A stretch of 64,000 bases of DNA from Candidatus Krumholzibacteriota bacterium (GTDB lineage Bacteria > Krumholzibacteriota > Krumholzibacteriia > Krumholzibacteriales > WJIX01): the NCBI GenBank assembly GCA_034520215.1, contig JAXHNR010000001.1:1230560-1294559 (forward strand), given 5' to 3'. The position numbers were made by a program, and so were the translations under genes. Numbering within the stretch: the first letter of the stretch is position 1; the number at the start of each line of letters is the position of its first letter. Below are positions 1-64,000 of this stretch, in pieces. The notes under the pieces are model-generated. The model saw nothing but the letters and a program-made list of their open reading frames with translations. It did not search any database and was not told the origin of the DNA.

Positions 1-313
1 CGACAGCACCTGCGGCTACAAGGGCTGAATACTCTCCAAGACTGTGTCCCGCTGTAATTACAGCTTCAATTTGAGCCTCTTCCTTAAGAACGTTCCAGAC
101 TGCTATGCTGTGAAGTAATATCGCCGGCTGCGCGTTCCTGGTTTCTGTAAGAGTAGCTTTATCCCCTTCAAAGCAAATACGGGACAGTGGAAAGCCCAAA
201 GTTTCATCACCCTCTTCATACAATCTCGCGGCGGTCTTAAACTCCGCGGCAAGGTCCTTACCCATCCCTTCAAACTGTGAGCCCTGTCCGGGAAATATTA
301 CTGCTTTCTTCAT
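1..313 (-). CDS. fabD: malonyl-CoA:ACP transacylase, N-terminal part (cut by window edge)
   Basis: FabD moves malonate from malonyl-CoA to acyl carrier protein, supplying the extender unit for type II fatty-acid synthesis in the cytoplasm. The visible 104 residues begin MKKAVIFPGQGSQ, the classic family opening with the oxyanion-hole Gln, and include GHSLGEYSAL, which carries the nucleophilic Ser in GHSxGE. The ATG at 313 is preceded by a strong AGAAGGAG ribosome site. The gene runs off the left edge, so the C-terminal half with the catalytic His is not seen. It follows fabH by 38 bases, in the common plsX-fabH-fabD order. Confidence 0.95.
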   Translation of the reverse strand, partial: MKKAVIFPGQGSQFEGMGKDLAAEFKTAARLYEEGDETLGFPLSRICFEGDKATLTETRNAQPAILLHSIAVWNVLKEEAQIEAVITAGHSLGEYSALVAAGAV

Positions 314-351
314 CCTGTACTGCTCCTTCTATCGGTTACTTCTAACAAAGA

Positions 352-1356
352 TTATCTTCTGAATAAAACAGCCCCCCACGTCAATCCTCCTCCAAAGGCT
401 GCAAGAAGCACAAGGTCACCTTTTTTTATAACTTTTTCATCCTGTTCTTCAAGTTCTCCCAGCGCTATGGGTATACTGGCTGTTGAAGTGTTACCCATTC
501 TATCTATATTAATAACAACTTGCTGCTTCTTTAACTTCAACATCCTTCGAACACCCTCTATAATCCTGATATTTGCCTGATGAGGTATCAGAAAATCTAC
601 ATCGTCTGAACTTAGCCCGGCCGCACTCAGTGTTTCCTTAGCCGCCTGAGACATTGCTTTTACAGCGTATTTAAATAATTCGCTTCCCTTCATCTTTAAA
701 TATTGCTCCCCTTTTTCAATACTTTCAGCGGTAAGAGGACTTCTCGAACCACCTCCCGGAAGATAGAGCAGATCAGAATATCTGCCGTCCGTCTTTATAA
801 ACGTTGACAAAATACCTTCTCCGGGAGGACATGATTCTAAGACCACGGCCCCCGCGCCGTCTCCAAAGAGAACGCATGTCGATCTATCTGTATAATCAGT
901 TATACGGGAGAGAATTTCCACTCCAACTACGAGAATCTTATCGGCCTTACCTGATGAAATGAAGGCGTCCGCAATTGTTACACCGAAAATAAACCCGGAA
1001 CACGCGGCTGTCAAATCATAAGTCGCGGCATTTCTAGCTCCGAGCCTATCCTGAAGCAAACATGCAGTTGAAGGAAATATCATATCAGAGGTAGCGGTAC
1101 CGACTATTATCTGATCAAGCTCCTCAGCCTTGACACCGGCCCTCTTTAACGCCTTTACAGAAGCTTCATAACTGATATCACTGGCCGCTTCATCATCTCT
1201 TGCGATATGTCTTTCGCGAATACCGGTTCTTTCAACAATCCATTCATCAGAAGTGTTTACAATCTTTTCAAAATCTTCATTAGTAAGTATTTTCTCGGGA
1301 ATATGGTATCCCACACTTTTAATTTTTGTTCCCCTTAACTTTCGATCACTGCTCAA
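352..1356 (-). CDS. fabH: beta-ketoacyl-ACP synthase III
   Basis: FabH condenses acetyl-CoA (or another acyl-CoA primer) with malonyl-ACP to start fatty-acid synthesis. The 334-residue length is normal for the family. The catalytic triad is visible: Cys119 in TAACSGF, His in PHQANIRI near residue 256 and Asn in GNTSTASIP near residue 290. The glycine-rich FGDGAGAVVL segment is also present. The start is TTG at 1356, eight bases after AGGAGG, and overlaps the plsX stop (TTGA), so the two genes are translationally coupled. Part of the yceD-rpmF-plsX-fabH-fabD block. Confidence 0.97.
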   Translation of the reverse strand: MSSDRKLRGTKIKSVGYHIPEKILTNEDFEKIVNTSDEWIVERTGIRERHIARDDEAASDISYEASVKALKRAGVKAEELDQIIVGTATSDMIFPSTACLLQDRLGARNAATYDLTAACSGFIFGVTIADAFISSGKADKILVVGVEILSRITDYTDRSTCVLFGDGAGAVVLESCPPGEGILSTFIKTDGRYSDLLYLPGGGSRSPLTAESIEKGEQYLKMKGSELFKYAVKAMSQAAKETLSAAGLSSDDVDFLIPHQANIRIIEGVRRMLKLKKQQVVINIDRMGNTSTASIPIALGELEEQDEKVIKKGDLVLLAAFGGGLTWGAVLFRR

Positions 1357-2354
1357 ACAAGGTCCTCCTTCATTCTCATAATAATTTTACGGTTTATTTC
1401 ATCCCTGACAAATCTGCTTATACTTATTATTCCATTCTTGACCGCCCTGGATGAACTCCCTCCATGCCCTATAAAAACCGCTCCTTTAACTCCCAAAAGA
1501 GGCATCGCGCCGTATTCCGCGTAGTCCAGTTTTTTCTTAAGATTTCTAAAAGCCGGCTTCATAAGAAACCCGCCTAATTTGGGTAAAAAGGCATTCTTCA
1601 TTTCATCTTTGAAGAAAGAACTTAAATAAGTTACGATACTTTCAGAGAATTTAAGAATTACATTGCCGACGAACCCGTCCGTAACTACTACATCCACTGT
1701 GCCTTCAAATATATCGGTCCCCTCAACATTACCAACGAAATTCAATTTACTATCTTTCAGAAGGGTGTATGATTCCCTGACAAGTTCATTCCCCTTGGAC
1801 TCTTCCTTACCAATATTCAATAACCCGACCTTCGGGTTGACCGTACCCATAAAGGTTTCAGAATATATTGATCCCATATAGGCAAACTGTTCGAGATGGT
1901 GGGGATAACAGTCAGAATTAGCACCGCCGTCGAGCAGTACCGTATATTTCCCTCTAGTCGGCATAAGAATGGCAATAGCGGGACGGATTATCCCTCGGAG
2001 CCTTCCAAGTGATAACAGCGATGAAGCCACAACGGCTCCCGTATTCCCGTTGCTGAAAACCGCGTCAACTCTTCCCTCTTTATGCTCTTTTACGGCAAGT
2101 GTAATCGAAGAGTCTTTTTTTCTTCTTATGGCAGTCGCCGGGCCTTCAGACATTCCCACAATTTCTGAAGCGTGCACAATCTCAATATGAGCGGTATCAT
2201 AACCGTTACGCGAAATATCTTCTTCAATTAATCTTCTTTTCCCAACCAGGACTACATCAAATTCGCCTCTGGCAGCCTTCACTGCTTCAACAGCCCCCTT
2301 TATCATAGCACCGGGAGCATCATCACCACCCATAGCATCAACCGCTATTCTCAT
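1353..2354 (-). CDS. plsX: phosphate acyltransferase PlsX
   Basis: PlsX converts acyl-ACP to acyl-phosphate, the donor for the PlsY step that begins glycerophospholipid synthesis; it is a soluble protein acting at the membrane surface. The protein opens MRIAVDAMGGDDAPG, the diagnostic N-terminus, and contains GVKGAVFIGHGGSS near the C-terminus. I place the start at the ATG at 2354 (333 residues) because it has a GGAG site directly upstream and matches family N-termini; an in-frame start 18 bases earlier would add six non-conserved residues. It lies between rpmF and fabH in the usual order. Confidence 0.97.
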   Translation of the reverse strand: MRIAVDAMGGDDAPGAMIKGAVEAVKAARGEFDVVLVGKRRLIEEDISRNGYDTAHIEIVHASEIVGMSEGPATAIRRKKDSSITLAVKEHKEGRVDAVFSNGNTGAVVASSLLSLGRLRGIIRPAIAILMPTRGKYTVLLDGGANSDCYPHHLEQFAYMGSIYSETFMGTVNPKVGLLNIGKEESKGNELVRESYTLLKDSKLNFVGNVEGTDIFEGTVDVVVTDGFVGNVILKFSESIVTYLSSFFKDEMKNAFLPKLGGFLMKPAFRNLKKKLDYAEYGAMPLLGVKGAVFIGHGGSSSRAVKNGIISISRFVRDEINRKIIMRMKEDLV

Positions 2355-2439
2355 TATTTCTCCATTAAACAAATATCCATATTATTACCATAACTTACTA
2401 AGAGGTTAATAATAAGCTTGAAAAAACTAAAAACTATCT

Positions 2440-2628
2440 CTAGCTTTTCTTTTCTTCCTGCTTTATAACTTCACGTCCTCCATAGTATCCGCAATTGGGG
2501 CATACTACATGAGGCGGTTTCGGTTGGTGACAGTGAGAACAGCTGGACACAGTAGGAGTTGATATCTTCCAGTGTGTCCTTCGTTTTCTTTTTCTGGCTT
2601 TCGAAAGTCTTCTCTTTGGTACTGCCAT
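2440..2628 (-). CDS. rpmF: 50S ribosomal protein L32
   Basis: L32 is a small protein of the large ribosomal subunit. The 62-residue product opens MAVPKRRLSKARKRKRR, the typical basic L32 start, and has two Cys pairs (CSHC and CPNC, around residues 30-46), so it is the zinc-binding form of L32. It sits between yceD and plsX, a very widely conserved arrangement that links ribosome and lipid synthesis. The Lys/Glu-rich tail is ordinary. Confidence 0.97.
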   Translation of the reverse strand: MAVPKRRLSKARKRKRRTHWKISTPTVSSCSHCHQPKPPHVVCPNCGYYGGREVIKQEEKKS

Positions 2629-2657
2629 TTAATCACTCCTCATCGAACTCTTAAAAA

Positions 2658-3194
2658 TTATCTCTTTCCGCTATTCTTTAATTTATTCAAAGCTGCCCAC
2701 CTGGGATCCGTTTGTTCCCTTTCGCATCCGCATTCTTCGATATTCAAATCATTTCCGCATACAGGGCAAAGACCTTTACATTCCTCTTCGCACAAAATCT
2801 TCATCGGTATATTAAGAACTACGGATTCCTTTACTCTCGGGAAAATGTCGCAGCAGTATTCCTCCTCACTGCTTAATAACACGTAATCACCTTCACCACC
2901 GCCGATAGAGGCCTCATCACCGGATGATCGTTGAAATATAACATCGAATCCGGTAACTACCTTTGTAACACAATCTTTGAGGCACCTGCTGCATTCCCCG
3001 TGGATGTCACATTCTACTTCAGCGTCAAGCAAATACCGGCTCCCCATTGAAGTGACATCAGCTTTTACTCTGATTTCACATTTCAACGGACCAATTTCAT
3101 ACTCGGGTAATTCAAACACATCTTCAAACGAAAAAGTCTCACGTCCGTCAGTCTGCCCGAGATTCACTTCCATCTTTGGAAACTCATTAACCAT
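2658..3194 (-). CDS. yceD: YceD/DUF177 family protein
   Basis: This 178-residue protein belongs to the DUF177/YceD family, whose genes almost always precede rpmF. Family work links it to 23S rRNA maturation in plants and bacteria, but a biochemical activity is not settled. Visible features are a central CDIHGECSRCLK segment and a C-terminal cysteine cluster (CEEECKGLCPVCG, then CGC) that probably binds a metal. The first cysteine group and the position before rpmF are typical. The ATG at 3194 is the natural start. Transcribed with rpmF 29 bases downstream. Confidence 0.9.
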   Translation of the reverse strand: MVNEFPKMEVNLGQTDGRETFSFEDVFELPEYEIGPLKCEIRVKADVTSMGSRYLLDAEVECDIHGECSRCLKDCVTKVVTGFDVIFQRSSGDEASIGGGEGDYVLLSSEEEYCCDIFPRVKESVVLNIPMKILCEEECKGLCPVCGNDLNIEECGCEREQTDPRWAALNKLKNSGKR

Positions 3195-3206
3195 AAAAAG
3201 CTTATA

Positions 3207-3611
3207 TTAATCTTCATCAAACACGATAGCAAGCTCTTTTTCCGCCGATTCTGGTGAATCTGAAGCGTGAACCGCGTTTTCCTGAAGATCTGTTCCGTAC
3301 ATATAGCGGATAGTACCGGGATTTGCTTCCTTCGGATCTGTCGCTCCAACAAGTTTTCTTAAAAGCTCGATACTATCCTCTTTTTCAAGTTCAATACCAA
3401 TAACACTTCCTGAAGTAATATAAGAAATCAGTTCGTTAAAAAAAGGCTTATCTTTATGGACAGCGTAAAAACTCTCCGCCTTTTCCCTTTTGAATTTAAA
3501 CTGTTTCAAGTTTGTTATTTCAAAACGGTTCGTAATAAGCAGATCAATGATCGCTCCCTGGCTGCCGCTTTCCACCGCTTCAGGTTTTATCATCAAAAAG
3601 GTCTTAGTCAA
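3207..3611 (-). CDS. ndk: nucleoside diphosphate kinase
   Basis: Ndk balances nucleoside triphosphate pools by passing the gamma-phosphate through a phospho-histidine intermediate. The active-site His lies in VHASDSPESAE, and the N-terminal TFLMIKPEAV strand is diagnostic. I choose a TTG start at 3611 (134 residues): GGAGG sits six bases upstream and translation then begins at the conserved TKTFLMIKPEAV. The longer reading frame from 3632 would add seven unconserved residues and bury the ribosome site. The gene lies 12 bases ahead of yceD, probably in one transcript. Confidence 0.96.
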   Translation of the reverse strand: MTKTFLMIKPEAVESGSQGAIIDLLITNRFEITNLKQFKFKREKAESFYAVHKDKPFFNELISYITSGSVIGIELEKEDSIELLRKLVGATDPKEANPGTIRYMYGTDLQENAVHASDSPESAEKELAIVFDED

Positions 3612-3693
3612 AATATTCCTCCATTTCATCACTCTTCATCTTGTGCTATTGCATTTTTATAAAATTCAGAGTGTTATATCGTTTTTAAGAATA

Positions 3694-5010
3694 TTACTTT
3701 ATAAAATCCTTCAGAACGTCTTTAAGGTCAGGTCTGCCTATTTCGTCCAGATCGTATGACACTCTCACCGACTGCTGCGGGATATCGATTATTCGCCCCA
3801 GGTCTATCGGCGTACCTATCACAACCGTATCACAGTCAACCTTGGAAATAGTTGTTTCCAGATCCTTTATCTGTTCTTCGCTGTAACCCATAGCGGGAAG
3901 TAAAACACCAATCTCAGGATAGAGCTCGAATGTTTCAGCCATACGGCCTGTCGTGTACGGACGAGGGTCTACAAGATCCGATGCTCCGTATTTAAGAGCT
4001 GCCATGACACCAGCGCCGTACTTCATTCCGCCGTGAGTCAAAGTCGGTCCATCTTCCACACAAAGCACTCTCTTGCCGTTTATAGCCGCCGGATCATCAA
4101 CTGTAAGTGGCGAAGCCGCGTCAATAACGACCGCGTCCGGGTTGTAAATGTTTATATTCTCTCTTACAATTTCCACACCTTCAAGATCAGCGGTGTCAAT
4201 CTTATTTATAACAATAACATCAGCCATCAAGAGATTAGTAAATCCCGGATAATAACCAATTTCATCACCCGGCCTGTGAGGATCGGCAACAACTATGTTG
4301 AGGTCTGTCTTATAAAAAGGTATGTCGTTATTGCCGCCGTCCCATAGTATTATATCCGCTTCTTTCTCGGCTTCACGCAGAATGGCTTCATAATCAACGC
4401 CGGAATAGATAATTACACCGTTGACAATGTGAGGTTCATACTCTTCCATCTCCTCTATTGTGCAATTGTGTTTTTCCAGATCTTCCAACGAACCGTACCG
4501 CTGAACACTCTGTTTGGCAAGGTCACCATAGGGCATGGGGTGTCTTATAGCTACGACCTTCTTGCCGGCATCGGTTAAAATCCCGGCAATCTTTCTCGTG
4601 GTCTGGCTCTTTCCGCATCCAGTACGGACGGCACATACTGATATTACAGGTTTGGTGCTCTTTATCATAGTCGGCTCCGCGCCGGCTAAAGTAAAGTTAG
4701 CGCCGAGTGAATTTACATACTGCGCTTTTTCCATTACATACTGGTTTGGAAGATCACTGTATGAAAAGAATACTTCCTCGACGTTCTTTTCCCTGATAAG
4801 TTCACCCAGCTTCTCTTCAGGATAAATGGATATACCCTCAGGATAAAGTTCTCCCGCTAGTTCGGAAGGATATTTTCTATCGTCAATATCCGGAATTTGT
4901 GTGGCGGTAAAAGCCACTACTTCATATGATTTATTACCTCTGAAAAGGGTATTGAAATTATGAAAATCCCTTCCAGCGGCGCCCATTATCAAAACTTTCT
5001 TTCTCTCCAT
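3694..5010 (-). CDS. cyclic 2,3-diphosphoglycerate synthetase-like P-loop protein
   Basis: This 438-residue protein resembles cyclic 2,3-diphosphoglycerate synthetase (cPGS), known mainly from thermophilic methanogens, where it closes 2,3-bisphosphoglycerate into a thermolyte, and present as homologues of uncertain role in many bacteria. It has an N-terminal Rossmann-like region (KKVLIMGAAGRDFHNF), a P-loop AVRTGCGKSQTTR near residue 130, WDGGNND near residue 225 and VINKIDTAD (an NKxD-type guanine-recognition motif) near residue 270. The start is the ATG at 5010, behind GGAGGTGG; a start at 5061 would read through that site. No neighbour indicates a substrate, so the biochemical role is an inference from family resemblance. 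Confidence 0.75.
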   Translation of the reverse strand: MERKKVLIMGAAGRDFHNFNTLFRGNKSYEVVAFTATQIPDIDDRKYPSELAGELYPEGISIYPEEKLGELIREKNVEEVFFSYSDLPNQYVMEKAQYVNSLGANFTLAGAEPTMIKSTKPVISVCAVRTGCGKSQTTRKIAGILTDAGKKVVAIRHPMPYGDLAKQSVQRYGSLEDLEKHNCTIEEMEEYEPHIVNGVIIYSGVDYEAILREAEKEADIILWDGGNNDIPFYKTDLNIVVADPHRPGDEIGYYPGFTNLLMADVIVINKIDTADLEGVEIVRENINIYNPDAVVIDAASPLTVDDPAAINGKRVLCVEDGPTLTHGGMKYGAGVMAALKYGASDLVDPRPYTTGRMAETFELYPEIGVLLPAMGYSEEQIKDLETTISKVDCDTVVIGTPIDLGRIIDIPQQSVRVSYDLDEIGRPDLKDVLKDFIK

Positions 5011-5078
5011 ACCTGCCTTCCACCTCCATGGTAATCGATAGGGGAAACTCCCCCGGTTCAAGCCTTATTATATCCCGG

Positions 5079-5579
5079 CTACTTCGTTAATTTATTTATC
5101 AGATTGCTGGTTGAATAACCTTCAACCATTTTTATCCTCTTTACTTCTCCACCATTGCGGAGCACAAAATCAGCACCCGCTATCTCCTCTAAGGAATACT
5201 CATCCCCTTTGACAAGTATATTCGGATTCAATTTCCTGATTACTTCAACAGGTGTATCCTCCTCAAAAACAGTTACATAATCAACGCAAACGAGATGAAG
5301 GAGGATAAAAGCTCTGTCATATTCCTTCGTAAGAGGCCTTCGGTGCCCTTTCAGACGTTTTAGTGAACGGTCACTGTTAATACCTACAACAAGACAGTCA
5401 CCAAAACCCCGCGCTTTAACAAGCAGTTCAACGTGCCCGCGGTGAAGGATATCAAAACAGCCGTTTGTAAAAACCACTCGGCGGCTTAGCTTATCTTTTC
5501 TGAAACCGGAAAGTTCATCCGGGTTTATAATTCTCTCTTTATACTCATTCATAATATTAAGAAGTAAAGGAAGAAACAA
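5079..5579 (-). CDS. rfaE2: D-glycero-beta-D-manno-heptose 1-phosphate adenylyltransferase
   Basis: RfaE2 (the C-terminal half of HldE in enterobacteria) adenylylates heptose 1-phosphate to make ADP-heptose for the lipopolysaccharide inner core. The nucleotidyltransferase signature appears as FTNGCFDILHRGHVELL (HxGH) and the family motif GINSDRSLKRLKG follows. Length is about 160 residues, matching a stand-alone domain. Two starts are possible: TTG at 5579, inside the end of rfaE1, or ATG at 5552 (MNEYKERI), just after it. Neither has a strong ribosome site, which suits translational coupling to rfaE1. Confidence 0.93.
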   Translation of the reverse strand: MFLPLLLNIMNEYKERIINPDELSGFRKDKLSRRVVFTNGCFDILHRGHVELLVKARGFGDCLVVGINSDRSLKRLKGHRRPLTKEYDRAFILLHLVCVDYVTVFEEDTPVEVIRKLNPNILVKGDEYSLEEIAGADFVLRNGGEVKRIKMVEGYSTSNLINKLTK

Positions 5580-6534
5580 GTTCTTTTAGATCGACAACAG
5601 CAGTGCCGAGCTTACGTACAACCAGACCTGCCGCCGCGTTGGCTAACTCTATCGCTTCATCAAGTTCCGCTTCGGCCGCGAGTGCCGCGGCTAAAACACT
5701 AATAACGGTATCTCCCGCGCCCGTAACGTCGTATACTCCGCTGGCCATCGTTGGAAAATGATGATGCTTTTCCCCTCTTCTAAACAATGTCATCCCCTCT
5801 TGGCCCCTCGTAATAAGTACGGCTTCCGCCTCGAGGTCATCCAGGAGAGACTCTCCTACTTCCAGAAGATCCTTCTCGGATTTGATCTTTCTGTTATAGA
5901 ACGCCCCCGCTTCATTTTTGTTAGGTGTAATAATGTAAGAACCATGGTAGAGGGAAAAATGTTTCTCCTTTGGATCAACAAGCATGGGTATTGAATTAAT
6001 CTCGCATAAGCGGCGGACATTTTCCATCAATTTTTCCGTCACTACACCCTTTCCATAATCAGAAATGACCACAGCGCCGACATCTTTCAATACATCTTCC
6101 ACAACGTCAAGTATCTCATTTAAAACTTTTCCTTCTATATCCCCCTCGGATTCAAAATCGGCTCTTACAACCTGTTGGTTGTGCGCGACAATCCTGATCT
6201 TTTCAGTTGTTACCCTTGACTTATCTCTGACAAGACAATCAGTTGTAACACCAAGTTTACTGATGAGGCTCTCAAGTTCCTCGCCAGCGGTCCCTTCACA
6301 CAAAATACCTACAAGGGAGCATTCAGAACCGAGCGAGATAAGATTCCACGCGACATTTGCCGCCCCGCCGGGTCTTACATCTGTTTTTTCAACTTTTACT
6401 ACAGGGACAGGCGCCTCAGGGCTTATTCTATCAACAAGCCCCCAATAGTACCTGTCAAGCATTACATCTCCGATAACAGCGACAGATGAGCTTCTTATCT
6501 TTTCTCCTATTTCCTCTAATCTGTCCTTATTCAA
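5557..6534 (-). CDS. rfaE1: D-glycero-beta-D-manno-heptose-7-phosphate kinase
   Basis: RfaE1 (the N-terminal half of HldE) is a ribokinase-family enzyme that phosphorylates heptose 7-phosphate at C1 in ADP-heptose synthesis. Family motifs are visible: GDVMLDRYYWG near residue 22, RPGGAANVAWNL near residue 55, ISDYGKGVV near residue 160 and the catalytic VTGAGDTVISVLAAAL near residue 275. The start is TTG at 6534, behind AGAGAGG. The stop region overlaps the possible rfaE2 start. The kinase and adenylyltransferase are separate genes here, unlike the fused HldE of enterobacteria. Confidence 0.94.
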   Translation of the reverse strand: MNKDRLEEIGEKIRSSSVAVIGDVMLDRYYWGLVDRISPEAPVPVVKVEKTDVRPGGAANVAWNLISLGSECSLVGILCEGTAGEELESLISKLGVTTDCLVRDKSRVTTEKIRIVAHNQQVVRADFESEGDIEGKVLNEILDVVEDVLKDVGAVVISDYGKGVVTEKLMENVRRLCEINSIPMLVDPKEKHFSLYHGSYIITPNKNEAGAFYNRKIKSEKDLLEVGESLLDDLEAEAVLITRGQEGMTLFRRGEKHHHFPTMASGVYDVTGAGDTVISVLAAALAAEAELDEAIELANAAAGLVVRKLGTAVVDLKELVSSFTS

Positions 6535-6748
6535 TCGTCATCCTCTCTGGCGGTACATTTTGTCCAGAAGATAAAAAAAGATATCAGCTTGAGCATTTAA
6601 CGCTTCAAGTTTAAAAAAATATAGCGTTAAATTGCTCCTCAATCAAGAAGAAGATAAATTCGTCGGGATAAATCCTGCCCTTTAAATCAAAAAAACATGA
6701 TCAGAGAAATAAACCCACCTGCTGTAATCATTCACTTGTTTCATAGCA
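6535..6748. other. non-coding spacer with a 47-base imperfect inverted repeat
   Basis: No gene is supported here. Bases 6591-6604 (GAGCATTTAACGCT) and 6623-6637 are inverted copies with one bulged base, separated by an 18-base A/T-rich loop. The hairpin lies just upstream of the rfaE1 start, so it could sit in the 5' leader of that transcript or be an unrelated remnant. It lacks a T-run, which argues against an ordinary terminator. Confidence 0.5.
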
Positions 6749-7033
6749 GGACTTTCCCCAATTTTTAACATTCCTTTGTATATCCGGCTATTGGTATTGT
6801 CAAAAACGCCGTCTATTTCCCCTGCGAGGAAATAGCGTCTCCCGCTCTCAGACTCGCTCTTTCCCATTTCCCTAAAGGAAATGGGAAAACCATGCCCGCT
6901 CGTCTTCCGAGAGGGTTTTTTAGGTACCAATAGCCGGATAGAAACTAAATATCAATTCCACTTATCATTCTGGGTAATTACTTGATAGTTATGCCATTAC
7001 TAAAATATTGCCCTGATTTTTGGGGAATGTCCT
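6749..7033 (+). mobile_element. structured MITE-like element, copy A1
   Basis: A 285-base non-coding element. Its ends are inverted copies: GGACTTTCCCCAA at the left and TTGGGGAATGTCC at the right. The flanks TGTTTCATAGCA (6737-6748) and GGTCTCATAGCA (7034-7045) agree at 10 of 12 bases and look like a decayed target duplication. Inside lies a long outer stem (TATCCGGCTATTGGTA near 6781 with its inverse ending near 6939). It encloses three short hairpins: CTATTTCC/GGAAATAG, CCCATTTCC/GGAAATGGG and CCCGCTCG/CGAGAGGG. A near-identical inverted copy lies at 54115-54403. No transposase is encoded. The reading frames crossing it are side effects of the stems. Confidence 0.75.
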
Positions 7034-7190
7034 GGTCTCATAGCAATTGACTAATCAAACTGTATTGTTTAACCTTAACTTAAGAAAGTGAATAATTTAA
7101 TGTTAGCCGATATGCGATTATTTGCCCGTCTTCCGCGCGAGTATTGGCAAACAGCAGAATCAGGTTAATTTTTTCAATGAAAGGATAATC

Positions 7191-7514
7191 ATGAAGAAGA
7201 AACAACATCAAATCCCCGTACAGCTCGATGAAAAAGAAGCTGAAGGAGTATATTCCAATTTTGTCCTTACCTCTTTTACCCCGGCTGAATTTGTTATAGA
7301 TTTCGCCAGAATGCTTCCGGGATTAAAAAAAGCTAAAGTTCATTCCAGAATAGTAATGACTCCTCAATCCGCGAAATCACTTGTAGGATTACTCAGCCAA
7401 ACAGTGAGAAATTACGAGAGTAAATTCGGCGAGATCGAGGTTAAAGGAAAAAAAGGAAATCAAACAATTGGATTTCACGCAAATTCAAACCTTGGTTCAG
7501 ACAAGAAGAACTGA
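7191..7514 (+). CDS. DUF3467 family protein
   Basis: A 107-residue protein of the DUF3467 family, small widely distributed proteins of unknown function. The recognisable core runs through YSNFVLTSFTPAEFVIDFAR and RIVMTPQSAKSLVGLLSQ, followed by a basic, Gly-rich tail. The start is the ATG at 7191, because AAAGGA precedes it and MKKKQHQIPVQLDE begins the conserved region; an upstream in-frame start would add 23 residues without family support. It is one of only two plus-strand genes in the first 49 kb and sits alone between element A1 and the convergent acyltransferase. Confidence 0.8.
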   Translation: MKKKQHQIPVQLDEKEAEGVYSNFVLTSFTPAEFVIDFARMLPGLKKAKVHSRIVMTPQSAKSLVGLLSQTVRNYESKFGEIEVKGKKGNQTIGFHANSNLGSDKKN

Positions 7515-7534
7515 AAAAAATACATCAACAGCAT

Positions 7535-7567
7535 GCGCCCGGACAAATTATACCCTGTTATTTTCGG
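7535..7567. terminator. possible terminator between convergent genes
   Basis: GCGCCCGG near 7535 can pair with TCGGGCGG near 7562, and the plus-strand side is followed by TTTTGTTTT. The loop is long (about 20 bases) and the right arm lies inside the 3' end of the acyltransferase gene. It would serve the plus-strand DUF3467 transcript. Confidence 0.35.
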
Positions 7568-8471
7568 GCGGTTTTGTTTTCCACCTCTTATGGGCCCAGA
7601 AATATTGATCCGGATATTTTATGACGGTCTCTTCCAACGCCTTGACGTGAAGAGCGGTTAATCTCTTTATTTCTTCTTCCCTGTCCGCTTCCGGATTCAT
7701 CTGAATTTGAGGGCAAAATACCGCGTGATGAGTTTCATCTTTCCTTCTTACAATAAAAGAAAAGATTATAGGACAGTTCACGCGACACGCGAATTGCGCG
7801 GCGCCCGGATATGTAGAAGAAGGTATCCCGAAGAAATCCACAAAAATGCCGGCTTTCCTGGCGTCCTGGTCGGAAAGCATCGCGACGACTCTGTTCTTCT
7901 TCAGCGAAGCAAAGATGCCTCGTATTGAAACACCAACGGGTATGGTCCCTATTCCAGCTTTTCTTCTAAGCCGGTTAATGTAGGAATCGACAAATTTGTT
8001 CCCCTGCTGTCCAACGAGAAAATCTGTCGGGATTCCAGTAGCGGCAAACGCCGCTCCCATAAGCTCCCAACTTCCTAAATGACCTGTAATCGCTATAACC
8101 CCATTACCCTTTTTGAGCGCTTCTTCCATATATTCCTTACCGGAGAAGGATACAAGCTCCCGCAGGTCATCAGCAGACAACCTCCCAACAGAAGCGAACT
8201 CGATCATAGATTTCGCGAAGTTAATGTAGGATCTTCTGCCGGTTCTCAGCCGCTCCCGGCTGCTCATTCTGTCTCCGAAAGCTTTCTTTAGATTATTCAG
8301 TGTAACAGATCTTCTTATTCTGAAAATATCGAATGCCAGTATGCCGAGTATTCCGCCAAACTTTACTGAAACCTTAAGGGGCAGAAGCGAAGGCAGAATG
8401 GAAAGAATATACACTCCCATCAGCTCTAAGCGGTGGCGTATTCTCTTCCAGTTATCTATATTTCCCCCCAT
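7548..8471 (-). CDS. lysophospholipid/lipid A acyltransferase, LpxL/HtrB family
   Basis: This family attaches secondary acyl chains to lipid A (or acts in related phospholipid acylation) at the inner face of the inner membrane. The 307-residue protein has an N-terminal hydrophobic segment (around residues 18-35) and the catalytic HLGSWELMG (HX4E) near residue 127. Next come FLVGQQGNKFVDSYINRLR and a SDQDARKAGIFVDFFGIP region typical of LpxL/LpxM. The ATG at 8471 overlaps the stop of the DUF362 gene, suggesting coupling. Which acyl position it modifies cannot be read from sequence. Confidence 0.88.
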   Translation of the reverse strand: MGGNIDNWKRIRHRLELMGVYILSILPSLLPLKVSVKFGGILGILAFDIFRIRRSVTLNNLKKAFGDRMSSRERLRTGRRSYINFAKSMIEFASVGRLSADDLRELVSFSGKEYMEEALKKGNGVIAITGHLGSWELMGAAFAATGIPTDFLVGQQGNKFVDSYINRLRRKAGIGTIPVGVSIRGIFASLKKNRVVAMLSDQDARKAGIFVDFFGIPSSTYPGAAQFACRVNCPIIFSFIVRRKDETHHAVFCPQIQMNPEADREEEIKRLTALHVKALEETVIKYPDQYFWAHKRWKTKPPENNRV

Positions 8472-9658
8472 CAAGTTACAAGTTTTGCCAGACGACTCAT
8501 CTTGATTTCAATGGCGTCTTCCGGACACAACTCATGACAGCACATACAAGTAATACATTTATTATTATTTATTCCGCACACTCCGTCCTGATAGGATATA
8601 GCCTCAACGGGACAGCTTCTCTGGCAAAGACGACATCCGGTACATACCGATGGATCAACTATAAGTTTTAACCACACAAAGGGTGATATCATACGGGCCA
8701 AAGGCCTGGGAATCATCCTGAGTTTTCTGTTTGACGGCAAATCAAAAGATACGGGTCTTACCTCTTTGCCGTCACCGGTTACCTGTATACTCTCAATATC
8801 ACCAACCCCCAGTTTAATCTCATCCGCCATCCTCGTTGTATCTATCGAGCCGGGTTTAAAACCAATTATTCGCGCGGCTACGGCGTCAATAGCCACCGCG
8901 TCTTCACCGGCTATAACCAGCCCCAGCTTCTTTGGATTCCCTGAACTTGGACCGTCACCCTCCATCGCCACAACCGCATCGACGATACTGAGAGAGGGTC
9001 TTACCTTACTGTATAGCTCAACCAGCATCCTCGCGAATTCTCTCGGTTTCGGAAACTCCTTGTGCAACTCTGACTTTCTAAAACCACAGACAGTGCCGAA
9101 CATATTCTTTAAAGCGCATGTTAAGAGTGTGAGTGTATGTGTCTTCAACTTAGCGATATTTATTATCACATCGGCATCTATAACAGGTTTCGCTATATAA
9201 AAAAGATAATCTCCGCTTTTTACCTCCACTGACCCTGAAGCTTCAAAATTTACGAGTTCTACTCCGATTCTGCGGGCCATCTCCTCAATACCGGTGTTTT
9301 CCCATACTCTCTTTACTCCGCGCAACACCCCTCCCGGACTGTCGCCTATAACCGGATACCCGCCGCAATCTGTTACGATCTTTGCCACAGCTTCTATTAC
9401 GGACGGATGCGTAGTTATCGCTCTTTCAGGTCTCTTCGCGGAGAGCATATTCGGTTTGAGAAGCACCCTTTGTCCCGGCTTAACAAAGTGCTCAATGCCG
9501 CCGACATGCTCGATACTCCTGCTTACAGAATCATAAACATCAGCAATTCCGTAACCGGAACACTTTGTAATAGAAACAATACTGTTTTTAGTATTCCGTG
9601 TACTCAAACTTGAATCCTCTGCTAAAATCCCCTTTCCGGAAAATAAAATATTATCCAA
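8471..9658 (-). CDS. DUF362 domain protein with C-terminal 2[4Fe-4S] ferredoxin
   Basis: A protein of up to 395 residues. The DUF362 domain (about residues 25-290) contains LLKPNMLSAKRPERAITTHP, DSPGG and INIAKLKTHTLTLLTCALKN. The C-terminus carries two iron-sulfur motifs: CTGCRLCQRSCP followed by CITCMCCHELCP. DUF362 proteins are abundant in anaerobes and are thought to be redox proteins; no substrate is established. The TTG at 9658 gives the longest form; a TTG at 9607 behind GAGG would give a form 17 residues shorter that starts nearer the conserved region. It overlaps the acyltransferase start. Confidence 0.85.
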   Translation of the reverse strand: MDNILFSGKGILAEDSSLSTRNTKNSIVSITKCSGYGIADVYDSVSRSIEHVGGIEHFVKPGQRVLLKPNMLSAKRPERAITTHPSVIEAVAKIVTDCGGYPVIGDSPGGVLRGVKRVWENTGIEEMARRIGVELVNFEASGSVEVKSGDYLFYIAKPVIDADVIINIAKLKTHTLTLLTCALKNMFGTVCGFRKSELHKEFPKPREFARMLVELYSKVRPSLSIVDAVVAMEGDGPSSGNPKKLGLVIAGEDAVAIDAVAARIIGFKPGSIDTTRMADEIKLGVGDIESIQVTGDGKEVRPVSFDLPSNRKLRMIPRPLARMISPFVWLKLIVDPSVCTGCRLCQRSCPVEAISYQDGVCGINNNKCITCMCCHELCPEDAIEIKMSRLAKLVT

Positions 9659-9770
9659 CTCAAAGCAACCGGCAATTACATGCGAATCACTTATTTGAGA
9701 GAAGCGCGCTAAACCAGCTTGATCTCTATTCTAAGCGGGACTTTCCCCCAAATATTCAGCAATGAATCCA

Positions 9771-10877
9771 CTAAATAGATCGAATCTCTTTCGCCGCGTA
9801 CAGCCCGGCTCCAAAAGACCTGCATAGCCCCTTCATCTCCAACCTCAAAAGGAGAGGCAGAAGCGACACTATTTTAATATTACTTTCCAGCGCGAGTTCA
9901 TCGACATGCCTGGGTTCTAATTCAAGGATGTCAAGCACCCTTCTTTCATTACTTGTCAATGAAACATTTTCATCCTCTGATCTATTTCCTTCTCCCCTTA
10001 AATCGAACAGGGGCATAAGTACCCCCAGTATATCCTCGGCACTTTCAACTAGCACCGCTCCCTCTTTTATTAGTTTGTGCGGCCCTCTGCTGCCTCTGCA
10101 TTCGACCGGACCCGGTACGGCTAAAACCTCCCTCCCCTGCTCAGCCGCCCAGCCGGCAGTGAGCATCGCTCCACTTTTGATTCCGGCCTCTACGACTACT
10201 ACCCCTTTTGAAATACCGCTTAGAATCCTGTTTCTCCGGGGAAAATTATATTTCAACGGCGGTGTTCCCACGGGAAATTCAGTGATAACACATCCATTCC
10301 GTGATATATCTATCGCCAGCGAAGAATTTTCCCTCGGGTATGCTATATCGATTCCGCATCCAAGAACGGCAACAGTGCCACCTTCTCTTTCAAGGGCCCC
10401 TTCATGAGCGGAAGTATCGATACCCCTGGCCAGCCCACTGACAACAACCACACCAGAGGCGGATATACTCCTTGCCAGACTTTTTGCCGTCAACCTTCCT
10501 CTTCTGCTGCAGCTTCTGGAACCTACAATACAAACCTTTCTCTTTCCAAGGCTTTTGATATTTCCTTTACAGAAGAGTAGCGGCGGAGGATATTTAAGTT
10601 CTTTTAAAAGAGCGGGATATTCACCGTCTGATATTGCTATAATCCGGCACATTCCGCTTTTGTCTGCTGAAAGCTGCTCTTCAATAAATTCTCTATTAAT
10701 ACCGCTGATTCTTTTCCCGATAAGAGCGCCCAGTTCTCTTCTTCCGGTTCGCTTCCGAAGCATCCCTGACATTTCCTCCAGTGAAATCCTATCTCTTAAT
10801 CTTATCCATGTGGGAACAGTTACCCCTTCGACAGAAAGAAGATTTAGCCATAATCTTGCTCCCCTTGAACACATCAT
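9771..10877 (-). CDS. dprA: DNA processing protein DprA
   Basis: DprA binds incoming single-stranded DNA during natural transformation and loads RecA. The 368-residue protein has a helical N-terminal region and the Rossmann-like core with IVGSRSCSRRG near residue 130 and SGLARGIDTSAHEGAL near residue 160. GGTVAVLGCGIDIAYPREN follows, and a C-terminal winged-helix DprA domain ends the protein. The ATG at 10877 follows GGAGG by five bases; an in-frame GTG two codons earlier overlaps that site. With the type IV pilus genes at 20-37 kb, it makes natural competence plausible (inference). Confidence 0.95.
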   Translation of the reverse strand: MMCSRGARLWLNLLSVEGVTVPTWIRLRDRISLEEMSGMLRKRTGRRELGALIGKRISGINREFIEEQLSADKSGMCRIIAISDGEYPALLKELKYPPPLLFCKGNIKSLGKRKVCIVGSRSCSRRGRLTAKSLARSISASGVVVVSGLARGIDTSAHEGALEREGGTVAVLGCGIDIAYPRENSSLAIDISRNGCVITEFPVGTPPLKYNFPRRNRILSGISKGVVVVEAGIKSGAMLTAGWAAEQGREVLAVPGPVECRGSRGPHKLIKEGAVLVESAEDILGVLMPLFDLRGEGNRSEDENVSLTSNERRVLDILELEPRHVDELALESNIKIVSLLPLLLRLEMKGLCRSFGAGLYAAKEIRSI

Positions 10878-10970
10878 CCACACCTCCGCTTTCTCAAACG
10901 ACTAAACATTTTAGCTTTGAATCATTAATAACCGGCGGGTAAAATCATATCCCTGCCCGAACCACACTAC

Positions 10971-10996
10971 AAGGTGCTGCCGGAAGGCAGCACTTA
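10971..10996 (-). terminator. stem-loop downstream of the MscS-type gene
   Basis: GTGCTGCC (10974-10981) and GGCAGCAC (10986-10993) form a perfect 8-bp stem closed by a four-base loop. It lies 45 bases past the stop of the mechanosensitive channel gene on the minus strand and ahead of dprA. Only a short T-run follows, so termination may be weak. Confidence 0.5.
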
Positions 10997-11040
10997 TATC
11001 CATTTTAACCTATAATTCTTTTATCCATCAAGGGGTTTTG

Positions 11041-11976
11041 TCATTTGTCCTGGGAGGGTGGTTTTCCAGGCTTTCGGTCAAAATGCTCACTGTAAATCCT
11101 CTGAGTAGGATAGGCAAAATTAATATCTTCATTTTCGTCAAAACGGTTAAGAATATCTTCCCAGATCTCCTGCTCAGTTCCCCTTCTCGCGCGCGGATCG
11201 CACATGTAACGCATTGAAAGCATAACCCCGCTGTCCTTAACAGATGTGTATACGGTAGGTGTTAATTTCTCGTAATGAATAAGAAACTTCCCCTTCATTC
11301 TGTTAAGCTGGCTGCGGGCTGTATTAGCTAAATGTTCCGCGTGGTTTAAGGCTACTTCTAAGAGGATCTTCTTTGCCTTTTTCCAGTCACTCTCAAAGGT
11401 AATAAGAACGGGGATTTCATTCCAGATATACTCGAGCCCCGCACTGTAATTCGCGAGCGCGTCAGTAAAAATCTTGCCGTTGGGTACGTGTATAATTCTC
11501 CCGGTGGACTGATCCGCGTCAACCCAATTCCCCACCTCTATAAGAGAAAACTGAAATACTCTTATATCAACAACATCCCCCGTCGATCCCGCGATCTGAA
11601 TTCGATCTCCGGGTTCGAAAGGATGGCGCCATATAATAAATACCCAGGCGGCGAAATTAACTATCGGATCTTTAAGCGCCAAAACAAGACCGGCGGATAT
11701 AATACCAATGTATGTCAATACCGTCTGCAACCCCTGTATCCAGATCCTGCCTACGAGCAGTACGGCGATAAAAACCGAAATATACGCGGACATCTTCCGC
11801 CATTGATACCGTCCCCTTATTTCTTTCACCCGCTTAACTGCGATTCTCAGCGTAATACTACGAATAATCCAAATTGAGAATATAAGCGCAATTGATGAAA
11901 AGATTTTGAACTGTATAGCCTTGCTAATCCCTAAATTATCACTAATCCATGAAATATAAATATCCACAAAATCCAT
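11041..11976 (-). CDS. MscS-family mechanosensitive ion channel
   Basis: A 311-residue small-conductance mechanosensitive channel homologue, an inner-membrane protein that releases solutes on hypo-osmotic shock. Three hydrophobic segments are visible (about residues 22-42, 62-82 and 88-108). The pore-lining helix is followed by the MscS beta domain (WVFIIWRHPFEPGDRIQI, then GDVVDIRVFQFSLIEV) and GRIIHVPNGKIF. The pore helix is less Gly/Ala-rich than in E. coli MscS (LALKDPIVNFAAWVFI), so this is a divergent member. Start ATG at 11976 behind GAGTGAGG. Confidence 0.87.
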   Translation of the reverse strand: MDFVDIYISWISDNLGISKAIQFKIFSSIALIFSIWIIRSITLRIAVKRVKEIRGRYQWRKMSAYISVFIAVLLVGRIWIQGLQTVLTYIGIISAGLVLALKDPIVNFAAWVFIIWRHPFEPGDRIQIAGSTGDVVDIRVFQFSLIEVGNWVDADQSTGRIIHVPNGKIFTDALANYSAGLEYIWNEIPVLITFESDWKKAKKILLEVALNHAEHLANTARSQLNRMKGKFLIHYEKLTPTVYTSVKDSGVMLSMRYMCDPRARRGTEQEIWEDILNRFDENEDINFAYPTQRIYSEHFDRKPGKPPSQDK

Positions 11977-12013
11977 AAGTTTGGCCTCACTCTTCCTAAA
12001 TCACAAAAAAAGT

Positions 12014-13537
12014 TTAACCGAGGCTTCCAACTTCTTTCTCGACCTCTTCAAGTATCTCGCAGGATCGCACGAGCTCTTTCATCTTTGTATGGTCAGGATA
12101 AAGAGGCCTGTCCACATCCAAGAAATCAATGTACTTTCTTATTACTTCTTTTGCCTTGGTTACTCCCTTTCCGAACTTAAACTCACGGAAATCGAGCGCC
12201 TGGGCCGCCGCCATAAATTCAATTCCCAAAATGCCGTACGCGTTATCCAGTATCTGGAAATTCTTAATCGCCGTATTCATGCCCATAGATACAAAGTCCT
12301 CCTGATCGGCTGCCGCGGGTATCGATTGAATCGACGCGGGGCTTGAAAGTATCCTCTGTTCAACTATCTGCGTATCGGCCGTGTACTGGCTGAGCATCAG
12401 CCCGGAAAACATACCGGCACCCTCCGTTAGAAATGCCGGAAGCCCCACACTCAAGGCAGGATGGTTAAGTCTGTTCATCCGTCTTTCCGACATGACGCTC
12501 ACCATAGTAACAGCGACACCTACCATGTCCATGGGAAGGGAAACGGGTGATCCCTGAAAATTAGCGCCGGATATCTGTAAATCCTCATCGGGGAAAAAAA
12601 CCGGATTGTCTCCTACTCCGTTAAGCTCCACTTCAACCTGCTTAACAGCGAATTCAATCGCGTCATGCGCCGCGCCAATAACCTGAGGAGCCGAACGCAT
12701 CGAATAAGCGTCCTGAACCTTACATTTTATCTTTTCATTGGCAAGATCTCCGCCTTCGACAAGTTTTCTGATCGACTCGGCACTCCTTACGGCTCCCGCA
12801 AACCCTCTGGCCTCATGAAGCTTCCGGCTGTAGGGCTTCATGTTTGCCTTAAGAGCCTCTAAAGACATTGAAGCAGCTATCTCAGCCTGCTTTAGCCAAT
12901 TCTTGGTGTCATGCAGCATAATAGCGCTCATAGCGGTCAATACATTGGAACCGTTTATTGTCGCGAGTCCGTCTCTGGCCTTCAATCCCGGAATTTCGAT
13001 CCCCGCTCTGTCCATGGCATCTTTCCCATCGAGAAGTTCACCTTTGTAATAGGCCTGCCCCTCGCCAAGCAGAAGAAGAGCAATCTGAGACATAGGCGCC
13101 AGGTCGCCGCACGCGCCTACAGAACCTTTTTGACATATAAATGGTGTTACACTCTTATTCAACATTTCAACCAGCGTCTGCGTTATTACCGGCCTGCATC
13201 CGGAATTGCCATTGGCGTGAACATTTATTCTGCTTGCCATCGCTCCTCTCACATACTCAAGTGGAGCAGGATCGCCGATTCCCGCAGCGTGGTTATAGAT
13301 AAGATACTTCTGAAACTCCTTTACCTGTTCGTCATCTAAAACAACCTCTGAAAATTCGCCAATCCCGGTATTAACACCATACATGATTTCTTTGGCTTCT
13401 ATCTTTCTTTCAAGCATAGCACGGCATTTCTTGATCCTCTCAAGAGCTTCATCTGAGAGTTCTACCTTTTCACCATGACGGGCTATCTTAACTATTTTTT
13501 CAATCGTCAAGTCGTTGCCGCTGAGTGTAATCGCCAA
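12014..13537 (-). CDS. hutH: histidine ammonia-lyase (aromatic amino acid lyase family) with Ala-Cys-Gly MIO triad
   Basis: HutH deaminates L-histidine to urocanate, using an electrophilic MIO group formed autocatalytically from an Ala-Ser-Gly triad. The 507-residue length is normal. YGVNTGIGEFSE (near residue 53), RINVHANGNSGCRP and QEDFVSMG are typical. Residues 142-144 read Ala-Cys-Gly (GSVGACGDLAPM) instead of Ala-Ser-Gly, and codon 143 is TGC at 13109-13111. The start is TTG at 13537 after GGGGAGG. The substrate is inferred to be histidine because hutU and hutI are also in the window; another aromatic amino acid remains possible. Confidence 0.88.
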   Translation of the reverse strand: MAITLSGNDLTIEKIVKIARHGEKVELSDEALERIKKCRAMLERKIEAKEIMYGVNTGIGEFSEVVLDDEQVKEFQKYLIYNHAAGIGDPAPLEYVRGAMASRINVHANGNSGCRPVITQTLVEMLNKSVTPFICQKGSVGACGDLAPMSQIALLLLGEGQAYYKGELLDGKDAMDRAGIEIPGLKARDGLATINGSNVLTAMSAIMLHDTKNWLKQAEIAASMSLEALKANMKPYSRKLHEARGFAGAVRSAESIRKLVEGGDLANEKIKCKVQDAYSMRSAPQVIGAAHDAIEFAVKQVEVELNGVGDNPVFFPDEDLQISGANFQGSPVSLPMDMVGVAVTMVSVMSERRMNRLNHPALSVGLPAFLTEGAGMFSGLMLSQYTADTQIVEQRILSSPASIQSIPAAADQEDFVSMGMNTAIKNFQILDNAYGILGIEFMAAAQALDFREFKFGKGVTKAKEVIRKYIDFLDVDRPLYPDHTKMKELVRSCEILEEVEKEVGSLG

Positions 13538-13994
13538 ATTAACCTCCCCGTTGACCTGTAGTATTTACAGGTTTTCCCGTTCTATCATTAATAAAACGCT
13601 GACAAATCTCACAACGTCAGCATATTTCTACCAAATTGAACGCGTTTTTTTCCGCGCAACCGTCAATATACTTTATATATTTATCTGAATCAAAACCGAT
13701 TGTCCATAAAAAAGATAAAACCGTCGTCACTGAATAAGTTTGTTCTTCTTAAAAAAGAAATTCACTTCAAAATGAGACCTTAATATTTATCGATTGTGTC
13801 CTCCCCTACAATTCAGAAGTTTACCCGGCATTTTATATTTATCAACGCAAATGTAACTAATGGCTGTTACCAAGTTCATATCCTCTTTTTCATATCTTAT
13901 CACTATAACATTGATAAAATTACAACTTTGTGTATAATAAATAGTATCGGGAACTTCTTTTTTTACTGGTCTGATTCTAATTCGGGGGTGCAAG
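13538..13994. other. divergent spacer between hutH and the serpin gene
   Basis: No gene is supported. On the hutH side there are two short perfect inverted repeats: ACCTGT/ACAGGT around 13553-13571 and GCTGAC/GTCAGC around 13594-13617. They would lie in or near the hutH leader and could be operators or leader stems. The serpin-side promoter is listed separately. The rest is A/T-rich. Confidence 0.5.
13911..13938 (+). promoter_or_regulatory. sigma-70-type promoter for the serpin gene
   Basis: TTGATA (13911-13916) and TATAAT (13933-13938) are separated by 16 bases, with a purine-rich start region near 13945. This leaves a leader of about 50 bases before the serpin ATG at 13995. Both hexamers are close to consensus. 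Confidence 0.6.
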
Positions 13995-15227
13995 ATGTCA
14001 CTTTCAAATGTAATTCCTATTCATTTTCTGCTTATCATCGCGTACTCGCTAATGCCTCAGACACCTACGGGGGAGAACACTGAAAAGATGATAAATAAAA
14101 ATATTGTTAATGCTTATACTGAATTCGGGTTTGATCTATATAAAAAGGAAATAAATACTCATAAGGACGAGAATATATTCATATCACCAGTTAGTGTCTC
14201 TCTGGCCCTAGCGATGACAACCGGCGGGAGTGACGGAGAAACAGAGAAAGCGATACTGAAAGCTCTTAACCTCGAAGGTATAAAGCGCGAAACATTCAAG
14301 AGCGCCAATAAAAACCTTATTTCGAATTTACTCAAAGAAGATAAAGATGTAGAGCTTTCGATCGCGAACTCCATCTGGCTTAAGAAATCAATCCGTTTTT
14401 ATGAAAATTTCAAAACCGACACTGAGAATTACTTTTTCGCCGACCTCTTCGCTCTATCTACCGCCGAACCCATAAACGAATGGGTAGAAAAGAAAACAAA
14501 TGGAAGAATAAAGGATATCATTGAAAGCGTCTCCCCCGCCGATATCGCGTATCTTGTAAACGCGATATATTTCAAGGGCAGCTGGGCAGAGGAATTCGAC
14601 AAGAAACTAACGAAACCCAAAAGCTTCTACCTTAAAGGCGGAGAAGAAATAAAAGTAGATATGATGAAGCGGCAAGACAGATTCAAATATCTTAAAACAG
14701 AAGATTTCGAGGCGGTAACTATTCCGTATGGAGACGGAAAAACGAGTGTTTCTCTCTTTCTGCCAAATAGAAATTCATGCCTTGATACCTTACATGAAAA
14801 TATCTCCCTCGAATCCTGGAAACGCTGGAGATCTGATTTCAGAAGGCGGGAAGGTACCGTTGAATTACCAAAGCTAAGGATAGAATACAAGTCAAAACTC
14901 AACAACTCACTCTCAGCCCTGGGAATGGGAATAGCTTTCTCTCCGTCTGACGCGGATTTTTCAAGAATGTGTAGAGTCGACGGCAAACTAAATGTATATA
15001 TAAGCAAAGTGCTTCATAAAACATTTTTAAAGGTGGACGAAAAGGGAACCGAAGCCGCCGCGGCAACGGCAATAGGAGTAACTCTGACTTCAACGGCTCA
15101 TAAACAGATCGAACCTTTTCATATTGTATTTAACAGACCGTACTTTCTGGTTATAACGGACAACAGCAGGGGCCTGCCTCTGTTTATAGGGTCGGTCCAG
15201 GAACCGCCTAAGTCAAATTCCGATTAA
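13995..15227 (+). CDS. serpin-family protease inhibitor
   Basis: Serpins inhibit serine (sometimes cysteine) proteases by a suicide conformational trap. The 410-residue protein contains the whole fold: FISPVSVSLALAMTTGG near the start, YLVNAIYFKGSWAEEF in the middle and a C-terminal HIVFNRPYFLVI. The reactive-loop hinge GTEAAAAT begins at residue 351 and has the small residues needed for loop insertion, so it is probably inhibitory. Counting from the hinge puts P1-P1' at about Thr365-Ser366. The N-terminus is hydrophobic but has no basic residues, so export is uncertain; an internal ATG at 14088 would give a cytosolic form. GGGGGTG precedes the start at 13995. The 3' end overlaps obg by 20 bases, convergently. 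Confidence 0.93.
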   Translation: MSLSNVIPIHFLLIIAYSLMPQTPTGENTEKMINKNIVNAYTEFGFDLYKKEINTHKDENIFISPVSVSLALAMTTGGSDGETEKAILKALNLEGIKRETFKSANKNLISNLLKEDKDVELSIANSIWLKKSIRFYENFKTDTENYFFADLFALSTAEPINEWVEKKTNGRIKDIIESVSPADIAYLVNAIYFKGSWAEEFDKKLTKPKSFYLKGGEEIKVDMMKRQDRFKYLKTEDFEAVTIPYGDGKTSVSLFLPNRNSCLDTLHENISLESWKRWRSDFRRREGTVELPKLRIEYKSKLNNSLSALGMGIAFSPSDADFSRMCRVDGKLNVYISKVLHKTFLKVDEKGTEAAAATAIGVTLTSTAHKQIEPFHIVFNRPYFLVITDNSRGLPLFIGSVQEPPKSNSD

Positions 15228-16200
15228 CTATTTCGTGCAGCCTGCCGGTTAAAACGGGAAGGCCTTTGCCTGTCAGGGCGGATATCGGATATACTTCTTC
15301 ATTCAGAACTGAAGAAAAATCATCACCAAGGGGTTCTTCAAGCGTGTCGATCTTGTTTAAGGCGACAATCCTGGGTTTTGATAAAAGATCGGCATCGTAG
15401 GCTCCCAGCTCTTCAATCAACAGATTATACGCCTCTGCTATCTCAGCTTCTGAAACATCGATTACGAATAAAAGAACGCGGCATCGTTCAATATGCTGCA
15501 GGAATTGTATCCCCAGTCCTTTCCCTTCATGCGCTCCCTTAATAAGCCCGGGCACATCAACCATACAGAAAGACGAGAGCTCATCAATTCTGACAATACC
15601 GAGCACGGGATACAATGTAGTAAAAGGATATGAAGCAATGCGCGGATGAGCGGCGCTGACAGAACTTATCAGTGTTGATTTTCCAGCGTTTGGAAACCCG
15701 ACGAGCCCCACATCCGCAATCAGTTTCATAGTCAGCTGTAAAGTCTTCTTACTGGCCGGTTCTCCGCCTGTAGCTCTCCTCGGGGTCTTGTTTCTGGATG
15801 AACGGAAAGTATAGTTACCTCTTCCCCCTCTCCCCCCTTTAAGCAGCACAATCTCATCGCCGTCATCTTTAAGGTCAGCCAGCAGACGGCCGCTTTCAGA
15901 GTCCTCAACAAGAGTGCCCTTAGGAACCCTTATTACAACTGATTTTCCGTTCCTTCCGGCTTTGCGGGCGCCGGATCCCGCCCCGCCGTTTCCCGCTTTA
16001 AACCTTCTGCGATACCTCAGGTCAACTAAAGTATTGATGCTCGGATCAACACTCAATATAATATCCCCGCCATCTCCTCCATTTCCGCCGTCAGGTCCGC
16101 CGCGAGGAACATATTTCTCTCTCCGGAAACTTACACAACCATCACCTCCGTCACCCGACTCCACTTCTATCGTAACTCTGTCTATGAATGACTTAGCCAA
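15208..16200 (-). CDS. obg: Obg-family GTPase (CgtA)
   Basis: Obg is an essential GTPase involved in 50S ribosome assembly and stress control. It has the Gly-rich Obg domain (residues 1-155, VESGDGGDGCVSFRREKYV, many GGxGG turns) and a G domain with GFPNAGKST, DVPGLIKGAHEGKGLG and NKID. At about 330 residues it lacks the extra C-terminal domain of some lineages. I choose the TTG at 16200: GGAGG lies eight bases upstream and translation then begins MAKSFIDRVTIEVE, as in relatives. It starts one base after the stop of the upstream flavoprotein gene. Confidence 0.95.
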   Translation of the reverse strand: MAKSFIDRVTIEVESGDGGDGCVSFRREKYVPRGGPDGGNGGDGGDIILSVDPSINTLVDLRYRRRFKAGNGGAGSGARKAGRNGKSVVIRVPKGTLVEDSESGRLLADLKDDGDEIVLLKGGRGGRGNYTFRSSRNKTPRRATGGEPASKKTLQLTMKLIADVGLVGFPNAGKSTLISSVSAAHPRIASYPFTTLYPVLGIVRIDELSSFCMVDVPGLIKGAHEGKGLGIQFLQHIERCRVLLFVIDVSEAEIAEAYNLLIEELGAYDADLLSKPRIVALNKIDTLEEPLGDDFSSVLNEEVYPISALTGKGLPVLTGRLHEIVNRNLT

Positions 16201-16201
16201 T

Positions 16202-17587
16202 TCAGCCGCCTCCACATACTATTTTATCAAAATATTTACCGGGATTCATTCCAGACCCCGGATCCATTACATTTTTAACCGCGTTCTGGAGGCGAAGCTC
16301 CGTCTCGCTGAACGCCAAATCGAGATAGGGGCGTTTCGTTGAACCGATCCCGTGCTCACCACTTAAGGTGCCTCCCGCGGCAATTACATATGAAAAGAGA
16401 TCATGAACAAACTCGCCGGCTCTAACCATCTCCATCTTTTTCCTTCTGTCAGTCATAATATTAACATGCAGGTTTCCATCTCCGCAGTGTCCGAAGATAT
16501 AACAGTCCAGTTTTTTCTCACTCGCAAGCTTGTGAATCTCCGTTACCGATTCGGAAAGCTTGCCCAAAGGCAGGGCGATATCTTCATTAATCTTTGTAAT
16601 CCCTCTTCTCGCGAGACTCGCGCTTATCGATCTTCTAAGATCCCAGAGGAGTTCCCTCTCTTTATAATTTTCAGCGGTTATAAGAGAAAACCCTTTACTG
16701 TTACAAAAGTTCTTAAGAAGTCTCTGTTGATCGGCGGTTTGAATCTCTGTTCCTTCAACCTCGAGAAAGAGATAACTTAAGTCTCCTCTTTCCTCAATTA
16801 CCGGCAAAATACCAAGATATTCAGCAACGCACCGCATTGTTTTAGAATCAATAAACTCGAGAACACTCGGCCTGAAACCTGAACGAAGAAGATTAGAAGC
16901 TGTGATCATCGCGTCTCCGTCACCACCGCCGCCCAGTAAAAATGTTTTCCTTATCTTTGGAATCGGAAATACCTTCAAACGGGCTGAATAAATAATCCCC
17001 AGCGTACCTTCAGAACCTATAAGAAGAGAAGCCGGGCCGCGCGTTTCCCCTTCAAGAATTCTGCCGTCTGGAGTAATCCACTTGAGCGACATCACATATC
17101 GACGCGTTACACCGTATTTATACGCCCTCGGTCCACCAGCGTTCTCAGCAATATTACCTCCTATTGTAGAAACCTTGTAGCTCGCGGGGTCGGGCGGATA
17201 AAAAAAACCAAGGGGCTCTAAGTACTCCTGAAGCTTGCCATTTACAATCCCGCTTTGAACCTCTACTTCATCCATTTCCCGTTTATAAGACAGAACCCTT
17301 CTCATCTTTTCCGTCGAAACGACAACACTGCCTTCAACGGGGACTGAACCTCCGGAGAACCCAGTTCCGGCGCCTCTCGGGATAAGCGGGATTTCGAGCA
17401 TCGCCGCGTTTTTAACAATTAAAGCCAGGTCATGCTCGGATTCCGGAAAAGCAACTCCACCGCAAAATCCTCTTATACCGGTAGCATCATAACCATAGGC
17501 AACTCTGAAGTAATTTTCAGTACGCAGGATTACATCCCCGATACGATTTTTAAGTTCGTTTATTCTCCTTGGGAATTGGTCCGCCAT
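16202..17587 (-). CDS. FAD-linked oxidase, GlcD-like (glycolate/D-lactate dehydrogenase type)
   Basis: A 461-residue FAD-dependent 2-hydroxyacid dehydrogenase. The PCMH-type FAD domain is shown by PRGAGTGFSGGSVP near residue 70 and STIGGNIAENAGGPRAYKYG near residue 130. The C-terminal cap domain has GHCGDGNLHVNIM near residue 375 and SGEHGIGSTKR near 415, both typical of GlcD and D-lactate dehydrogenases. No GlcE/GlcF partner follows, so the electron acceptor is unknown. ATG at 17587 follows GGAG by six bases. It is coupled to obg downstream. Confidence 0.88.
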   Translation of the reverse strand: MADQFPRRINELKNRIGDVILRTENYFRVAYGYDATGIRGFCGGVAFPESEHDLALIVKNAAMLEIPLIPRGAGTGFSGGSVPVEGSVVVSTEKMRRVLSYKREMDEVEVQSGIVNGKLQEYLEPLGFFYPPDPASYKVSTIGGNIAENAGGPRAYKYGVTRRYVMSLKWITPDGRILEGETRGPASLLIGSEGTLGIIYSARLKVFPIPKIRKTFLLGGGGDGDAMITASNLLRSGFRPSVLEFIDSKTMRCVAEYLGILPVIEERGDLSYLFLEVEGTEIQTADQQRLLKNFCNSKGFSLITAENYKERELLWDLRRSISASLARRGITKINEDIALPLGKLSESVTEIHKLASEKKLDCYIFGHCGDGNLHVNIMTDRRKKMEMVRAGEFVHDLFSYVIAAGGTLSGEHGIGSTKRPYLDLAFSETELRLQNAVKNVMDPGSGMNPGKYFDKIVCGGG

Positions 17588-17754
17588 CTAAAACTCCAAA
17601 TCTTACCCTTATCCATGTTGCCGAATCAAACCGAAGATTTATGCGACTCATTCTTCTATGACCGGTTAATCATATAAAATATTTAATCGAAATAATATTA
17701 CTTGTCACATTTTATGACATACTTAAAAACAAAGGCACAAAACTCTCAGTATTA

Positions 17755-18945
17755 TCAAGTATAATTCCGGACAAATTCTTCAAAGCGGTCAAGAGCGATA
17801 TTTAATTCTTCTTCACTCGCCGCGAATGAGAAACGGATTGTATTATCACACCCGAAAGGTCCACCCGGAATTAAAAGAAGCCCGTTCTCCTTTAGAAGTT
17901 TCTCACAGAATTCTCCACTGCCGGAAACGCCGCACCTGTCATACATCGAAGATACATCTACCAGAAAATAGAATGCTCCACCGGGATCAGGATATTTTAT
18001 CTCAGGGATTCTCCCAAGTCTCTCTGAGAAGATCTTTTTCCTCTTCTCGAATTCATTACGCATCCTATCTCTGTCTTCAGCGCCTTCTTTAACGGCTGTT
18101 AACGCCGCCCACTGGGAGATCGCGTTAGGACATCCGGTAGCGTGCGCTTGATACGCGCTCATTCTGAAAATTACTTCACTGTCGGACATCGCGAATCCTA
18201 TCCTCCAGCCGGTCATAGCGTAACTCTTAGAAACACCCGTTATAATAACAGTACTATCTTTCAGTTCAGGGACCAGAGAAACCGGAGAATAGTGCTTATT
18301 CCCCTCATATGTCAAAAATTCATATATTTCATCGCTGATAAGAGAAACCCCCTCACGTAGCAGAATTTCACCTATAGCTTTAACCTCATCAGCGCTGTAA
18401 ACAACGCCGGCGGGATTATTGGGTGAATTATACAGAATTGCTTTGGGTTTTGATTTTGCTATCTCGGACTCAAGTTTCTCCGGGGTAAGCTTGTAGTCAT
18501 TTTCCGCGCTGAGCTTGACAATTCTGGGCTTAGCTCCGACGAGTTTTACCATCTCCGGATAACTTACCCAGTAGGGCGTGAATATTAAAACCTCATCGCC
18601 CGGATTAGTCAGAACAAAAAGAGCGTTGAAAATAGAGTGCTTTGCTCCGTTAGATATCATCACTTCCGAACTGCGATAGGGCAGGCCAATCCGTTTTGAA
18701 TATAGATCCGCTACTGCTTCTCTTAACTGCGATATCCCCGCGGCCGGTGTATATCTGGTCTTACCCGTTCTTATTGCTTCATAAGCACCTTCTTTAATAA
18801 CATCCGGAGTCTCAAAATCCGGCTCGCCGGCCGCCAGCCCCACAACATCCTCTCCCGCTTCACGCAGGTTGTTAGCTTTTGTATTCAAACTGAGAGTAAT
18901 TGAAGGTTCTATATTCTTTGCTCTTTCACTTATCACATCACTCAT
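17755..18945 (-). CDS. class I/II pyridoxal-phosphate aminotransferase (aspartate aminotransferase type)
   Basis: A 396-residue cytoplasmic aminotransferase of the subgroup Ib aspartate type. The substrate loop VVGLAAGEPDFETP is near residue 40, NSPNNPAGVVYS near 170, and the PLP lysine is in TGVSKSYAMTGWRIG near 235. The C-terminal arginine region is GCDNTIRFSFAASEE. The ATG at 18945 follows GGAGGAG; an upstream in-frame start would add five basic residues. Related enzymes include prephenate and aromatic aminotransferases, so the acceptor range is uncertain. Confidence 0.9.
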   Translation of the reverse strand: MSDVISERAKNIEPSITLSLNTKANNLREAGEDVVGLAAGEPDFETPDVIKEGAYEAIRTGKTRYTPAAGISQLREAVADLYSKRIGLPYRSSEVMISNGAKHSIFNALFVLTNPGDEVLIFTPYWVSYPEMVKLVGAKPRIVKLSAENDYKLTPEKLESEIAKSKPKAILYNSPNNPAGVVYSADEVKAIGEILLREGVSLISDEIYEFLTYEGNKHYSPVSLVPELKDSTVIITGVSKSYAMTGWRIGFAMSDSEVIFRMSAYQAHATGCPNAISQWAALTAVKEGAEDRDRMRNEFEKRKKIFSERLGRIPEIKYPDPGGAFYFLVDVSSMYDRCGVSGSGEFCEKLLKENGLLLIPGGPFGCDNTIRFSFAASEEELNIALDRFEEFVRNYT

Positions 18946-18977
18946 AAATCTCCTCCTCAAAACAAATCACTGTTATT

Positions 18978-19466
18978 CTAATCCCGCGGAAACCACTTTC
19001 TAAGGCTTTTCGCTACCGGTTCCGGCACGAGACTGTCAATTTCACCGCCCAGACGATAAATTTCTTTTACAAGGGAGCTGTGCAGGTAGATATATTTCTC
19101 ACTGGGCATGAGAAACACAGTTTCAAAGTCGGGATTGAGCTTTCTGTTCATAAGCCCGATCATAAGTTCATACTCAAAATCCGATATCGCCCTCAAACCC
19201 CTGATAACAACATCTACTTTCCTCTTTCTGAATTCATCGACAAGAAGACCTTCGAAAGTCACGCATTCGATTCCCCGGCATCCCTCTAAACTCTTACTGG
19301 CTATTTCATGCCGCTGCTTGAGCGATAAAAGAGTGTTCTTGTGAGTACCCGCTGCCACGGCAACAATAACTTTGTCAAAAACACGAGCGATCCGCTTAAC
19401 AAGGTCAACGTGACCGTTTGTTATCGGATCAAAAGTGCCGGGGTAAAGAGCAGTTTTTAAACTCAT
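18978..19466 (-). CDS. coaD: phosphopantetheine adenylyltransferase
   Basis: CoaD adenylylates 4'-phosphopantetheine, the penultimate step of coenzyme A synthesis. The 162-residue protein has the nucleotidyltransferase signature PGTFDPITNGHVDLVKR at the N-terminus, RGLRAISDFEYELMIGLMNR near residue 90 and the HSSLVKEI motif near residue 130, all characteristic of CoaD. Start ATG at 19466 behind GGGGAGG. It lies between rsmD and the aminotransferase; rsmD-coaD adjacency is common in bacteria. Confidence 0.97.
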   Translation of the reverse strand: MSLKTALYPGTFDPITNGHVDLVKRIARVFDKVIVAVAAGTHKNTLLSLKQRHEIASKSLEGCRGIECVTFEGLLVDEFRKRKVDVVIRGLRAISDFEYELMIGLMNRKLNPDFETVFLMPSEKYIYLHSSLVKEIYRLGGEIDSLVPEPVAKSLRKWFPRD

Positions 19467-19501
19467 GACCTCCCCTTCCGCAATTCTTAAGAAACATTCA
19501 A

Positions 19502-20056
19502 TCAGCTCTCGATATATCTGAAGTAATTTATACAGGTATTCCCGAATTTTTTCGCTTTATATTTCTCCATTGGCCGGGTGCTGACAGGTTCGAGTTCTTC
19601 ACTGCTTTCAATTACAAGAAGCCTGCATATCTTCCTTCCGGCTCCGTTTATGATCTTTAAAATCTCCTCGGCATAGCTGCTCTTATATGGAGGATCCGCA
19701 ATTATGATATCGTACCTGTAACCCTTTGATACAGCCTTCTTGAGAAAACGGACAGAGTCGGTCCTTATAACTTCAGCGTGATCGGAACTGAATCGGCATT
19801 TTTCAATATTTGATCTTATAGCTTTCACGGCGTTTCCGCTAATCTCCACAAAAGTAGATTTCTCAGCACCCCGGCTCAAAGCTTCTATGCCGAGGCCGCC
19901 TGAGCCCGAGAATAGGTCAAGCACAACAGAATCCTCTACTTCATTCTGCAGGTGATCAAAAACAGAACCCTTTACTAATTGTGTGGTAGGCCGAAAATCC
20001 TTCCCCCTGGCTCCTTTAAGCTTGGTTCCACCCTTCTTTCCGGATATTACTTTCAA
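19502..20056 (-). CDS. rsmD: 16S rRNA (guanine966-N2)-methyltransferase
   Basis: RsmD methylates G966 of 16S rRNA in the 30S subunit. The 184-residue protein begins MKVISGKKGGTKLKG, with RPTTQLVKGSVFDHL (family motif RPTxxxxRExxFN variant). SAM motif I is DLFSGSGGLGIEALSRGA near residue 48 and the catalytic motif is IIADPPY near residue 120. The start is TTG at 20056. The coding sequence leads directly into coaD 35 bases downstream. Confidence 0.95.
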   Translation of the reverse strand: MKVISGKKGGTKLKGARGKDFRPTTQLVKGSVFDHLQNEVEDSVVLDLFSGSGGLGIEALSRGAEKSTFVEISGNAVKAIRSNIEKCRFSSDHAEVIRTDSVRFLKKAVSKGYRYDIIIADPPYKSSYAEEILKIINGAGRKICRLLVIESSEELEPVSTRPMEKYKAKKFGNTCINYFRYIES

Positions 20057-20161
20057 ACTCAGCCTTTCCTAACAATCCAAATTCAGCAGAGCACGCAAAC
20101 ACTTCAGGATAAATAAGATTCTCGATGCGGGCAAGTAAAATCATTTTTCTCCGCCGCATAA

Positions 20162-20197
20162 AAAAACCCCCGAAAGTTATAAAAACTTCCGGGGGTA
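20162..20197 (-). terminator. intrinsic terminator after pilQ
   Basis: On the minus strand ACCCCCGGAAGTT and AACTTTCGGGGGT form a 13-bp stem with one mismatch and a short T-rich loop, followed at once by a run of T. It begins about 25 bases past the pilQ stop and closes the pilM-N-O-P-Q transcript before rsmD. Confidence 0.85.
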
Positions 20198-20220
20198 CGA
20201 CGGTAAGTGGAGGGGCAAAA

Positions 20221-22224
20221 TTATTCCACGATCGTCGGAGTAACAAAAATCACAAGTTCCTGTTTTTTCTTCGACTTTGAAGAAGATGAAAAAAGGGCGC
20301 CCAGATAAGGTATATCTTTCAAAAAAGGTATGCCTCTTCTTACATTCGTGTCAAGTTTCTTGATCAATCCGCCGATAATTGCCGTTTCTCCGTTTGCAAC
20401 CTCGACTCTAGTGTCAGCTTCAGCAGTAGCGATTATCACGCCGCCCTGCTGAGTGGACTCCGACTGAAGCTCACTTACCTCAGGATGGAGGTCAAGAGTG
20501 ATGGTTCTGTCTTTATTTACGTGCGGAGTAACTTTAAGCATTATTCCAATCTTCGTAAGCTCTGTTAAAGGGTTTCCGGCTTCATCCGCGACGATTAGAG
20601 GTATTTCTTTTCCAACCAGTATGGTGGCTTCCCTATTCTCCATAGTGGTAATCCTGGGATTAGAGATTATATTTGCTTTATTTGACTCTTCCATCATCTC
20701 AAGAATTGAATTAAGTTGTCCCCACGATTGAACACTGCCGATCTTGAGCGTTCCACTTGTAAGGGGAAGGGATTCTTCCAGGCCGGCACTTCCAATAGCG
20801 TTGACATCGGATTTATGAAGATTCAGCAAATCCCATTTTATTCCAAGCTCGCGTTTCGCTTCAACATCCATCTCAACCAGTTTAGCGTTGATATTAACTT
20901 GTACATGTTTAGTATCGAGTTCTTTTACTATCGCCGATATTTTATCAAGATTCTCTTCTATATCGTTAATGATCAAGGTGTTGCTTCCAGGATCCACGTC
21001 TATTTTACCCCGCTTGCTTACTACATTCTTTAGAGCGTCACCGATTTCCTCCGCGTTTGAATTATCTACAAAAACAATTCTTGTTCTCAGGGGAAGGAGA
21101 CTTTTTTCTTTGCTTTTAGCGCTTTGATGGTCTAGTTCTTCGCGGAGCAGACGCTTACTTTCACCTACTCTGATCATCCCGTACTCTTCTCTGTAGCCGT
21201 ACCCATGAGCCTTCAGAATAACTTCGAGAGCTTCCTGCCAGGGACAATCTTTTATATGAACAAAGACATCTCCCTTTACATCATTACCCGGAACGATATT
21301 AATATCGGCATAATCTGAAATTGTCTGGAGCACCGTTTTAATATCAGCCCCCTGGGCATCCAGAGTTATTCTTTTCGACCCCATAGGTATACCGGATCCG
21401 ACAGCCGGAGCTCCCCTGACATATGATTTTGACCAGGGAAGATTGTCAAATCTTTCCCGCGAGGCTGAATTATCAACAACTATTTCACTGCCTGCACTCG
21501 ATATTACGGTTTGATTTTCCGCGACGCGACTTATAGCGGAAACCGGTTTATCCGCGGTATCATCACTGTTTCCTTCGATCCAGGGAGAATCAACCTTTTG
21601 TTCGTCTTTTTTGATATTTCTTTCAGCTTCGCTCCTGTTTTCTGTTTTATCTGAATCGCCTGACAGATTAACCGCTTTTTTAGAAAGATTCTCTTCCATC
21701 ATCGGCTTTATATTCTTTTCTTCTGTTTCAGGGAGTCCCTGAACTTCACTTACGGGATCCGGAGCATCAACAGTATTTTCTGTTTTACTGTCATTTAATG
21801 AAATATCGCCGACATCAGATCCATTAGTATCAGAAATAAGCAGAACCTGTTTATTATTAACTTCGAAAATACGATGATTGACACTTTTTTTCAGGTCAAA
21901 TACAAGTCTGCTTACAGGCACGGGAGCCGTTTTGAACTGGCTCGTTCTCACTCTGTATATCAACCGGGATTCGGCTTGATAAGTAGATTCACCCAATTCA
22001 TTTTTCGCGCCCACACAATCGACTACAAGCCTTTTCGGGTCATCGGTAAAGAAAAGTTTGAATTCGATATCACCCGACTTGTCAATCTCAATTCTCAAAT
22101 CTCCGTTTGCTTTCATGATCTGGAGATTCTTAATTTTCCCCGCGGTGTCAGACGCCCCTAAAACATTAATTGGGACAACAACCAGGACCAATAATATCAA
22201 TGTTAATTTGAGAAACCTTTGCAT
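20221..22224 (-). CDS. pilQ: type IV pilus secretin PilQ
   Basis: PilQ forms the outer-membrane secretin ring through which the pilus passes. The 667-residue precursor has a signal peptide (FLKLTLILLVLVVVPINVLG), an AMIN domain (about 30-125) and a long acidic low-complexity linker (about 130-270). A secretin/TonB short N-terminal domain follows (about 285-355), then N1 and secretin domains (about 375-667) with VEVANGETAIIGGLIKK and the C-terminal GIPFLKDIPYLGALF. A single AMIN domain plus an acidic linker is compact compared with proteobacterial PilQ. AAGGAG precedes the ATG. Last gene of pilMNOPQ. Confidence 0.95.
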   Translation of the reverse strand: MQRFLKLTLILLVLVVVPINVLGASDTAGKIKNLQIMKANGDLRIEIDKSGDIEFKLFFTDDPKRLVVDCVGAKNELGESTYQAESRLIYRVRTSQFKTAPVPVSRLVFDLKKSVNHRIFEVNNKQVLLISDTNGSDVGDISLNDSKTENTVDAPDPVSEVQGLPETEEKNIKPMMEENLSKKAVNLSGDSDKTENRSEAERNIKKDEQKVDSPWIEGNSDDTADKPVSAISRVAENQTVISSAGSEIVVDNSASRERFDNLPWSKSYVRGAPAVGSGIPMGSKRITLDAQGADIKTVLQTISDYADINIVPGNDVKGDVFVHIKDCPWQEALEVILKAHGYGYREEYGMIRVGESKRLLREELDHQSAKSKEKSLLPLRTRIVFVDNSNAEEIGDALKNVVSKRGKIDVDPGSNTLIINDIEENLDKISAIVKELDTKHVQVNINAKLVEMDVEAKRELGIKWDLLNLHKSDVNAIGSAGLEESLPLTSGTLKIGSVQSWGQLNSILEMMEESNKANIISNPRITTMENREATILVGKEIPLIVADEAGNPLTELTKIGIMLKVTPHVNKDRTITLDLHPEVSELQSESTQQGGVIIATAEADTRVEVANGETAIIGGLIKKLDTNVRRGIPFLKDIPYLGALFSSSSKSKKKQELVIFVTPTIVE

Positions 22225-22225
22225 C

Positions 22226-22684
22226 TTAATCTCCTTTTTCCTTCTCTCCCTCTAAGATGAGAGTTACACTGTTAGTTTGACCGTACGATACTACTCGCGC
22301 TACCAGAGAGCGTTCGGAAACGGAAACAATACTTCCATTCCTTATCGGGTCCCCTACCTTTAATATATGTCCAATTCCATTTTTGTCTTCGAGCATTGCG
22401 TATTTTTCCATTCCTCCGGAAAGCACACCAACCAGACTGACCTTCTGGATATTAATAAGATCGGAGCTGCCTTCCTCAAAATCGCCGGATATAAGGCTCT
22501 GAAAGGGATCTCTGTGGTTAAACGCCTGATAATAATAATGTTTTGTTCTAAGATTATCCTGTCCGCTACTCTTTTCCGCCGCAAAACCTGCCTGGGGCAG
22601 CATTAATCCCAGAAGAATTAAATAAACCGTTAATCTTTCCCATACCACTGAGGTATTATCAGGATTTGTCTTTATTCTTAACAT
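22226..22684 (-). CDS. pilP: PilP-like pilus assembly protein
   Basis: A roughly 152-residue protein in the PilP position. PilP is an inner-membrane-anchored periplasmic protein that links the PilMNO platform to PilQ. It has an N-terminal hydrophobic segment ending LPQAGFAAEKSS (no clear lipobox) and the HRDPFQSLI motif seen in PilP-like proteins. A small beta domain follows with VSLVGVLSG, GHILKVGDPIRNGSI and SVTLILE. The ATG at 22684 overlaps the pilO end by 26 bases and follows GGTGGTG; a GTG at 22699 is possible. Identification leans on position plus these motifs. Confidence 0.8.
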   Translation of the reverse strand: MLRIKTNPDNTSVVWERLTVYLILLGLMLPQAGFAAEKSSGQDNLRTKHYYYQAFNHRDPFQSLISGDFEEGSSDLINIQKVSLVGVLSGGMEKYAMLEDKNGIGHILKVGDPIRNGSIVSVSERSLVARVVSYGQTNSVTLILEGEKEKGD

Positions 22685-23276
22685 CCGAAATTTCACCACC
22701 TTTCAGAAGTGTATAGGCAGTCACCGTCATTTGAGCTTCAATTGTCCTGGTTTTCCCTATTCCACCGTCATCTTTATTATCATAAGAGGATATTTCCATA
22801 TCCGATACATTAACAATACGGTCGAGATTTGCCACTTTCGATAAAAATATACCCACCTGGTGATATCTCCCCTTTACTCTGATATTTATCGGATTCTCGG
22901 TAAAAAAGTCCTTTCTTATCCTCTCTTTAGGTTCGAAAAGGGTAAAATTAACACCTGCCTGATTTCCCGCCATAGTTATCTTTCTCAGTAATCCGGCTAT
23001 TTCATCCTCTTCGGGCAGCAATTTAAGCGCCGCCTCCCATTTCCTGTGTAATCTGTTGTATTCTGTCTCCAGCGCCCCAAGATTGCCGACGGTTTTTCTG
23101 GCCTTTTCAAGTTCTGTGCTTACCTTATCATATTCCCTCTTAAGCGATTCTTCCTTCACCGCCCTCGGTTTGTATAAGAAAGGCATGAAAGAAGTGAAGA
23201 AATAAACATAGGCAACTATAGCCAGAAACATTCCTATCACCATTGTTTTTTGTACCTGTGGATCTTTTAAATCCAT
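22659..23276 (-). CDS. pilO: type IV pilus inner-membrane platform protein PilO
   Basis: PilO pairs with PilN in the inner membrane to form the alignment platform of the pilus machine. The 205-residue protein has one transmembrane helix (about residues 13-30), a coiled-coil stretch rich in Lys/Glu (about 38-85) and a periplasmic ferredoxin-like domain (INIRVKGRYHQVGIFLSKVANLDRIVNVSDMEI), all in PilO order. ATG at 23276 follows AGAGG. It lies 18 bases after pilN and overlaps pilP. Confidence 0.92.
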   Translation of the reverse strand: MDLKDPQVQKTMVIGMFLAIVAYVYFFTSFMPFLYKPRAVKEESLKREYDKVSTELEKARKTVGNLGALETEYNRLHRKWEAALKLLPEEDEIAGLLRKITMAGNQAGVNFTLFEPKERIRKDFFTENPINIRVKGRYHQVGIFLSKVANLDRIVNVSDMEISSYDNKDDGGIGKTRTIEAQMTVTAYTLLKGGEISDVKNKDKS

Positions 23277-23294
23277 CGCTTCTACCTCTTTCCG

Positions 23295-23849
23295 TTATTG
23301 CGGTATTGCGTTGCCGACTAAAGAAAACTTCATTACTTTATTTTTGTGTATCGTCCCTTCCTCTACTACACTCAAATCTACCTTTGTAAATAAGGAAGAT
23401 GTCTCCAGATTTGTCATCATATCCGCTACTTTGTAGTTGTTAAAAGTGATGCCGTCAATAGCATACTTCCCCGGAGAAAGTTCAGTTATATCAGTCAACC
23501 AACAGTTTCGAGGAATTTTTATACTGATATCATTCAACAGTCTTACCCTGAAGAATCGATATTTATCCAGCGAAGTAATAAGTTGGAGTCTTTTATTAAC
23601 CTCTCCGCGCTCCTTTGTGATTTTCTTTATTTTTGCCAGTTGTGGAGCAAGCTTTTTAGATTCCATGCGGGCGGTTTCTATCTTTTCTTCAAGATTGGCT
23701 ATCCTGTGACTCTGTAAAAAACTAAAAGCAAGCACGCTCCCTATGACAATTAGAACCGCGCCAACCATATATACCGTTGATAAATCGGGAAGATCGAAAC
23801 TGCGTTTTCTATCTCTGTCCTCCGGTGGCAGCAGATTTATTCTAATCAT
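23295..23849 (-). CDS. pilN: type IV pilus inner-membrane platform protein PilN
   Basis: PilN docks cytoplasmic PilM through its extreme N-terminus. The 184-residue protein begins MIRINLLPPEDRD, the conserved PilM-binding INLLP motif, followed by one transmembrane helix (about 27-47), a coiled coil and a periplasmic domain with RNCWLTDITELSPGKYAIDG. Its start abuts the pilM stop (1-base overlap), and GGGGGA precedes the ATG. Confidence 0.94.
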   Translation of the reverse strand: MIRINLLPPEDRDRKRSFDLPDLSTVYMVGAVLIVIGSVLAFSFLQSHRIANLEEKIETARMESKKLAPQLAKIKKITKERGEVNKRLQLITSLDKYRFFRVRLLNDISIKIPRNCWLTDITELSPGKYAIDGITFNNYKVADMMTNLETSSLFTKVDLSVVEEGTIHKNKVMKFSLVGNAIPQ

Positions 23850-24922
23850 TATTCCCCCGCCTTTCTCAGGGCGAGACCAATGCCCACTGTAAGTAATGGC
23901 GCGATCTCGTCCAAATCCTCTCCATATTCAGTGAAAATCCCTTCATCAAAATCAACCTGGGAAAGAGGATTATGTATTGAAAATTCAATGTCATGTTTAT
24001 CCGAAAGTATTTCCTGTAAGAAGGGAAGCCTCGCGCCTCCACCGCTTAGAATAATTTTATCAATTTTATCCGCGTCACCTGCAGCCTTGAGGAATGAAAT
24101 ACTCCGTTCTATTCCCAAAGAGAGTTCTTTTGCCTTCTTTCTGAATATTTCCTTTACGGATTCCTCGTCTATATCACCGAGGTCGCCTCTTACGACTCGC
24201 AACGCCTCTTCATAGTCAAGACCTTGTTCCTTCTGAAGCTCCTCGATAAAACTGCTGGTTCCCACACTGATATCTCTGGTAAAATGGGGGCTGTGGTTTT
24301 GAATTATATTTATATTGGTTACATCACTGCCAATATTTACAAGCCCAACAACTTCATCTTCCCCTTCTTCGCTTGAAGTGTAATTTTCTTCATAACTGTT
24401 CTGAAGGGCAAAAGAGTCAACATCTATAATCTTAGGGTTTAACCCCGCGTCTCGAATAAGCTCAGCGTAATCTGTAACCATATCTTTTTTAGCCGCGACC
24501 AGCAGTACTTCCATCTGATTGGCGCCGATATCTTCATCAAGTATTTGAAAATCCAGACATACATCGTCAATATCGAAAGGAACGTGCTGCTCAGCTTCCC
24601 AGAATATCGCTTCCGCGGCATCCTCAGCTGACATTTTGTCCATAACAATTTTTTTAACTATGACCGCTCGTCCTGATACAGCGGAGACAACATTCTTCCC
24701 TGTGATCCCGGACTTACCGACGCATTCCGCTATAGTTTCTACTACGAGGTTCCTGTCCATTATTTCATCTTCCACGATTGCTTCCGGTAAGAGTTTGCTT
24801 ATACCAAAATGGACTATCCTCGGTATCTGGTCCGAATGTTCTATTTCAACAACCTTAATCAAACTGGAACCAACATCAATGCTGATCGTTGACGGTTTTT
24901 TCCTAAATGGTAAAGATATCAT
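23849..24922 (-). CDS. pilM: type IV pilus actin-like ATPase PilM
   Basis: PilM is a cytoplasmic actin-fold protein that binds ATP and the PilN tail. The phosphate-1 loop SIDVGSSLIKVVEI (about residue 15), GLVNIGSDVTNINII (about 200) and ILSGGGARLPFLQEIL (about 300) are clear. The ATG at 24922 follows AAGGATGG and starts MISLPFRKKPS, giving 357 residues; a start at 24964 would add 14 residues and cross that site. First gene of pilMNOPQ, behind a sigma-54-type promoter. Confidence 0.95.
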   Translation of the reverse strand: MISLPFRKKPSTISIDVGSSLIKVVEIEHSDQIPRIVHFGISKLLPEAIVEDEIMDRNLVVETIAECVGKSGITGKNVVSAVSGRAVIVKKIVMDKMSAEDAAEAIFWEAEQHVPFDIDDVCLDFQILDEDIGANQMEVLLVAAKKDMVTDYAELIRDAGLNPKIIDVDSFALQNSYEENYTSSEEGEDEVVGLVNIGSDVTNINIIQNHSPHFTRDISVGTSSFIEELQKEQGLDYEEALRVVRGDLGDIDEESVKEIFRKKAKELSLGIERSISFLKAAGDADKIDKIILSGGGARLPFLQEILSDKHDIEFSIHNPLSQVDFDEGIFTEYGEDLDEIAPLLTVGIGLALRKAGE

Positions 24923-25027
24923 TCGCGCACCATCCTTCTTATACAAGGAAACTGTGCTTTCCAATACTGAATTTTTTATTACATCTTTTGACTAACTGCA
25001 TTGTTTAAATTCCAATCAAGTAATGCA

Positions 25028-25043
25028 CGCAACATATGTGCCA
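25028..25043 (-). promoter_or_regulatory. sigma-54 (-24/-12) promoter of pilMNOPQ
   Basis: On the minus strand the sequence reads TGGCACATATGTTGCG. It matches the consensus TGGCAC-N5-TTGC exactly with perfect spacing between the GG and GC pairs. Transcription would start near 25016, about 94 bases before pilM. An inverted pair AAACCTT (25108-25114) and AAGGTTT (25137-25143) is centred about 110 bases upstream of that start and could be an activator site or part of the pilD terminator. Confidence 0.8.
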
Positions 25044-25160
25044 AAGGTCTGAAATTAAAGTCTTCGTAAGGGTTTGAATTGCAGATGGTTAGTAAACAGG
25101 ATATCTTAAACCTTCGTGAGAGATTTACACAATTGCAAGGTTTTTGTGCAAAATGATAAA

Positions 25161-25934
25161 TTAATAAAAATTCAGAAAGTACCAGTTTATAAAAAAATCT
25201 CCCAGCAGCAGACAAAGAATCCCCGCTGGCGCGAGGAAAGATCCAAAAGGAACAGCTGTCCTGCCGGTCCCCCCTTTGTGTATCAGAAAAATGCCATAGA
25301 GGGCTCCAAAGAATGAAGCGACGAGTATCACAGGTAAAACAAGTCTTATTCCCAGAAACGCTCCTATCATGGCCATAAGTTTAATGTCCCCTCCGCCCAT
25401 ACCCTCAGTCTTTCTAAAACTTTTATAAGCGAAACCCACCAGATAGAGAGAACCGCCTCCGGCTAAAGCGCCGTACAATGAACTCGATAAAGTGATATTT
25501 GTACTTAAATAAGCCCATATAAAGCCAATCAGTATAAACGGCAGGCTGATCGAATCGGGTATGATTTTGTGCTCCCAGTCTATCAATGTAACGGCGATAA
25601 GAGACATTATAAATGGGTATATAAATAAAAGATTCAGGCTGAATCCTGAAAAATAAAAACAGAGTAACGCTAGAATACCGCCAAAAAGCTCAATAACCGG
25701 ATACCTTGGAGATATTTTGTTTTTACAGCCGGCGCATCTTCCCCTGAGAAATATATAGCTGAAAAGGGGAATATTCTCATACCACCTTAATACGCGCCCG
25801 CAGGCAGGGCACGAAGACCGAGGGCGAATAACAGACCCGCCTCTCGGTACTCTGTATATAACCACGTTAAGAAAACTGCCGGCCGCGAGACCGACTATGA
25901 AAATGAACATTAACGCTACGGGATCGGTATTCAA
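25161..25934 (-). CDS. pilD: prepilin peptidase/N-methyltransferase PilD
   Basis: PilD is an inner-membrane aspartic protease that cleaves the prepilin leader and N-methylates the new N-terminal Phe. The 257-residue protein has several membrane spans and the N-terminal methyltransferase-associated CPACG...CAGC zinc region (about residues 38-72). The catalytic Asp pair sits in LIDWEHKIIPD (near 140) and MGGGDIKLMAMIGAFLG (near 195). The start is TTG at 25934, overlapping the stop of the TPR gene. It lies in the ABC-TPR operon rather than beside pilB/pilC. Confidence 0.95.
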   Translation of the reverse strand: MNTDPVALMFIFIVGLAAGSFLNVVIYRVPRGGSVIRPRSSCPACGRVLRWYENIPLFSYIFLRGRCAGCKNKISPRYPVIELFGGILALLCFYFSGFSLNLLFIYPFIMSLIAVTLIDWEHKIIPDSISLPFILIGFIWAYLSTNITLSSSLYGALAGGGSLYLVGFAYKSFRKTEGMGGGDIKLMAMIGAFLGIRLVLPVILVASFFGALYGIFLIHKGGTGRTAVPFGSFLAPAGILCLLLGDFFINWYFLNFY

Positions 25935-26617
25935 TCTTTTTCTTCCTTTGAAAGTTTCTTTTCAAGTTTTTTAATATATCCCTTCGCCAGTTTATCCATG
26001 AAGGGATCGTCGGAACTATCGGCCAGCCTTCTCCACATATTTATACTAGTTTCGATATCTCCTCCCCTGGCCGCGGCGCTAGCGGCGAAACGCATTGCCC
26101 GTTCGTTGGCACCGGGCATATCCGCGGCAAGTCTGAAATAGCGTTCAGATTCCTTATAATCACTCCCGTCAAGGTAATAGAGAAATCCGGCTTCGAAGGC
26201 CAGCCACCACTCTTCGGGATTATTCTCAATTCCTTTCCTTAGAATCTCAATCCCTTCCTTTAGCTCCCCTAAGTCCTGAGCCATAATGACAGCGCTTAGT
26301 TTGTAAGCAAAGATAAACTGGGGGTCGAGGTCTGTTATTACATCGGCAAGATGCCTGAACAGTCTCAAGCTGTTCTTTCCCATCCTGTAACCGCCGTAAT
26401 ACTGCACCGTCTTAAACCATAAAATATCTGAAACAATATTTCTGTAACCCAGAGAGAGCATTTTTACCGCTTCACTCGAGGGGAGATACATTATATCGGC
26501 TTTGCTATTCTTGCCGCTTAACCCTTCCACACTCTTAGATGCTCCCACAAGCAGCAGGGCAGCCGCTATTATAAACAAAGTATTTCTAAAAATTCTCTTC
26601 ATATTTTCTTTACACAA
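25931..26617 (-). CDS. membrane-anchored TPR-repeat protein
   Basis: A protein of about 225 residues with an N-terminal hydrophobic anchor or signal (FRNTLFIIAAALLLVGA, residues 10-26). Helical repeats resembling TPRs follow (about 95-220, e.g. GIEILRKGIENNPEEWWLAFEAGFLYY). The segment LSLGYRNIVSDILWFKTVQYYG is seen in a group of membrane TPR proteins. The function is unknown; TPRs suggest a protein-interaction role at the membrane. The start may be TTG 26617 or ATG 26602. It overlaps both the upstream permease and downstream pilD, so these genes are co-translated. Confidence 0.7.
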   Translation of the reverse strand: MCKENMKRIFRNTLFIIAAALLLVGASKSVEGLSGKNSKADIMYLPSSEAVKMLSLGYRNIVSDILWFKTVQYYGGYRMGKNSLRLFRHLADVITDLDPQFIFAYKLSAVIMAQDLGELKEGIEILRKGIENNPEEWWLAFEAGFLYYLDGSDYKESERYFRLAADMPGANERAMRFAASAAARGGDIETSINMWRRLADSSDDPFMDKLAKGYIKKLEKKLSKEEKD

Positions 26618-27380
26618 ACTCTCTTTTACGGAAAATAAGACAGGAGAAATATATAATAACAGAGCAATAAACGATCGCGTAGCCCACTGTGACCATAATA
26701 TCTGAATACTGAAAATTCATTCCGTGGACCGCTTCATGACGCAGATTGAAAAGCTTAAGATTCGGTAAAATATAATAGAAAGTATCCACGATAAACTTCA
26801 TCGCCTGTGAACCGAATTTCTCAGCGAAAACACGCAGATCACCGCTCAAACTTCCGGCGATAAACATACATAGAGTGAAGAAAAATGTCAGGATGGGGGA
26901 CGTAAATGTGCTGAATAAGATTACAATCGAAGTTATAACGGCCATTTCAAGAAGAGAAAGGAAGATAGCGGCGAGTATTCCCGCAGTTATACTGCCTCCG
27001 CTAAATACAACAACAACGACAGTTACCGCGACCATAATCATAACCATTATTGTAAGAGCGGCCATTATACCAAAAAACTTTCCGACAAGATATTCCAGCC
27101 GAGTGACAGGTCTTGTAAAAATCATATATACAGCTCTTTTATCCACTTCCTTGTGTACAAGTGTGCTTCCGGATACAACCGCTGTAAATATGCCGAAAAG
27201 TGAAATAAACGCCAACGCCACGTCGGTTATTATCTTATCCTTTGCCGCTCCCACAGAAAGGGGCGAAAGTATATATGTGCTGATAATCAGGATCACTCCG
27301 AAAAAAAGGACTATATAGAGGAGTTTACCCCTGATTAATTCGCGGAACGTATTAAACGCTATATTTACTATTCTTTCCAT
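26610..27380 (-). CDS. ABC-2-type transporter permease
   Basis: A 256-residue membrane protein with about six hydrophobic spans (near 18-38, 55-75, 100-130, 135-165, 170-190 and 230-250). It has the ABC-2 family layout, including AFNTFRELIRGKLLYIVL at the start and DKRAVYMIFTRPVTRLEYLVGKF near residue 78. It pairs with the ATPase gene 28 bases upstream. The exported substrate is unknown. ATG at 27380 follows GGGGGAAG. Confidence 0.88.
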   Translation of the reverse strand: MERIVNIAFNTFRELIRGKLLYIVLFFGVILIISTYILSPLSVGAAKDKIITDVALAFISLFGIFTAVVSGSTLVHKEVDKRAVYMIFTRPVTRLEYLVGKFFGIMAALTIMVMIMVAVTVVVVVFSGGSITAGILAAIFLSLLEMAVITSIVILFSTFTSPILTFFFTLCMFIAGSLSGDLRVFAEKFGSQAMKFIVDTFYYILPNLKLFNLRHEAVHGMNFQYSDIMVTVGYAIVYCSVIIYFSCLIFRKREFV

Positions 27381-27407
27381 AACTTCCCCCGTATTTCCAT
27401 AGAGATA

Positions 27408-28388
27408 CTAAATTGAACTTTCAACCCGGGCTTTATCAGAGTTACCCGTGGATTTTATCTCTTTATTCATTCCTGTAATCTCTTTTACAAACATATCTTC
27501 CAGAGAGTATTTAACGGAAGCAACCTTAATTATTTCAGAGCCTTTATTTAATAAATACTGCAACACACTCCTTGTATATTCCTGTTTTTTTACAACCAGA
27601 AAGACCTTATCACCCACTCTATTTACAGAATCCGTATATTGCGCCACAATTTGCTCTCCGCCATGCGGAAACGCTTTCGCTGTTATCTCAACTTTTCCTT
27701 TTCCAATCTCAAACAGTTCATCGAGCCCAACATCTTTTACTATCTTCCCTTCACGAATAATACAAACCCTGTCGCAAAGAGTTTCCATGTCAGAGAGTAT
27801 ATGCGATGAGAAAAATATCGTTTTCCCCTTCTTTTTAAGCTCAAGAAGAAAATCCCTTGTCATCTTTCTTCCCAGAGGATCAAGCCCGGAGAATGGTTCG
27901 TCAAGTATGAGTAAATCCGGGTCATGAATTACAGCCTGAGCTAGCCCCGCGCGCTGCAGCATACCCTTTGAGAAACCGCTCAATCTCTTTTTCCCGTCCC
28001 CCGCCAGACCTACCCTGCTTATGACATTCGTTATGCTGTTATTTAATTCTTCACCGCCGATACCGCTCATCTTTCCGCAAAACTTAAGGAACTCCTCGAG
28101 CGTGAGGTGTGGATAAAAAAATGGATTTTCAGGCAGAAAGCCTATTACTCTCTTCGTATGAGTATCCGTGATAGACCTGCCGAGCACACTGACACTTCCC
28201 GAGTCGGGTTTTATGAGCCCAAGTATAATCTTTATCGTTGTTGTTTTTCCCGCTCCGTTAGGTCCTAAGAACCCGAGAATCTCCCCCTCGCGGGCGGAGA
28301 AGGAAATGCCGTGAAGAACTTTACTCTTCTTAAATATAAAATTGCCCCTGAAAGTTTTTGTGATATCTTTAACCCTTAGAATATTCAT
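27408..28388 (-). CDS. ABC transporter ATP-binding protein
   Basis: A 326-residue ABC ATPase of the ABC-2/CcmA-like group. It has Walker A FLGPNGAGKTTTIK near residue 40, the signature LSGFSKGMLQRAGLAQ near 138, Walker B LLILDEPFSGLDPLG near 160 and the switch His in FFSSHILSDMETLCDR. A C-terminal extension (about 230-326) is typical of drug or polysaccharide exporters and of the DRI subfamily. First gene of the ABC-TPR-pilD unit. Confidence 0.93.
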   Translation of the reverse strand: MNILRVKDITKTFRGNFIFKKSKVLHGISFSAREGEILGFLGPNGAGKTTTIKIILGLIKPDSGSVSVLGRSITDTHTKRVIGFLPENPFFYPHLTLEEFLKFCGKMSGIGGEELNNSITNVISRVGLAGDGKKRLSGFSKGMLQRAGLAQAVIHDPDLLILDEPFSGLDPLGRKMTRDFLLELKKKGKTIFFSSHILSDMETLCDRVCIIREGKIVKDVGLDELFEIGKGKVEITAKAFPHGGEQIVAQYTDSVNRVGDKVFLVVKKQEYTRSVLQYLLNKGSEIIKVASVKYSLEDMFVKEITGMNKEIKSTGNSDKARVESSI

Positions 28389-28550
28389 AAATTGTAACCG
28401 CCTTTAGATCTAAATTCAGGGCTTAACAAAATTAAATTCAAGGTTTTGATTATTAATGAATGCCGCCTGAACAATATCTTTGCATCCATATTGATAAATA
28501 TGACAAATTCCTTGCTGTTAACCTTATTTTCACTTACATACTTTGCTTTT

Positions 28551-28566
28551 TGCAGAAATTATGCCA
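28551..28566 (-). promoter_or_regulatory. sigma-54-like promoter of the ABC-TPR-pilD unit
   Basis: On the minus strand the sequence reads TGGCATAATTTCTGCA. Against TGGCAC-N5-TTGCA it differs at two positions but keeps the invariant GG and GC at exact spacing. The start would be near 28540, leaving a leader of about 150 bases. Element B1 begins 35 bases upstream, where activator sites would be expected. Weaker than the other three pilus promoters. Confidence 0.55.
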
Positions 28567-28600
28567 GAATCCTCCGAAACGCGGCAATACGAAGTTCTTG

Positions 28601-28911
28601 TGGAGTTTCCCCAATTTTTATAACCTATAAGGTAGTCGATGATTTGTAATAGTATGCGGATGGTTGATATTTTCAAAATCGTTGTCGATTTCTCGCCGGC
28701 CGAGGAAACCGCTGGCTCTCCCGCCTCGGGCTCGCTCTTTCTGCCCCTTCGGGTCAGAAATCCTTGCCCGCTCACCACTCGGCGAGGGTTTTGAAAATGT
28801 CAACCATCCGCACTCATCAGCAATGAAAACCCTATTCCACTTACCAATCCTGATAACTTATTGTATCTCGCAATGTTAGTAAAATACTTGCCGGATTCTT
28901 GAAATCTATTA
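28601..28911 (+). mobile_element. structured MITE-like element, copy B1
   Basis: A 311-base non-coding copy starting TGGAGTTTCCCCAATTTTTA. The outer stem pairs GCGGATGGTTGA (28655-28666) with TCAACCATCCGC, and continues as TTTTCAAAA/TTTTGAAAA. Inside are CGATTTC/GGAAACCG, a TTTCTG/CAGAAA hairpin with a TTC turn, and CTCG/CGAG. It shares CTCGCTCTTTC and TGCCCGCTC blocks with family A. The flanks (28589-28600 and 28912-28923) agree at only 8 of 12 bases, so this copy looks older. Reading frames through it on both strands are not credible genes. Confidence 0.7.
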
Positions 28912-28960
28912 TGGAAGTTTTGGCTGAGGATCACCCCCCCCGGAATTTTTTTAAGATATA

Positions 28961-28990
28961 AAAAAACGGGCGGCCCGTGTGAGCCGCCCG
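28961..28990 (-). terminator. intrinsic terminator after pilA
   Basis: CGGGCGGC (28967-28974) and GCCGCCCG (28983-28990) form a perfect GC-rich 8-bp stem, followed on the minus strand by seven T. It begins 26 bases after the pilA stop, fitting a highly expressed single-gene transcript. Confidence 0.9.
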
Positions 28991-29016
28991 CAGCAATACT
29001 GAAAATTTAATCTTTC

Positions 29017-29451
29017 TTACTGTCCACTCGTCAATGTGAGTACCAGTTCTCCGGCTGTTTCACCGCAACCGGTGATAGTATAACCCATTGAAACTCCTGA
29101 AGCGTTTGTTGTATCTACGTAACCTGTCTGACCAGATGTAGCAGCGGTTCCATCGATCGGTTCCGTAGAAGCGTTGGTAAATGGATTTGACAGGAGAGCA
29201 CCGCCGGGCAACAAATCAACCATATTATCGCCACCTGAAAGAGTAGTTGATAGATCTGTAGCGTATACTCCGTTATTCTGGACGGCAAAATCTTCAGCCG
29301 CCAGCTGTACTGTATGGCAGTTTGACTTAACTGAAGCCTCTTTCGCTCTCGACTGCATACTGATAAAGTTAGGAATAGCAATCGCGGCGAGAATACCGAT
29401 AATCACCACAACGATCATAAGCTCTATTAGCGTGAAACCCTTGTTATTCAT
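29017..29451 (-). CDS. pilA: type IV major pilin
   Basis: The structural subunit of the pilus fibre. The 144-residue prepilin has a five-residue leader MNNKG, cleaved before Phe, and Glu at position +5. The hydrophobic helix FTLIELMIVVVIIGILAAIA comes next, the class III signal processed by PilD. The globular part is short and Thr/Ser/Gly-rich, with two cysteines (SNCHTVQ near 43 and TGCGETAG near 129) that may form a disulfide. AGGAGGTG precedes the ATG. Monocistronic, with a sigma-54 promoter and a strong terminator. Confidence 0.96.
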   Translation of the reverse strand: MNNKGFTLIELMIVVVIIGILAAIAIPNFISMQSRAKEASVKSNCHTVQLAAEDFAVQNNGVYATDLSTTLSGGDNMVDLLPGGALLSNPFTNASTEPIDGTAATSGQTGYVDTTNASGVSMGYTITGCGETAGELVLTLTSGQ

Positions 29452-29573
29452 CCTGCACCTCCTTTTAGGTACTTACTTTCAAAGTTTATACTTTGAAAAT
29501 CAAAATTTTACGGCTTTTAAAACCGTCGAAACTCTTTTTTTTAAGACCTCTTTCGGTCTCACCTTTAACAATG
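29452..29573 (-). other. pilA 5' leader with small stem-loops
   Basis: The predicted pilA leader of about 110 bases contains several short inverted repeats: CAAAGT/ACTTTG around 29485-29503, an ACGG/CCGT pair around 29510-29527 and AGACC/GGTCT around 29544-29559. Such stems could stabilise an abundant mRNA. No known riboswitch class is recognised. Confidence 0.45.
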
Positions 29574-29589
29574 GGCAATTTATATGCCA
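29574..29589 (-). promoter_or_regulatory. sigma-54 (-24/-12) promoter of pilA
   Basis: On the minus strand the sequence reads TGGCATATAAATTGCC, with the invariant GG and GC at the required spacing. The start would be near 29562, about 110 bases before the pilA ATG. pilA is a classic PilR/sigma-54 target, and pilR-pilS lie directly upstream. Confidence 0.8.
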
Positions 29590-29714
29590 AAGCCGTCACA
29601 GGATTCATAAATGCTAAGCCTTTGCCTCATTTGAAGTTATATTAGCACCGAACTTAAGATATATTGCCGTTGATTGTAAATTGCCATTTCGGACTCCAGC
29701 TTTGCAACGGTTCA

Positions 29715-31097
29715 TTATTCTGACCCCACCTTCTGTCCTTCACGGCTTAGTCCGTAACGCTGGATTTTCCGGTAAAGCGTTGACGCGTTAATCCCTAATA
29801 TCTCACTGGCCTTCTTCTTTTGCCATCCCGTTTCATCGAGAACTGAGATTACATACTCCTTTTCAAGCTCCTCTAAGGTTATCTTCTCCCTGTCTAAACT
29901 CAGCTTTCTTTTACTTCTCGAATGAAAACTTATCTTGTCCGGAAGATCATGCGGTTTTATTTTATCACCCTCCTGCAGTACAATTGCCCGTTCAATTATA
30001 TTTTCCAGTTCACGCACGTTCCCCGGCCAATCGTAATTTACCATCAGTTCCAACGCTTTGTCTGAAATTGTCTTTTTTCTTTTTAATTTTTCTGATGCCG
30101 TCTTAAGAAAATGTTCGACAAGAAGAGGTATGTCGCTCGGCCGATTCTTAAGAAGAGGAATCTTTATAGGTATAACGTTCAAGCGGTAATAAAGATCCGG
30201 ACGGAAATTGCCCGCCCGCACCTCTTCTTCCAGATCAGCATTGGTTGCCGCGATTAAACGCACATTTACTTTTATGGGACTTGTCCCGCCAACCGGCACT
30301 ATTTCTCTTTCCTGAAGAACCCTCAGCAACTTAACCTGAATCGCCGGTGATGTTTCCCCGACTTCATCTAGAAAAAATGTCCCCCCGCAAGCCACCTTGA
30401 ATAATCCATCCTTATCTCTGATAGCTCCGGTAAAGCTCCCCTTAACATGTCCGAAAAGCTCACTTTCAAGGAGATTCTCCGGCAGGGCTCCGCAGTTAAT
30501 GGAAACAAAGGGTTTATCAGACCTGTTACTTTCATGATGTATTGATTTCGCGACAAGTTCCTTGCCTGTTCCGCTTCTTCCTCTTATAAGAATAGTACTG
30601 TCGGTGGCGGCAACCTTTTTCACCCTCTGAAAAACCTTCTGCATCGGTTCGCTCTCACCTATAATATTCTTATAACTATCCTTTTTCCTCTGATTCTTAT
30701 TTATATAGGCATTTTCATTACTGGTTCTACGCGCCTCAACCGCGTTATGAACTATCATCTTTATTTCATCATTCTTTGCCGCCCTTTTAACCATATAGTG
30801 AAAAGCGCCTTTATTAAGAGCGTCAATCGCTGTTTTCTGTGAAGCGTAGGCGGTCATAATTATGACGGGAAGGTTCGGTTCGTGGCTTTTCACAGCTGAG
30901 AGAACTTCAATACCGTCAATCCCCTTCATTTTTATATCGGTCATAACGGCGTCATATTCCGTATTCTTTATCTCCGATATAGCCCGCTTACCGCTGTTGA
31001 CCGTTTTGACGTTATACCCTTCCTTATTAAGCATTATTGAAAGGTATTTACACATACTGTTTTCATCATCAACTATTAATACTCTCTCGCCAGCCAT
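29715..31097 (-). CDS. pilR: sigma-54-dependent response regulator PilR
   Basis: PilR activates sigma-54 transcription of pilus genes when phosphorylated by PilS. The 460-residue protein has a receiver domain with phospho-acceptor Asp54 (VMTDIKMKG) and an AAA+ domain with Walker A GRSGTGKE near 172. A GSFTGA sigma-54 contact loop lies near 228, then Walker [12 protein letters not shown]. The C-terminal Fis-type helix-turn-helix includes [29 protein letters not shown] replaces the usual GAFTGA. ATG behind GGAGG, four bases after pilS. Confidence 0.93.
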
Positions 31098-31100
31098 TTA

Positions 31101-32843
31101 TCAAAACCTCCCGCAATTTATACTAGTAAGTTCATATTTAACCTCATCGATGCCTATCCTGTTTCTATTATCCTCTACAGGAATCATGATCTTAAACGTT
31201 ACTCCTTCTTCCGAATTTTCAGCACTTATAGATCCTGAATGACTTTCGACAATCCTTCCGGCAGTAGCAAGGCCTAACCCCGTGCCGCCGTCCTTCGTTG
31301 TAAAGAAAGGTTCAAAGATATGTTCCAGAACATCTTCCGGTATTCGCGGCCCGTCATTTGTAAATTCTATTTCCGCGTACTTAGTTTTATCGCTACCTTC
31401 CTTGAGCATATCTTCAACCAATCTGACTCTGATATAGATGTTCCCGTCTCTTCGAACAGCTTCACAGGCGTTAAGTCCCAAATTGAGAAAAACCTGCCTG
31501 ATTTGTTCGTCATCGGCATAAATTCTTACCCCTTCAACATCGCTTTCAAAGGTGATATTAGCTCCTCCGCGGATATAGGAACCGTGCTTTAAAAGAAGAA
31601 TCGTTTCTTTCAGGCAATTCTCTATATCTATAGAGTCAAATTCCGGTTTTCGAAGTCTCGCGTATTCAAGGAAATCGGTAATCATTCCATCGAGCCTGTC
31701 TGACTCGCGAATAATCAGATCCATAAGTTCACCGTTCTCTCCAGTAAGATCGAGTTCATCCTTGAGCATTTCAGTCGACCCGCATATAGACGCGAGAGGC
31801 GCTCGAATTTCATGCGCGATTGCCGCTGAAAGCTCTCCGACAGCAGCCATTCTGTCTGATCTTCTTATTTTATCCCTCATCCTTTTTACTTCGGTTAAAT
31901 CCTGAAACAGGGCTACAACACCCTTCTTTTCCCCTACTTCATTTTTCAAAAGTGAAATATTTATACCTATAGGCAATATTCTCCCGCCACTCCTCGAGAG
32001 TGTTATTTCACCCCTGTTTCGCTGAACTCCCGTCTCCATAACAAGCATCAACTGCTTGAATAGGGGAGTCATACCCGGAATAATCTCTTCAAAATGTTTC
32101 CCTTCCGCGGCTGCGTTTTTCTCAACTTCCAGGATTCTCCTGGCAGCGGGGTTCATCGAAACAATACAGCCTTCCAAGTCTATTACAACCAAACCGCTGC
32201 TCATGTTATTTACAATAGAATCATTATTCAGCTGTATTCTCTTTATCTCTTTTTCCCTGTCGGCCAGTTCCTTACCGCTTCTTTTTACTCTTTTAGAGAA
32301 ATATCCGCTTATCAGCCCCGTTGAAACGAATACTCCCATATGTATGTATCCTCTAAGTAATGAATCAAAAAGATTCTGCCGCGTGAAAATGAGGGCTCCC
32401 TCCGGAGACCTTACATGGCCGCTGATCTCGAGAAGACTGTAGACAATATAAGCCGAGGCCGCTACGAGTGAAGTAACAAATCCTCCCGAGACGCCAAAAT
32501 ACAACCCGCCGACAAAAATTGGAAGTATATAGAGTATTGAAAAGATCGAGCCCGAACCGCCGCTGTAGTGAACTATAAGTGTCAGAACAGCAAGGTCAAT
32601 ACCTATCAGAAGACGAATCAGTTTGTTGAACGAAACTCCGTTTCTGTAGGCAATATAAACTGCTCCCGTCCCGAGATATACTACACCGAGAAGACTGTAA
32701 AGGGCGACGGCTGACAATTCTCTGCTTTGAAACTGCAGGGCAATAATAGCCGCTCCTACTATCAGTGTCGCCACAACAATCCTGATATAGACAATGTTTC
32801 TTATCTTTTCATCATCCCGGTAAGCACGCGGTATGAAATTCAT
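31101..32843 (-). CDS. pilS: sensor histidine kinase PilS
   Basis: PilS is the membrane sensor kinase of PilR. The 580-residue protein has about six N-terminal transmembrane helices (residues 20-190), a PAS domain (about 205-325), a HisKA dimer domain with phospho-His in AAIAHEIRAPLASICG near 345 and an ATPase domain with N, G1 and G2 boxes (NLGLNACEAV, EFTNDGPRIPEDVLEHIF, GGTGLGLATAGRIVESH). In relatives PilS senses pilin level in the membrane. ATG at 32843 behind GGAAGG; 3 bases from pilR. Confidence 0.92.
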   Translation of the reverse strand: MNFIPRAYRDDEKIRNIVYIRIVVATLIVGAAIIALQFQSRELSAVALYSLLGVVYLGTGAVYIAYRNGVSFNKLIRLLIGIDLAVLTLIVHYSGGSGSIFSILYILPIFVGGLYFGVSGGFVTSLVAASAYIVYSLLEISGHVRSPEGALIFTRQNLFDSLLRGYIHMGVFVSTGLISGYFSKRVKRSGKELADREKEIKRIQLNNDSIVNNMSSGLVVIDLEGCIVSMNPAARRILEVEKNAAAEGKHFEEIIPGMTPLFKQLMLVMETGVQRNRGEITLSRSGGRILPIGINISLLKNEVGEKKGVVALFQDLTEVKRMRDKIRRSDRMAAVGELSAAIAHEIRAPLASICGSTEMLKDELDLTGENGELMDLIIRESDRLDGMITDFLEYARLRKPEFDSIDIENCLKETILLLKHGSYIRGGANITFESDVEGVRIYADDEQIRQVFLNLGLNACEAVRRDGNIYIRVRLVEDMLKEGSDKTKYAEIEFTNDGPRIPEDVLEHIFEPFFTTKDGGTGLGLATAGRIVESHSGSISAENSEEGVTFKIMIPVEDNRNRIGIDEVKYELTSINCGRF

Positions 32844-32866
32844 GGCTTCCTTCCCCGAAAAGAGAT

Positions 32867-34078
32867 TTAACCTCCGGAAACAACAGAAATCAATTTAAAC
32901 ATAGGCAGATACATCGATATCAGCATTCCTCCGACAATAACTCCCATTACAACAATCATAATAGGTTCTATAGCGGAGGTAAGAGCATCTACGGCACCGT
33001 CTACTTCTTCATCGTAAAAATCGGCTATCTTCTCTAGCATTTCGTCGAGAGCACCCGTCTGTTCACCAACACTAATCATTTGAACCACCATGGGCGGAAA
33101 AACTCCACTCTGTTTAAGCGGTTCAGCGATAGTATTCCCCTCTCTGATGCTTTCTCTCGTCTTGACAACCGCATCTTCTATCACCTTGTTTCCGGCTGTC
33201 TTAGCGGTTATATTAAGTCCGTCAATAATGGGTACACCGCTGGCAGTGAGAGTGCCGAGAGTCCTGGTAAACATTGCGACCGCGCCCTTTCTTATCACTG
33301 TCCCGAGAATGGGTAAATTCAGCAGAAACCGGTCAATTCTCCTTTTACCATTATCTGTGCTGTTATATTTTTTGATACCAAAATATATTCCAATTCCCGC
33401 TCCCAGAAGCAGATACCAATTAACTCTGAGAAAATTGCTCAGCCCCATTACAATTTGTGTCGGCAGAGGCAGATCACCTCCAAAATCAATGAACATCTTG
33501 GCAAAAGTAGGAATAATAAACATAAGCATAAAGATTGTGGCACCGCCCGCGACAAACAAAACTATTGTCGGATATGTCAAAGCTCCTTTTATTTTACGCC
33601 TCAGGGAATCCTGTTTTTCAAGGAAAAGGGCTAATCTATTAAGAATAAGATCAAGGATTCCACCCGATTCACCGGCATCCACCATATTCACAAACAGCTC
33701 ACTGAAACATTTATGTTTTGACAGAGCCTCGGATAACGTGGAACCTGATTCAACATCTTCCATAACTTCTGTTACAATTTCTCTGAAATTATCCTTTTCG
33801 ATCTGGCTGGACAGAATATCCAGGCATTGAACGAGGGGCAGTCCGGCATTAATCATGGTCGCGAACTGACGCGTAAAAATTCCGAGGTCTTTAATTCCGA
33901 TCTTCTGCTTAAACCCGAAATTAATATTCAGATCTTTGGGTTTCTGCCGAACCTGGGTAAGAATAATCTTCTTCTTCCGAAGATGACTGGCAAGCTCGAT
34001 CTTGTTGTCAGCTTCATACTCTCCGGAAACGTCCTCGCCGGCGGGTGTCCTTCCCTTCCATACAAAAGTGGTAGCCAT
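32867..34078 (-). CDS. pilC: type IV pilus platform protein PilC
   Basis: PilC is the polytopic inner-membrane platform on which PilB and PilT act. The 403-residue protein has the two homologous GspF/T2SSF domains (about 70-190 and 275-395). FTRQFATMINAGLPLVQCLDIL (first) and FTRTLGTLTASGVPIIDGLNI (second) are diagnostic, and three membrane helices are seen near 170-190, 215-240 and 375-395. GGGGGA precedes the ATG. It follows pilT by 22 bases. Confidence 0.95.
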   Translation of the reverse strand: MATTFVWKGRTPAGEDVSGEYEADNKIELASHLRKKKIILTQVRQKPKDLNINFGFKQKIGIKDLGIFTRQFATMINAGLPLVQCLDILSSQIEKDNFREIVTEVMEDVESGSTLSEALSKHKCFSELFVNMVDAGESGGILDLILNRLALFLEKQDSLRRKIKGALTYPTIVLFVAGGATIFMLMFIIPTFAKMFIDFGGDLPLPTQIVMGLSNFLRVNWYLLLGAGIGIYFGIKKYNSTDNGKRRIDRFLLNLPILGTVIRKGAVAMFTRTLGTLTASGVPIIDGLNITAKTAGNKVIEDAVVKTRESIREGNTIAEPLKQSGVFPPMVVQMISVGEQTGALDEMLEKIADFYDEEVDGAVDALTSAIEPIMIVVMGVIVGGMLISMYLPMFKLISVVSGG

Positions 34079-34100
34079 TTATATTCCCCCTTTGTCCAAA

Positions 34101-35192
34101 TTACTTTCTTAGTTGATAGTTTTTACTTGTATTCTTTTCTCCAAACATCTGTTTGAGTTCTATTGTATCAGGACTCCTTCTAATCGCTTCATTTCTGGCT
34201 ATTTCCCGCTTAACAACAGCTCTGTAAAGCGCCTGATTCATAGTCTGCATTCCATATTTCTGTCCCGCCTGCATGAGCCCGTATATCTGATGAACCTTGT
34301 CATCTCTGATTGTCGCGCTTATTGCCGGAGTGCAAACCATAACTTCAGCCACAAGTACTCTTCCCTTTCCGGATATATGGGGAATAAGCTGCTGCGTGAC
34401 AACACCTTTCAAAACAAAAGCCAACTGAGCTCTGACCTGCGACTGCTGAGTCGGAGGAAAATTATCAATTATTCTATTAATAGACTCAAAGGTGGAGTTT
34501 GTATGAAGGGTCGCGAAAGCCAGATGCCCTGTTTCAGCTATTGTTAAAGCGGCCTGCATCGTTTCCCGGTCTCTCATCTCTCCTATGAGTATTACATCCG
34601 GGTCCTGACGGAGTACATACTTAAGCGCTATAGCAAAACTCTCAGTATCCGCTTTTACTTCCCTCTGATTAACTATACATTTTTTATGTCTGTGTATATA
34701 CTCAATCGGATCTTCTATTGTAATTACATGCTCCGAGCGTTCACTGTTTATCTTATCAATTATACTCGCTAGGGATGTTGATTTTCCACTGCCCGTCGGA
34801 CCTGTTACCAGAATTAATCCTTTCCTCGATTCAGCAAAATCTTTTACGACGGGTGGAAGACCCAGAGTTTTAAAATCAAGTATTTCATATGGAATTTTCC
34901 TGATGGCAATACTTGTAACTCCCCGCTGCTGGTACACATTCGCTCTAAACCGTGAAAGCCCCTGAATCCCAAATGAAAAATCCAGTTCCTTGTCATTTTC
35001 ATATCTCTTCTGCTGATCTTCGGTCAAGACACTGTACGCGATTTGTTTAGACACATCCGGAGTAACAGCATCATACGCAGTCGGTTCAATCTTGCCGTCT
35101 ATTCTAAGAACGGGCGGAGCGCCGGCCGTAATGTGCAGGTCGCTTGCATTCTTTTCGATCATCTCCTGAAGCAGTGTCCTGATATTCAACAT
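34101..35192 (-). CDS. pilT: type IV pilus retraction ATPase PilT
   Basis: PilT is the hexameric motor that depolymerises the pilus to give twitching. The 363-residue protein has a PAS-like N-terminal domain (NASDLHITAGAPPVLRIDG), Walker A VTGPTGSGKSTS near 133, an Asp box ITIEDPIEYIH, Walker B PDVILIGEMRD near 200, and a His box GHLAFATLHTNS. The later segment reads ATIRDDKVHQIYGLMQAG, a divergent form of the usual AIRNLIRE retraction motif. AAGGGG precedes the ATG. Confidence 0.95.
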   Translation of the reverse strand: MLNIRTLLQEMIEKNASDLHITAGAPPVLRIDGKIEPTAYDAVTPDVSKQIAYSVLTEDQQKRYENDKELDFSFGIQGLSRFRANVYQQRGVTSIAIRKIPYEILDFKTLGLPPVVKDFAESRKGLILVTGPTGSGKSTSLASIIDKINSERSEHVITIEDPIEYIHRHKKCIVNQREVKADTESFAIALKYVLRQDPDVILIGEMRDRETMQAALTIAETGHLAFATLHTNSTFESINRIIDNFPPTQQSQVRAQLAFVLKGVVTQQLIPHISGKGRVLVAEVMVCTPAISATIRDDKVHQIYGLMQAGQKYGMQTMNQALYRAVVKREIARNEAIRRSPDTIELKQMFGEKNTSKNYQLRK

Positions 35193-35216
35193 GTCCCCTT
35201 TTCTTTCAAAATACTG

Positions 35217-36911
35217 TTAATCATCACTTGTTTCCTTCAAAACTTCTTCAACGGAAGTAATACCGCTTTTAATTTTGTCTACGCCGTCTCTTCTCAAAGT
35301 AAGCATACCTTCCTTGATAGCTTGGGTTTTAATCTCGGCGTTTGAAGATCTGTCTAAAATCATTTCTTTTATTCTTGCCGACACAAGCATCACTTCATAT
35401 AATCCTGATCTTCCTTTGTAGCCGGTATTGTTGCATCTGGGACATCCAACCGGCTGATAGATCTCAAAATTCGATTCCTCTTTTTTCAACCCGAGTTCTT
35501 TGGCCATCTCCGGATGCATTTGTGTTTCTTTCTTGCATTCCTTGCATAAACGGCGTACAAGCCTTTGAGCCAATATAAGATTCGTAGAACTGGCAACAAG
35601 AAAGGGTTCAATCCCCATGTCTATCATTCTGTTTATAGTGCTCGGAGCGTCGTTTGTATGTAAGGTACTCAGCACAAGGTGTCCGGTAAGAGCAGCTTTT
35701 ACCGCTATTGAACCTGTATCATGATCTCTTATCTCACCAACCATCACAATATTGGGATCCTGACGCAGAAAAGCCCTCAGAGCTGAGGCGAAAGTAAGTC
35801 CTATCTCCGGATGAACATTGACCTGGTTTATACCCTCGAGGTTGTATTCAACCGGATTTTCGGCGGTCATAATATTATGATGCGGTTCATTTATTGTGCT
35901 GAGAGCGGAATAAAGAGTAGTTGTCTTACCGCTTCCTGTCGGACCGGTAACCAGAACCATTCCGTACGGTGATTTTATCGCTTTAGTGAATTTCTTATAC
36001 AATCCGGGATTAAATCCGAGTTTAGTTAAATCAAGTTCAAGGTTACTCTTATCAAGAATCCTCATTACAACTTTTTCCCCGAATATTGTCGGAAGTGTAC
36101 TAACGCGCAGATCTATTTGTTTAGACGCGATACGAATTTTTATACGGCCGTCCTGAGGTATTCTTTTCTCCGCTATATCGAGTTCCGCCATGATCTTCAG
36201 CCTGGATGTGATAGCATTCTTCATTCTGTAAGGCGGGGACATCACTTCATGAAGAACACCGTCAATTCGGAATCTGACCCTTACTTTCTTTTCAAAAGGC
36301 TCTATATGGATATCACTGACATTCCTGTTAACCGCGTCTGTAATAAGGGAATTGACCAATTTAACAACCGGAGCATTAGCATTCTGCGCGTCGGCCAGCC
36401 CCAGATCTTCTTCTTCTTCTTCTTCGACAATTTCAAAATCTTCTTCCATGTCGCGCATCACTTCAACGAGCGAATCAGCTGAATCATAGAAGCGGTCTAT
36501 AGTCTTTTTTATTGAACTCTCTGTTGCTACCACGGGACGAACTTCAAGTCCGGTAATAAATTTAATATCATCTATCGCGAAAATATTATCAGGGTTGGAC
36601 ATCGCGACTGTTAATGTTCTTCCATCACGCCTTACGGGTACAACCTGAAATTTAGTGGCAACCTCGGCAGGTATCAATTCCACAGCCTGTTCATCCGCCT
36701 CGATATCTTCCAGAGCAATTGCCTCTACCTGATAAAGCTGTGAAAGAAATTCTGAGAGCATTTCTTCAGACAGGGCGCCTATTTTTACCAGGTTATACCC
36801 TATACTGCCGCCGGATTTATTCTGTTCTTTAGCTGCCAGCCCAAGTTGATCCTCAGTTATAAGATCGGTCTCCAGCAGTTGTTCTGCAATATTATCTTTC
36901 AAATAGCTCAT
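35217..36911 (-). CDS. pilB: type IV pilus extension ATPase PilB
   Basis: PilB is the hexameric motor that polymerises pilin. The 564-residue protein has an N-terminal MshEN/GSPII_E domain (about 1-150) and an acidic Glu-rich linker near 160-170. The core has Walker A VTGPTGSGKTTTLYSAL near 325, Walker B PNIVMVGEIRDHDT near 393 and a zinc-binding CKEC...CPRC module (about 460-505), typical of PilB/GspE and absent from PilT. ATG at 36911 with a modest GGGTGG site. First gene of the pilB-T-C-S-R unit. Confidence 0.96.
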   Translation of the reverse strand: MSYLKDNIAEQLLETDLITEDQLGLAAKEQNKSGGSIGYNLVKIGALSEEMLSEFLSQLYQVEAIALEDIEADEQAVELIPAEVATKFQVVPVRRDGRTLTVAMSNPDNIFAIDDIKFITGLEVRPVVATESSIKKTIDRFYDSADSLVEVMRDMEEDFEIVEEEEEEDLGLADAQNANAPVVKLVNSLITDAVNRNVSDIHIEPFEKKVRVRFRIDGVLHEVMSPPYRMKNAITSRLKIMAELDIAEKRIPQDGRIKIRIASKQIDLRVSTLPTIFGEKVVMRILDKSNLELDLTKLGFNPGLYKKFTKAIKSPYGMVLVTGPTGSGKTTTLYSALSTINEPHHNIMTAENPVEYNLEGINQVNVHPEIGLTFASALRAFLRQDPNIVMVGEIRDHDTGSIAVKAALTGHLVLSTLHTNDAPSTINRMIDMGIEPFLVASSTNLILAQRLVRRLCKECKKETQMHPEMAKELGLKKEESNFEIYQPVGCPRCNNTGYKGRSGLYEVMLVSARIKEMILDRSSNAEIKTQAIKEGMLTLRRDGVDKIKSGITSVEEVLKETSDD

Positions 36912-36951
36912 CCACCCGTAAAATGTTTAAGAAAAAAATAGTTCCAGATAA

Positions 36952-36991
36952 TAAGTGCAATTTCATTCTTCTAAGTGCAATTTCATTCTTC
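36952..36991 (+). repeat. exact 2 x 20-base tandem repeat in the pilB leader
   Basis: TAAGTGCAATTTCATTCTTC occurs at 36952-36971 and again, without a spacer, at 36972-36991. It lies in the predicted leader between the sigma-54 promoter and the pilB start. Two adjacent 20-base units are consistent with stacked sites of a regulator on one face of the helix, or with a simple duplication. Confidence 0.8.
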
Positions 36992-37040
36992 ATATCCGTA
37001 ATTTTGTATAACTTTCCAAATATTTTCAACTTTCTCAAAG

Positions 37041-37056
37041 CGCAATTAATATGCCA
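37041..37056 (-). promoter_or_regulatory. sigma-54 (-24/-12) promoter of pilB-T-C-S-R
   Basis: On the minus strand the sequence reads TGGCATATTAATTGCG, with GG and GC at the required spacing. Transcription would begin near 37030, about 118 bases before pilB. Because pilS and pilR lie in the same transcript, PilR would control its own operon. Confidence 0.75.
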
Positions 37057-37350
37057 TTATCCTGCTTATTTCCTTCCGGCCTCTATGCTGCAGCCAATTC
37101 AGGGTATATATGCTCGAATTGCAATCTGTTACTTGAACTAAAATCCATCTACTATATCGCTTAATGACCAGCGGTTCTCAGACCAATAAAAATAAAATGA
37201 CCAATAAATTAACGGATACTAATGTTTGGACAAGAATCTCTACCAAGGTGATTTTGCATTATGCAAATACTCTGGAAGATAATGCGAATTAGAAATATAG
37301 CGTATAAAACGCGCAAAGACTGGCTTGAAACTTACCGGGTGGGACAAAAA

Positions 37351-39165
37351 TCAATTGACCAGATCCCATATTATCCCGATTCTAAAATGTCTTTCAGACA
37401 TGTAATAGCCTGGAACAGTCTGATAACTAAAGTTCATTATATTCTTAACCTGAACCTTTATAAGAGCGGACATGAGAGTAATTGAAGCAGAAAAATTCTG
37501 TACAGCGGCAGGCTCGAGGTCCACTGACCCCCAATTTCTTCTTCCAGTCTCGATTGTATTAAAACGCAGGGTAAGTGTCTCGGAATCTTTAAATACGGGT
37601 ATTTTCAAATAGAAGTTCCCGTTAACCCGGTATTGGGGTATTCCATATCTATAATCATTGGAACTGATAAAATACTCGCCCGAAATATTATAACCATAGC
37701 GCGCCCTGCGGTATTTTCCAGAGGTGCCGTATTGAGCCTTCACGCCTGAAACTTCCTGTGTTTCAGAAGAGTTATATAATTTGTCGCTTCCGCCGGCAGA
37801 CCTGACGCAGCGGTCTTCATGTCTTAGAAACAAGTTCAGTGAAATCCCCGAACTGAAACGTTTTCCTGCTGATATTTCGTGAGCTATTTCAGGTTGTAAT
37901 TCTCTGTTGGCAATATAATTTAAATCATAACAATCTAAGATGGTATCAGGTTCGGGATGGAAAAGCATCGCGGAGGAAGGAAGCACCAGCTTCCTTGAGA
38001 TTATCAGAGTTTCATATGATCTTTCTCCCCCCTTATGTGTTATACCGAATTCTCCTCCCAAATAATTTCCGGCCTCACTGTGACCTCCGCCGTAAACACC
38101 CGCTCTCAAGGCAAATTTTTTCTTAAAAGGGGAGAAAAGAACAAAACCTCCTTGATAATTTTCTACTTCAGGGTCAACATTCTTACCCTCGAATCTGTTT
38201 TCATATATATCACGCCGCCCGGAAAAGAAACTTTTTAATCTCGACCGGCCCAATTCTTTTTCTAACCCCAGGGAAACGCTTGACCTTAAACCTGAAAGTT
38301 TCGCCTCGAAACGTTTCTTTTCAAAACCGAAATTGCTGACTGACATCTTAAAATCATGATATCTGTAATGCAACTGAGAATCAAAACCTCTGGTTCTTAT
38401 ATTTTCTCGACTCGAACAAGCCGTTCCTTCATATACATCCTCAAATCTTGTAAAATGAACAAAACCTCTATTTCCCGGATCCCGTCCAAGTGATACCTCC
38501 ATTGAAACCGATTTGGCGTGATCTTTTCCCACATACCTGTCCGGATAATCCTGAAGGGGTTTATAGGAATCCTGCAGGTATCCATTGTAAATGATTGTAC
38601 CGTTTATATATGATTTCGGTGTAGAAAACCATATCCTTCTTGCTCTGCGATTGTTTGCTCCGTATGTAAAATTGGCCTGCGAGAATGGTGTTTCTCTTCC
38701 TCCTCTCTCTATAACGACATTGATCGCGCCGCTATTTGAAATATGCCCTGTTAGAGCGGGAGAACCGCTGTAAATTATCTCAACTCTCTTTACGCGTGAA
38801 AGGTCGACAAATTTAACGAGGGCTTCGGATTCATATATATCAGTCAGAGGAATACCATTTACCAGAAGATTAACACCTCTGTTTCCCCTTCCTCCGATTG
38901 AAAAACCTGTTGAAGAACCGGGCGGACCTTCACGCCAGTAAGATACACCGGGAATTATTTCAAGTATGTCATCAAATGTGTTGATATTATAATCCCGTAA
39001 GTCTTCGGCTGTGAGAACAAAAACTTCACCCGGAAGAGAAAGCGAATCCGATACAACGGAACCATCCGGAAGCTCACCGGCTGAAGATATACAGGGAAAA
39101 CTCATAACTGAGAGAATCGCCGGTATAAAAACAAAATATTTATTGATTTGCCCTGCAAGCATCAT
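37351..39165 (-). CDS. TonB-dependent outer-membrane receptor (small)
   Basis: A 604-residue outer-membrane beta-barrel that would import a nutrient using TonB energy. It has a signal peptide (FIPAILSVMSFPCISSAG), a possible TonB box near GEVFVLTAEDL (about 45-55) and a plug domain (about 50-155) with IPGVSYWREG, IGGRGNRGVNLLVNGIPL and VKRVEIIYSGSPAL. A barrel of about 440 residues ends in Trp-Asp-Leu-Val-Asn. The size is nearer BtuB-type vitamin receptors than large siderophore receptors. It overlaps the upstream ECF S-component gene by 26 bases, suggesting a shared substrate. No riboswitch is visible. Confidence 0.82.
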   Translation of the reverse strand: MMLAGQINKYFVFIPAILSVMSFPCISSAGELPDGSVVSDSLSLPGEVFVLTAEDLRDYNINTFDDILEIIPGVSYWREGPPGSSTGFSIGGRGNRGVNLLVNGIPLTDIYESEALVKFVDLSRVKRVEIIYSGSPALTGHISNSGAINVVIERGGRETPFSQANFTYGANNRRARRIWFSTPKSYINGTIIYNGYLQDSYKPLQDYPDRYVGKDHAKSVSMEVSLGRDPGNRGFVHFTRFEDVYEGTACSSRENIRTRGFDSQLHYRYHDFKMSVSNFGFEKKRFEAKLSGLRSSVSLGLEKELGRSRLKSFFSGRRDIYENRFEGKNVDPEVENYQGGFVLFSPFKKKFALRAGVYGGGHSEAGNYLGGEFGITHKGGERSYETLIISRKLVLPSSAMLFHPEPDTILDCYDLNYIANRELQPEIAHEISAGKRFSSGISLNLFLRHEDRCVRSAGGSDKLYNSSETQEVSGVKAQYGTSGKYRRARYGYNISGEYFISSNDYRYGIPQYRVNGNFYLKIPVFKDSETLTLRFNTIETGRRNWGSVDLEPAAVQNFSASITLMSALIKVQVKNIMNFSYQTVPGYYMSERHFRIGIIWDLVN

Positions 39166-39697
39166 TAAAGCCCGCGACCTTTACAATAGGCACTACTGCC
39201 TGAGAAAAAATAAGTGAGTTGATAAAAACATGTATTAATATAAACACAGCTCCAGCTGAGAAAAAACCGATTATTCCGTCTAATAAACCATCTAAGCCCA
39301 ACGACACGTACGCGGAAGCAATTGTTGTCAGAATATCATAAAACAGAGTTATCAGGAAACCTGAAACAGCACTTACTACAACAGCAATCCCTCCTCCACC
39401 GAGAATTATATTTCTCAGAAGACCGCCGGCTATCCCTATAACGAGAAATCCTGTTATCTGAGCGGCGAGAAGGGGGGGAAGTGAAACTCCGAACGGATTA
39501 AAGAATGAATACAAGGTTATAGAAAGGATTCCTGTTACAGCGCCATAACGCGGTCCGGTAAATACTCCGCACAAAAACACAGATAAAGTCATCAGCTCAA
39601 CATTAGGCACCGCGGCAAGCAGATATCCTAAAACAACAGTTAATGATGTGAACAGAGCGGCAAGAATGCTTCTGTATCTTTTCGAGGTGGATCTCAT
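39140..39697 (-). CDS. ECF-transporter S-component-like membrane protein
   Basis: A 185-residue polytopic membrane protein resembling the substrate-binding S subunit of energy-coupling-factor vitamin transporters. It has five to six helices and the segment VPNVELMTLSVFLCGVFTGP, then FNPFGVSLPPLLAAQITGF, typical of S components. No EcfA/EcfT genes are nearby, so it would use a shared module elsewhere. The ATG at 39697 starts MRSTSKRYR before the first helix; an upstream start at 39739 would add 14 residues. The 3' end overlaps the TonB receptor start. The ligand is unknown. Confidence 0.7.
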   Translation of the reverse strand: MRSTSKRYRSILAALFTSLTVVLGYLLAAVPNVELMTLSVFLCGVFTGPRYGAVTGILSITLYSFFNPFGVSLPPLLAAQITGFLVIGIAGGLLRNIILGGGGIAVVVSAVSGFLITLFYDILTTIASAYVSLGLDGLLDGIIGFFSAGAVFILIHVFINSLIFSQAVVPIVKVAGFNDACRANQ

Positions 39698-39776
39698 ATT
39701 TAAGCTCACAAACCTGAAAGTTAAGCCGAAACAAAACATAACACAGGAAATACTTTAAGCAAGCTCGCAAGGGTGG

Positions 39777-40628
39777 TCAAGAAAAATGTCCTTTGGCAGC
39801 GGCCGTTTTAAGTAACTCAACAGACTCGTATGGAGCGCCTTTCCCTCCCACATCAACTTTCATTGCTATTTTAGAATGAAAGTCCGATCCTCCTGTGGGA
39901 ATTAATTTCATTTCTTCCACTATGGTTAGAATATTATTCTCCAAAGCTAAATTATGATTCGGGTGCCATACCTCCAGCCCTGCAAGGCCTTTTTCAATAA
40001 ATTCATTTAATAATTTTGTTTTTTTGATTTCGAATGCCGGATGAGCCCAAACCGGCACCCCGCCTGAATTCAATATAAGTTCAATAACTTCATCTGAAGA
40101 GAATACCTGCTTGGGAACGTAGGCGTTAGAACCGTAGCCTAGAAATCTTTCAAAAGCTTCCTGAAAAGATGAAACAATTCCCTTTTCAAGCAGTGCCACG
40201 GCAATATGGGGCCTGCCTATAGAATCGGCACCCGCTGCCGCGGGCAGGTCCGCAAAGGACAAAGTAATTCCACTTTTAGAAGAGAGTTTTCTCAGAATTT
40301 CTTCAGCCCTCAAGCGCCGTTTATCCCTGAGCCACTTCAACTTCTCCTCAATTAAAGTATCGTGTATATCAATGCAGTAACCCAGAATATGAACGATCGT
40401 GCCACCGTTACCTCTCGCGCTGAATTCTATTCCCGGTATAACCTCAATTCCCATTTCACTTCCAGCCTCCATCGCTTCTTTCTGACCATTAATAGTATCA
40501 TGATCAGTTACCGATACCGCGTCCAGCCCGTATCCCGCGGCAAGCTCAACAAGCTGACGAGGGGATAATTCACCATCAGAGTAACTTGAATGGGTGTGAA
40601 GGTCACAACAAAACCTGCTTTTTTTCAT
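39777..40628 (-). CDS. PHP-domain phosphoesterase
   Basis: A 283-residue metal-dependent phosphoesterase of the PHP superfamily, close to the RNase AM/YciV type that hydrolyses 3',5'-nucleoside bisphosphates and short RNAs. Metal-binding motifs are DLHTHSSYSDG (residues 9-19), VTDHDT (near 40), GIEFSA (near 66), PHIAVAL, WAHPAFE and GSDFH (near 255). The substrate is inferred from family resemblance. It lies 12 bases after the acidic TPR gene. Confidence 0.87.
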   Translation of the reverse strand: MKKSRFCCDLHTHSSYSDGELSPRQLVELAAGYGLDAVSVTDHDTINGQKEAMEAGSEMGIEVIPGIEFSARGNGGTIVHILGYCIDIHDTLIEEKLKWLRDKRRLRAEEILRKLSSKSGITLSFADLPAAAGADSIGRPHIAVALLEKGIVSSFQEAFERFLGYGSNAYVPKQVFSSDEVIELILNSGGVPVWAHPAFEIKKTKLLNEFIEKGLAGLEVWHPNHNLALENNILTIVEEMKLIPTGGSDFHSKIAMKVDVGGKGAPYESVELLKTAAAKGHFS

Positions 40629-40640
40629 TATTATTTCTTC

Positions 40641-42131
40641 TCAGGTATGACTGTTTAATTTTTTCATTTTCTCAAGTATATCCCGGAAAGAAACATCGAT
40701 AACATATACTTTTTCAAAATTTTCACGTGCTTTCTCAACATCATCAATAGCTTCATAGGCAAGTCCGAGATTATAATAAATTCCGAGGTCTTCATCCCCG
40801 TAACTGTCTGCTATCTCCGCTCCCCTCTCAAGCTGTTTTACCGCGAGGTTATATTGCCCCTTCTGTATAAAACAATAGCCGATCATCTCAAGACTCCGCA
40901 GCTTGAGTTCCTGTGAACGTGTGGCTACTTGCAGTTCTTTTATAGCTTCGTTGAAAAGAGCCATTTCAATATAAGCCATCCCCAGATCATAGTGACTCTT
41001 GAAATCATCCTCCTCAATATCACTAGTTATCTCTTTATGACTTTCTGTTTCATCTTTACCTCTGAATTCTGTTATATCAGAAAAATCCTCTAAGGAATCG
41101 CCGCTTTCTATTTTCTCAAAAGAATTCTCCGGTTCAGCGCTTTCTCTCTTATCAAGTTTTTCCTTTTCTTCTCTTTTGGAATCAGAAAATTCATCCTTTG
41201 TTTCATCCTTGGATTCGGGGAATTCATTTTCAGCGCTTTGATAGTTATTGTCGGAACTTATGACGTATTCATCACTTTGCCCTTCACCTTTCATTTCATC
41301 ATCGGTATCGAGCCCTTCGGGTTGAACTCCTTCTGCCGCTTCCTTTTCTCGATCTTTATACATCGTAGTTTCAAGGTCGTCTTTAACATTCAAATCCGAC
41401 TTATGAGACTGAAGATCTGAACTTTCCGAATCCATATCGATTTCTGTTTTTGCATCATCTTCCTTTAGCGAAGGATCTATCTTTATAGAATCGAGTATCC
41501 TGTCGACCTTCTCACGCTCTCTATCCGATAGAGACGACTTTAATCTCTCCATTCGTTCTTTATAGAATTCAAGGGATTCGCTGGTTCCCCTTTCATTGTT
41601 ATCCCTTATAAGTTGCGCGTTTATTTCGGAAGCTCTGAAGCTGTTTCCAAGGGTCTCAAAAACATCAACGGATTTTGAAATTACTCTCTGATAATTACCC
41701 ATCAATTCCAATATTGTCTCTATCCGCTGATCAGTTCCTTCGGGAAGCGAATCACTCTCGGACAGGAGCAGATCCATGTACGAGTTAAAATATTCTGCCG
41801 CTTCGCTTGTAAAATTTTGTTTTGCTTTCAGTTCGCCGAGCTTGTATACCGTACTTAATCTTCCCGGAATAATCTTGAGTATCTTTTTGCATACAGCCAC
41901 AGCATTGTTATAAAGAGCGACTTTTTCATAATGATTTATCGCGTTTTCAAATGACGAAATGGCCTGGATACGATCTCCTGTCTTTATATATATATCACCC
42001 AGTTCATTCAATAGATTAGGATTGCTGGAATGCCCGTCCAGAATCTTCTTATACACGTTAATAGCCTTTTGGAGCTTACCCTTTTTCAGTAAATCCTGTG
42101 CTTGCCGTCTTAGTTTGCTTGCTCTACTCAA
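40641..42131 (-). CDS. acidic TPR-repeat protein
   Basis: A 496-residue cytoplasmic protein with no signal peptide. TPR repeats cover about residues 1-125 (KAINVYKKILDGHSSNPNLL and following units) and about 375-490 (DFKSHYDLGMAYIEMALFNE and following units). They are separated by a highly acidic, Ser/Asp/Glu/Lys-rich linker (about 200-370) that is likely disordered. The start is TTG at 42131, overlapping the hutI stop, so it is coupled to histidine degradation genes although no role there is evident. A scaffold function is plausible but not shown. Confidence 0.75.
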   Translation of the reverse strand: MSRASKLRRQAQDLLKKGKLQKAINVYKKILDGHSSNPNLLNELGDIYIKTGDRIQAISSFENAINHYEKVALYNNAVAVCKKILKIIPGRLSTVYKLGELKAKQNFTSEAAEYFNSYMDLLLSESDSLPEGTDQRIETILELMGNYQRVISKSVDVFETLGNSFRASEINAQLIRDNNERGTSESLEFYKERMERLKSSLSDREREKVDRILDSIKIDPSLKEDDAKTEIDMDSESSDLQSHKSDLNVKDDLETTMYKDREKEAAEGVQPEGLDTDDEMKGEGQSDEYVISSDNNYQSAENEFPESKDETKDEFSDSKREEKEKLDKRESAEPENSFEKIESGDSLEDFSDITEFRGKDETESHKEITSDIEEDDFKSHYDLGMAYIEMALFNEAIKELQVATRSQELKLRSLEMIGYCFIQKGQYNLAVKQLERGAEIADSYGDEDLGIYYNLGLAYEAIDDVEKARENFEKVYVIDVSFRDILEKMKKLNSHT

Positions 42132-43426
42132 AACCCGATCTCACTCCTGACATTATAGTCTTCTATCTCCCAGACGACATCGCCTTCTTTAATCACAATC
42201 ACTGAATGATCTGTCCCGGCCCTGGAAGGTATCTCACGATAATCTTCTACATCATACACTACTAGGTCAGCTTTTTTCCCCTTTTCCAAAGATCCGACTT
42301 CATTCTGCATGCCTATTGAATAAGCCGCGTTTATAGTCGCCGCGTTAACAGCTTCGGACGGCAAAAGTCTCATCTGAGAACACGCTATCGAGACTGTCAA
42401 AGGCATGGATAACGAAGGCGCGCTTCCCGGATTAAAGTCCGTCGCAAGCGCTATCGCGGCTCCGGCTGAAACCAGTTTCCTGGCAGGCGCGAAAGAGCTC
42501 GAAGCAAGTCCAAAGCTTGTTCCCGGCAAAAGAACTCCCACAGTATCACTATTCGACAAAGCTTTAATTCCCGACTCTGTTACCTTCGTAAGATGATCCA
42601 CGGAATCAGCGCCGAGTTCAACGGCCAATTCAGTTCCTCCAATGGCGAATATTTCATCGGTGTGGACTTTAAGCTTAAATCCATTCATTTTCCCCGCAAC
42701 TAATATCTGCCTTGTTTCGGCGAGGTCAAAAACGTCCTTTTCACAAAACACATCTATATATTCAGCCTTGCCCTGCTCGGCAACTTCCGGAATTACTTCA
42801 TCAATGACAAATTTCACATATTCACCTTTACCACTTAATTCAGGGGGTTTCTGATGAGCCCCCATGAACGTAGCTACTATATCCAAAGGCATATCATCGG
42901 CGAGACGGGAAATTACCCTCAGCATCTTCAATTCATTTTCCAGATCAAGTCCATATCCGGTCTTAATCTCAACCGTAGTTACGCCCGTTTTTAACATCTT
43001 TAAAAGACGACGCCTGCTTATTTCATATAACCGCTCTTCATCCATTTTGCGAAGTTCCCGCACTGTTCTTTTAATACCCCCGCCCCGTCTTTCAATTTCG
43101 AGATAGCTGTCTCCTCTAATTCTGGCTTCATATTCATCCGACCTGTACCCTGGAAATACCGAGTGTGTATGGGAATCCACCCATCCGGGCATTACAACCC
43201 TTCCCTCCACATCAATGATCTTTGAAACTTCTCTCTCCGCTACTTCTTTTTTAACCAAATCGCCGGAACCAATGGCTAATATTCTTCCACCAGCTACCGC
43301 GATAGCGCCACTCCGGATAATACCCGGATCAGAAAAATCTTCCCCCCTCAGCGGCCCCTTCCCCTCATTACGGCTTGTTATTATCTGACCAGCGCCAAGA
43401 AGGAGTAGATCAATTGTTTCAATCAA
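42128..43426 (-). CDS. hutI: imidazolonepropionase
   Basis: HutI hydrolyses imidazolone-5-propionate to N-formimino-L-glutamate, the third step of histidine degradation. It is a metal amidohydrolase: VMPGWVDSHTHSVFPG holds the HxH metal ligands (near 75-85), and GGGIKRTVRELRK, FMGAHQKPPEL, LKVHTDEIFAIGG and ALATDFNPGSAPSLSMPL follow in family order. I place the start at TTG 43426 (432 residues) because AAGGAG sits six bases upstream. It follows hutU by about 115 bases. Confidence 0.95.
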   Translation of the reverse strand: MIETIDLLLLGAGQIITSRNEGKGPLRGEDFSDPGIIRSGAIAVAGGRILAIGSGDLVKKEVAEREVSKIIDVEGRVVMPGWVDSHTHSVFPGYRSDEYEARIRGDSYLEIERRGGGIKRTVRELRKMDEERLYEISRRRLLKMLKTGVTTVEIKTGYGLDLENELKMLRVISRLADDMPLDIVATFMGAHQKPPELSGKGEYVKFVIDEVIPEVAEQGKAEYIDVFCEKDVFDLAETRQILVAGKMNGFKLKVHTDEIFAIGGTELAVELGADSVDHLTKVTESGIKALSNSDTVGVLLPGTSFGLASSSFAPARKLVSAGAAIALATDFNPGSAPSLSMPLTVSIACSQMRLLPSEAVNAATINAAYSIGMQNEVGSLEKGKKADLVVYDVEDYREIPSRAGTDHSVIVIKEGDVVWEIEDYNVRSEIGF

Positions 43427-43541
43427 ACGCTTCTCCTTGCATAACAAAATAAACAGATGTTAACTCAAGCAAAATGCATGACTTAAAAAAACGATATTCC
43501 CCGTATTAATAACCGACATCTGATTCTCTGAATCAGCGAAA

Positions 43542-45197
43542 TTATTTGTTTAGCATGGGAATATTAATTCCATCCTCCTTCGCCCTCTCAATAGCTATCT
43601 CATATCCCGCGTCGGCATGTCTTGCAATCCCTATGCCAGGGTCACCGCGCAGACAACGCTTAAGTTTTTCAGCGCCTTTATCACTCCCGTCCGCCACTAC
43701 AGCGAGACCGGCGTGTATCGACAGCCCCATTCCAACACCACCCCCGTGATGAACTGAAACCCAGGCAGCTCCATTGACGGCATTTAGTAACGCGTTTAAA
43801 ATAGGCCAATCCGCCACAGCGTCAGTTCCATCCTTCATACCTTCAGTTTCGCGGTATGGAGAAGCGACAGAACCGCTGTCGAGATGATCTCTTCCAATCA
43901 CTATAGGAGCGCTTATCTCACCTTTCGCGACAAGCTCGTTGATCGCCAACCCGAGTTTCTCGCGCTCCCCGTATGAGAGCCAGCAAATCCTGGCGGGAAG
44001 TCCCTGGAATGCGACTTTCCTGCGCGCCATTTCTATCCATCTGCACAAAGATTCATTTTCGGAAAACAGCTCAAGCACAAGATCGTCTGTTCTGTAAATA
44101 TCCTCTTCTTTCCCTGACAACGCGAGCCATCTGAAAGGCCCTTTTCCAATACAAAACATAGGGCGTACAAACGCGGGCACAAATCCCGGAAAATCGAAGG
44201 CGTTTTCCAGCCCGCCCTTCTTCGCCTGACCCCGGATATTATTCCCGTAATCAAATACAACGGCGTCTTTCTTCTGAAAATCCAGCATAGCCTGGACGTG
44301 TAGTACAATTGACTCAATAGCTTCCTTTATATAACGATCGGGATCCTTTTCGCGGAGTTTAGAGGCCTCATCAAGATTATAACCCCTCGGGATATATCCG
44401 TTCAGCGCGTCGTGGGCGGATGTTTGATCAGTTACTATATCCGGTATTATGTTTCTCGAGACCAGCTCGGGGAATACATCCGCCGCGTTACCGACTAGTC
44501 CTATTGATAAAGGCTTCTTATCTTTCAAAGCTTTATCTACTTTTTCAAGGGCGCTGTCCAGATCTCTTTCCATTTCATCAAGATAGCGGGTCTCGAGGCG
44601 TCTCTTAATCCTGTTTTCATCAACCTCTACGATTAAGCAGACCCCTCTGTTCATTGTAACCGCGAGGGGCTGAGCACCGCTCATTTCTCCCAAACCTCCG
44701 GAAAGAACGAATTTTCCGGTCAAGTCCCCCCCGAAATTTTTTCTAGCGCATTCAGACAGTGTTTCATATGTCCCCTGCAATATGCCCTGGGTGCCAATAT
44801 ACATCCAGGAACCCGCAGTCATCTGACCGTACATCATTAAACCATCAGCTTCCAATTTGCGAAAATGCTCCCATGTTGCCCACCTTGGAACAAGGAGAGA
44901 ATTCGCGATCAGCACCCTTGGAGCACCCTCATGCGTTTGAAAAACCCCCACAGGTTTACCGGACTGAACCAGAAGGGTTTCATCGTTTTCAAGATTTTTA
45001 AGCTCCCTTACAATCGCGTGATAGGAATCCCAGTTTCTAGCCGCTTTTCCTGTCCCTCCGTATACTATCAGCTTATCTGGATCTGCCGCGACCTCTCTAT
45101 CGAGGTTGTTCATTAACATCCTGAGGGCCGCCTCCTGAAACCATCCCTTGCAACTTATTTTATTTCCCCTGGGAGCTCTTATATCTACTTTTCCCAT
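43542..45197 (-). CDS. hutU: urocanate hydratase
   Basis: HutU adds water to urocanate using tightly bound NAD+ as an electrophile, giving imidazolone propionate. The 551-residue length is standard. Family segments include [19 protein letters not shown] near 20, [11 protein letters not shown] near 45, [15 protein letters not shown] near 160, [15 protein letters not shown] near 265 and [17 protein letters not shown] near 495. ATG at 45197 follows TGGAGGTG. It heads the hutU-hutI-TPR-PHP run behind a good sigma-70-type promoter. Confidence 0.97.
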
Positions 45198-45293
45198 ATC
45201 GGCTTACACCTCCATTACGGCGACAGAGCGGTAAAGCAATATCATCCGCTTCAATCAAAACAACATCTTTGTCAGCTCTCATATAATTGCCAA

Positions 45294-45322
45294 ATTATAA
45301 CACCTCTACTTCAATTCCTCAA
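45294..45322 (-). promoter_or_regulatory. sigma-70-type promoter of hutU
   Basis: On the minus strand TTGAGG (45317-45322) and TATAAT (45294-45299) are separated by 17 bases. Transcription would start near 45287, about 90 bases before the hutU ATG. I recognise no CAP- or HutC-like operator with confidence. Confidence 0.6.
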
Positions 45323-45411
45323 TATCCCGCCCTCCCGCGCAGGTATTAACCCTAAACCTTTTGCGGCTATACGGCAAGATGAAAAACTTACACACAACTT
45401 TTGCCGGATAA

Positions 45412-47805
45412 TCACTCCGCAAACCAATCCATAGACCTCCCTATCACGTCAGCTCCGGACGAAACAACTATCCCCTCAGTAGGCAGTGATGAAAGTATAT
45501 GCCTGCCGTATGATCTGTTATGTATCCTTGAATCAAGGATAACTATCATACCTCTGTCATCTTTTCTTCTTATTAATCTGCCTATCCCCTGTTTCAAACG
45601 CAAAATGGCCTCTGGGAGGAAGAGTTCCTGAAAAGGGTTGCCTCCCATACTCCTCAGTCTTTCTGAACGAGCCTGAATAATAGGTTCGTCGGGAACCGGG
45701 AAAGGTATCTTTGGAATCACGAGGATCTCCAGCTGTTTACCCGGAAAATCAACCCCCTCCCAGAAACTTGCCACACCGAGCAGTACTGACGCTTCATTCT
45801 TCCTGAACTCTCGAGACAAAACCTCTCTACTTTCCCCTCTTCCCTGAACGAGAAGAGGTCCCGGAAGTTCCTCTCTGTCAAGCAATTCTGCTGAAACAAG
45901 ACACATCTTATAAGAAGTAAATAATACGAGTAGTCTTCGCCTGTGTCTCACGGCAAGTTCTCTTACAATATCCATAATCGCAACAGAAAAATCCCTGTCA
46001 TTAGGATTACCAAGGCCCGAACGCAATACAACAAGACAGTTATCTTCTCGAAAGAAAGAAGACGGCTTTACAAGTTCAAAAACAGGTTTAGAGGTGAATC
46101 TTACTCCGAGTCTTTTCTTCATGTAGTCAAATGAACCATTCTGACTCAGAGTCGCTGAAGTAAAAACAGCTGATTCGGTCGACTCTTCAAGAAAATCCGC
46201 GAACCTGCGGTCTATATCTATCGGGGAACCACAAATAGATTTAACCCTTGAATTCGCGTTCCATTCTATCCAGAAAACAGTATCCTCATCATTCCCCTTT
46301 GTCAAAAACACCGCTGCTGCCGCCAGCTCATCGAGCTGACTCTCCGCCGCTTCTAATTCCTGCTTGAAATGTCTTATGTTTTCTGATCCATTATGCTTAT
46401 ATAATACTTTAAGTGTATCTCTTAACTTATTGTTATATAGTAGAAAAAGAGATATGCTATCCTTTATGTCAATAAATGTTTCTTCTCCGTCGTAATACCT
46501 GGTTTTCTTACCGGAAATAATCTTTTCCCTATTTAAAGAGCGTTCAATACCCTTGAAGATATCCTTCCATGCACTCTGGGTTTTAGAGACCATATCCTGC
46601 AGTTCAAAAATTAGTTTCTCCCCGCCTTTTACTCCCGGAGCCGTTTCGAGTTTCCGAAGCATAAATTTCCATCTATCATCGTTCAAGGTAACCGGCTTTA
46701 TCCATTTTAAGATCCCCTTTATTTCGCCGGGAGTAATCCTGACCGATAAATTCTCCATGACACATTTGTCGAGATGATGAGCTTCGTCAAAAACAACACC
46801 ATGATAATCCCCTAAAACCCCCCCGCCTCTTTTATAATCCGCCATAACCAGGGCGTGATTGACAAAAACTATATTCGCCGCTCGAGCTCTTTCCCTCGCA
46901 ATAACTAGAGGACAGGAAAGAGCGTTCCCGCATCCTCTCATTAAACACCTCGCGGGCGCGCCAAGTTCAAACGGATCTATTCCAAGCTTGTCAGACGGAA
47001 GAGACTCCAGAGTATGAGTCTCAGACAAAACTGAATAAAGCGCGAGCGCGAGGGCTTTTCGCGGCCTTTCTTCCATAAGTTTACTCACCGCGGATATCAA
47101 TCTTCTTGAACATATATAATTCTCTCTTCCAACGAGCCTTTCAACAGCGAAATCCAGTTTTAATATACTTCTGATAAGCTCGATCTCCCTGCCAAAGAGC
47201 TGATTCTGTAGATTCTTTGTGTGAGTTGAAACAACAATCCGATTTCGAGTTTCAAGAGAAAACAGAACAGCCGGAATAAGATAAGCTAAGGATTTTCCGG
47301 TTCCTGTCCCCGCCTCTATGAACGAAACCTTCCTCTCCTTAAGAGTATTCATAACTTCTGATGCCATCTCAAGCTGATCGAGCCGCTTCTCACCAAGTTC
47401 CTCGAAAATCAATTCAAAGGCTTCTTTGACGGAATATCTGCCTGCTCTTACCGAAAAACCTTCAGTGTTTTTGACTGCTGAATTCTCCTCCTGAAGAGAA
47501 AAGCGCTTATCAGAAAAGCTTACGGCATCTTCCTTTTCCCCTATACCGAATTTATTAAATATGCCGCCGGGAACATCTTTTACCGCTTCCGCTGCGGCTG
47601 TTTCAATAACCCGTATACCCTCAAAGCTGATTCTCTTAGCGATAGTCAAAAGTAAGGGTAGGGGAATTATGCCGCGCGACAGCCTTTCAAGGATATACTT
47701 GGATAGTTCATCCGAGCTGAAATCCACGTTATCTCGGGATTTTAAATAGGGGGTAAAGGCTTCAAGTTCACGCGGCCTAAAAGATATTGAATCATTTCCA
47801 GGCAT
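45412..47805 (-). CDS. DinG/XPD-type ATP-dependent DNA helicase
   Basis: A 797-residue superfamily 2, XPD-like 5'-3' helicase. The motor has Walker A IEAGTGTGKSLAYL near 160, the DEAH box VFDEAHHLD near 325 and GVASFWEGVDFPG (motif V) near 690. QGIGRLIRRKDDRG (motif VI) lies near 760. Four cysteines (YICSRR..., then CLMRGCGNALSC) match the [4Fe-4S] domain between motifs I and II. The first ~120 residues are not the exonuclease domain of Firmicute DinG. It probably acts on R-loops or replication-fork structures, as DinG does. Confidence 0.9.
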   Translation of the reverse strand: MPGNDSISFRPRELEAFTPYLKSRDNVDFSSDELSKYILERLSRGIIPLPLLLTIAKRISFEGIRVIETAAAEAVKDVPGGIFNKFGIGEKEDAVSFSDKRFSLQEENSAVKNTEGFSVRAGRYSVKEAFELIFEELGEKRLDQLEMASEVMNTLKERKVSFIEAGTGTGKSLAYLIPAVLFSLETRNRIVVSTHTKNLQNQLFGREIELIRSILKLDFAVERLVGRENYICSRRLISAVSKLMEERPRKALALALYSVLSETHTLESLPSDKLGIDPFELGAPARCLMRGCGNALSCPLVIARERARAANIVFVNHALVMADYKRGGGVLGDYHGVVFDEAHHLDKCVMENLSVRITPGEIKGILKWIKPVTLNDDRWKFMLRKLETAPGVKGGEKLIFELQDMVSKTQSAWKDIFKGIERSLNREKIISGKKTRYYDGEETFIDIKDSISLFLLYNNKLRDTLKVLYKHNGSENIRHFKQELEAAESQLDELAAAAVFLTKGNDEDTVFWIEWNANSRVKSICGSPIDIDRRFADFLEESTESAVFTSATLSQNGSFDYMKKRLGVRFTSKPVFELVKPSSFFREDNCLVVLRSGLGNPNDRDFSVAIMDIVRELAVRHRRRLLVLFTSYKMCLVSAELLDREELPGPLLVQGRGESREVLSREFRKNEASVLLGVASFWEGVDFPGKQLEILVIPKIPFPVPDEPIIQARSERLRSMGGNPFQELFLPEAILRLKQGIGRLIRRKDDRGMIVILDSRIHNRSYGRHILSSLPTEGIVVSSGADVIGRSMDWFAE

Positions 47806-47890
47806 AAATTCTGTATACTATCCCTCCGGCAACCCAAAACCCGTTGCATTTATTATCAAAAGAATTTTTACGAGATTAAGATCCCGATAA

Positions 47891-47909
47891 AGCCGGATAA
47901 TACCCGGCT
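47891..47909 (-). terminator. probable terminator after thiC
   Basis: AGCCGG (47891-47896) and CCGGCT (47904-47909) form a 6-bp stem with a seven-base loop, followed by TTTAT on the minus strand. It starts about 40 bases after the thiC stop. The T-run is short. Confidence 0.5.
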
Positions 47910-47950
47910 CACTTACTCAAATAATATTCACAAAACCATTCTGAGATAAA

Positions 47951-49252
47951 CTATGAATCACTCTTTTTCTTATCGTAGTCTTCCCTTGTACGCATGGTAC
48001 CGCGAATAGCGCAAAATTCCCCGCACATCGTGCACAAATCGTCATCACCACCAGAGCTTTTATCATAAAGGGATTCCGCCTTATCTGGATCGATACTCCT
48101 CTGGAGCGATTTTTTCCACTCTAGCCTCGCCCTGGGAATTGATACCGAATTATCCCACTCCTTCGCTCCCGGAATACCTTTAGCTATATCCCCCGCGTGA
48201 GCGGCAATCCTGGTGGCAATCACACCCTCACGAACATCTTTAATCGAGGGCAGACGAAGATGCTCCGCGGGTGTCACATAGCATAGAAAATCCGCTCCGT
48301 GCCATGCCGCTACAGCTCCGCCGATAGCTGCTGTAATATGATCATACCCGGGGGCAACATCTGTCACAATCGGACCGAGAACATAAAACGGCGCGTCTCC
48401 GCAGACTTTTTTCTCAATAATCATATTAGTTTCAATTTCATTCAGAGGAATATGGCCGGGACCTTCCACAAAAACACTTACTCCGCGGGCTCGCGCTCTT
48501 TCCACAAGATCTCCGATAACAAGCAATTCACCGACTTGCGGCCTGTCAGTAGAATCCGCTAGAGCCCCGGGCCTGAGACCGTCTCCGAGACTAAGAGAAA
48601 CATCGTATTCTTCCAATAAATCAAGAAGTCTGTCGAAATATTCGAAATAGGGGTTTTCCTTACCATTTCTAGCCATCCACTGCATCAGCAAGCTGCCTCC
48701 GCGGCTGACAACCCCGGCCAATCTTGTTCTAGCTACTTCACGGGATAATCTGGCTACAAGTCCGCAGTGTACTGTCATAAAGTCAACGCCGTCTTGAGCC
48801 TGCTTCTCGATTACTTCAAAAAAGTGATCAACCTCACAATCGGTTATCCCCTCTCCGCGTTTAGCGGCCTCAACGGCAACCTGATATACCGGAACAGTCC
48901 CGACGGGAACTGTGCTTTTCTCAAGTATCTTCTTTCTTGCAGCATCAATATCGCCACCCGTGGATAGATCCATCACAGCATCAGAGCCGGCCTCAATAAC
49001 AACTCTTAATTTCTCCAGTTCAATATTCACATCATCGTGATCGGGACTCGTCCCTATATTCGCGTTGACTTTAGTTCTTAGCCCCTGCCCTATTCCAATA
49101 ACTCCACAGTGTTCACGGGCTGTTCCCGTAAGAACCACTTTTCCTTCAGCCACAAGAAAACGAAGGTTTTCCGGCTCTAATCCTTCTTTTTCAGCGACAT
49201 CGGTCAGCGCGGGAGTTATTTCACCCCTTTTTGCTCTTTGATATTCAGTCAA
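47951..49252 (-). CDS. thiC: phosphomethylpyrimidine synthase ThiC
   Basis: ThiC is a radical-SAM enzyme that rearranges aminoimidazole ribotide into the pyrimidine half of thiamine. The 433-residue protein is the short form lacking the N-terminal extension. The C-terminal CTMCGEFCAI is the atypical CX2CX4C iron-sulfur motif. MDLSTGGDIDAARKKIL, GVDFMTVHCG, SRGGSLLMQWM and EGPGHIPLNEIETNM follow family order. The start is TTG at 49252 behind GAGGAG. No other thi gene is in view. Confidence 0.97.
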   Translation of the reverse strand: MTEYQRAKRGEITPALTDVAEKEGLEPENLRFLVAEGKVVLTGTAREHCGVIGIGQGLRTKVNANIGTSPDHDDVNIELEKLRVVIEAGSDAVMDLSTGGDIDAARKKILEKSTVPVGTVPVYQVAVEAAKRGEGITDCEVDHFFEVIEKQAQDGVDFMTVHCGLVARLSREVARTRLAGVVSRGGSLLMQWMARNGKENPYFEYFDRLLDLLEEYDVSLSLGDGLRPGALADSTDRPQVGELLVIGDLVERARARGVSVFVEGPGHIPLNEIETNMIIEKKVCGDAPFYVLGPIVTDVAPGYDHITAAIGGAVAAWHGADFLCYVTPAEHLRLPSIKDVREGVIATRIAAHAGDIAKGIPGAKEWDNSVSIPRARLEWKKSLQRSIDPDKAESLYDKSSGGDDDLCTMCGEFCAIRGTMRTREDYDKKKSDS

Positions 49253-49281
49253 TATATTCTCCTCCTTACAAAAACAACTTA

Positions 49282-49310
49282 AGTATAAACTTCACATAAT
49301 TCTTAGTCAA
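49282..49310 (-). promoter_or_regulatory. sigma-70-type promoter of thiC
   Basis: On the minus strand TTGACT (49305-49310) and TATACT (49282-49287) are exactly 17 bases apart. Transcription would start about 25 bases before the thiC TTG, leaving no room for a TPP riboswitch; no thi-box is seen in the spacer. Confidence 0.65.
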
Positions 49311-49434
49311 GAATGTGGTTGCATTATCGTGATTTATTATAACGTTCTAAATGCTACTTGCGGTAAAGCTGTTTCTTTAATATTATCAATGTAAAGTTAA
49401 TTAATTGAAGTAAAGTAAGTTAAATGGAGATTGA

Positions 49435-50172
49435 ATGAAGAAGAGAAACTTAATCCTGTCAGGTGTAATTGCTTTAATTGCCATAGCAATAGTTTTTTTA
49501 ATATACAAATCAGAATATAAAGAGAGGGACAATATTCAGAGGGAACGCGAACCCGGTAAGGAAACTGATTACACCGCATCCTTTATACCGGAAGATATGA
49601 CAATAGAGGAGAAAAAGAATCGATTCAAACACTTAATGGTGCCGCCTGTAAAAAGTGTTTTCTCACAACTTGAAGAACGGTACAAAAGAGTTACAACTAA
49701 AATCAAAAGCGGAAAAGAACAAAAAGAAATCGGTAAACTAAAACAGGAATATAAAGCTGAAACAGATAAAGAATTGATGATGGCGTTAAAACCCCATCCT
49801 GTAAGTATTACTCTGGCCCAGGCGGCCATCGAAAGTTCATGGGCAACATCGAGGTTCTTCTTTGAAGCAAGAAATGTATTTGGTGTTTGGTCATTTGATC
49901 CAAATGAACCGCGAATAGCAGCGGGGATAAAACGCGGTAATAAAACCGTTTGGATAAAAAAATACGACACCCTCGAGGCATCTGTTAAAGATTACTACCG
50001 TATCTTAGGCAGAAGCCCGGCCTTTAAGGAATTCAGGGAATTGAGAATAAAGACAAACGATCCATTTAAACTTGTAAAAGAACTCGAAAACTACTCGGAG
50101 AAGAGAGATCAATACACAAAAAAATTGTCGTCTATAATTCATTATAACAATTTCACTGAATATGACAATTGA
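49435..50172 (+). CDS. Bax-like peptidoglycan glucosaminidase, membrane-anchored
   Basis: A 245-residue protein with an N-terminal membrane anchor (LILSGVIALIAIAIVFLIY, residues 5-23) and a periplasmic glucosaminidase domain of the Bax type (about 95-240). The segment PHPVSITLAQAAIESSWATS carries the catalytic Glu, and ARNVFGVWSF, KYDTLEASVKDYYRILGRS and YSEKRDQYTKKLSSII follow in family order. Such enzymes cut the glycan strands of peptidoglycan. ATG at 49435 follows GGAG by six bases. Divergent from thiC. Confidence 0.87.
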   Translation: MKKRNLILSGVIALIAIAIVFLIYKSEYKERDNIQREREPGKETDYTASFIPEDMTIEEKKNRFKHLMVPPVKSVFSQLEERYKRVTTKIKSGKEQKEIGKLKQEYKAETDKELMMALKPHPVSITLAQAAIESSWATSRFFFEARNVFGVWSFDPNEPRIAAGIKRGNKTVWIKKYDTLEASVKDYYRILGRSPAFKEFRELRIKTNDPFKLVKELENYSEKRDQYTKKLSSIIHYNNFTEYDN

Positions 50173-50529
50173 TGAATATAACAGAAACATAACGCTGTAT
50201 TAAGATTACATTGTAGTATTTATCAACAGATTAATTATATAATGGTACAAGCATTTTTAATGATAAAGACCGAAGAACTTAAAAACAATCCTCAATGCTG
50301 GCCTAAGTATTGTTAAATGGGATTTTATACAATACACACCCATTGCAGAGCTCTATATAAACCAATGGAAAAGGATACGGAAAGAATGTTTGAAAAGTCA
50401 ATATCCATGAGAAATAAAACCCCGGCATATCCAATCGCGATATATCTCTTTGTCTTGTTTATTACATCGCCGATAATATTCCGCCAGTCGGAACTTCTTA
50501 GAATATCGTAATTGGAAAGACAAACAATT
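50173..50529. other. A/T-rich spacer between the glucosaminidase and MATE genes
   Basis: I see no supported gene. A 64-codon plus-strand frame (50317-50511) has a Cys/His-containing N-terminus and a hydrophobic C-terminus, but no clear ribosome site or family resemblance, so I do not call it. No strong terminator follows the glucosaminidase gene. Confidence 0.45.
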
Positions 50530-51939
50530 ATGAGAACAGAAAAAGAGAATCATATTCCCACCGGGCCAAGAACAACTAAAGGGGTCGAAACTCTTCTCGG
50601 TGATCCAAAAAAGGCTATTCTTAAACTTTCTACACCGATGATTCTGGGTATGTTTTCTCAAGCCGTATACAATATCGCGGACGGGATCTGGGTTTCCGGA
50701 CTCGGAGCTGATGAACTTGCCGCTGTAGGCCTCTTCTTTCCGTTTTTTATGGTTATTATCTCACTCGGCGCAGGGATAGGCATCGGGGGAGGTTCGGCCG
50801 CTTCACGCCGTATAGGAAAGGGTGATAAGGCAGGAGCTGATAACACGGCTATTCACACATTTCTTGTCGGAGGAAGTATATCTTTAATAATTAGTATATC
50901 GATTCTACCCTTTATCGATACTATTTTCAGTTATTTCAGCGGAAACGGGAATGTCGGCGCAATGGCCGCGGGATACGCGAAGATTCTTTTCAGCGGCACA
51001 GTAATCATGGTATTCAGCCATATAGCAGGCGCGCTTTTACGTAGCGAGGGTGACGCGAGAAGAGCCATGTACGGCCTCATGGTTGGTTCTATCTTAAATA
51101 TCGTTCTAGATCCTATTTTTATCTACTGGCTTGATATGGGGGTGATAGGCGCCGCGTGGGCTACGATTATTTCACTGACTTTTTCATCTCTTCTTTTCTG
51201 CTACTGGCTTTTCTTCAAGAAAGACACATATCTTATCATCACCCTCAGGGATTTTAATTTTAACAGGAAAATACTGGCGGAAATACTTAAAGTGGGGGTT
51301 CCTTCCTCTCTGGCGCAGCTCTCTATGTCATTTGCTATGATAATTTTAAACAAAGTTGTAATCAGAGCCGGAGGAACAGACGGCATTGCTGTATTTACGA
51401 GCGGCTGGCGCATAGTGATGCTGGGAGTAATTCCCCTCATCGGTATTTCTACGGGTGTGGTATCCGTTACAGGGGCGGCCTATGGAGCAGGTAACCGTGA
51501 AAAGCTCAAGTCTGCTTTTTACTTTGCCGTAAAATTCGGTTTATTGATAGAAGTTTCTATAGGGGTACTGATTTTGATTTTCGCGAGACCCGTAGCGCAC
51601 ATCTTTACCTATTCTGAAGGTTCAGAACGAATCCTGGAAGATTTGGTAACCTTTCTGCGTATTATATGCCTGCTTTATCCTGCTGTACCGATGGGTATGC
51701 TCACTTCAGCTATGTTCCGAGGGATAGGACACGGAGGCAGATCTCTTATTGTCACAATTATCAGGACTATTATTCTTCAGGTGCCCGCCGCTTATTTTCT
51801 GGGTATTATTCTAAATATGGGCTTAACCGGCGTTTGGCTTGGAATGGTCGGAGGAAATATTCTCTCTTTAATCGTCACCTTCTCCTGGGGAATATTTACT
51901 GTCAATAAAGTTCCTCTTCCCCGTTCTAAACAGAACTGA
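50530..51939 (+). CDS. MATE-family efflux transporter
   Basis: A 469-residue inner-membrane antiporter of the MATE family, which exports cationic drugs or metabolites using Na+ or H+. Twelve hydrophobic segments are visible. Typical MATE segments occur in each half: LSTPMILGMFSQAVYNIADGI with GAGIGIGGGSAASRRIG, then VPSSLAQLSMSFAMIILNKV with GISTGVVSVTGAAYGAGNREK. The ATG at 50530 is preceded by GGAAAG; an upstream TTG at 50512 would add six residues. Confidence 0.92.
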   Translation: MRTEKENHIPTGPRTTKGVETLLGDPKKAILKLSTPMILGMFSQAVYNIADGIWVSGLGADELAAVGLFFPFFMVIISLGAGIGIGGGSAASRRIGKGDKAGADNTAIHTFLVGGSISLIISISILPFIDTIFSYFSGNGNVGAMAAGYAKILFSGTVIMVFSHIAGALLRSEGDARRAMYGLMVGSILNIVLDPIFIYWLDMGVIGAAWATIISLTFSSLLFCYWLFFKKDTYLIITLRDFNFNRKILAEILKVGVPSSLAQLSMSFAMIILNKVVIRAGGTDGIAVFTSGWRIVMLGVIPLIGISTGVVSVTGAAYGAGNREKLKSAFYFAVKFGLLIEVSIGVLILIFARPVAHIFTYSEGSERILEDLVTFLRIICLLYPAVPMGMLTSAMFRGIGHGGRSLIVTIIRTIILQVPAAYFLGIILNMGLTGVWLGMVGGNILSLIVTFSWGIFTVNKVPLPRSKQN

Positions 51940-52117
51940 TATTTAATGAACCTCATTAATCTCCGCCAATTCATTGTGGATTTTGTTTGACTAAAACACA
52001 CCAAAGTATATAGACTGAAATCACACTCGCTTTAAAAGTTAATCTGAGTTTTGAGCCAGGCTGTTTTTTATATTCTGGTTCAATGTTTAAATATATTAAC
52101 GAAAGGAAATATTTTTC

Positions 52118-54073
<1,956 letters not shown>

Positions 54074-54114
54074 TAACAGAATACAAATGAGGTTAGCCAA
54101 GCAGGCTCATTCCC

Positions 54115-54403
54115 GGGACATTCCTCTGAAAATCAAGAGCAATATTTTAGTAACTACATAACTATCAAGTAATTATTCATAATGATAAGTTGAATTGATA
54201 TTTGGTTTCTATCCGGCTATTGGTATTTCAAAACCCTCTCGGAAGACGAGCGGGCATGGTTTTCCCATTTCCTTTAAGGGAAATGGGAAAGAGCGAGTCT
54301 GAGAGCGGGAGACGCTATTTCCTCGCAGGGGAAATAGACGGCGTTTTTGATAATACCAATAGCCGGATATACAAAGGAATGTTAAAAATTAGGAAAACTC
54401 CAA
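54115..54403 (-). mobile_element. structured MITE-like element, copy A2
   Basis: A 289-base copy of the family, inverted with respect to A1 and nearly identical to it through the core. Read on the minus strand it begins TTGGAGTTTTCCTAATTTTT and ends with GAGGAATGTCCC. It is flanked by exact 12-bp direct repeats AGGCTCATTCCC at 54103-54114 and 54404-54415, as expected for a recent insertion. The outer stem is ATCCGGCTATTGGTAT with its inverse; the three inner hairpins are those of A1. It occupies most of the gap between the ligase and the acyl-CoA dehydrogenase. Confidence 0.85.
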
Positions 54404-54478
54404 AGGCTCATTCCCTCTTGAAGCGGATTTGAAAATAATCTGATAATTGTAAATTAACTGCCCTGAAAGCAGCGAAGA

Positions 54479-55636
54479 TTAAATGTCGTAACATCCTATC
54501 TTCCGGGAAATAACAAGACGTTGAATCTCGGACGTTCCCTCTCCTATAGTTAGAAGTTTGTAGTCCCTGTAAAACCTCTCTATATCGTACTCTTTCATCA
54601 AACCATAACCGCCAAATATCTGAACCGCATTGTCTACCACTCTTCCCATCACTTCCGAACAATACAGTTTTGACATCGCGGCTTGTTTATTAAACGGTTT
54701 TCCGGCGTCCTTCAATTTACAGGTTTTGTAGAGTAAACTCCTTGCGGCTTCTATCTCCATTGCCATATCGGCCAGTTTAAAAGAATTTGCTTCGAATGTT
54801 GAAATGGGTCTGCCGAACTGCTCACGATTCTTGGCGTATTTTAGCGCCAGCTCAAAAGCCCCTTGCGCTCCTCCCAATCCCATAGCAGCAATTGCTATTC
54901 TTCCATTGTCAAGAGTTTCAAGCATCTGGTGGAAACCCTCTCCCTTCTTTCCAAGGAGATTTTCCTCTGGTACCCTGCAGTCATCGAAAAAAAGCTCCCC
55001 GGTGTTCGAAGCTCTCCACATCATCTTTCCCGTCATCTTTTTTGCTATAAACCCGTCAGTTCCATTTGGAACAAGTATACAGGACATCTCTTTCTTACCG
55101 TCGGGACGCTCGCCGGTAACAGCCTGAACGACACATACTCCGGACATATCGGTTGCAGAGTTAGTAATAAATATCTTGCTTCCATTTAGAACCCACATTC
55201 CATCATATAATTCTGCGGTAGTGTTGCTTGCTCCGGCATCCGAACCGGCATCAGGTTCTGTAAGACCGAAGGAGGCAAGCATCTCGCCGCCGCAAAGACG
55301 CGGAAGCCACTCTTGCTTCTGTTTTTCACTTCCGTAATAATATATAGGACCTACACCAAGAGAATTTCCCGCGGCTACTGTCGCCGATTGTGAAGCGTCA
55401 ATTCTCGCGAGTTCTTCAACAACAATACAGTAAGATAGATACCCCATCTCCGAACCGCCGTATTTCTCTGGTATTATTATACCGAAAAGCCCCATTTCAG
55501 CCATCTGCTTTGTCAATTCAGCGGAAAACTCTTCGTTTTCGTCAAGCTCCTGAGCTCTCGGCGCGATTTCGTTCTCAGCGAAACTCCTTACACTATCTCT
55601 TAATACTCTCTGTTCTTCTGATAGGCCGTAATTGAT
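54479..55636 (-). CDS. acyl-CoA dehydrogenase, apparent ATC start
   Basis: A flavoprotein that introduces a 2,3-double bond into acyl-CoA and passes electrons to ETF. Family motifs are SFGLTEPDAGSDAGA, ITNSATDMSGVCVV, REQFGRPISTFEANSFKLADM and the C-terminal QIFGGYGLMKEYDIERFYRD followed by EGTSEIQR. The in-frame homologous N-terminus (NYGLSEEQRVLRDSVRSFAE) extends 40 codons upstream of the first TTG, to an ATC at 55634-55636 that follows GGAGG by six bases. An in-frame TAA lies just upstream, and no ATG, GTG or TTG intervenes. The full protein would be 385 residues, normal for the family. Confidence 0.9.
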   Translation of the reverse strand: MNYGLSEEQRVLRDSVRSFAENEIAPRAQELDENEEFSAELTKQMAEMGLFGIIIPEKYGGSEMGYLSYCIVVEELARIDASQSATVAAGNSLGVGPIYYYGSEKQKQEWLPRLCGGEMLASFGLTEPDAGSDAGASNTTAELYDGMWVLNGSKIFITNSATDMSGVCVVQAVTGERPDGKKEMSCILVPNGTDGFIAKKMTGKMMWRASNTGELFFDDCRVPEENLLGKKGEGFHQMLETLDNGRIAIAAMGLGGAQGAFELALKYAKNREQFGRPISTFEANSFKLADMAMEIEAARSLLYKTCKLKDAGKPFNKQAAMSKLYCSEVMGRVVDNAVQIFGGYGLMKEYDIERFYRDYKLLTIGEGTSEIQRLVISRKIGCYDI

Positions 55637-55674
55637 TTCTTTCCTCCTGTTAATTCCTCTGAATTACATTCTTT

Positions 55675-56265
55675 CTAGAAACTGAAACCCTCGGGTAATT
55701 CTCCTTTTTTCGTTCCATCCGGAACCCAGGAAAGGTCAAGGATCGTACTGGTCGGATACTTCGTGCGGAATATCGGTATAACTTTCATTCCTATCTCCGG
55801 TTCTCCAAGCGATAGATAGCTCATAAGAATCGTGTCAACATCATCAAATTCTATATTCACGAACTTAATAGGCTTATCTAGAATATTGAAAGCCCCCGCT
55901 CTCTCACATACCATAAATGTATGTACTTTCGCTGTCTCTTTGGCCTGTTCAGTCATATCAAAGACCGTATTCTTACCGAGACAATCGGGACAGTGTATCC
56001 TGAACGGCTGATAAACAGTACCCTTGAACTGGCAATCAGGATTATCACAACGCGTTGCAAGCAATTTACCTTCGCCTAATGCTTCAAAAAAAGGCGCTTC
56101 ACTTCCGTAGCTGTGAATATATGTCATATCGCGGGGATTGGTAACTCCCATTAATTTCCAACCCTCATCCGCGTTGCGGATAGGGATATTGGGAGTCAAA
56201 TTATGAAAATCACCTTTTAATTTGTATTTGCCATCCTTTACAAACACCTGTCCAAACATGCTCAT
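55675..56265 (-). CDS. DUF35 zinc-ribbon/OB-fold protein (thiolase partner)
   Basis: A 196-residue protein of the DUF35 type, small proteins that bind acyl-CoA through an OB fold and form complexes with thiolase-like partners. It has a rubredoxin-like zinc ribbon (CDNPDC and CPDC, about residues 74-100) and an OB-fold region ending EIGMKVIPIFRTKYP. It lies 20 bases after the thiolase-like gene. The N-terminal ~65 residues are longer than in minimal DUF35 proteins. ATG at 56265 behind GGAGAG. Confidence 0.87.
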   Translation of the reverse strand: MSMFGQVFVKDGKYKLKGDFHNLTPNIPIRNADEGWKLMGVTNPRDMTYIHSYGSEAPFFEALGEGKLLATRCDNPDCQFKGTVYQPFRIHCPDCLGKNTVFDMTEQAKETAKVHTFMVCERAGAFNILDKPIKFVNIEFDDVDTILMSYLSLGEPEIGMKVIPIFRTKYPTSTILDLSWVPDGTKKGELPEGFSF

Positions 56266-56285
56266 TTTACTCTCCTTTACGCGTC

Positions 56286-57713
56286 TTACTTCAATAAATG
56301 ATCAGGGTCCATTAAGATCGTAGCTGTTACTTGCGAACCAACGCCGGCATGGCTGATAGCCATTCCCCGCTTTGCTCCCTTTACTTGAAGGTCTGTCCAA
56401 TCGGACGGTTTTTCCCTGCCGAATTCCTTCCACCTCTTTTGGTCGCCATGAATCTCCGCCCATCTATCCCATATATGGGTGGCTACTTCAAAGGCCTGCA
56501 TGATACCTGTGGCGCCCACGGCGTGCATACACCCTATCAAGCCTCCCGAAAGATTGGATGGAAGCTTGCCGGGTTTCCCGGTTTTTGGATTAGTGTGATA
56601 GCAATCCCCCGACTCAACGTAATCTCTTCCCTCTCCATAGGGACGAATTCCAATATCTTCGTATGTCTGTACATCGCTGATAGTAAAAGCGTCGTGCAAT
56701 TCCAGAAGATCCAGATCTTCTCTCGGATCAGTAATTCCAGCCATACGGTAACCGTACCAGGTAGCCATTCTGGCGGCCAGAAATCCAGTAAATCCCGGAT
56801 ATCTATCCCCGCCGGGAAATCTTTCACCCAGGTTCTTATACTGATCAGCCGATTCATGCGGAAGCAGCGGTATATCCATATCTCGCCTGTCCGCGGGTCT
56901 TAAAGTATGAGAACCGGCTCCGACCCATATCCTCACGGCCTTATGTGATGAATTTTCAGTAAGTATTTCGGCGGTTTTTTCATCACAGATAACAACACAC
57001 GCCGCCCCAACACTCATAAGGCAGCAGTCAAGAGCCCTTAGCGGATAAGCGATAACAGGTGAATTAAGAACATCTTCAACTGTAATCTTTTTAGGTGAAT
57101 GCGCGAATGGATTCATTCTAGCGTACCCGTGATGTTTTACAGAGATCTCTGCCAGTGTTTCCCTGAAAGATTTCTCCGCCTTACCGAATATCTGCCAGTA
57201 CCTCTGTGCCATTACCGCGTAATAACCCGTATAGATATGTCCAAGGGGTGATTCCCAGTCTTTATCGGCGGCGCAGGAGATTAGGAAATTCCCCTCATCA
57301 GTCGGAACCTCATCCATCCTTTCCCAACCCATTGCCAGAGAACAGTCGGAATAACCGGAAGCCACGGCTTTTACTGCTTCCCATATCGTTGAACCTCCGG
57401 TAGCGCCTCCGGTTTTGACACCAATATTTCCAAGCGGGTCAAGACCGAGCCTGTCATGAATAACCGCTTCACCAAGAAGCTGATCACCGAAATGATCGGC
57501 GAAATGACCATAATAAGCAGTGTGTATAAAACTCTTAAGTTCAGCCGCTGACATATTCAAGAGATCCGCGGCCATTGTCAGGGCATCAACACATAGCTCT
57601 TCTGTTCGCTTCTCTGGTATGGCTCGATCGAACTTTGACTGACCGCCCGTTACCATATAAACCGGCCTCATAAGCTCCGGCACCTTTAATTGCTGTTTAC
57701 TGAATTTGATCAT
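56286..57713 (-). CDS. thiolase-superfamily protein (SCP2-type) lacking the canonical Cys
   Basis: A 475-residue thiolase-fold enzyme, longer than usual thiolases (about 390). It would act on an acyl-CoA with its DUF35 partner. The segment where thiolases carry the nucleophilic Cys (CASG) reads VKTGGATGGST near residues 99-109, with no Cys. The C-terminal second Cys region reads SHAGVGSQ. HDAF (near 345) and HAVGATG (near 400) retain the other active-site elements. It may therefore be a retro-aldolase like the Ltp2/ChsH2 type, or a non-classical thiolase. ATG at 57713 behind GGGGAGGAG. Confidence 0.82.
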   Translation of the reverse strand: MIKFSKQQLKVPELMRPVYMVTGGQSKFDRAIPEKRTEELCVDALTMAADLLNMSAAELKSFIHTAYYGHFADHFGDQLLGEAVIHDRLGLDPLGNIGVKTGGATGGSTIWEAVKAVASGYSDCSLAMGWERMDEVPTDEGNFLISCAADKDWESPLGHIYTGYYAVMAQRYWQIFGKAEKSFRETLAEISVKHHGYARMNPFAHSPKKITVEDVLNSPVIAYPLRALDCCLMSVGAACVVICDEKTAEILTENSSHKAVRIWVGAGSHTLRPADRRDMDIPLLPHESADQYKNLGERFPGGDRYPGFTGFLAARMATWYGYRMAGITDPREDLDLLELHDAFTISDVQTYEDIGIRPYGEGRDYVESGDCYHTNPKTGKPGKLPSNLSGGLIGCMHAVGATGIMQAFEVATHIWDRWAEIHGDQKRWKEFGREKPSDWTDLQVKGAKRGMAISHAGVGSQVTATILMDPDHLLK

Positions 57714-57867
57714 ACTCTTAACTCCTCCCCTAACAAAAAAATTAAAAAGGTAGCTCGCTGAACTAATCTGGATTTTTTACGCATATCCCTTAAAAGCTGC
57801 TCAAGTTTGAACCGTGTTTTGTGATATTATCAGATACTTCAAAACGTGTCTATAGATAATACAGTGA

Positions 57868-58176
57868 TTGGAGTTTCCCCAATTTTTATAACCTATAAGT
57901 TAGTCGATGATTTGTAACAGTATGCGGCTGATTGATATTTTCAAAATCGTTGTCGGTTTCCCCGGCGAGGAAACCGCTGGCTCTGCGCCTCGGGCTCGCT
58001 CTTTCTGCCCCTTCGGGCCAGAAATCCTTGCCCGCTCGCCCTCCGGAGGGTTTTGAAAATATCAAACAGCCGCACTCATCAGCAATGAAAGCCCTATTCC
58101 ACTTACCAATCCTGATAACTGATTGTATCTCGAAAAGTTATTACAATACTTGCCGGATTTTCAGAGGGAACTACAC
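57868..58176 (+). mobile_element. structured MITE-like element, copy B2
   Basis: A 309-base non-coding copy starting TTGGAGTTTCCCCAATTTTTA and ending GGGAACTACAC. Exact 12-bp direct repeats ATAATACAGTGA flank it at 57856-57867 and 58177-58188. The outer stem pairs GCGGCTGATTGATATTTTC with its near-perfect inverse ending at about 58072. Inside are GGTTTCC/GGAAACC, TTTCTG/CAGAAA and CCCTCC/GGAGGG hairpins. Most stem differences from B1 are matched on the opposite arm. It lies upstream of the thiolase-like gene. Confidence 0.85.
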
Positions 58177-58188
58177 ATAATACAGTGA

Positions 58189-58367
58189 CGCCCGGGATTA
58201 GTGATAATTTAAAAATTATTAGCAGTATATATCTCCAAGCCGATTAATGAGATCAAAAGATACATAAAACAGAATGCTAAATTCTAAAAGATTCGGATTG
58301 TTTGAATCAGAGACCTAGCGGTAGAATCCCGCGGAAAGAATAATAACATTAAACCATCAAAGAATAA
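58189..58367. other. spacer downstream of element B2
   Basis: A/T-rich, no gene seen. It follows the 3' end of the histidine kinase on the minus strand. I find no convincing intrinsic terminator. Confidence 0.4.
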
Positions 58368-60980
58368 TCACTCATCAAAAGGTAATTTAATAATAAAACG
58401 GGTCCATTCACCCCTTCTCGATTCCACTTTCATCGTGCCCGCGTGTGTGTCTGCAACGATAAAATAGGCGACAGACATTCCGAGCCCCACGCCCTCGCCC
58501 TCATCCTTGGTAGTAAAGAAGGGTTCAAAAACACGTCTTCGCACATATTCATCCATTCCGGGACCGTTATCTTCTATCTCAATACATGCCCAGTCATCAT
58601 CCCTGTAAGTTCGTAACGTAAATTCGCAACTATACCCTGTCGCCTCTTTTTTCTTCATGGCTTCAGCGCCATTCTTCAACACGTTGAAAAACACCTGTTT
58701 GATCTTGCCCGGCACACACATAATACTTGGTAAATCGGAATCTAACTCCATACTGATGTTTACTGAATCAAGTTCAAGAGATTTATCCTGTCTAACTAGA
58801 TCGATTGAATTGTTCAATAGTTCATTAACGGAGTAAAGTACTTTCTCGGGCATTTCCTTCCGGGCAAAACTAAGCATATCACGAACAATATTAGCCGCTC
58901 TTTTCCCCGATATTACAATTCCGTCAATCATTTCTGTGATATCACGCCTGTCAATATATTCTCTCAGGACAGCAAGATCGAGCCCAAGTTCATCGGCCGT
59001 CTTAGTGTTATCGGGAATATTCTTTATTAACCGATTCAGCGCTACTGTCGCGTTCTGTATAATTACTGTAAGAGGGGTATTGATTTCATGAGCCATGCCC
59101 GCTGAGAGACCGCCCAGAGACATCATTTTATCCGACTGCACTAGAAGCTCCTGAAGTTTTTCCCGGTCAGTAACATCATCCTCTCTTATTACAGCTCCAT
59201 TAATATGATCGGAAACAATAGGATACACGGTAATATTTTTGTAATAAATATTATCATTGATGAAACGAACTACTTTGATATCTTTCTGAATTTCTCCAGA
59301 AGATAACACTTTCTTTATATTATCAAATATATCCTTCATTTCCGGATATACATCCAGTAGATTTTTCCCGCACGAATCTACAGAACAAATTCCCGTAATT
59401 TCTTCCACATGCTTATTCCAATGAGTAACTACGCAATCAGTATCAACGCTTATCAGAACAGAGGGCATTGAATTAATAATACTTGTCAGATGATTACGGA
59501 GTCTTATTAACTGAAGTTGCGCTTTCTTGCTGTCTGTTATGTCTCTAATTGTGGCCAGCAGACAATCCTCTCCATCCAGCTCGACCCTGACCAGATTTAC
59601 CTTTGTCGGTATCAGCCTGCCGCCTCTAGTTCTATGCGTCCATTCAAAGTAGTGCGCACCTTCACGCAGAGCGGTGTCGATAATTTTTCTTGCTTTAACA
59701 GAGGAATCCTGTCCGTCAGGCTGGTATTGAGGTGACATTTCCCAAGGGGTTTTCGTGGTTATCGGCTCATTTTCCTCTATATCAAACAACTCGTAAGCAG
59801 CTGGATTCCAAGCTTTAAATTGCCATTCCGGGGGTTTTAATACCAATATAGCGTCTTTAGATGAATTGAAGAGTTTTCTATATTTTTCTTCAGCCCTCTT
59901 CCTCTGAGATAAATCCAGTATCAGACCTATTGAAAGAGGACCTTTAGCCGTTGATATAACTGAACTAATTACCTCGATTATCCTTTTTTCACCGTCTTTC
60001 CTGATAATAGCAGCTTCATATTTGTTTGGAGCATCATATCCACTCTGCCTCCTTATGTATCTGCCGGCTACAATGTTCCGGCTTTCTTTACCCAGAAGTC
60101 CCCGGAAATCCTGTCCTATTAATTCCTCTCTGTCCCGCTGAAATATCCTGCACAATTCATCATTAACGTAAACAAACCTGAAATCCTGATCGGTAATTGC
60201 GATTCCTTCACGCGCGTTCTCAACTATTAATCTGAATTTATTCTCTCTTTCTATAAGCATCTTCGCTTTCGCGGCCAAACCGATAATATTACTTATCTGT
60301 GCCGTAATCTGTTCAAGCCTCTCAAGTTCAGTGATTGTTACGTTTGTGCGATCGTGTGAAGCAACATGCAGAGAACCAATCAATCTCCCTTCACTCTGAA
60401 GGGGAATGACAGCGAGGAGGCGTATTCCCTCTTTCATCTGTTCAGATGACAGAACCTCTGTCAATTCATCCCGATTAAAAAAACTTACTTCTCCCCGTTT
60501 AATTACACTTAGAATCTCCGAATCAACATGATATTGATTGGCAGATTCGACAAATTCACTTGACCATCCTTCGTAATACGCCAGGGATAGATCCTCAGTT
60601 TCTTCATCCAGAAGATATACGCCGCCGCTGTCCATATCAGATATCTTCAAGGCAGTATCAAGGCATACTTTTAACGTCTTTTCCATATTCTCGTCAAAAT
60701 TGATCTTGGTCGATATATCACTCAGAGCTTTTTTAATATCTTCAATGTATTTTTTCTGACCTACTAAATCAAAATTCTTCTTGTAATAACAACTAAACAA
60801 CATTATCAGAACAACAACCATAAGACGCATCAAGAGTTCGTGAGTTCCGGGATTAAACACTTGCTTGAATATTCCCGTCCTGTGGAGTAAGACGACATGC
60901 ATCACAGACTCAAAAACCCAGAATATAAGGCTGACTATCAAGCCGGCGAAAATAAATTTATTACCGCTCTTTAGTTTCAT
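58368..60980 (-). CDS. multi-PAS/GAF sensor histidine kinase
   Basis: An 870-residue hybrid sensor with two N-terminal membrane helices (about 9-30 and 48-66) and a GAF domain (about 90-240). Three PAS domains follow (about 250-360, 368-490 and 495-615). A HisKA domain has phospho-His in LSAGMAHEINTPLTVIIQNA near 650, and an ATPase domain has NVLKNGAEAMKKK, EIEDNGPGMDEYVRRRVFEPFFTT and GVGLGMSVAYFIV. No cognate response regulator is adjacent, so its output is unknown. Multiple PAS/GAF modules suggest redox, ligand or light-type input. Confidence 0.9.
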   Translation of the reverse strand: MKLKSGNKFIFAGLIVSLIFWVFESVMHVVLLHRTGIFKQVFNPGTHELLMRLMVVVLIMLFSCYYKKNFDLVGQKKYIEDIKKALSDISTKINFDENMEKTLKVCLDTALKISDMDSGGVYLLDEETEDLSLAYYEGWSSEFVESANQYHVDSEILSVIKRGEVSFFNRDELTEVLSSEQMKEGIRLLAVIPLQSEGRLIGSLHVASHDRTNVTITELERLEQITAQISNIIGLAAKAKMLIERENKFRLIVENAREGIAITDQDFRFVYVNDELCRIFQRDREELIGQDFRGLLGKESRNIVAGRYIRRQSGYDAPNKYEAAIIRKDGEKRIIEVISSVISTAKGPLSIGLILDLSQRKRAEEKYRKLFNSSKDAILVLKPPEWQFKAWNPAAYELFDIEENEPITTKTPWEMSPQYQPDGQDSSVKARKIIDTALREGAHYFEWTHRTRGGRLIPTKVNLVRVELDGEDCLLATIRDITDSKKAQLQLIRLRNHLTSIINSMPSVLISVDTDCVVTHWNKHVEEITGICSVDSCGKNLLDVYPEMKDIFDNIKKVLSSGEIQKDIKVVRFINDNIYYKNITVYPIVSDHINGAVIREDDVTDREKLQELLVQSDKMMSLGGLSAGMAHEINTPLTVIIQNATVALNRLIKNIPDNTKTADELGLDLAVLREYIDRRDITEMIDGIVISGKRAANIVRDMLSFARKEMPEKVLYSVNELLNNSIDLVRQDKSLELDSVNISMELDSDLPSIMCVPGKIKQVFFNVLKNGAEAMKKKEATGYSCEFTLRTYRDDDWACIEIEDNGPGMDEYVRRRVFEPFFTTKDEGEGVGLGMSVAYFIVADTHAGTMKVESRRGEWTRFIIKLPFDE

Positions 60981-61094
60981 TAAATTATATCCCCCATCTA
61001 CATCAACCGATACAAGGTTTTAACGGCTAAAGCTCGGAACGGAAACCACTGGTTCGGGATACTCCGTTCGGCGCGGGTTACAAGAATAATTTTC

Positions 61095-62189
61095 TCATGC
61101 TTTAAGACTGGAAGCGAATTCCTCGCCCCATATTTCAACTACGGTAAGAAACAAAGCCGCAATTACAGGCCCTACTATAAATCCCGAGATCCCGAAAACC
61201 GATATTCCTCCAAGTGTCGAAAAGAAAACCAACAGATCATGCATGCCGGTCTCACGACCAACAAGTCTCGGCCTTAGAAGATTATCAACAGTTGAAACAA
61301 CTAGTCCAGTTAAAATTACTATCACAACTCCTTGCCATATATCACCTGTAAAGATGCGAATGGCACCTGCCGGAATCAGTATAATCCACGCCCCGACAAC
61401 TGGAATTATAGAAAAAATTGCCATAATTACCCCTAATAGAAGCCATGACTTGAACCCGAAGAATAAAAGAATCAGAGTTCCTGCTGCTCCCTGAATAAGC
61501 CCTATTAAAAATGTTCCTCTAACGGTAGCCCTGGAAATCTCGACAAATCTTTTGAAGATCAATCTTTCATATTCGTCCTTTAAAGGACTTAAATATTTAA
61601 GACGCGACAAGATCCTTTCTCCGTCCCTGAAGAAAAAAAACATAGTTAAGAAAATAACAAAGAAACTCGTTAAAAGATCAAAGAGCCCTTTGGAAGTCTT
61701 GTTTATTACCGAAGCTGACACAGCTCCGGTTTTGCCGGCAACCTTCTGAAGCGTTTCCTGCCAATCTATGCTATCTAACTTCATCCAGCCGTAGAACCTC
61801 AGTCCTTTGAACCATTTCACTATCTGGCTTTCTTCGCCCTCTAGCAATTCAGCTGCCCGGGGGCGGGCGTTCTCATAAAGATCCACTGCCTGATCAGCTA
61901 CATGAAGAGCCAGAAAAACCATGGGTAGAAATAGACATAATAGAAGCATAAAACATGTTATGATAGAAGCCGTGCTGTTTCTCCCGTGGGTAAATACCTG
62001 AATTTTCTTATAAATGGGATATAGAAGGGTAACAAGGGTTGAAGCGAGTAAAATAGAAACAAGGAAACTTCTTACTACAGCCAGAAACAGACCGGACACC
62101 AGAAAAAGAATGACAATAAGCGCTCTTCGGTTTAAGTTAAATTCTCCTCCGCCTTTTTCATCAGTCCGGTTCTCAGATCGGTCAGTCAC
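61095..62189 (-). CDS. AI-2E/PerM-family membrane transporter
   Basis: A 364-residue polytopic inner-membrane protein of the AI-2 exporter (TqsA/PerM/YdiK) family. About eight hydrophobic spans are present, with the family segment TFLIGLIQGAAGTLILLFFG and ILTGLVVSTVDNLLRPRLVG near residue 300, followed by FGISGFIVGPVIAALFL. The family includes permeases and Na+/H+ antiporters, so the substrate is uncertain. The GTG at 62189 follows GGAGG. Confidence 0.87.
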   Translation of the reverse strand: MTDRSENRTDEKGGGEFNLNRRALIVILFLVSGLFLAVVRSFLVSILLASTLVTLLYPIYKKIQVFTHGRNSTASIITCFMLLLCLFLPMVFLALHVADQAVDLYENARPRAAELLEGEESQIVKWFKGLRFYGWMKLDSIDWQETLQKVAGKTGAVSASVINKTSKGLFDLLTSFFVIFLTMFFFFRDGERILSRLKYLSPLKDEYERLIFKRFVEISRATVRGTFLIGLIQGAAGTLILLFFGFKSWLLLGVIMAIFSIIPVVGAWIILIPAGAIRIFTGDIWQGVVIVILTGLVVSTVDNLLRPRLVGRETGMHDLLVFFSTLGGISVFGISGFIVGPVIAALFLTVVEIWGEEFASSLKA

Positions 62190-62291
62190 ATATCCTCCGG
62201 CTTTTTATTCAGGTTATCAAATCTCATACTTTTTCAGCCATCCTTTTACTCTCTGACATTGATAACTTCGTGATAAAAAACTCATACTCAC

Positions 62292-62330
62292 AAACCCCGA
62301 TATAGCATATCGAGATTAATACCGGGTTTT
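62292..62330 (-). terminator. possible terminator after uvrD
   Basis: AAACCCCGATAT and ATACCGGGTTTT can pair with one bulge around a 15-base loop, about 27 bases past the uvrD stop. On the minus strand the trailing T-run is short (TTTG), so termination is uncertain. Confidence 0.4.
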
Positions 62331-62356
62331 ATTCTATCAAATTATAAAAACCGCCG

Positions 62357-64000
62357 CTATATAAAAGTAAAGGGGGCATAACAAGCCAGAAATTTTTTGC
62401 TCCCGTGACCGGCGAAATACACAGTCACTTTCAAATCCCTGTTTCTGCCTTCAACTTCCTTTATTTTTCCAACTCCAAAGGTGGGATGTTTTACGGTAAC
62501 CCCTTTTCTGTACCTTCCGTACCCGGCTGATAAAACTTTTTCATTATCGACACTATTATTTGAAGTGACAGTAAGAAGAAATCTGTCACTCGCGTGTTCT
62601 CTTTCAACATTGCCAATTTCATTCTTAAGTGAATCAGGAATTTCATCGAGGAATCTCGACGGCATATTATTCTGCCAGTTTCCGAATTTCATCCTCGCGG
62701 AAGATGTAAAAACAAATAGAAGCTCCTTCGCCCTTGTCATCCCCACATAAAAGAGCCTTCTTTCTTCTTCGAGCTCGCCTTCTGAATCAAAACTGGAATA
62801 ATGCGGAAGCAGACCTTCCTCAAGTCCGGTAATCATAACAACCCTGTACTCGAGCCCCTTAGAATTATGAAGAGTCATAAGCGACACCGTATCCTCATTC
62901 TTCATCGTATCAACCGCGCTGATAAGCGCTATCTCTTCAAGAAAATTAGCGAGTGAAGATTCCTCGGCGTCAGATACAAATCTTATCGTTTCATTAAGCA
63001 ACTCCTCTATATTCTCAAGTCTCGCCTGAGCTGTCTGGGGTTCTTTGCTTAAATATTTACGGTATCGGGTTTTTGAGATGACTTCCGAAAGAACCTCATG
63101 AGCGTTGCTCTTACGCGCGCCCAGTTCAAAAGCAGCCATCATTGTTGAAAATTTCTCCAGTTTTTCCTTCTGTAACCCGCTGAATCTTTTAAGTACGTTC
63201 TTATCTCTCAAGGATGGCAGTAAATTTCCTCCGCCGCTTTCTTCTTTGAGTTTTTCCAGTGTTACTTTACCTATCCCCCTTCGCGGAAGATTGACAACAC
63301 GGAGGAAATTAACGTCATCAGCCGGATTATTTATCAATTTGAGATATCCAAGCAGGTCTTTTATTTCCCTTCTCTCGTAAAATCTCACGCCGCCAATAAT
63401 CTGATACGGCAGTCCCCCTCGGTTCATCGACTGTTCCAAGGCTCTGGATTGAGCGTTTGTTCGGTACAAGACTGCTATTTCACTCCTTTTATATCCGTTT
63501 CTTATCAGATTTATTACAGTTTCTTTCACGGCATCGGCCTCTTCCTGTTCATCGTCGGCGAAAAACACCTGCAGAGGTCTTCCTTTACCATTATTCGACC
63601 AGAGTACTTTTCCCTTTCGCTCCGCGTTATTGGCTATAACCGAGTTAGCTGCTTTAAGAATAGTGTTGGTTGATCTATAATTCTTTTCAAGGCGGATGAT
63701 TTCGGCGTTAGTATATATACTGTCGAATTGCAGTATATTTTCAACAGCCGCGCCTCTCCACCCGTAAATTGATTGATCCTCATCCCCTACTACAAAGAGA
63801 TTCTCAGAATGGGAAGAAAGCATATCTATCATTACCATCTGTATCGGATTAGTATCCTGAAATTCGTCAACCAATACATATTTGAACTGTCTGGCGTACC
63901 GCTTCTTTATCTTTGGATTAGCTGTAAAAACCTCGACTGTCTTTGTAATCAAATCGTCAAAATCAAAGGCGTTGCACCCGCGAAGTGATAAATCATAAGC
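62357..64000 (-). CDS. uvrD: UvrD/PcrA-type DNA helicase, C-terminal part (cut by window edge)
   Basis: A superfamily 1A 3'-5' helicase for mismatch and excision repair and clearing replication forks. The visible part starts inside domain 1B (NAFDFDDLI) and shows Walker B VDEFQDTNPIQ, GDEDQSIYGWRGA (motif III) and EIIRLEKNYRSTNTIL (motif IV). Next come MTLHNSKGLEYRVVMITGL (motif V) and EERRLFYVGMTRAKELL (motif VI). The C-terminal Tudor-like domain (GVTVKHPTFGVGKIKEVEG) is typical of PcrA. The reading frame continues past 64000, so the start and Walker A are missing. Confidence 0.95.
   Translation of the reverse strand, partial: AYDLSLRGCNAFDFDDLITKTVEVFTANPKIKKRYARQFKYVLVDEFQDTNPIQMVMIDMLSSHSENLFVVGDEDQSIYGWRGAAVENILQFDSIYTNAEIIRLEKNYRSTNTILKAANSVIANNAERKGKVLWSNNGKGRPLQVFFADDEQEEADAVKETVINLIRNGYKRSEIAVLYRTNAQSRALEQSMNRGGLPYQIIGGVRFYERREIKDLLGYLKLINNPADDVNFLRVVNLPRRGIGKVTLEKLKEESGGGNLLPSLRDKNVLKRFSGLQKEKLEKFSTMMAAFELGARKSNAHEVLSEVISKTRYRKYLSKEPQTAQARLENIEELLNETIRFVSDAEESSLANFLEEIALISAVDTMKNEDTVSLMTLHNSKGLEYRVVMITGLEEGLLPHYSSFDSEGELEEERRLFYVGMTRAKELLFVFTSSARMKFGNWQNNMPSRFLDEIPDSLKNEIGNVEREHASDRFLLTVTSNNSVDNEKVLSAGYGRYRKGVTVKHPTFGVGKIKEVEGRNRDLKVTVYFAGHGSKKFLACYAPFTFI

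What the first reader, a model, noticed from the sequence alone, without database searches (positions are those of the whole stretch)
6737..58188. Four-copy family of a 285-311 bp non-coding element with 12-bp flanking direct repeats
Copies at 6749-7033, 28601-28911, 54115-54403 (inverted) and 57868-58176 share the terminal sequence (T)TGGAGTTTYCC-AATTTTTA or a close variant, blocks CTCGCTCTTTC and TGCCCGCTC, and a similar hairpin layout. Seen directly: exact 12-bp direct repeats flank the third copy (AGGCTCATTCCC) and the fourth (ATAATACAGTGA); the first has 10/12 matching flanks and the second 8/12. Inference: a non-autonomous mobile element (MITE-like) with 12-bp target duplications, an unusual length, and copies of different age. 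I do not recognise it as a named family.
Basis: partly seen in the sequence, partly recalled or inferred. Interest (0 to 1): 0.82.

Follow-up and report, generated by a model that had tools for sequence, protein, structure and literature searches.

The report
Small transposons parked beside gene promoters
This bacterium carries many small, gene-less jumping DNA elements that tend to sit a fixed short distance in front of a gene's start signal, as if the jumping enzyme finds its landing sites by the promoter, which would be unusual for a bacterial element and is worth testing.

Summary
The four copies are real. They fall into two subfamilies of one MITE-like element with 97 clusters of pieces in a 2.6-Mb genome. 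Their ends match intact IS4-like insertion sequences in relatives; in this genome only transposase fossils were found. Flanking duplications are supported (46 of 69 full copies against a mean of 1.05 for re-paired flanks) but run 8-14 bp, mostly 9-11, not a fixed 12.

Main new result: a TTGACA-like hexamer points away from one element end, 13-17 bp out, followed by a -10-like hexamer at a 17-bp spacer. Promoter score of at least 9/12: 43 of 69 copies against 0-5 of 69 in eight control windows. Partial copies, another genus and 5 of 11 IS copies show the same. Four leftover end remnants all lie on the side away from the promoter.

Second result: the hairpin core, bounded by inverted arms, is flipped in 23 of 69 copies.

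Best explanation: an IS4-like transposon/MITE that integrates just upstream of sigma70 promoters. Whether the enzyme reads the -35 hexamer or the polymerase complex is open. No experiment supports it yet.

The parts
6749..7032 (+). Copy 1, subfamily II, core in direct orientation
6738..6748 (.). Left flanking repeat of copy 1 (10 of 11 matches)
7035..7045 (.). Right flanking repeat of copy 1
7047..7052 (+). TTGACT, -35-like, 14 bp outside the right end of copy 1; with TAACCT at spacer 17 it scores only 8 of 12
6781..6940 (+). Core of copy 1 between inverted arms
28602..28911 (+).
28582..28587 (-). TTGCCG, -35-like, 14 bp outside the left end of copy 2, with a -10-like hexamer 18 bp further on
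28655..28812 (+). Core of copy 2 between inverted arms
54115..54403 (-). Copy 3, subfamily II, core direct relative to its ends; lies between convergent genes
54103..54114 (.). Flanking repeat AGGCTCATTCCC of copy 3
54404..54415 (.). Flanking repeat AGGCTCATTCCC of copy 3
57868..58176 (+). Copy 4, subfamily I
57856..57867 (.). Flanking repeat ATAATACAGTGA of copy 4
58177..58188 (.). Flanking repeat ATAATACAGTGA of copy 4
57824..57852 (-). Promoter-like TAGACA-N17-TAATAT beside copy 4, pointing away from it toward the gene at 56286-57713; its -35 block is kept in three congeners
57923..58074 (+). Core of copy 4 between 24-bp inverted arms

Best explanation
These are MITEs moved in trans by an IS4-like DDE transposase. 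The enzyme joins the element to the target at two points about one helical turn apart, immediately upstream of the -35 hexamer of a sigma70 promoter. The element then ends near -49, the 8-14 bp duplication fills the gap, and the core promoter stays intact. Shown by sequence: ends, duplications, fixed distance to TTGACA-N17-TATAAT-like sequence, and the same pattern in another genus and in several IS relatives. Inferred: that an IS4-like transposase is the mover, that the pattern is target choice and not later selection, and that the promoters are active. The inverted cores most likely arose by recombination between the internal inverted arms.
For: TSDs in 46 of 69. TTGAC outward at 13-19 bp: 33 sites on 138 flanks, none inward. 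Exact TTGACA at offset 11-19 in 24 of 69, against 0 of 69 in each of six control windows; at least 5 of 6 in 44 of 69 against 2-8. TATAAT with 5 of 6 or better at spacer 17 in 12 of 50 sides, 0-4 at other spacers. Combined score 9/12 or better in 43 of 69 against 0-5 in eight control windows and about 3.2 in shuffles. Sides with TTG but not TTGAC: TANNNT at spacer 17 in 16 of 32, 0-6 at other spacers. Partial copies: 13 of 24 with TTGAC, 16 of 24 with score 9 or better. Four TIR remnants, all on the far side. IS relatives with the same ends, TSDs of 11 and 8 bp in G213 and G295, exact TTGACA in 5 of 11 IS copies.
Against: 26 of 69 copies score below 9 of 12 and 12 have neither TTGAC nor TTG at 13-17 bp. 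Window copy 3 reaches the score but lies between convergent genes. The motif was noticed and counted on the same 69 copies; the partial-copy, G004 and IS sets had no control of their own. G003 and G010 IS copies show no duplication, and G118 shows no -35. In G295 the insertion is inside a gene. In at least 4 of the 69 one end was set automatically at a place that is not a true TIR. No promoter has been mapped.
Confidence: 0.72

Rival explanations
1. The transposase reads only a TTGAC(A)-like DNA sequence next to the duplication. Promoters are hit because that is where intergenic TTGACA occurs and where insertions survive.
For: Exact TTGACA in 24 of 69. In G295 the IS lies in a coding frame, 13 bp from TTGACA that has no -10 (7 of 12).
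Against: Sides with TTG but not TTGAC still have TANNNT at spacer 17 in 16 of 32. The other end of the G295 copy has TTGAAA-N17-TATACC (9 of 12), so that case is not clean.
Confidence: 0.38
2. Insertion is loosely intergenic and selection keeps elements that spare or improve the promoter, for instance as an insulator upstream of it.
For: The core folds strongly and partial copies keep the promoter-proximal end (that set was chosen by its left end).
Against: Selection would have to act within a few bases: of 45 outward TTGAC on 138 flanks of 120 bp, 33 lie at 13-19. A consensus scan gave one weak terminator-like site in copy 4, shuffles mean 0.4.
Confidence: 0.15
3. The repeats are a family of structured RNA genes or regulatory repeats and not a mobile element.
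For: Fold z-scores of -4.4, -5.5 and -7.8; 16 of 39 consensus pairs with compensatory types in 63 distinct cores.
Against: Flanking duplications, IS-matching ends, sites without the element in relatives. No Rfam family at gathering threshold. Palindromic arms can co-evolve as DNA.
Confidence: 0.03

Closest known systems
IS4 family of insertion sequences (PMC2266710: sections 6 and 7 and passages seen)
   Same: DDE spacing, YREK motif, single ORF, duplications of about one helical turn in the partner IS and the MITEs. That paper says some IS4-subgroup elements and ISRm22 have marked specificity in the target arms.
   Different: Partner transposases score below the curated NCBIfam IS4 and IS701 cut-offs and the ends fit no listed subgroup cleanly. 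A fixed step upstream of the -35 is not stated in what I saw; the figure with target-arm sequences is not held.
MITEs derived from IS elements, such as MIC231 of the IS231 group (named in PMC2266710; details recalled)
   Same: Short, gene-less, IS-like ends, direct repeats.
   Different: Promoter-anchored sites, a core bounded by its own inverted arms, and many inverted cores.
Ty1/Ty3 retrotransposons of yeast (recalled, no call)
   Same: Integration at a set distance from a promoter.
   Different: Retroelements at Pol III promoters, by contact with transcription proteins; here a DNA element at sigma70 promoters and no contact is shown.
IS inversions by TIR-TIR recombination in Wolbachia (PMC3004938, abstract seen)
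   Same: Inversion of element sequence between inverted repeats.
   Different: Here the repeats are internal arms and only the core flips.

Membership tests
MITE | Short and without a transposase gene | tested here: met
   No ORF of 100 aa or more overlaps the four window copies; full copies are about 242-322 bp
MITE | Terminal inverted repeats shared with an autonomous element | tested here: met
   GGACATTCCCCA in G003 and G010 IS; TGGAGTTTCCCCA in G213 and G295 IS and in the own fossil at C2:23070
MITE | Target-site duplication | tested here: met
   46 of 69 against a mean of 1.05
IS4 family (partner IS) | D(60-110)D(100-150)E | tested here: met
   86/123 in G003, G010, G213 and 90/126 in G118; in G295 my pattern did not find the first D (4 of 5)
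IS4 family (partner IS) | Y(2)R(3)E(6)K motif | tested here: met
   5 of 5 proteins
IS4 family (partner IS) | Duplication of about one helical turn | tested here: inconclusive
   IS copies: 11 bp in G213, 8 bp in G295, none seen in G003 and G010; MITE copies 8-14 bp
IS4 family (partner IS) | Curated NCBIfam IS4 score cut-off | tested here: not met
   39.1 and 44.1 bits against 160 for NF033590; Pfam DDE_Tnp_1 cut-off is met by G003 and G010, not by G118
IS4 family (partner IS) | Terminal bases of a named subgroup | tested here: inconclusive
   TT, GT or CA before GGAG or GGAC; no clean fit to Table 1 of PMC2266710

The most novel reading that the evidence does not exclude
A bacterial transposon family whose transposase is steered by the sigma70 RNA polymerase at promoters and integrates at a fixed step upstream of the -35: a bacterial counterpart of Ty1/Ty3 targeting.
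Probability: 0.33. Interest if true: 0.9.

Novelty: new variant of a known kind. Interest (0 to 1): 0.73.

Why it matters
A fixed step upstream of housekeeping promoters would be a safe-harbour strategy for a DNA transposon: genes and core promoters stay intact. It would give a simple bacterial system to ask how integration is tied to transcription, and could mark promoters in uncultured genomes. It would also help explain how MITEs came to fill roughly 0.8% of this genome (my estimate from 69 copies of about 300 bp) although no intact transposase of this kind was found in it.

Tried and rejected
Rfam: nothing at gathering threshold in the window. A weak match to Atu_C7 (23.3 bits against 45; E 0.0012 on 309 bases of copy 4; E 0.09 in 1 of 7 further loci) aligns around a long hidden stretch, and I do not take it as a relationship.

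Viral contigs: no close transposase and no core-pattern match. Plasmids: no element match, transposase relatives only at 25-27% identity. Phages: one transposase relative at 27%; the element itself was not searched there. Phyla of G213 and G295: only 8 and 5 genomes were held. Solved structures: only weak hits to unrelated proteins (E 0.04 and above).

Core inversion as one event: disfavoured but not excluded by much. Trees of 26 of 28 subfamily-II copies (one hybrid and one shortened copy left out) need at least 4 (ends) and 5 (cores) changes, 2 of them forced by well-supported branches; shuffled labels need 5.5.

Literature: ten searches were answered. I read their listings, passages and sections 6 and 7 of PMC2266710 and the abstract of PMC3004938. 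I saw no IS or MITE described with a fixed step to the -35. Only open-licence PMC papers are held, and Figure 3 of PMC2266710 is not, so a precedent cannot be excluded.

Dropped before counts: G333, G263, G112, G356 and the short G001 hit were left out of the IS-end table because I could not delimit their ends. Four of 97 clusters (core-only or right-end-only) and one partial element that shares a cluster with a full copy were not in the target test. First looks scored only 40 of 125 and 40 of 101 candidates and the TIR pattern list was cut (158 hits, 35 with the backward control pattern), so copies may be missing. Two extra TIR loci with TTGACA (L179, L180) and one without (L181) are not counted among the 69 or 24.
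Full report
Observation. The four copies lie at the stated places. Copies 1 and 3 form subfamily II (left end 34, core 160, right end 95 bp), copies 2 and 4 subfamily I (55, 152, 102 bp). Identity is 92% within each pair; between pairs only parts of the core (about 75-78%) and the left terminus match. The window belongs to a 2,600,818-bp genome in two contigs. By one helicase protein the best-matching named records are two Latescibacterota MAGs at 67%; that is a lead, not a classification.

Copies. DNA and pattern searches and 47 fetched stretches gave 97 clusters. I used 69 as full-length and 24 partial ones with a left end (one of these is the IS fossil at C2:23070). In at least four of the 69 (C1:361492, C1:386378, C1:433542 and window copy 2) one end was set automatically at a place that is not a true TIR. 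Flanking repeats pass my criterion in 46 of 69, against a mean of 1.05 and a maximum of 4 in 60 random re-pairings. They mostly begin about 2 bp outside GGAG or GTCC and run 8-14 bp (9-11 in 31 of 46).

Target. TTGAC pointing away from the element occurs 33 times at 13-19 bp from an end (21 at left ends, 12 at right ends), 12 times elsewhere within 120 bp, and never inward at 13-19. Exact TTGACA at offset 11-19: 24 of 69 copies, 0 of 69 in each of six control windows; at least 5 of 6: 44 of 69 against 2-8. On the 50 sides with at least 5 of 6, the other clear block is TATAAT-like at spacer 17 (12 sides with 5 of 6 or better; 0-4 at other spacers). A combined score of 9/12 or better is reached in 43 of 69, against 0-5 of 69 in eight control windows and about 3.2 in shuffles; 29 of 46 copies with repeats and 14 of 23 without. 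On the promoter side an ORF of 80 aa or more starts within 30-300 bp in 35 of 43; on the other side in 21 of 43. Sides with TTG but not TTGAC still have TANNNT at spacer 17 in 16 of 32, with 0-6 at other spacers, which points to promoters and not a hexamer alone. Partial copies: 13 of 24 with TTGAC, 16 of 24 with score 9 or better, without a control of their own.

Results against. 26 of 69 score lower. 12 copies have neither TTGAC nor TTG at 13-17 bp; a few of these have TTTACA, TAGACA or TTGACA at 19. Window copy 1 has TTGACT but scores 8. Window copy 3 reaches the score yet lies between convergent genes, so the score alone does not prove a promoter. The motif was noticed and counted on the same 69 copies.

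Stacking. In four copies a lone TIR remnant lies just beyond one duplication (offset 13-14). In all four it is on the side away from the better promoter-like side (scores 8, 11, 10, 10), with no such remnant at offset 60-95. Repeated insertion at one distance from the same promoter would leave this.

The mover. The only PF01609 match in this genome is weak and broken; protein searches found fossils at C2:23070, C2:921674 and C2:36414-38831. The C2:23070 fossil has the subfamily-I TIR and lies 17 bp from TTGACA-N17-TATATT. Intact relatives: G003, same genus (TIR 16 of 16), and G010, same order (15 of 16); more distant ones in G213 (52% identity), G333 (48%), G118 (47%) and G295 (45%). They carry the DDE and YREK features but score below the curated IS4 cut-offs. 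Of 11 IS copies with a delimited end, exact TTGACA at 13-17 bp is seen in 5 (G003, G010, G213, G295, C2:23k fossil), partial matches in G016 (TGGACA), G394 (TTGCCA), G177 (TTGCCC), C2:36k (TTGAAG) and C2:921k (CTGAAA), none in G118. Duplications: 11 bp in G213, 8 bp in G295, none evident in G003 and G010. In G295 the IS interrupts a reading frame and its TTGACA has no -10, which speaks for hexamer reading there; its other end has TTGAAA-N17-TATACC, so the case is not clean.

Other genomes. G004, another genus, has copies at about 79-80% identity. Of five loci read by eye, two show duplications and three have TTGACT or TTGACA 14-16 bp out; one has neither. G001-G003 gave no copy, but they are fragmented. 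At copy 4, G002 and G003 have the gene-to-gene gap without the element, and in G001 the contig ends inside the gap; all three keep TGTCTATA, the complement of the -35, so the promoter-like sequence predates the insertion. The right flank and the 12-mer are too diverged to show a single-copy target. At copy 3, G001, G003 and G004 lack the element; G002 is not testable.

Core inversion. The core sits at the same positions in both orientations: subfamily I 39 direct and 2 inverted, subfamily II 7 direct and 21 inverted. Trees need at least 4 and 5 orientation changes. One hybrid joins a subfamily-II left end and inverted core to a reversed subfamily-I left end (C1:581453). Recombination between the arms is the simplest cause; inversions of whole IS by TIR recombination are reported in Wolbachia (PMC3004938, abstract). 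The core folds strongly (z -4.4, -5.5, -7.8) and 16 of 39 consensus pairs show compensatory types among 63 distinct cores; palindromic DNA can do this without an RNA function.

Conclusion. MITE: yes. Partner: IS4-like, subgroup unassigned. Site choice just upstream of sigma70 promoters: well supported by sequence, untested by experiment. Hexamer or polymerase: open.

Noticed in passing
G000 C1:581453-581696 (L038): Hybrid element: subfamily-II left end and inverted core joined to a reversed subfamily-I left end.
   Followed up: partly
G000 C1:85601 and C1:90750: Two subfamily-II copies 5 kb apart share a core with a subfamily-I type inner hairpin, in opposite core orientation.
   Followed up: partly
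G000 C1:108599, C1:194069, C1:386378, C2:264651, C2:272150, C2:824538, C2:670928: A third right end (CCTTAAATAACGTTGATGG-like) follows the subfamily-I left end and core; several end in a GGACATTCC-type TIR.
   Followed up: partly
G000 C1:1553111, C1:1561709 and C2:45479 (L179-L181): Another repeat with TIR GGAGTTTCCCCATTTTTCT; two of the three lie 13-16 bp from TTGACA.
   Followed up: partly
L218 (G333), near 1330-1355: Two back-to-back TIR-like ends 9 bp apart upstream of the transposase, perhaps a tandem insertion.
   Followed up: no
G000 partial copies, e.g. C1:593984, C1:775841, C2:490550: Many copies keep only the promoter-proximal end and are cut off on the far side, as decay limited by the promoter would leave; the set was found by its left end.
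   Followed up: partly

Follow-up and report, generated by a model that had tools for sequence, protein, structure and literature searches.

A cysteine-less thiolase-like protein with a DUF35 partner, a candidate thiolase-fold lyase of branched acyl-CoA breakdown

The 64,000-nucleotide stretch of DNA analyzed here (the window), from a Candidatus Krumholzibacteriota bacterium, carries on its minus strand a gene for a thiolase-like protein of 475 aa (56286-57713) and, directly after it, one for a protein of 196 aa (55675-56265), a pair which a preliminary description, made from the sequence alone, had put forward as thiolase-like and DUF35 proteins. As also described there, an acyl-CoA dehydrogenase gene adjoins the pair on the same strand (54479-55636); its product is SCAD-like, with a Glu base (IGEGTSE), and its probable start is an ATC (55636-55634) a few bases after a GGAGG. 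This apparent non-AUG start is conserved, as ATC in close relatives (loci L014, L015, L016 and L018) and as ATT in L020. The convergent neighbor on the plus strand encodes an acetoacetyl-CoA synthetase (AACS) of 651 aa (52118-54073; 958.5 bits, cut-off 639). Upstream of the thiolase-like gene lies an element of ∼150 bp (57923-58074) with 24-nt inverted arms and a GC-rich core, of which the window holds a second copy (28657-28810); an arm-like match is found elsewhere in the same genome (L143:9009).

The Pfam scores of the 196-aa protein are low (18.1 and 17.9 bits for zf-ChsH2 and OB_ChsH2_C, below the cut-offs), yet its DUF35 identity is secured, because four Cys residues (Cys73, 78, 92 and 95) are all invariant and its structural model is confident (pLDDT 87), with significant PDB matches to DUF35 proteins only. 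The pairing proposed earlier thus holds, and the neighbor is a true zinc-ribbon/OB (DUF35) protein. Wherever both genes were called, the DUF35 gene comes next on the same strand (62 of 62 loci).

The thiolase-like protein matches over its full length the family NF004982 (PRK06365, "thiolase domain-containing protein"), whose name assigns no function, at 679.5 bits, slightly below the cut-off of 695 that 7 of the 12 hits in its own phylum exceed; the BbsB model gives it 131 bits against a cut-off of 750. A direct protein search of the window's genome returned no other relatives at E ≤ 0.01, and our literature search found no published work on the function of the family. One scan of 84,980 species yielded 162 coding places, the best 80 of which were kept. 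These best 80 of 162 share 77-91% identity along almost their entire length and belong to Krumholzibacteriota/Latescibacterota, Spirochaetes, Desulfobacterota, Actinobacteria, Planctomycetes, Marinimicrobia and Lokiarchaea; within the window's own phylum, a member or divergent relative was found in 12 of 80 genomes. Such identity across phyla rules out chance, and across domains it suggests strong constraint combined with horizontal transfer.

In HMMER alignments, Gly103 of the motif KTGGATGG stands opposite the catalytic Cys of four thiolases of solved structure (7yvy, 6esq, 7pxp BbsB and 6hsj), and a separate multiple alignment gives the same result, bearing out the earlier remark that GGATGG stands in place of the CASG nucleophile. 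The HDAF (His340) and HAVGATG (His397) motifs are retained, as had been stated. The second, C-terminal Cys is absent too, but less weight can be given to this than the preliminary description gave it. SCP2-type thiolases use the Cys of HDCF instead of the C-terminal CxG Cys (see also PMC12329534), and therefore the key absence is that of the HDCF Cys, opposite which the HMMER alignments place Ala342. Across 72 aligned family members, G102, G103, A104, T105, G106, H340 and A342 are invariant, as is the segment YYGHFADHFGDQLLGE, and H397 is kept in 71. No conserved Cys occurs at any known catalytic position in these 72 sequences; the presence of one had been named beforehand among the observations that would refute the aldolase idea. 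At residue 461, the window protein has Gln where 71 of the 72 aligned sequences have His within SHAGVGSH, either a real change or a sequencing error.

The protein thus has the thiolase fold and neither the nucleophilic Cys nor the HDCF Cys of SCP2-type thiolases. With Cys absent at both known catalytic positions, it is very unlikely that the protein performs thiolysis in the normal way, and judged by these residues the family is not a canonical thiolase, despite being annotated as one. An unusual thiolase could in principle employ another nucleophile such as Cys395 or Cys231, in line with a fold and nearest relatives that are those of thiolases, with the retention of both thiolase His residues, and with the conservation of the two Cys (C231 in 72/72, C395 in 69/72). 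Yet C395, which lies near H397, gives way to Asn in three members and, in the divergent L013, to Thr; the counterpart of C231 in BbsB and the zebrafish SCP2 thiolase is a Cys present in addition to their nucleophile; and G103 is invariant. We regard such a thiolase as improbable. A non-catalytic scaffold or substrate binder for the neighboring enzymes seems more improbable still: DUF35 proteins do hold together multienzyme complexes in archaea and in PhlABC (PMC12329534), but the invariant His340, the nearly invariant His397 and the invariant segment given above look like a selected active site.

An AlphaFold2 model of the thiolase-like protein (pTM 0.81, mean pLDDT 69.6, active-site loops of low confidence) retrieved 6esq as its best Foldseek match (E 1.3e-21), with 6esq, BbsB and 7yvy ranking first and the proven aldolases Sal and Ltp2 after them. 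The best match is an archaeal acetoacetyl-CoA thiolase that also works with a DUF35 protein, but its Cys residues in CASG and HDCF are both gone from the window family. The benzoylsuccinyl-CoA thiolase BbsAB (7pxp) shares the HDAF motif, a His at the GHP position and a DUF35-type partner; BbsB, a proven thiolase with HDAF, nevertheless keeps the nucleophilic Cys where the window family has G103. In a phylogenetic tree comprising Ltp2-like proteins (those matching NF005892; Sal was not among the sequences) and four PDB references entered as the segments printed by HMMER rather than as whole chains, the Ltp2-like proteins form a separate clade (support 100/100) that does not include the window family. 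The latter (100/99) joins two divergent relatives and a second Cys-less group (STGGATG), and the reference branch nearest to this Cys-less assemblage is that of the archaeal acetoacetyl-CoA thiolases (6esq, 7yvy), although the deeper joins are only moderately supported and involve long branches. The loss of Cys in the window family thus looks separate from that in Ltp2, as far as moderately supported, long deep branches allow. The tree placement suggested in the preliminary description came out differently from its Ltp2 analogy, with the family in a Cys-less group of its own beside archaeal acetoacetyl-CoA thiolases. The second Cys-less group (STGGATG, HDAF) comes from Smithella and Lokiarchaea and has a DUF35-like partner gene (L079:583-1779, and the minus-strand thl2 genes of L081 and L084).

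The analogy with the steroid aldolase Ltp2-ChsH2(DUF35) (6ok1) stands in part. Both systems share the thiolase fold, a DUF35 partner and a Gly at the nucleophile position, since position 103 is Gly in the Ltp2-like proteins of the alignment as well. However, the catalytic residues of Ltp2, Tyr294 (in YDHF) and Tyr344 (PMC12329534), correspond to His340 and His397, the two sites are 57 residues apart instead of 50 in Ltp2, and the DUF35 gene of the window is missing the MaoC hydratase domain of the Ltp2-ChsH2 system. With both Tyr replaced by His and a separate clade in the tree, membership of the Ltp2 type was rejected; the Ltp2 catalytic residues whose presence had been proposed as a check are not those found. 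The bile acid aldolase Sal-Shy(DUF35) (9myr) likewise shares the fold, a DUF35 partner and the Gly at the nucleophile position (PMC12329534), whose backbone amide is proposed, for Sal as for Ltp2, to contact the hydroxyl of the substrate (PMC12329534). Its catalytic dyad Tyr302/Cys304 (PMC12329534) is matched by His340/Ala342 and its third site, Gln352, by His397. The missing Tyr residues of Ltp2 and Sal would count against reading the protein as an aldolase.

Gene neighborhoods were compared over 81 loci, with gene counts that are lower bounds, since in GC-rich loci some genes are masked by long antisense ORFs. An XRE-cupin regulator is present in at least 33 of these loci, AACS in at least 19 (window included), a CoA-transferase pair in at least 4, and an isovaleryl-CoA dehydrogenase (IVD)-type dehydrogenase in at least 11, in 8 of them together with AACS. 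AACS is kept beside the pair within the taxonomic order to which the window belongs, and in Desulfobacterota it is part of the same gene run; within the phylum its co-occurrence is only modest (9/10 versus 36/70, Fisher p = 0.037, uncorrected for relatedness). The dehydrogenase slot is filled by two kinds of enzymes, an IVD type (IGAGTSE plus the helix-G Glu) in 11 loci and a SCAD-like Glu type elsewhere, window included. The cassette dehydrogenase of Desulfopila aestuarii scores 600 bits against the bacterial IVD 4o5m and 532 against human IVD, the next other kind reaching 325, and is by these scores a true isovaleryl-CoA dehydrogenase. For the window's own dehydrogenase an IVD assignment was rejected, with its SCAD-type Glu and no close IVD homolog found in the genome. 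Individual loci add further genes: two acyl-CoA carboxylase-like (carboxyltransferase) genes and an IVD beside the pair with a hydratase after DUF35 (L031), a hydratase directly upstream (L093), and a run of dehydrogenase, canonical thiolase, the pair, a ligase and a hydratase, followed at a distance of a few kb by EtfBA-like genes (L053). The ligase of L053 was rejected as an AACS, being a divergent relative only (257 bits versus the cut-off of 639). A Spirochaete run (L057:4368-12094) combines a beta-keto acid cleavage enzyme, a CoA-transferase pair, a metallo-beta-lactamase fold, the thiolase-like/DUF35 pair and an aldehyde:ferredoxin oxidoreductase. A regular-expression motif scan of the loci examined found no 3-hydroxyacyl-CoA dehydrogenase near the pair. 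The expected context of a dehydrogenase and, in some loci, a hydratase is thus recovered, and the neighborhoods suggest that branched-chain acyl-CoAs are broken down to acetoacetate; the operons indicate short branched acyl-CoAs rather than steroids.

The same context bears on another use of the enolate chemistry, by a Cys-free acyl-CoA decarboxylase or an aldol-forming, synthetic enzyme. Thiolase-fold proteins lacking the nucleophile can decarboxylate, as TbSLP does slowly with malonyl-CoA, and a retro-aldol reaction is reversible in principle; but Sal does not decarboxylate malonyl-CoA (PMC12329534 for both proteins), and the gene runs with dehydrogenase, hydratase, CoA-activating and Etf-like genes are those of catabolism. 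We consider this improbable.

None of the 12 own-phylum carriers, the window's genome among them, has a canonical HMG-CoA lyase, and 13 of 18 other carriers lack it as well, although it is also missing from most non-carriers of the phylum. The window's genome showed no methylcrotonyl-CoA carboxylase, its single carboxyltransferase being mmdA-like and situated beside methylmalonyl-CoA mutase; a supply of HMG-CoA by a methylcrotonyl-CoA carboxylase was accordingly rejected for that genome. The same region holds a crotonase, a 3-hydroxybutyryl-CoA dehydrogenase-like gene and a canonical thiolase, so that the hydratase gene sought on the basis of the earlier description is indeed present. From the PF01039 listing and gene context, no methylcrotonyl-CoA carboxylase was seen either in Desulfopila IMCC35008 (a record titled complete chromosome), IMCC35006 and strain BRH_c16a, all of which keep an IVD in the cassette; the two mmdA-like genes of IMCC35008 lie, as judged from context, beside propionate-metabolism genes. 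In the genomes G081 and G085 none was seen, the carboxyltransferases there being PCC-like, mmdA-like or low-scoring; for G081, G082 and G085 the PCC- or mmdA-like assignment relies on gene context and PF01039 scores, and the two compared individually are mmdA-like by families (L097) and PCC by solved structures (L149). In five carriers PF01039 matched nothing. The carboxyltransferases of L031 were rejected as proof of a methylcrotonyl-CoA carboxylase, PCC structures outscoring MCC ones for the one compared and both genes matching only mmdA in NCBIfam. The acetone carboxylase gamma subunit is absent from the window's genome and was found in 2 of 28 carriers, in one of them weakly. Desulfopila aestuarii (L147, G080 C65) has a classical-looking leucine operon which, read from gene order, comprises an IVD-like dehydrogenase, MCC-like carboxylase subunits, a hydratase and HMG-CoA lyase, and carries elsewhere the cassette with its own IVD.

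From the missing Cys, the site residues, the DUF35 partner and the neighborhoods we infer a reaction, a substrate and roles for the two His residues. We propose, with a probability of roughly one half, that the pair is a thiolase-fold lyase whose substrate is a branched (tertiary) 3-hydroxyacyl-CoA, cleaved in retro-aldol fashion during catabolism of the isovaleryl-CoA/leucine type. The acyl-CoA dehydrogenase would form an enoyl-CoA, which a hydratase would convert to the 3-hydroxyacyl-CoA; the thiolase-like enzyme would hold the thioester in the thiolase oxyanion hole, on the His340 side, and bind the 3-hydroxyl through the Gly103 backbone, as proposed for Sal and Ltp2. His397 and/or His340, replacing the Tyr pair, might then accept the proton of the hydroxyl group and protonate the enolate, with acetyl-CoA and a ketone as products. 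A retro-aldol step appears the simplest account because one gene run begins with IVD and ends with AACS, has a thiolase fold devoid of the Cys in the middle, and offers no dehydrogenase that would oxidize the hydroxyl group. For the window itself the argument is indirect, as the dehydrogenase there is of another type than IVD.

The leading candidate substrate would be HMG-CoA, giving acetoacetate to be re-activated by the neighboring AACS or CoA-transferase, a reaction analogous to that of HMG-CoA lyase (PRK05692/NF004283), which has an unrelated fold and is not homologous. The second candidate, 3-hydroxyisovaleryl-CoA, would yield acetone. HMG-CoA fits the theme of acetoacetate and 3-hydroxyisovaleryl-CoA the missing carboxylase: that no methylcrotonyl-CoA carboxylase was seen speaks against the former, while the missing acetone carboxylase gamma subunit and an AACS left unexplained count against the acetone route. 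Retro-aldol cleavage of an unbranched or 2-methyl 3-hydroxyacyl-CoA, for instance of 2-methyl-3-hydroxybutyryl-CoA to acetaldehyde and propionyl-CoA with the window's SCAD-like dehydrogenase as the first step, would suit the SCAD/SBCAD-type Glu base (IGEGTSE) of that enzyme, the aldehyde:ferredoxin oxidoreductase near the pair in some Spirochaetes loci and the methylmalonyl-CoA mutase cluster of the window's genome. It too would leave AACS unexplained, and IVD types fill the same slot in Desulfobacterota, the thiolase-like protein being 83% identical between the two backgrounds and the dehydrogenases 38%; we hold it to be unlikely, if the least so of the alternatives to the branched-substrate lyase.

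A fuller version of the branched-substrate proposal is more tentative, at clearly less than even odds: a further, independently derived retro-aldolase of the thiolase superfamily, with a His/His pair in place of the Tyr pair, may provide a leucine/isovalerate route that dispenses with canonical HMG-CoA lyase, and even with carboxylation (3-hydroxyisovaleryl-CoA to acetone and acetyl-CoA) where no methylcrotonyl-CoA carboxylase was found, and may have spread horizontally among anaerobic bacteria and Asgard archaea. The family that databases name a thiolase occurs in many uncultured anaerobes and is devoid of the defining thiolase residue. Should it be a lyase, a carbon-carbon cleavage step is misplaced in metabolic models of the organisms that carry it, and a testable route would be at hand for genomes that have isovaleryl-CoA dehydrogenase but yielded neither a methylcrotonyl-CoA carboxylase nor an HMG-CoA lyase. 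The thiolase fold would then have given rise to aldolase chemistry on more than one occasion, using differing sets of catalytic residues.
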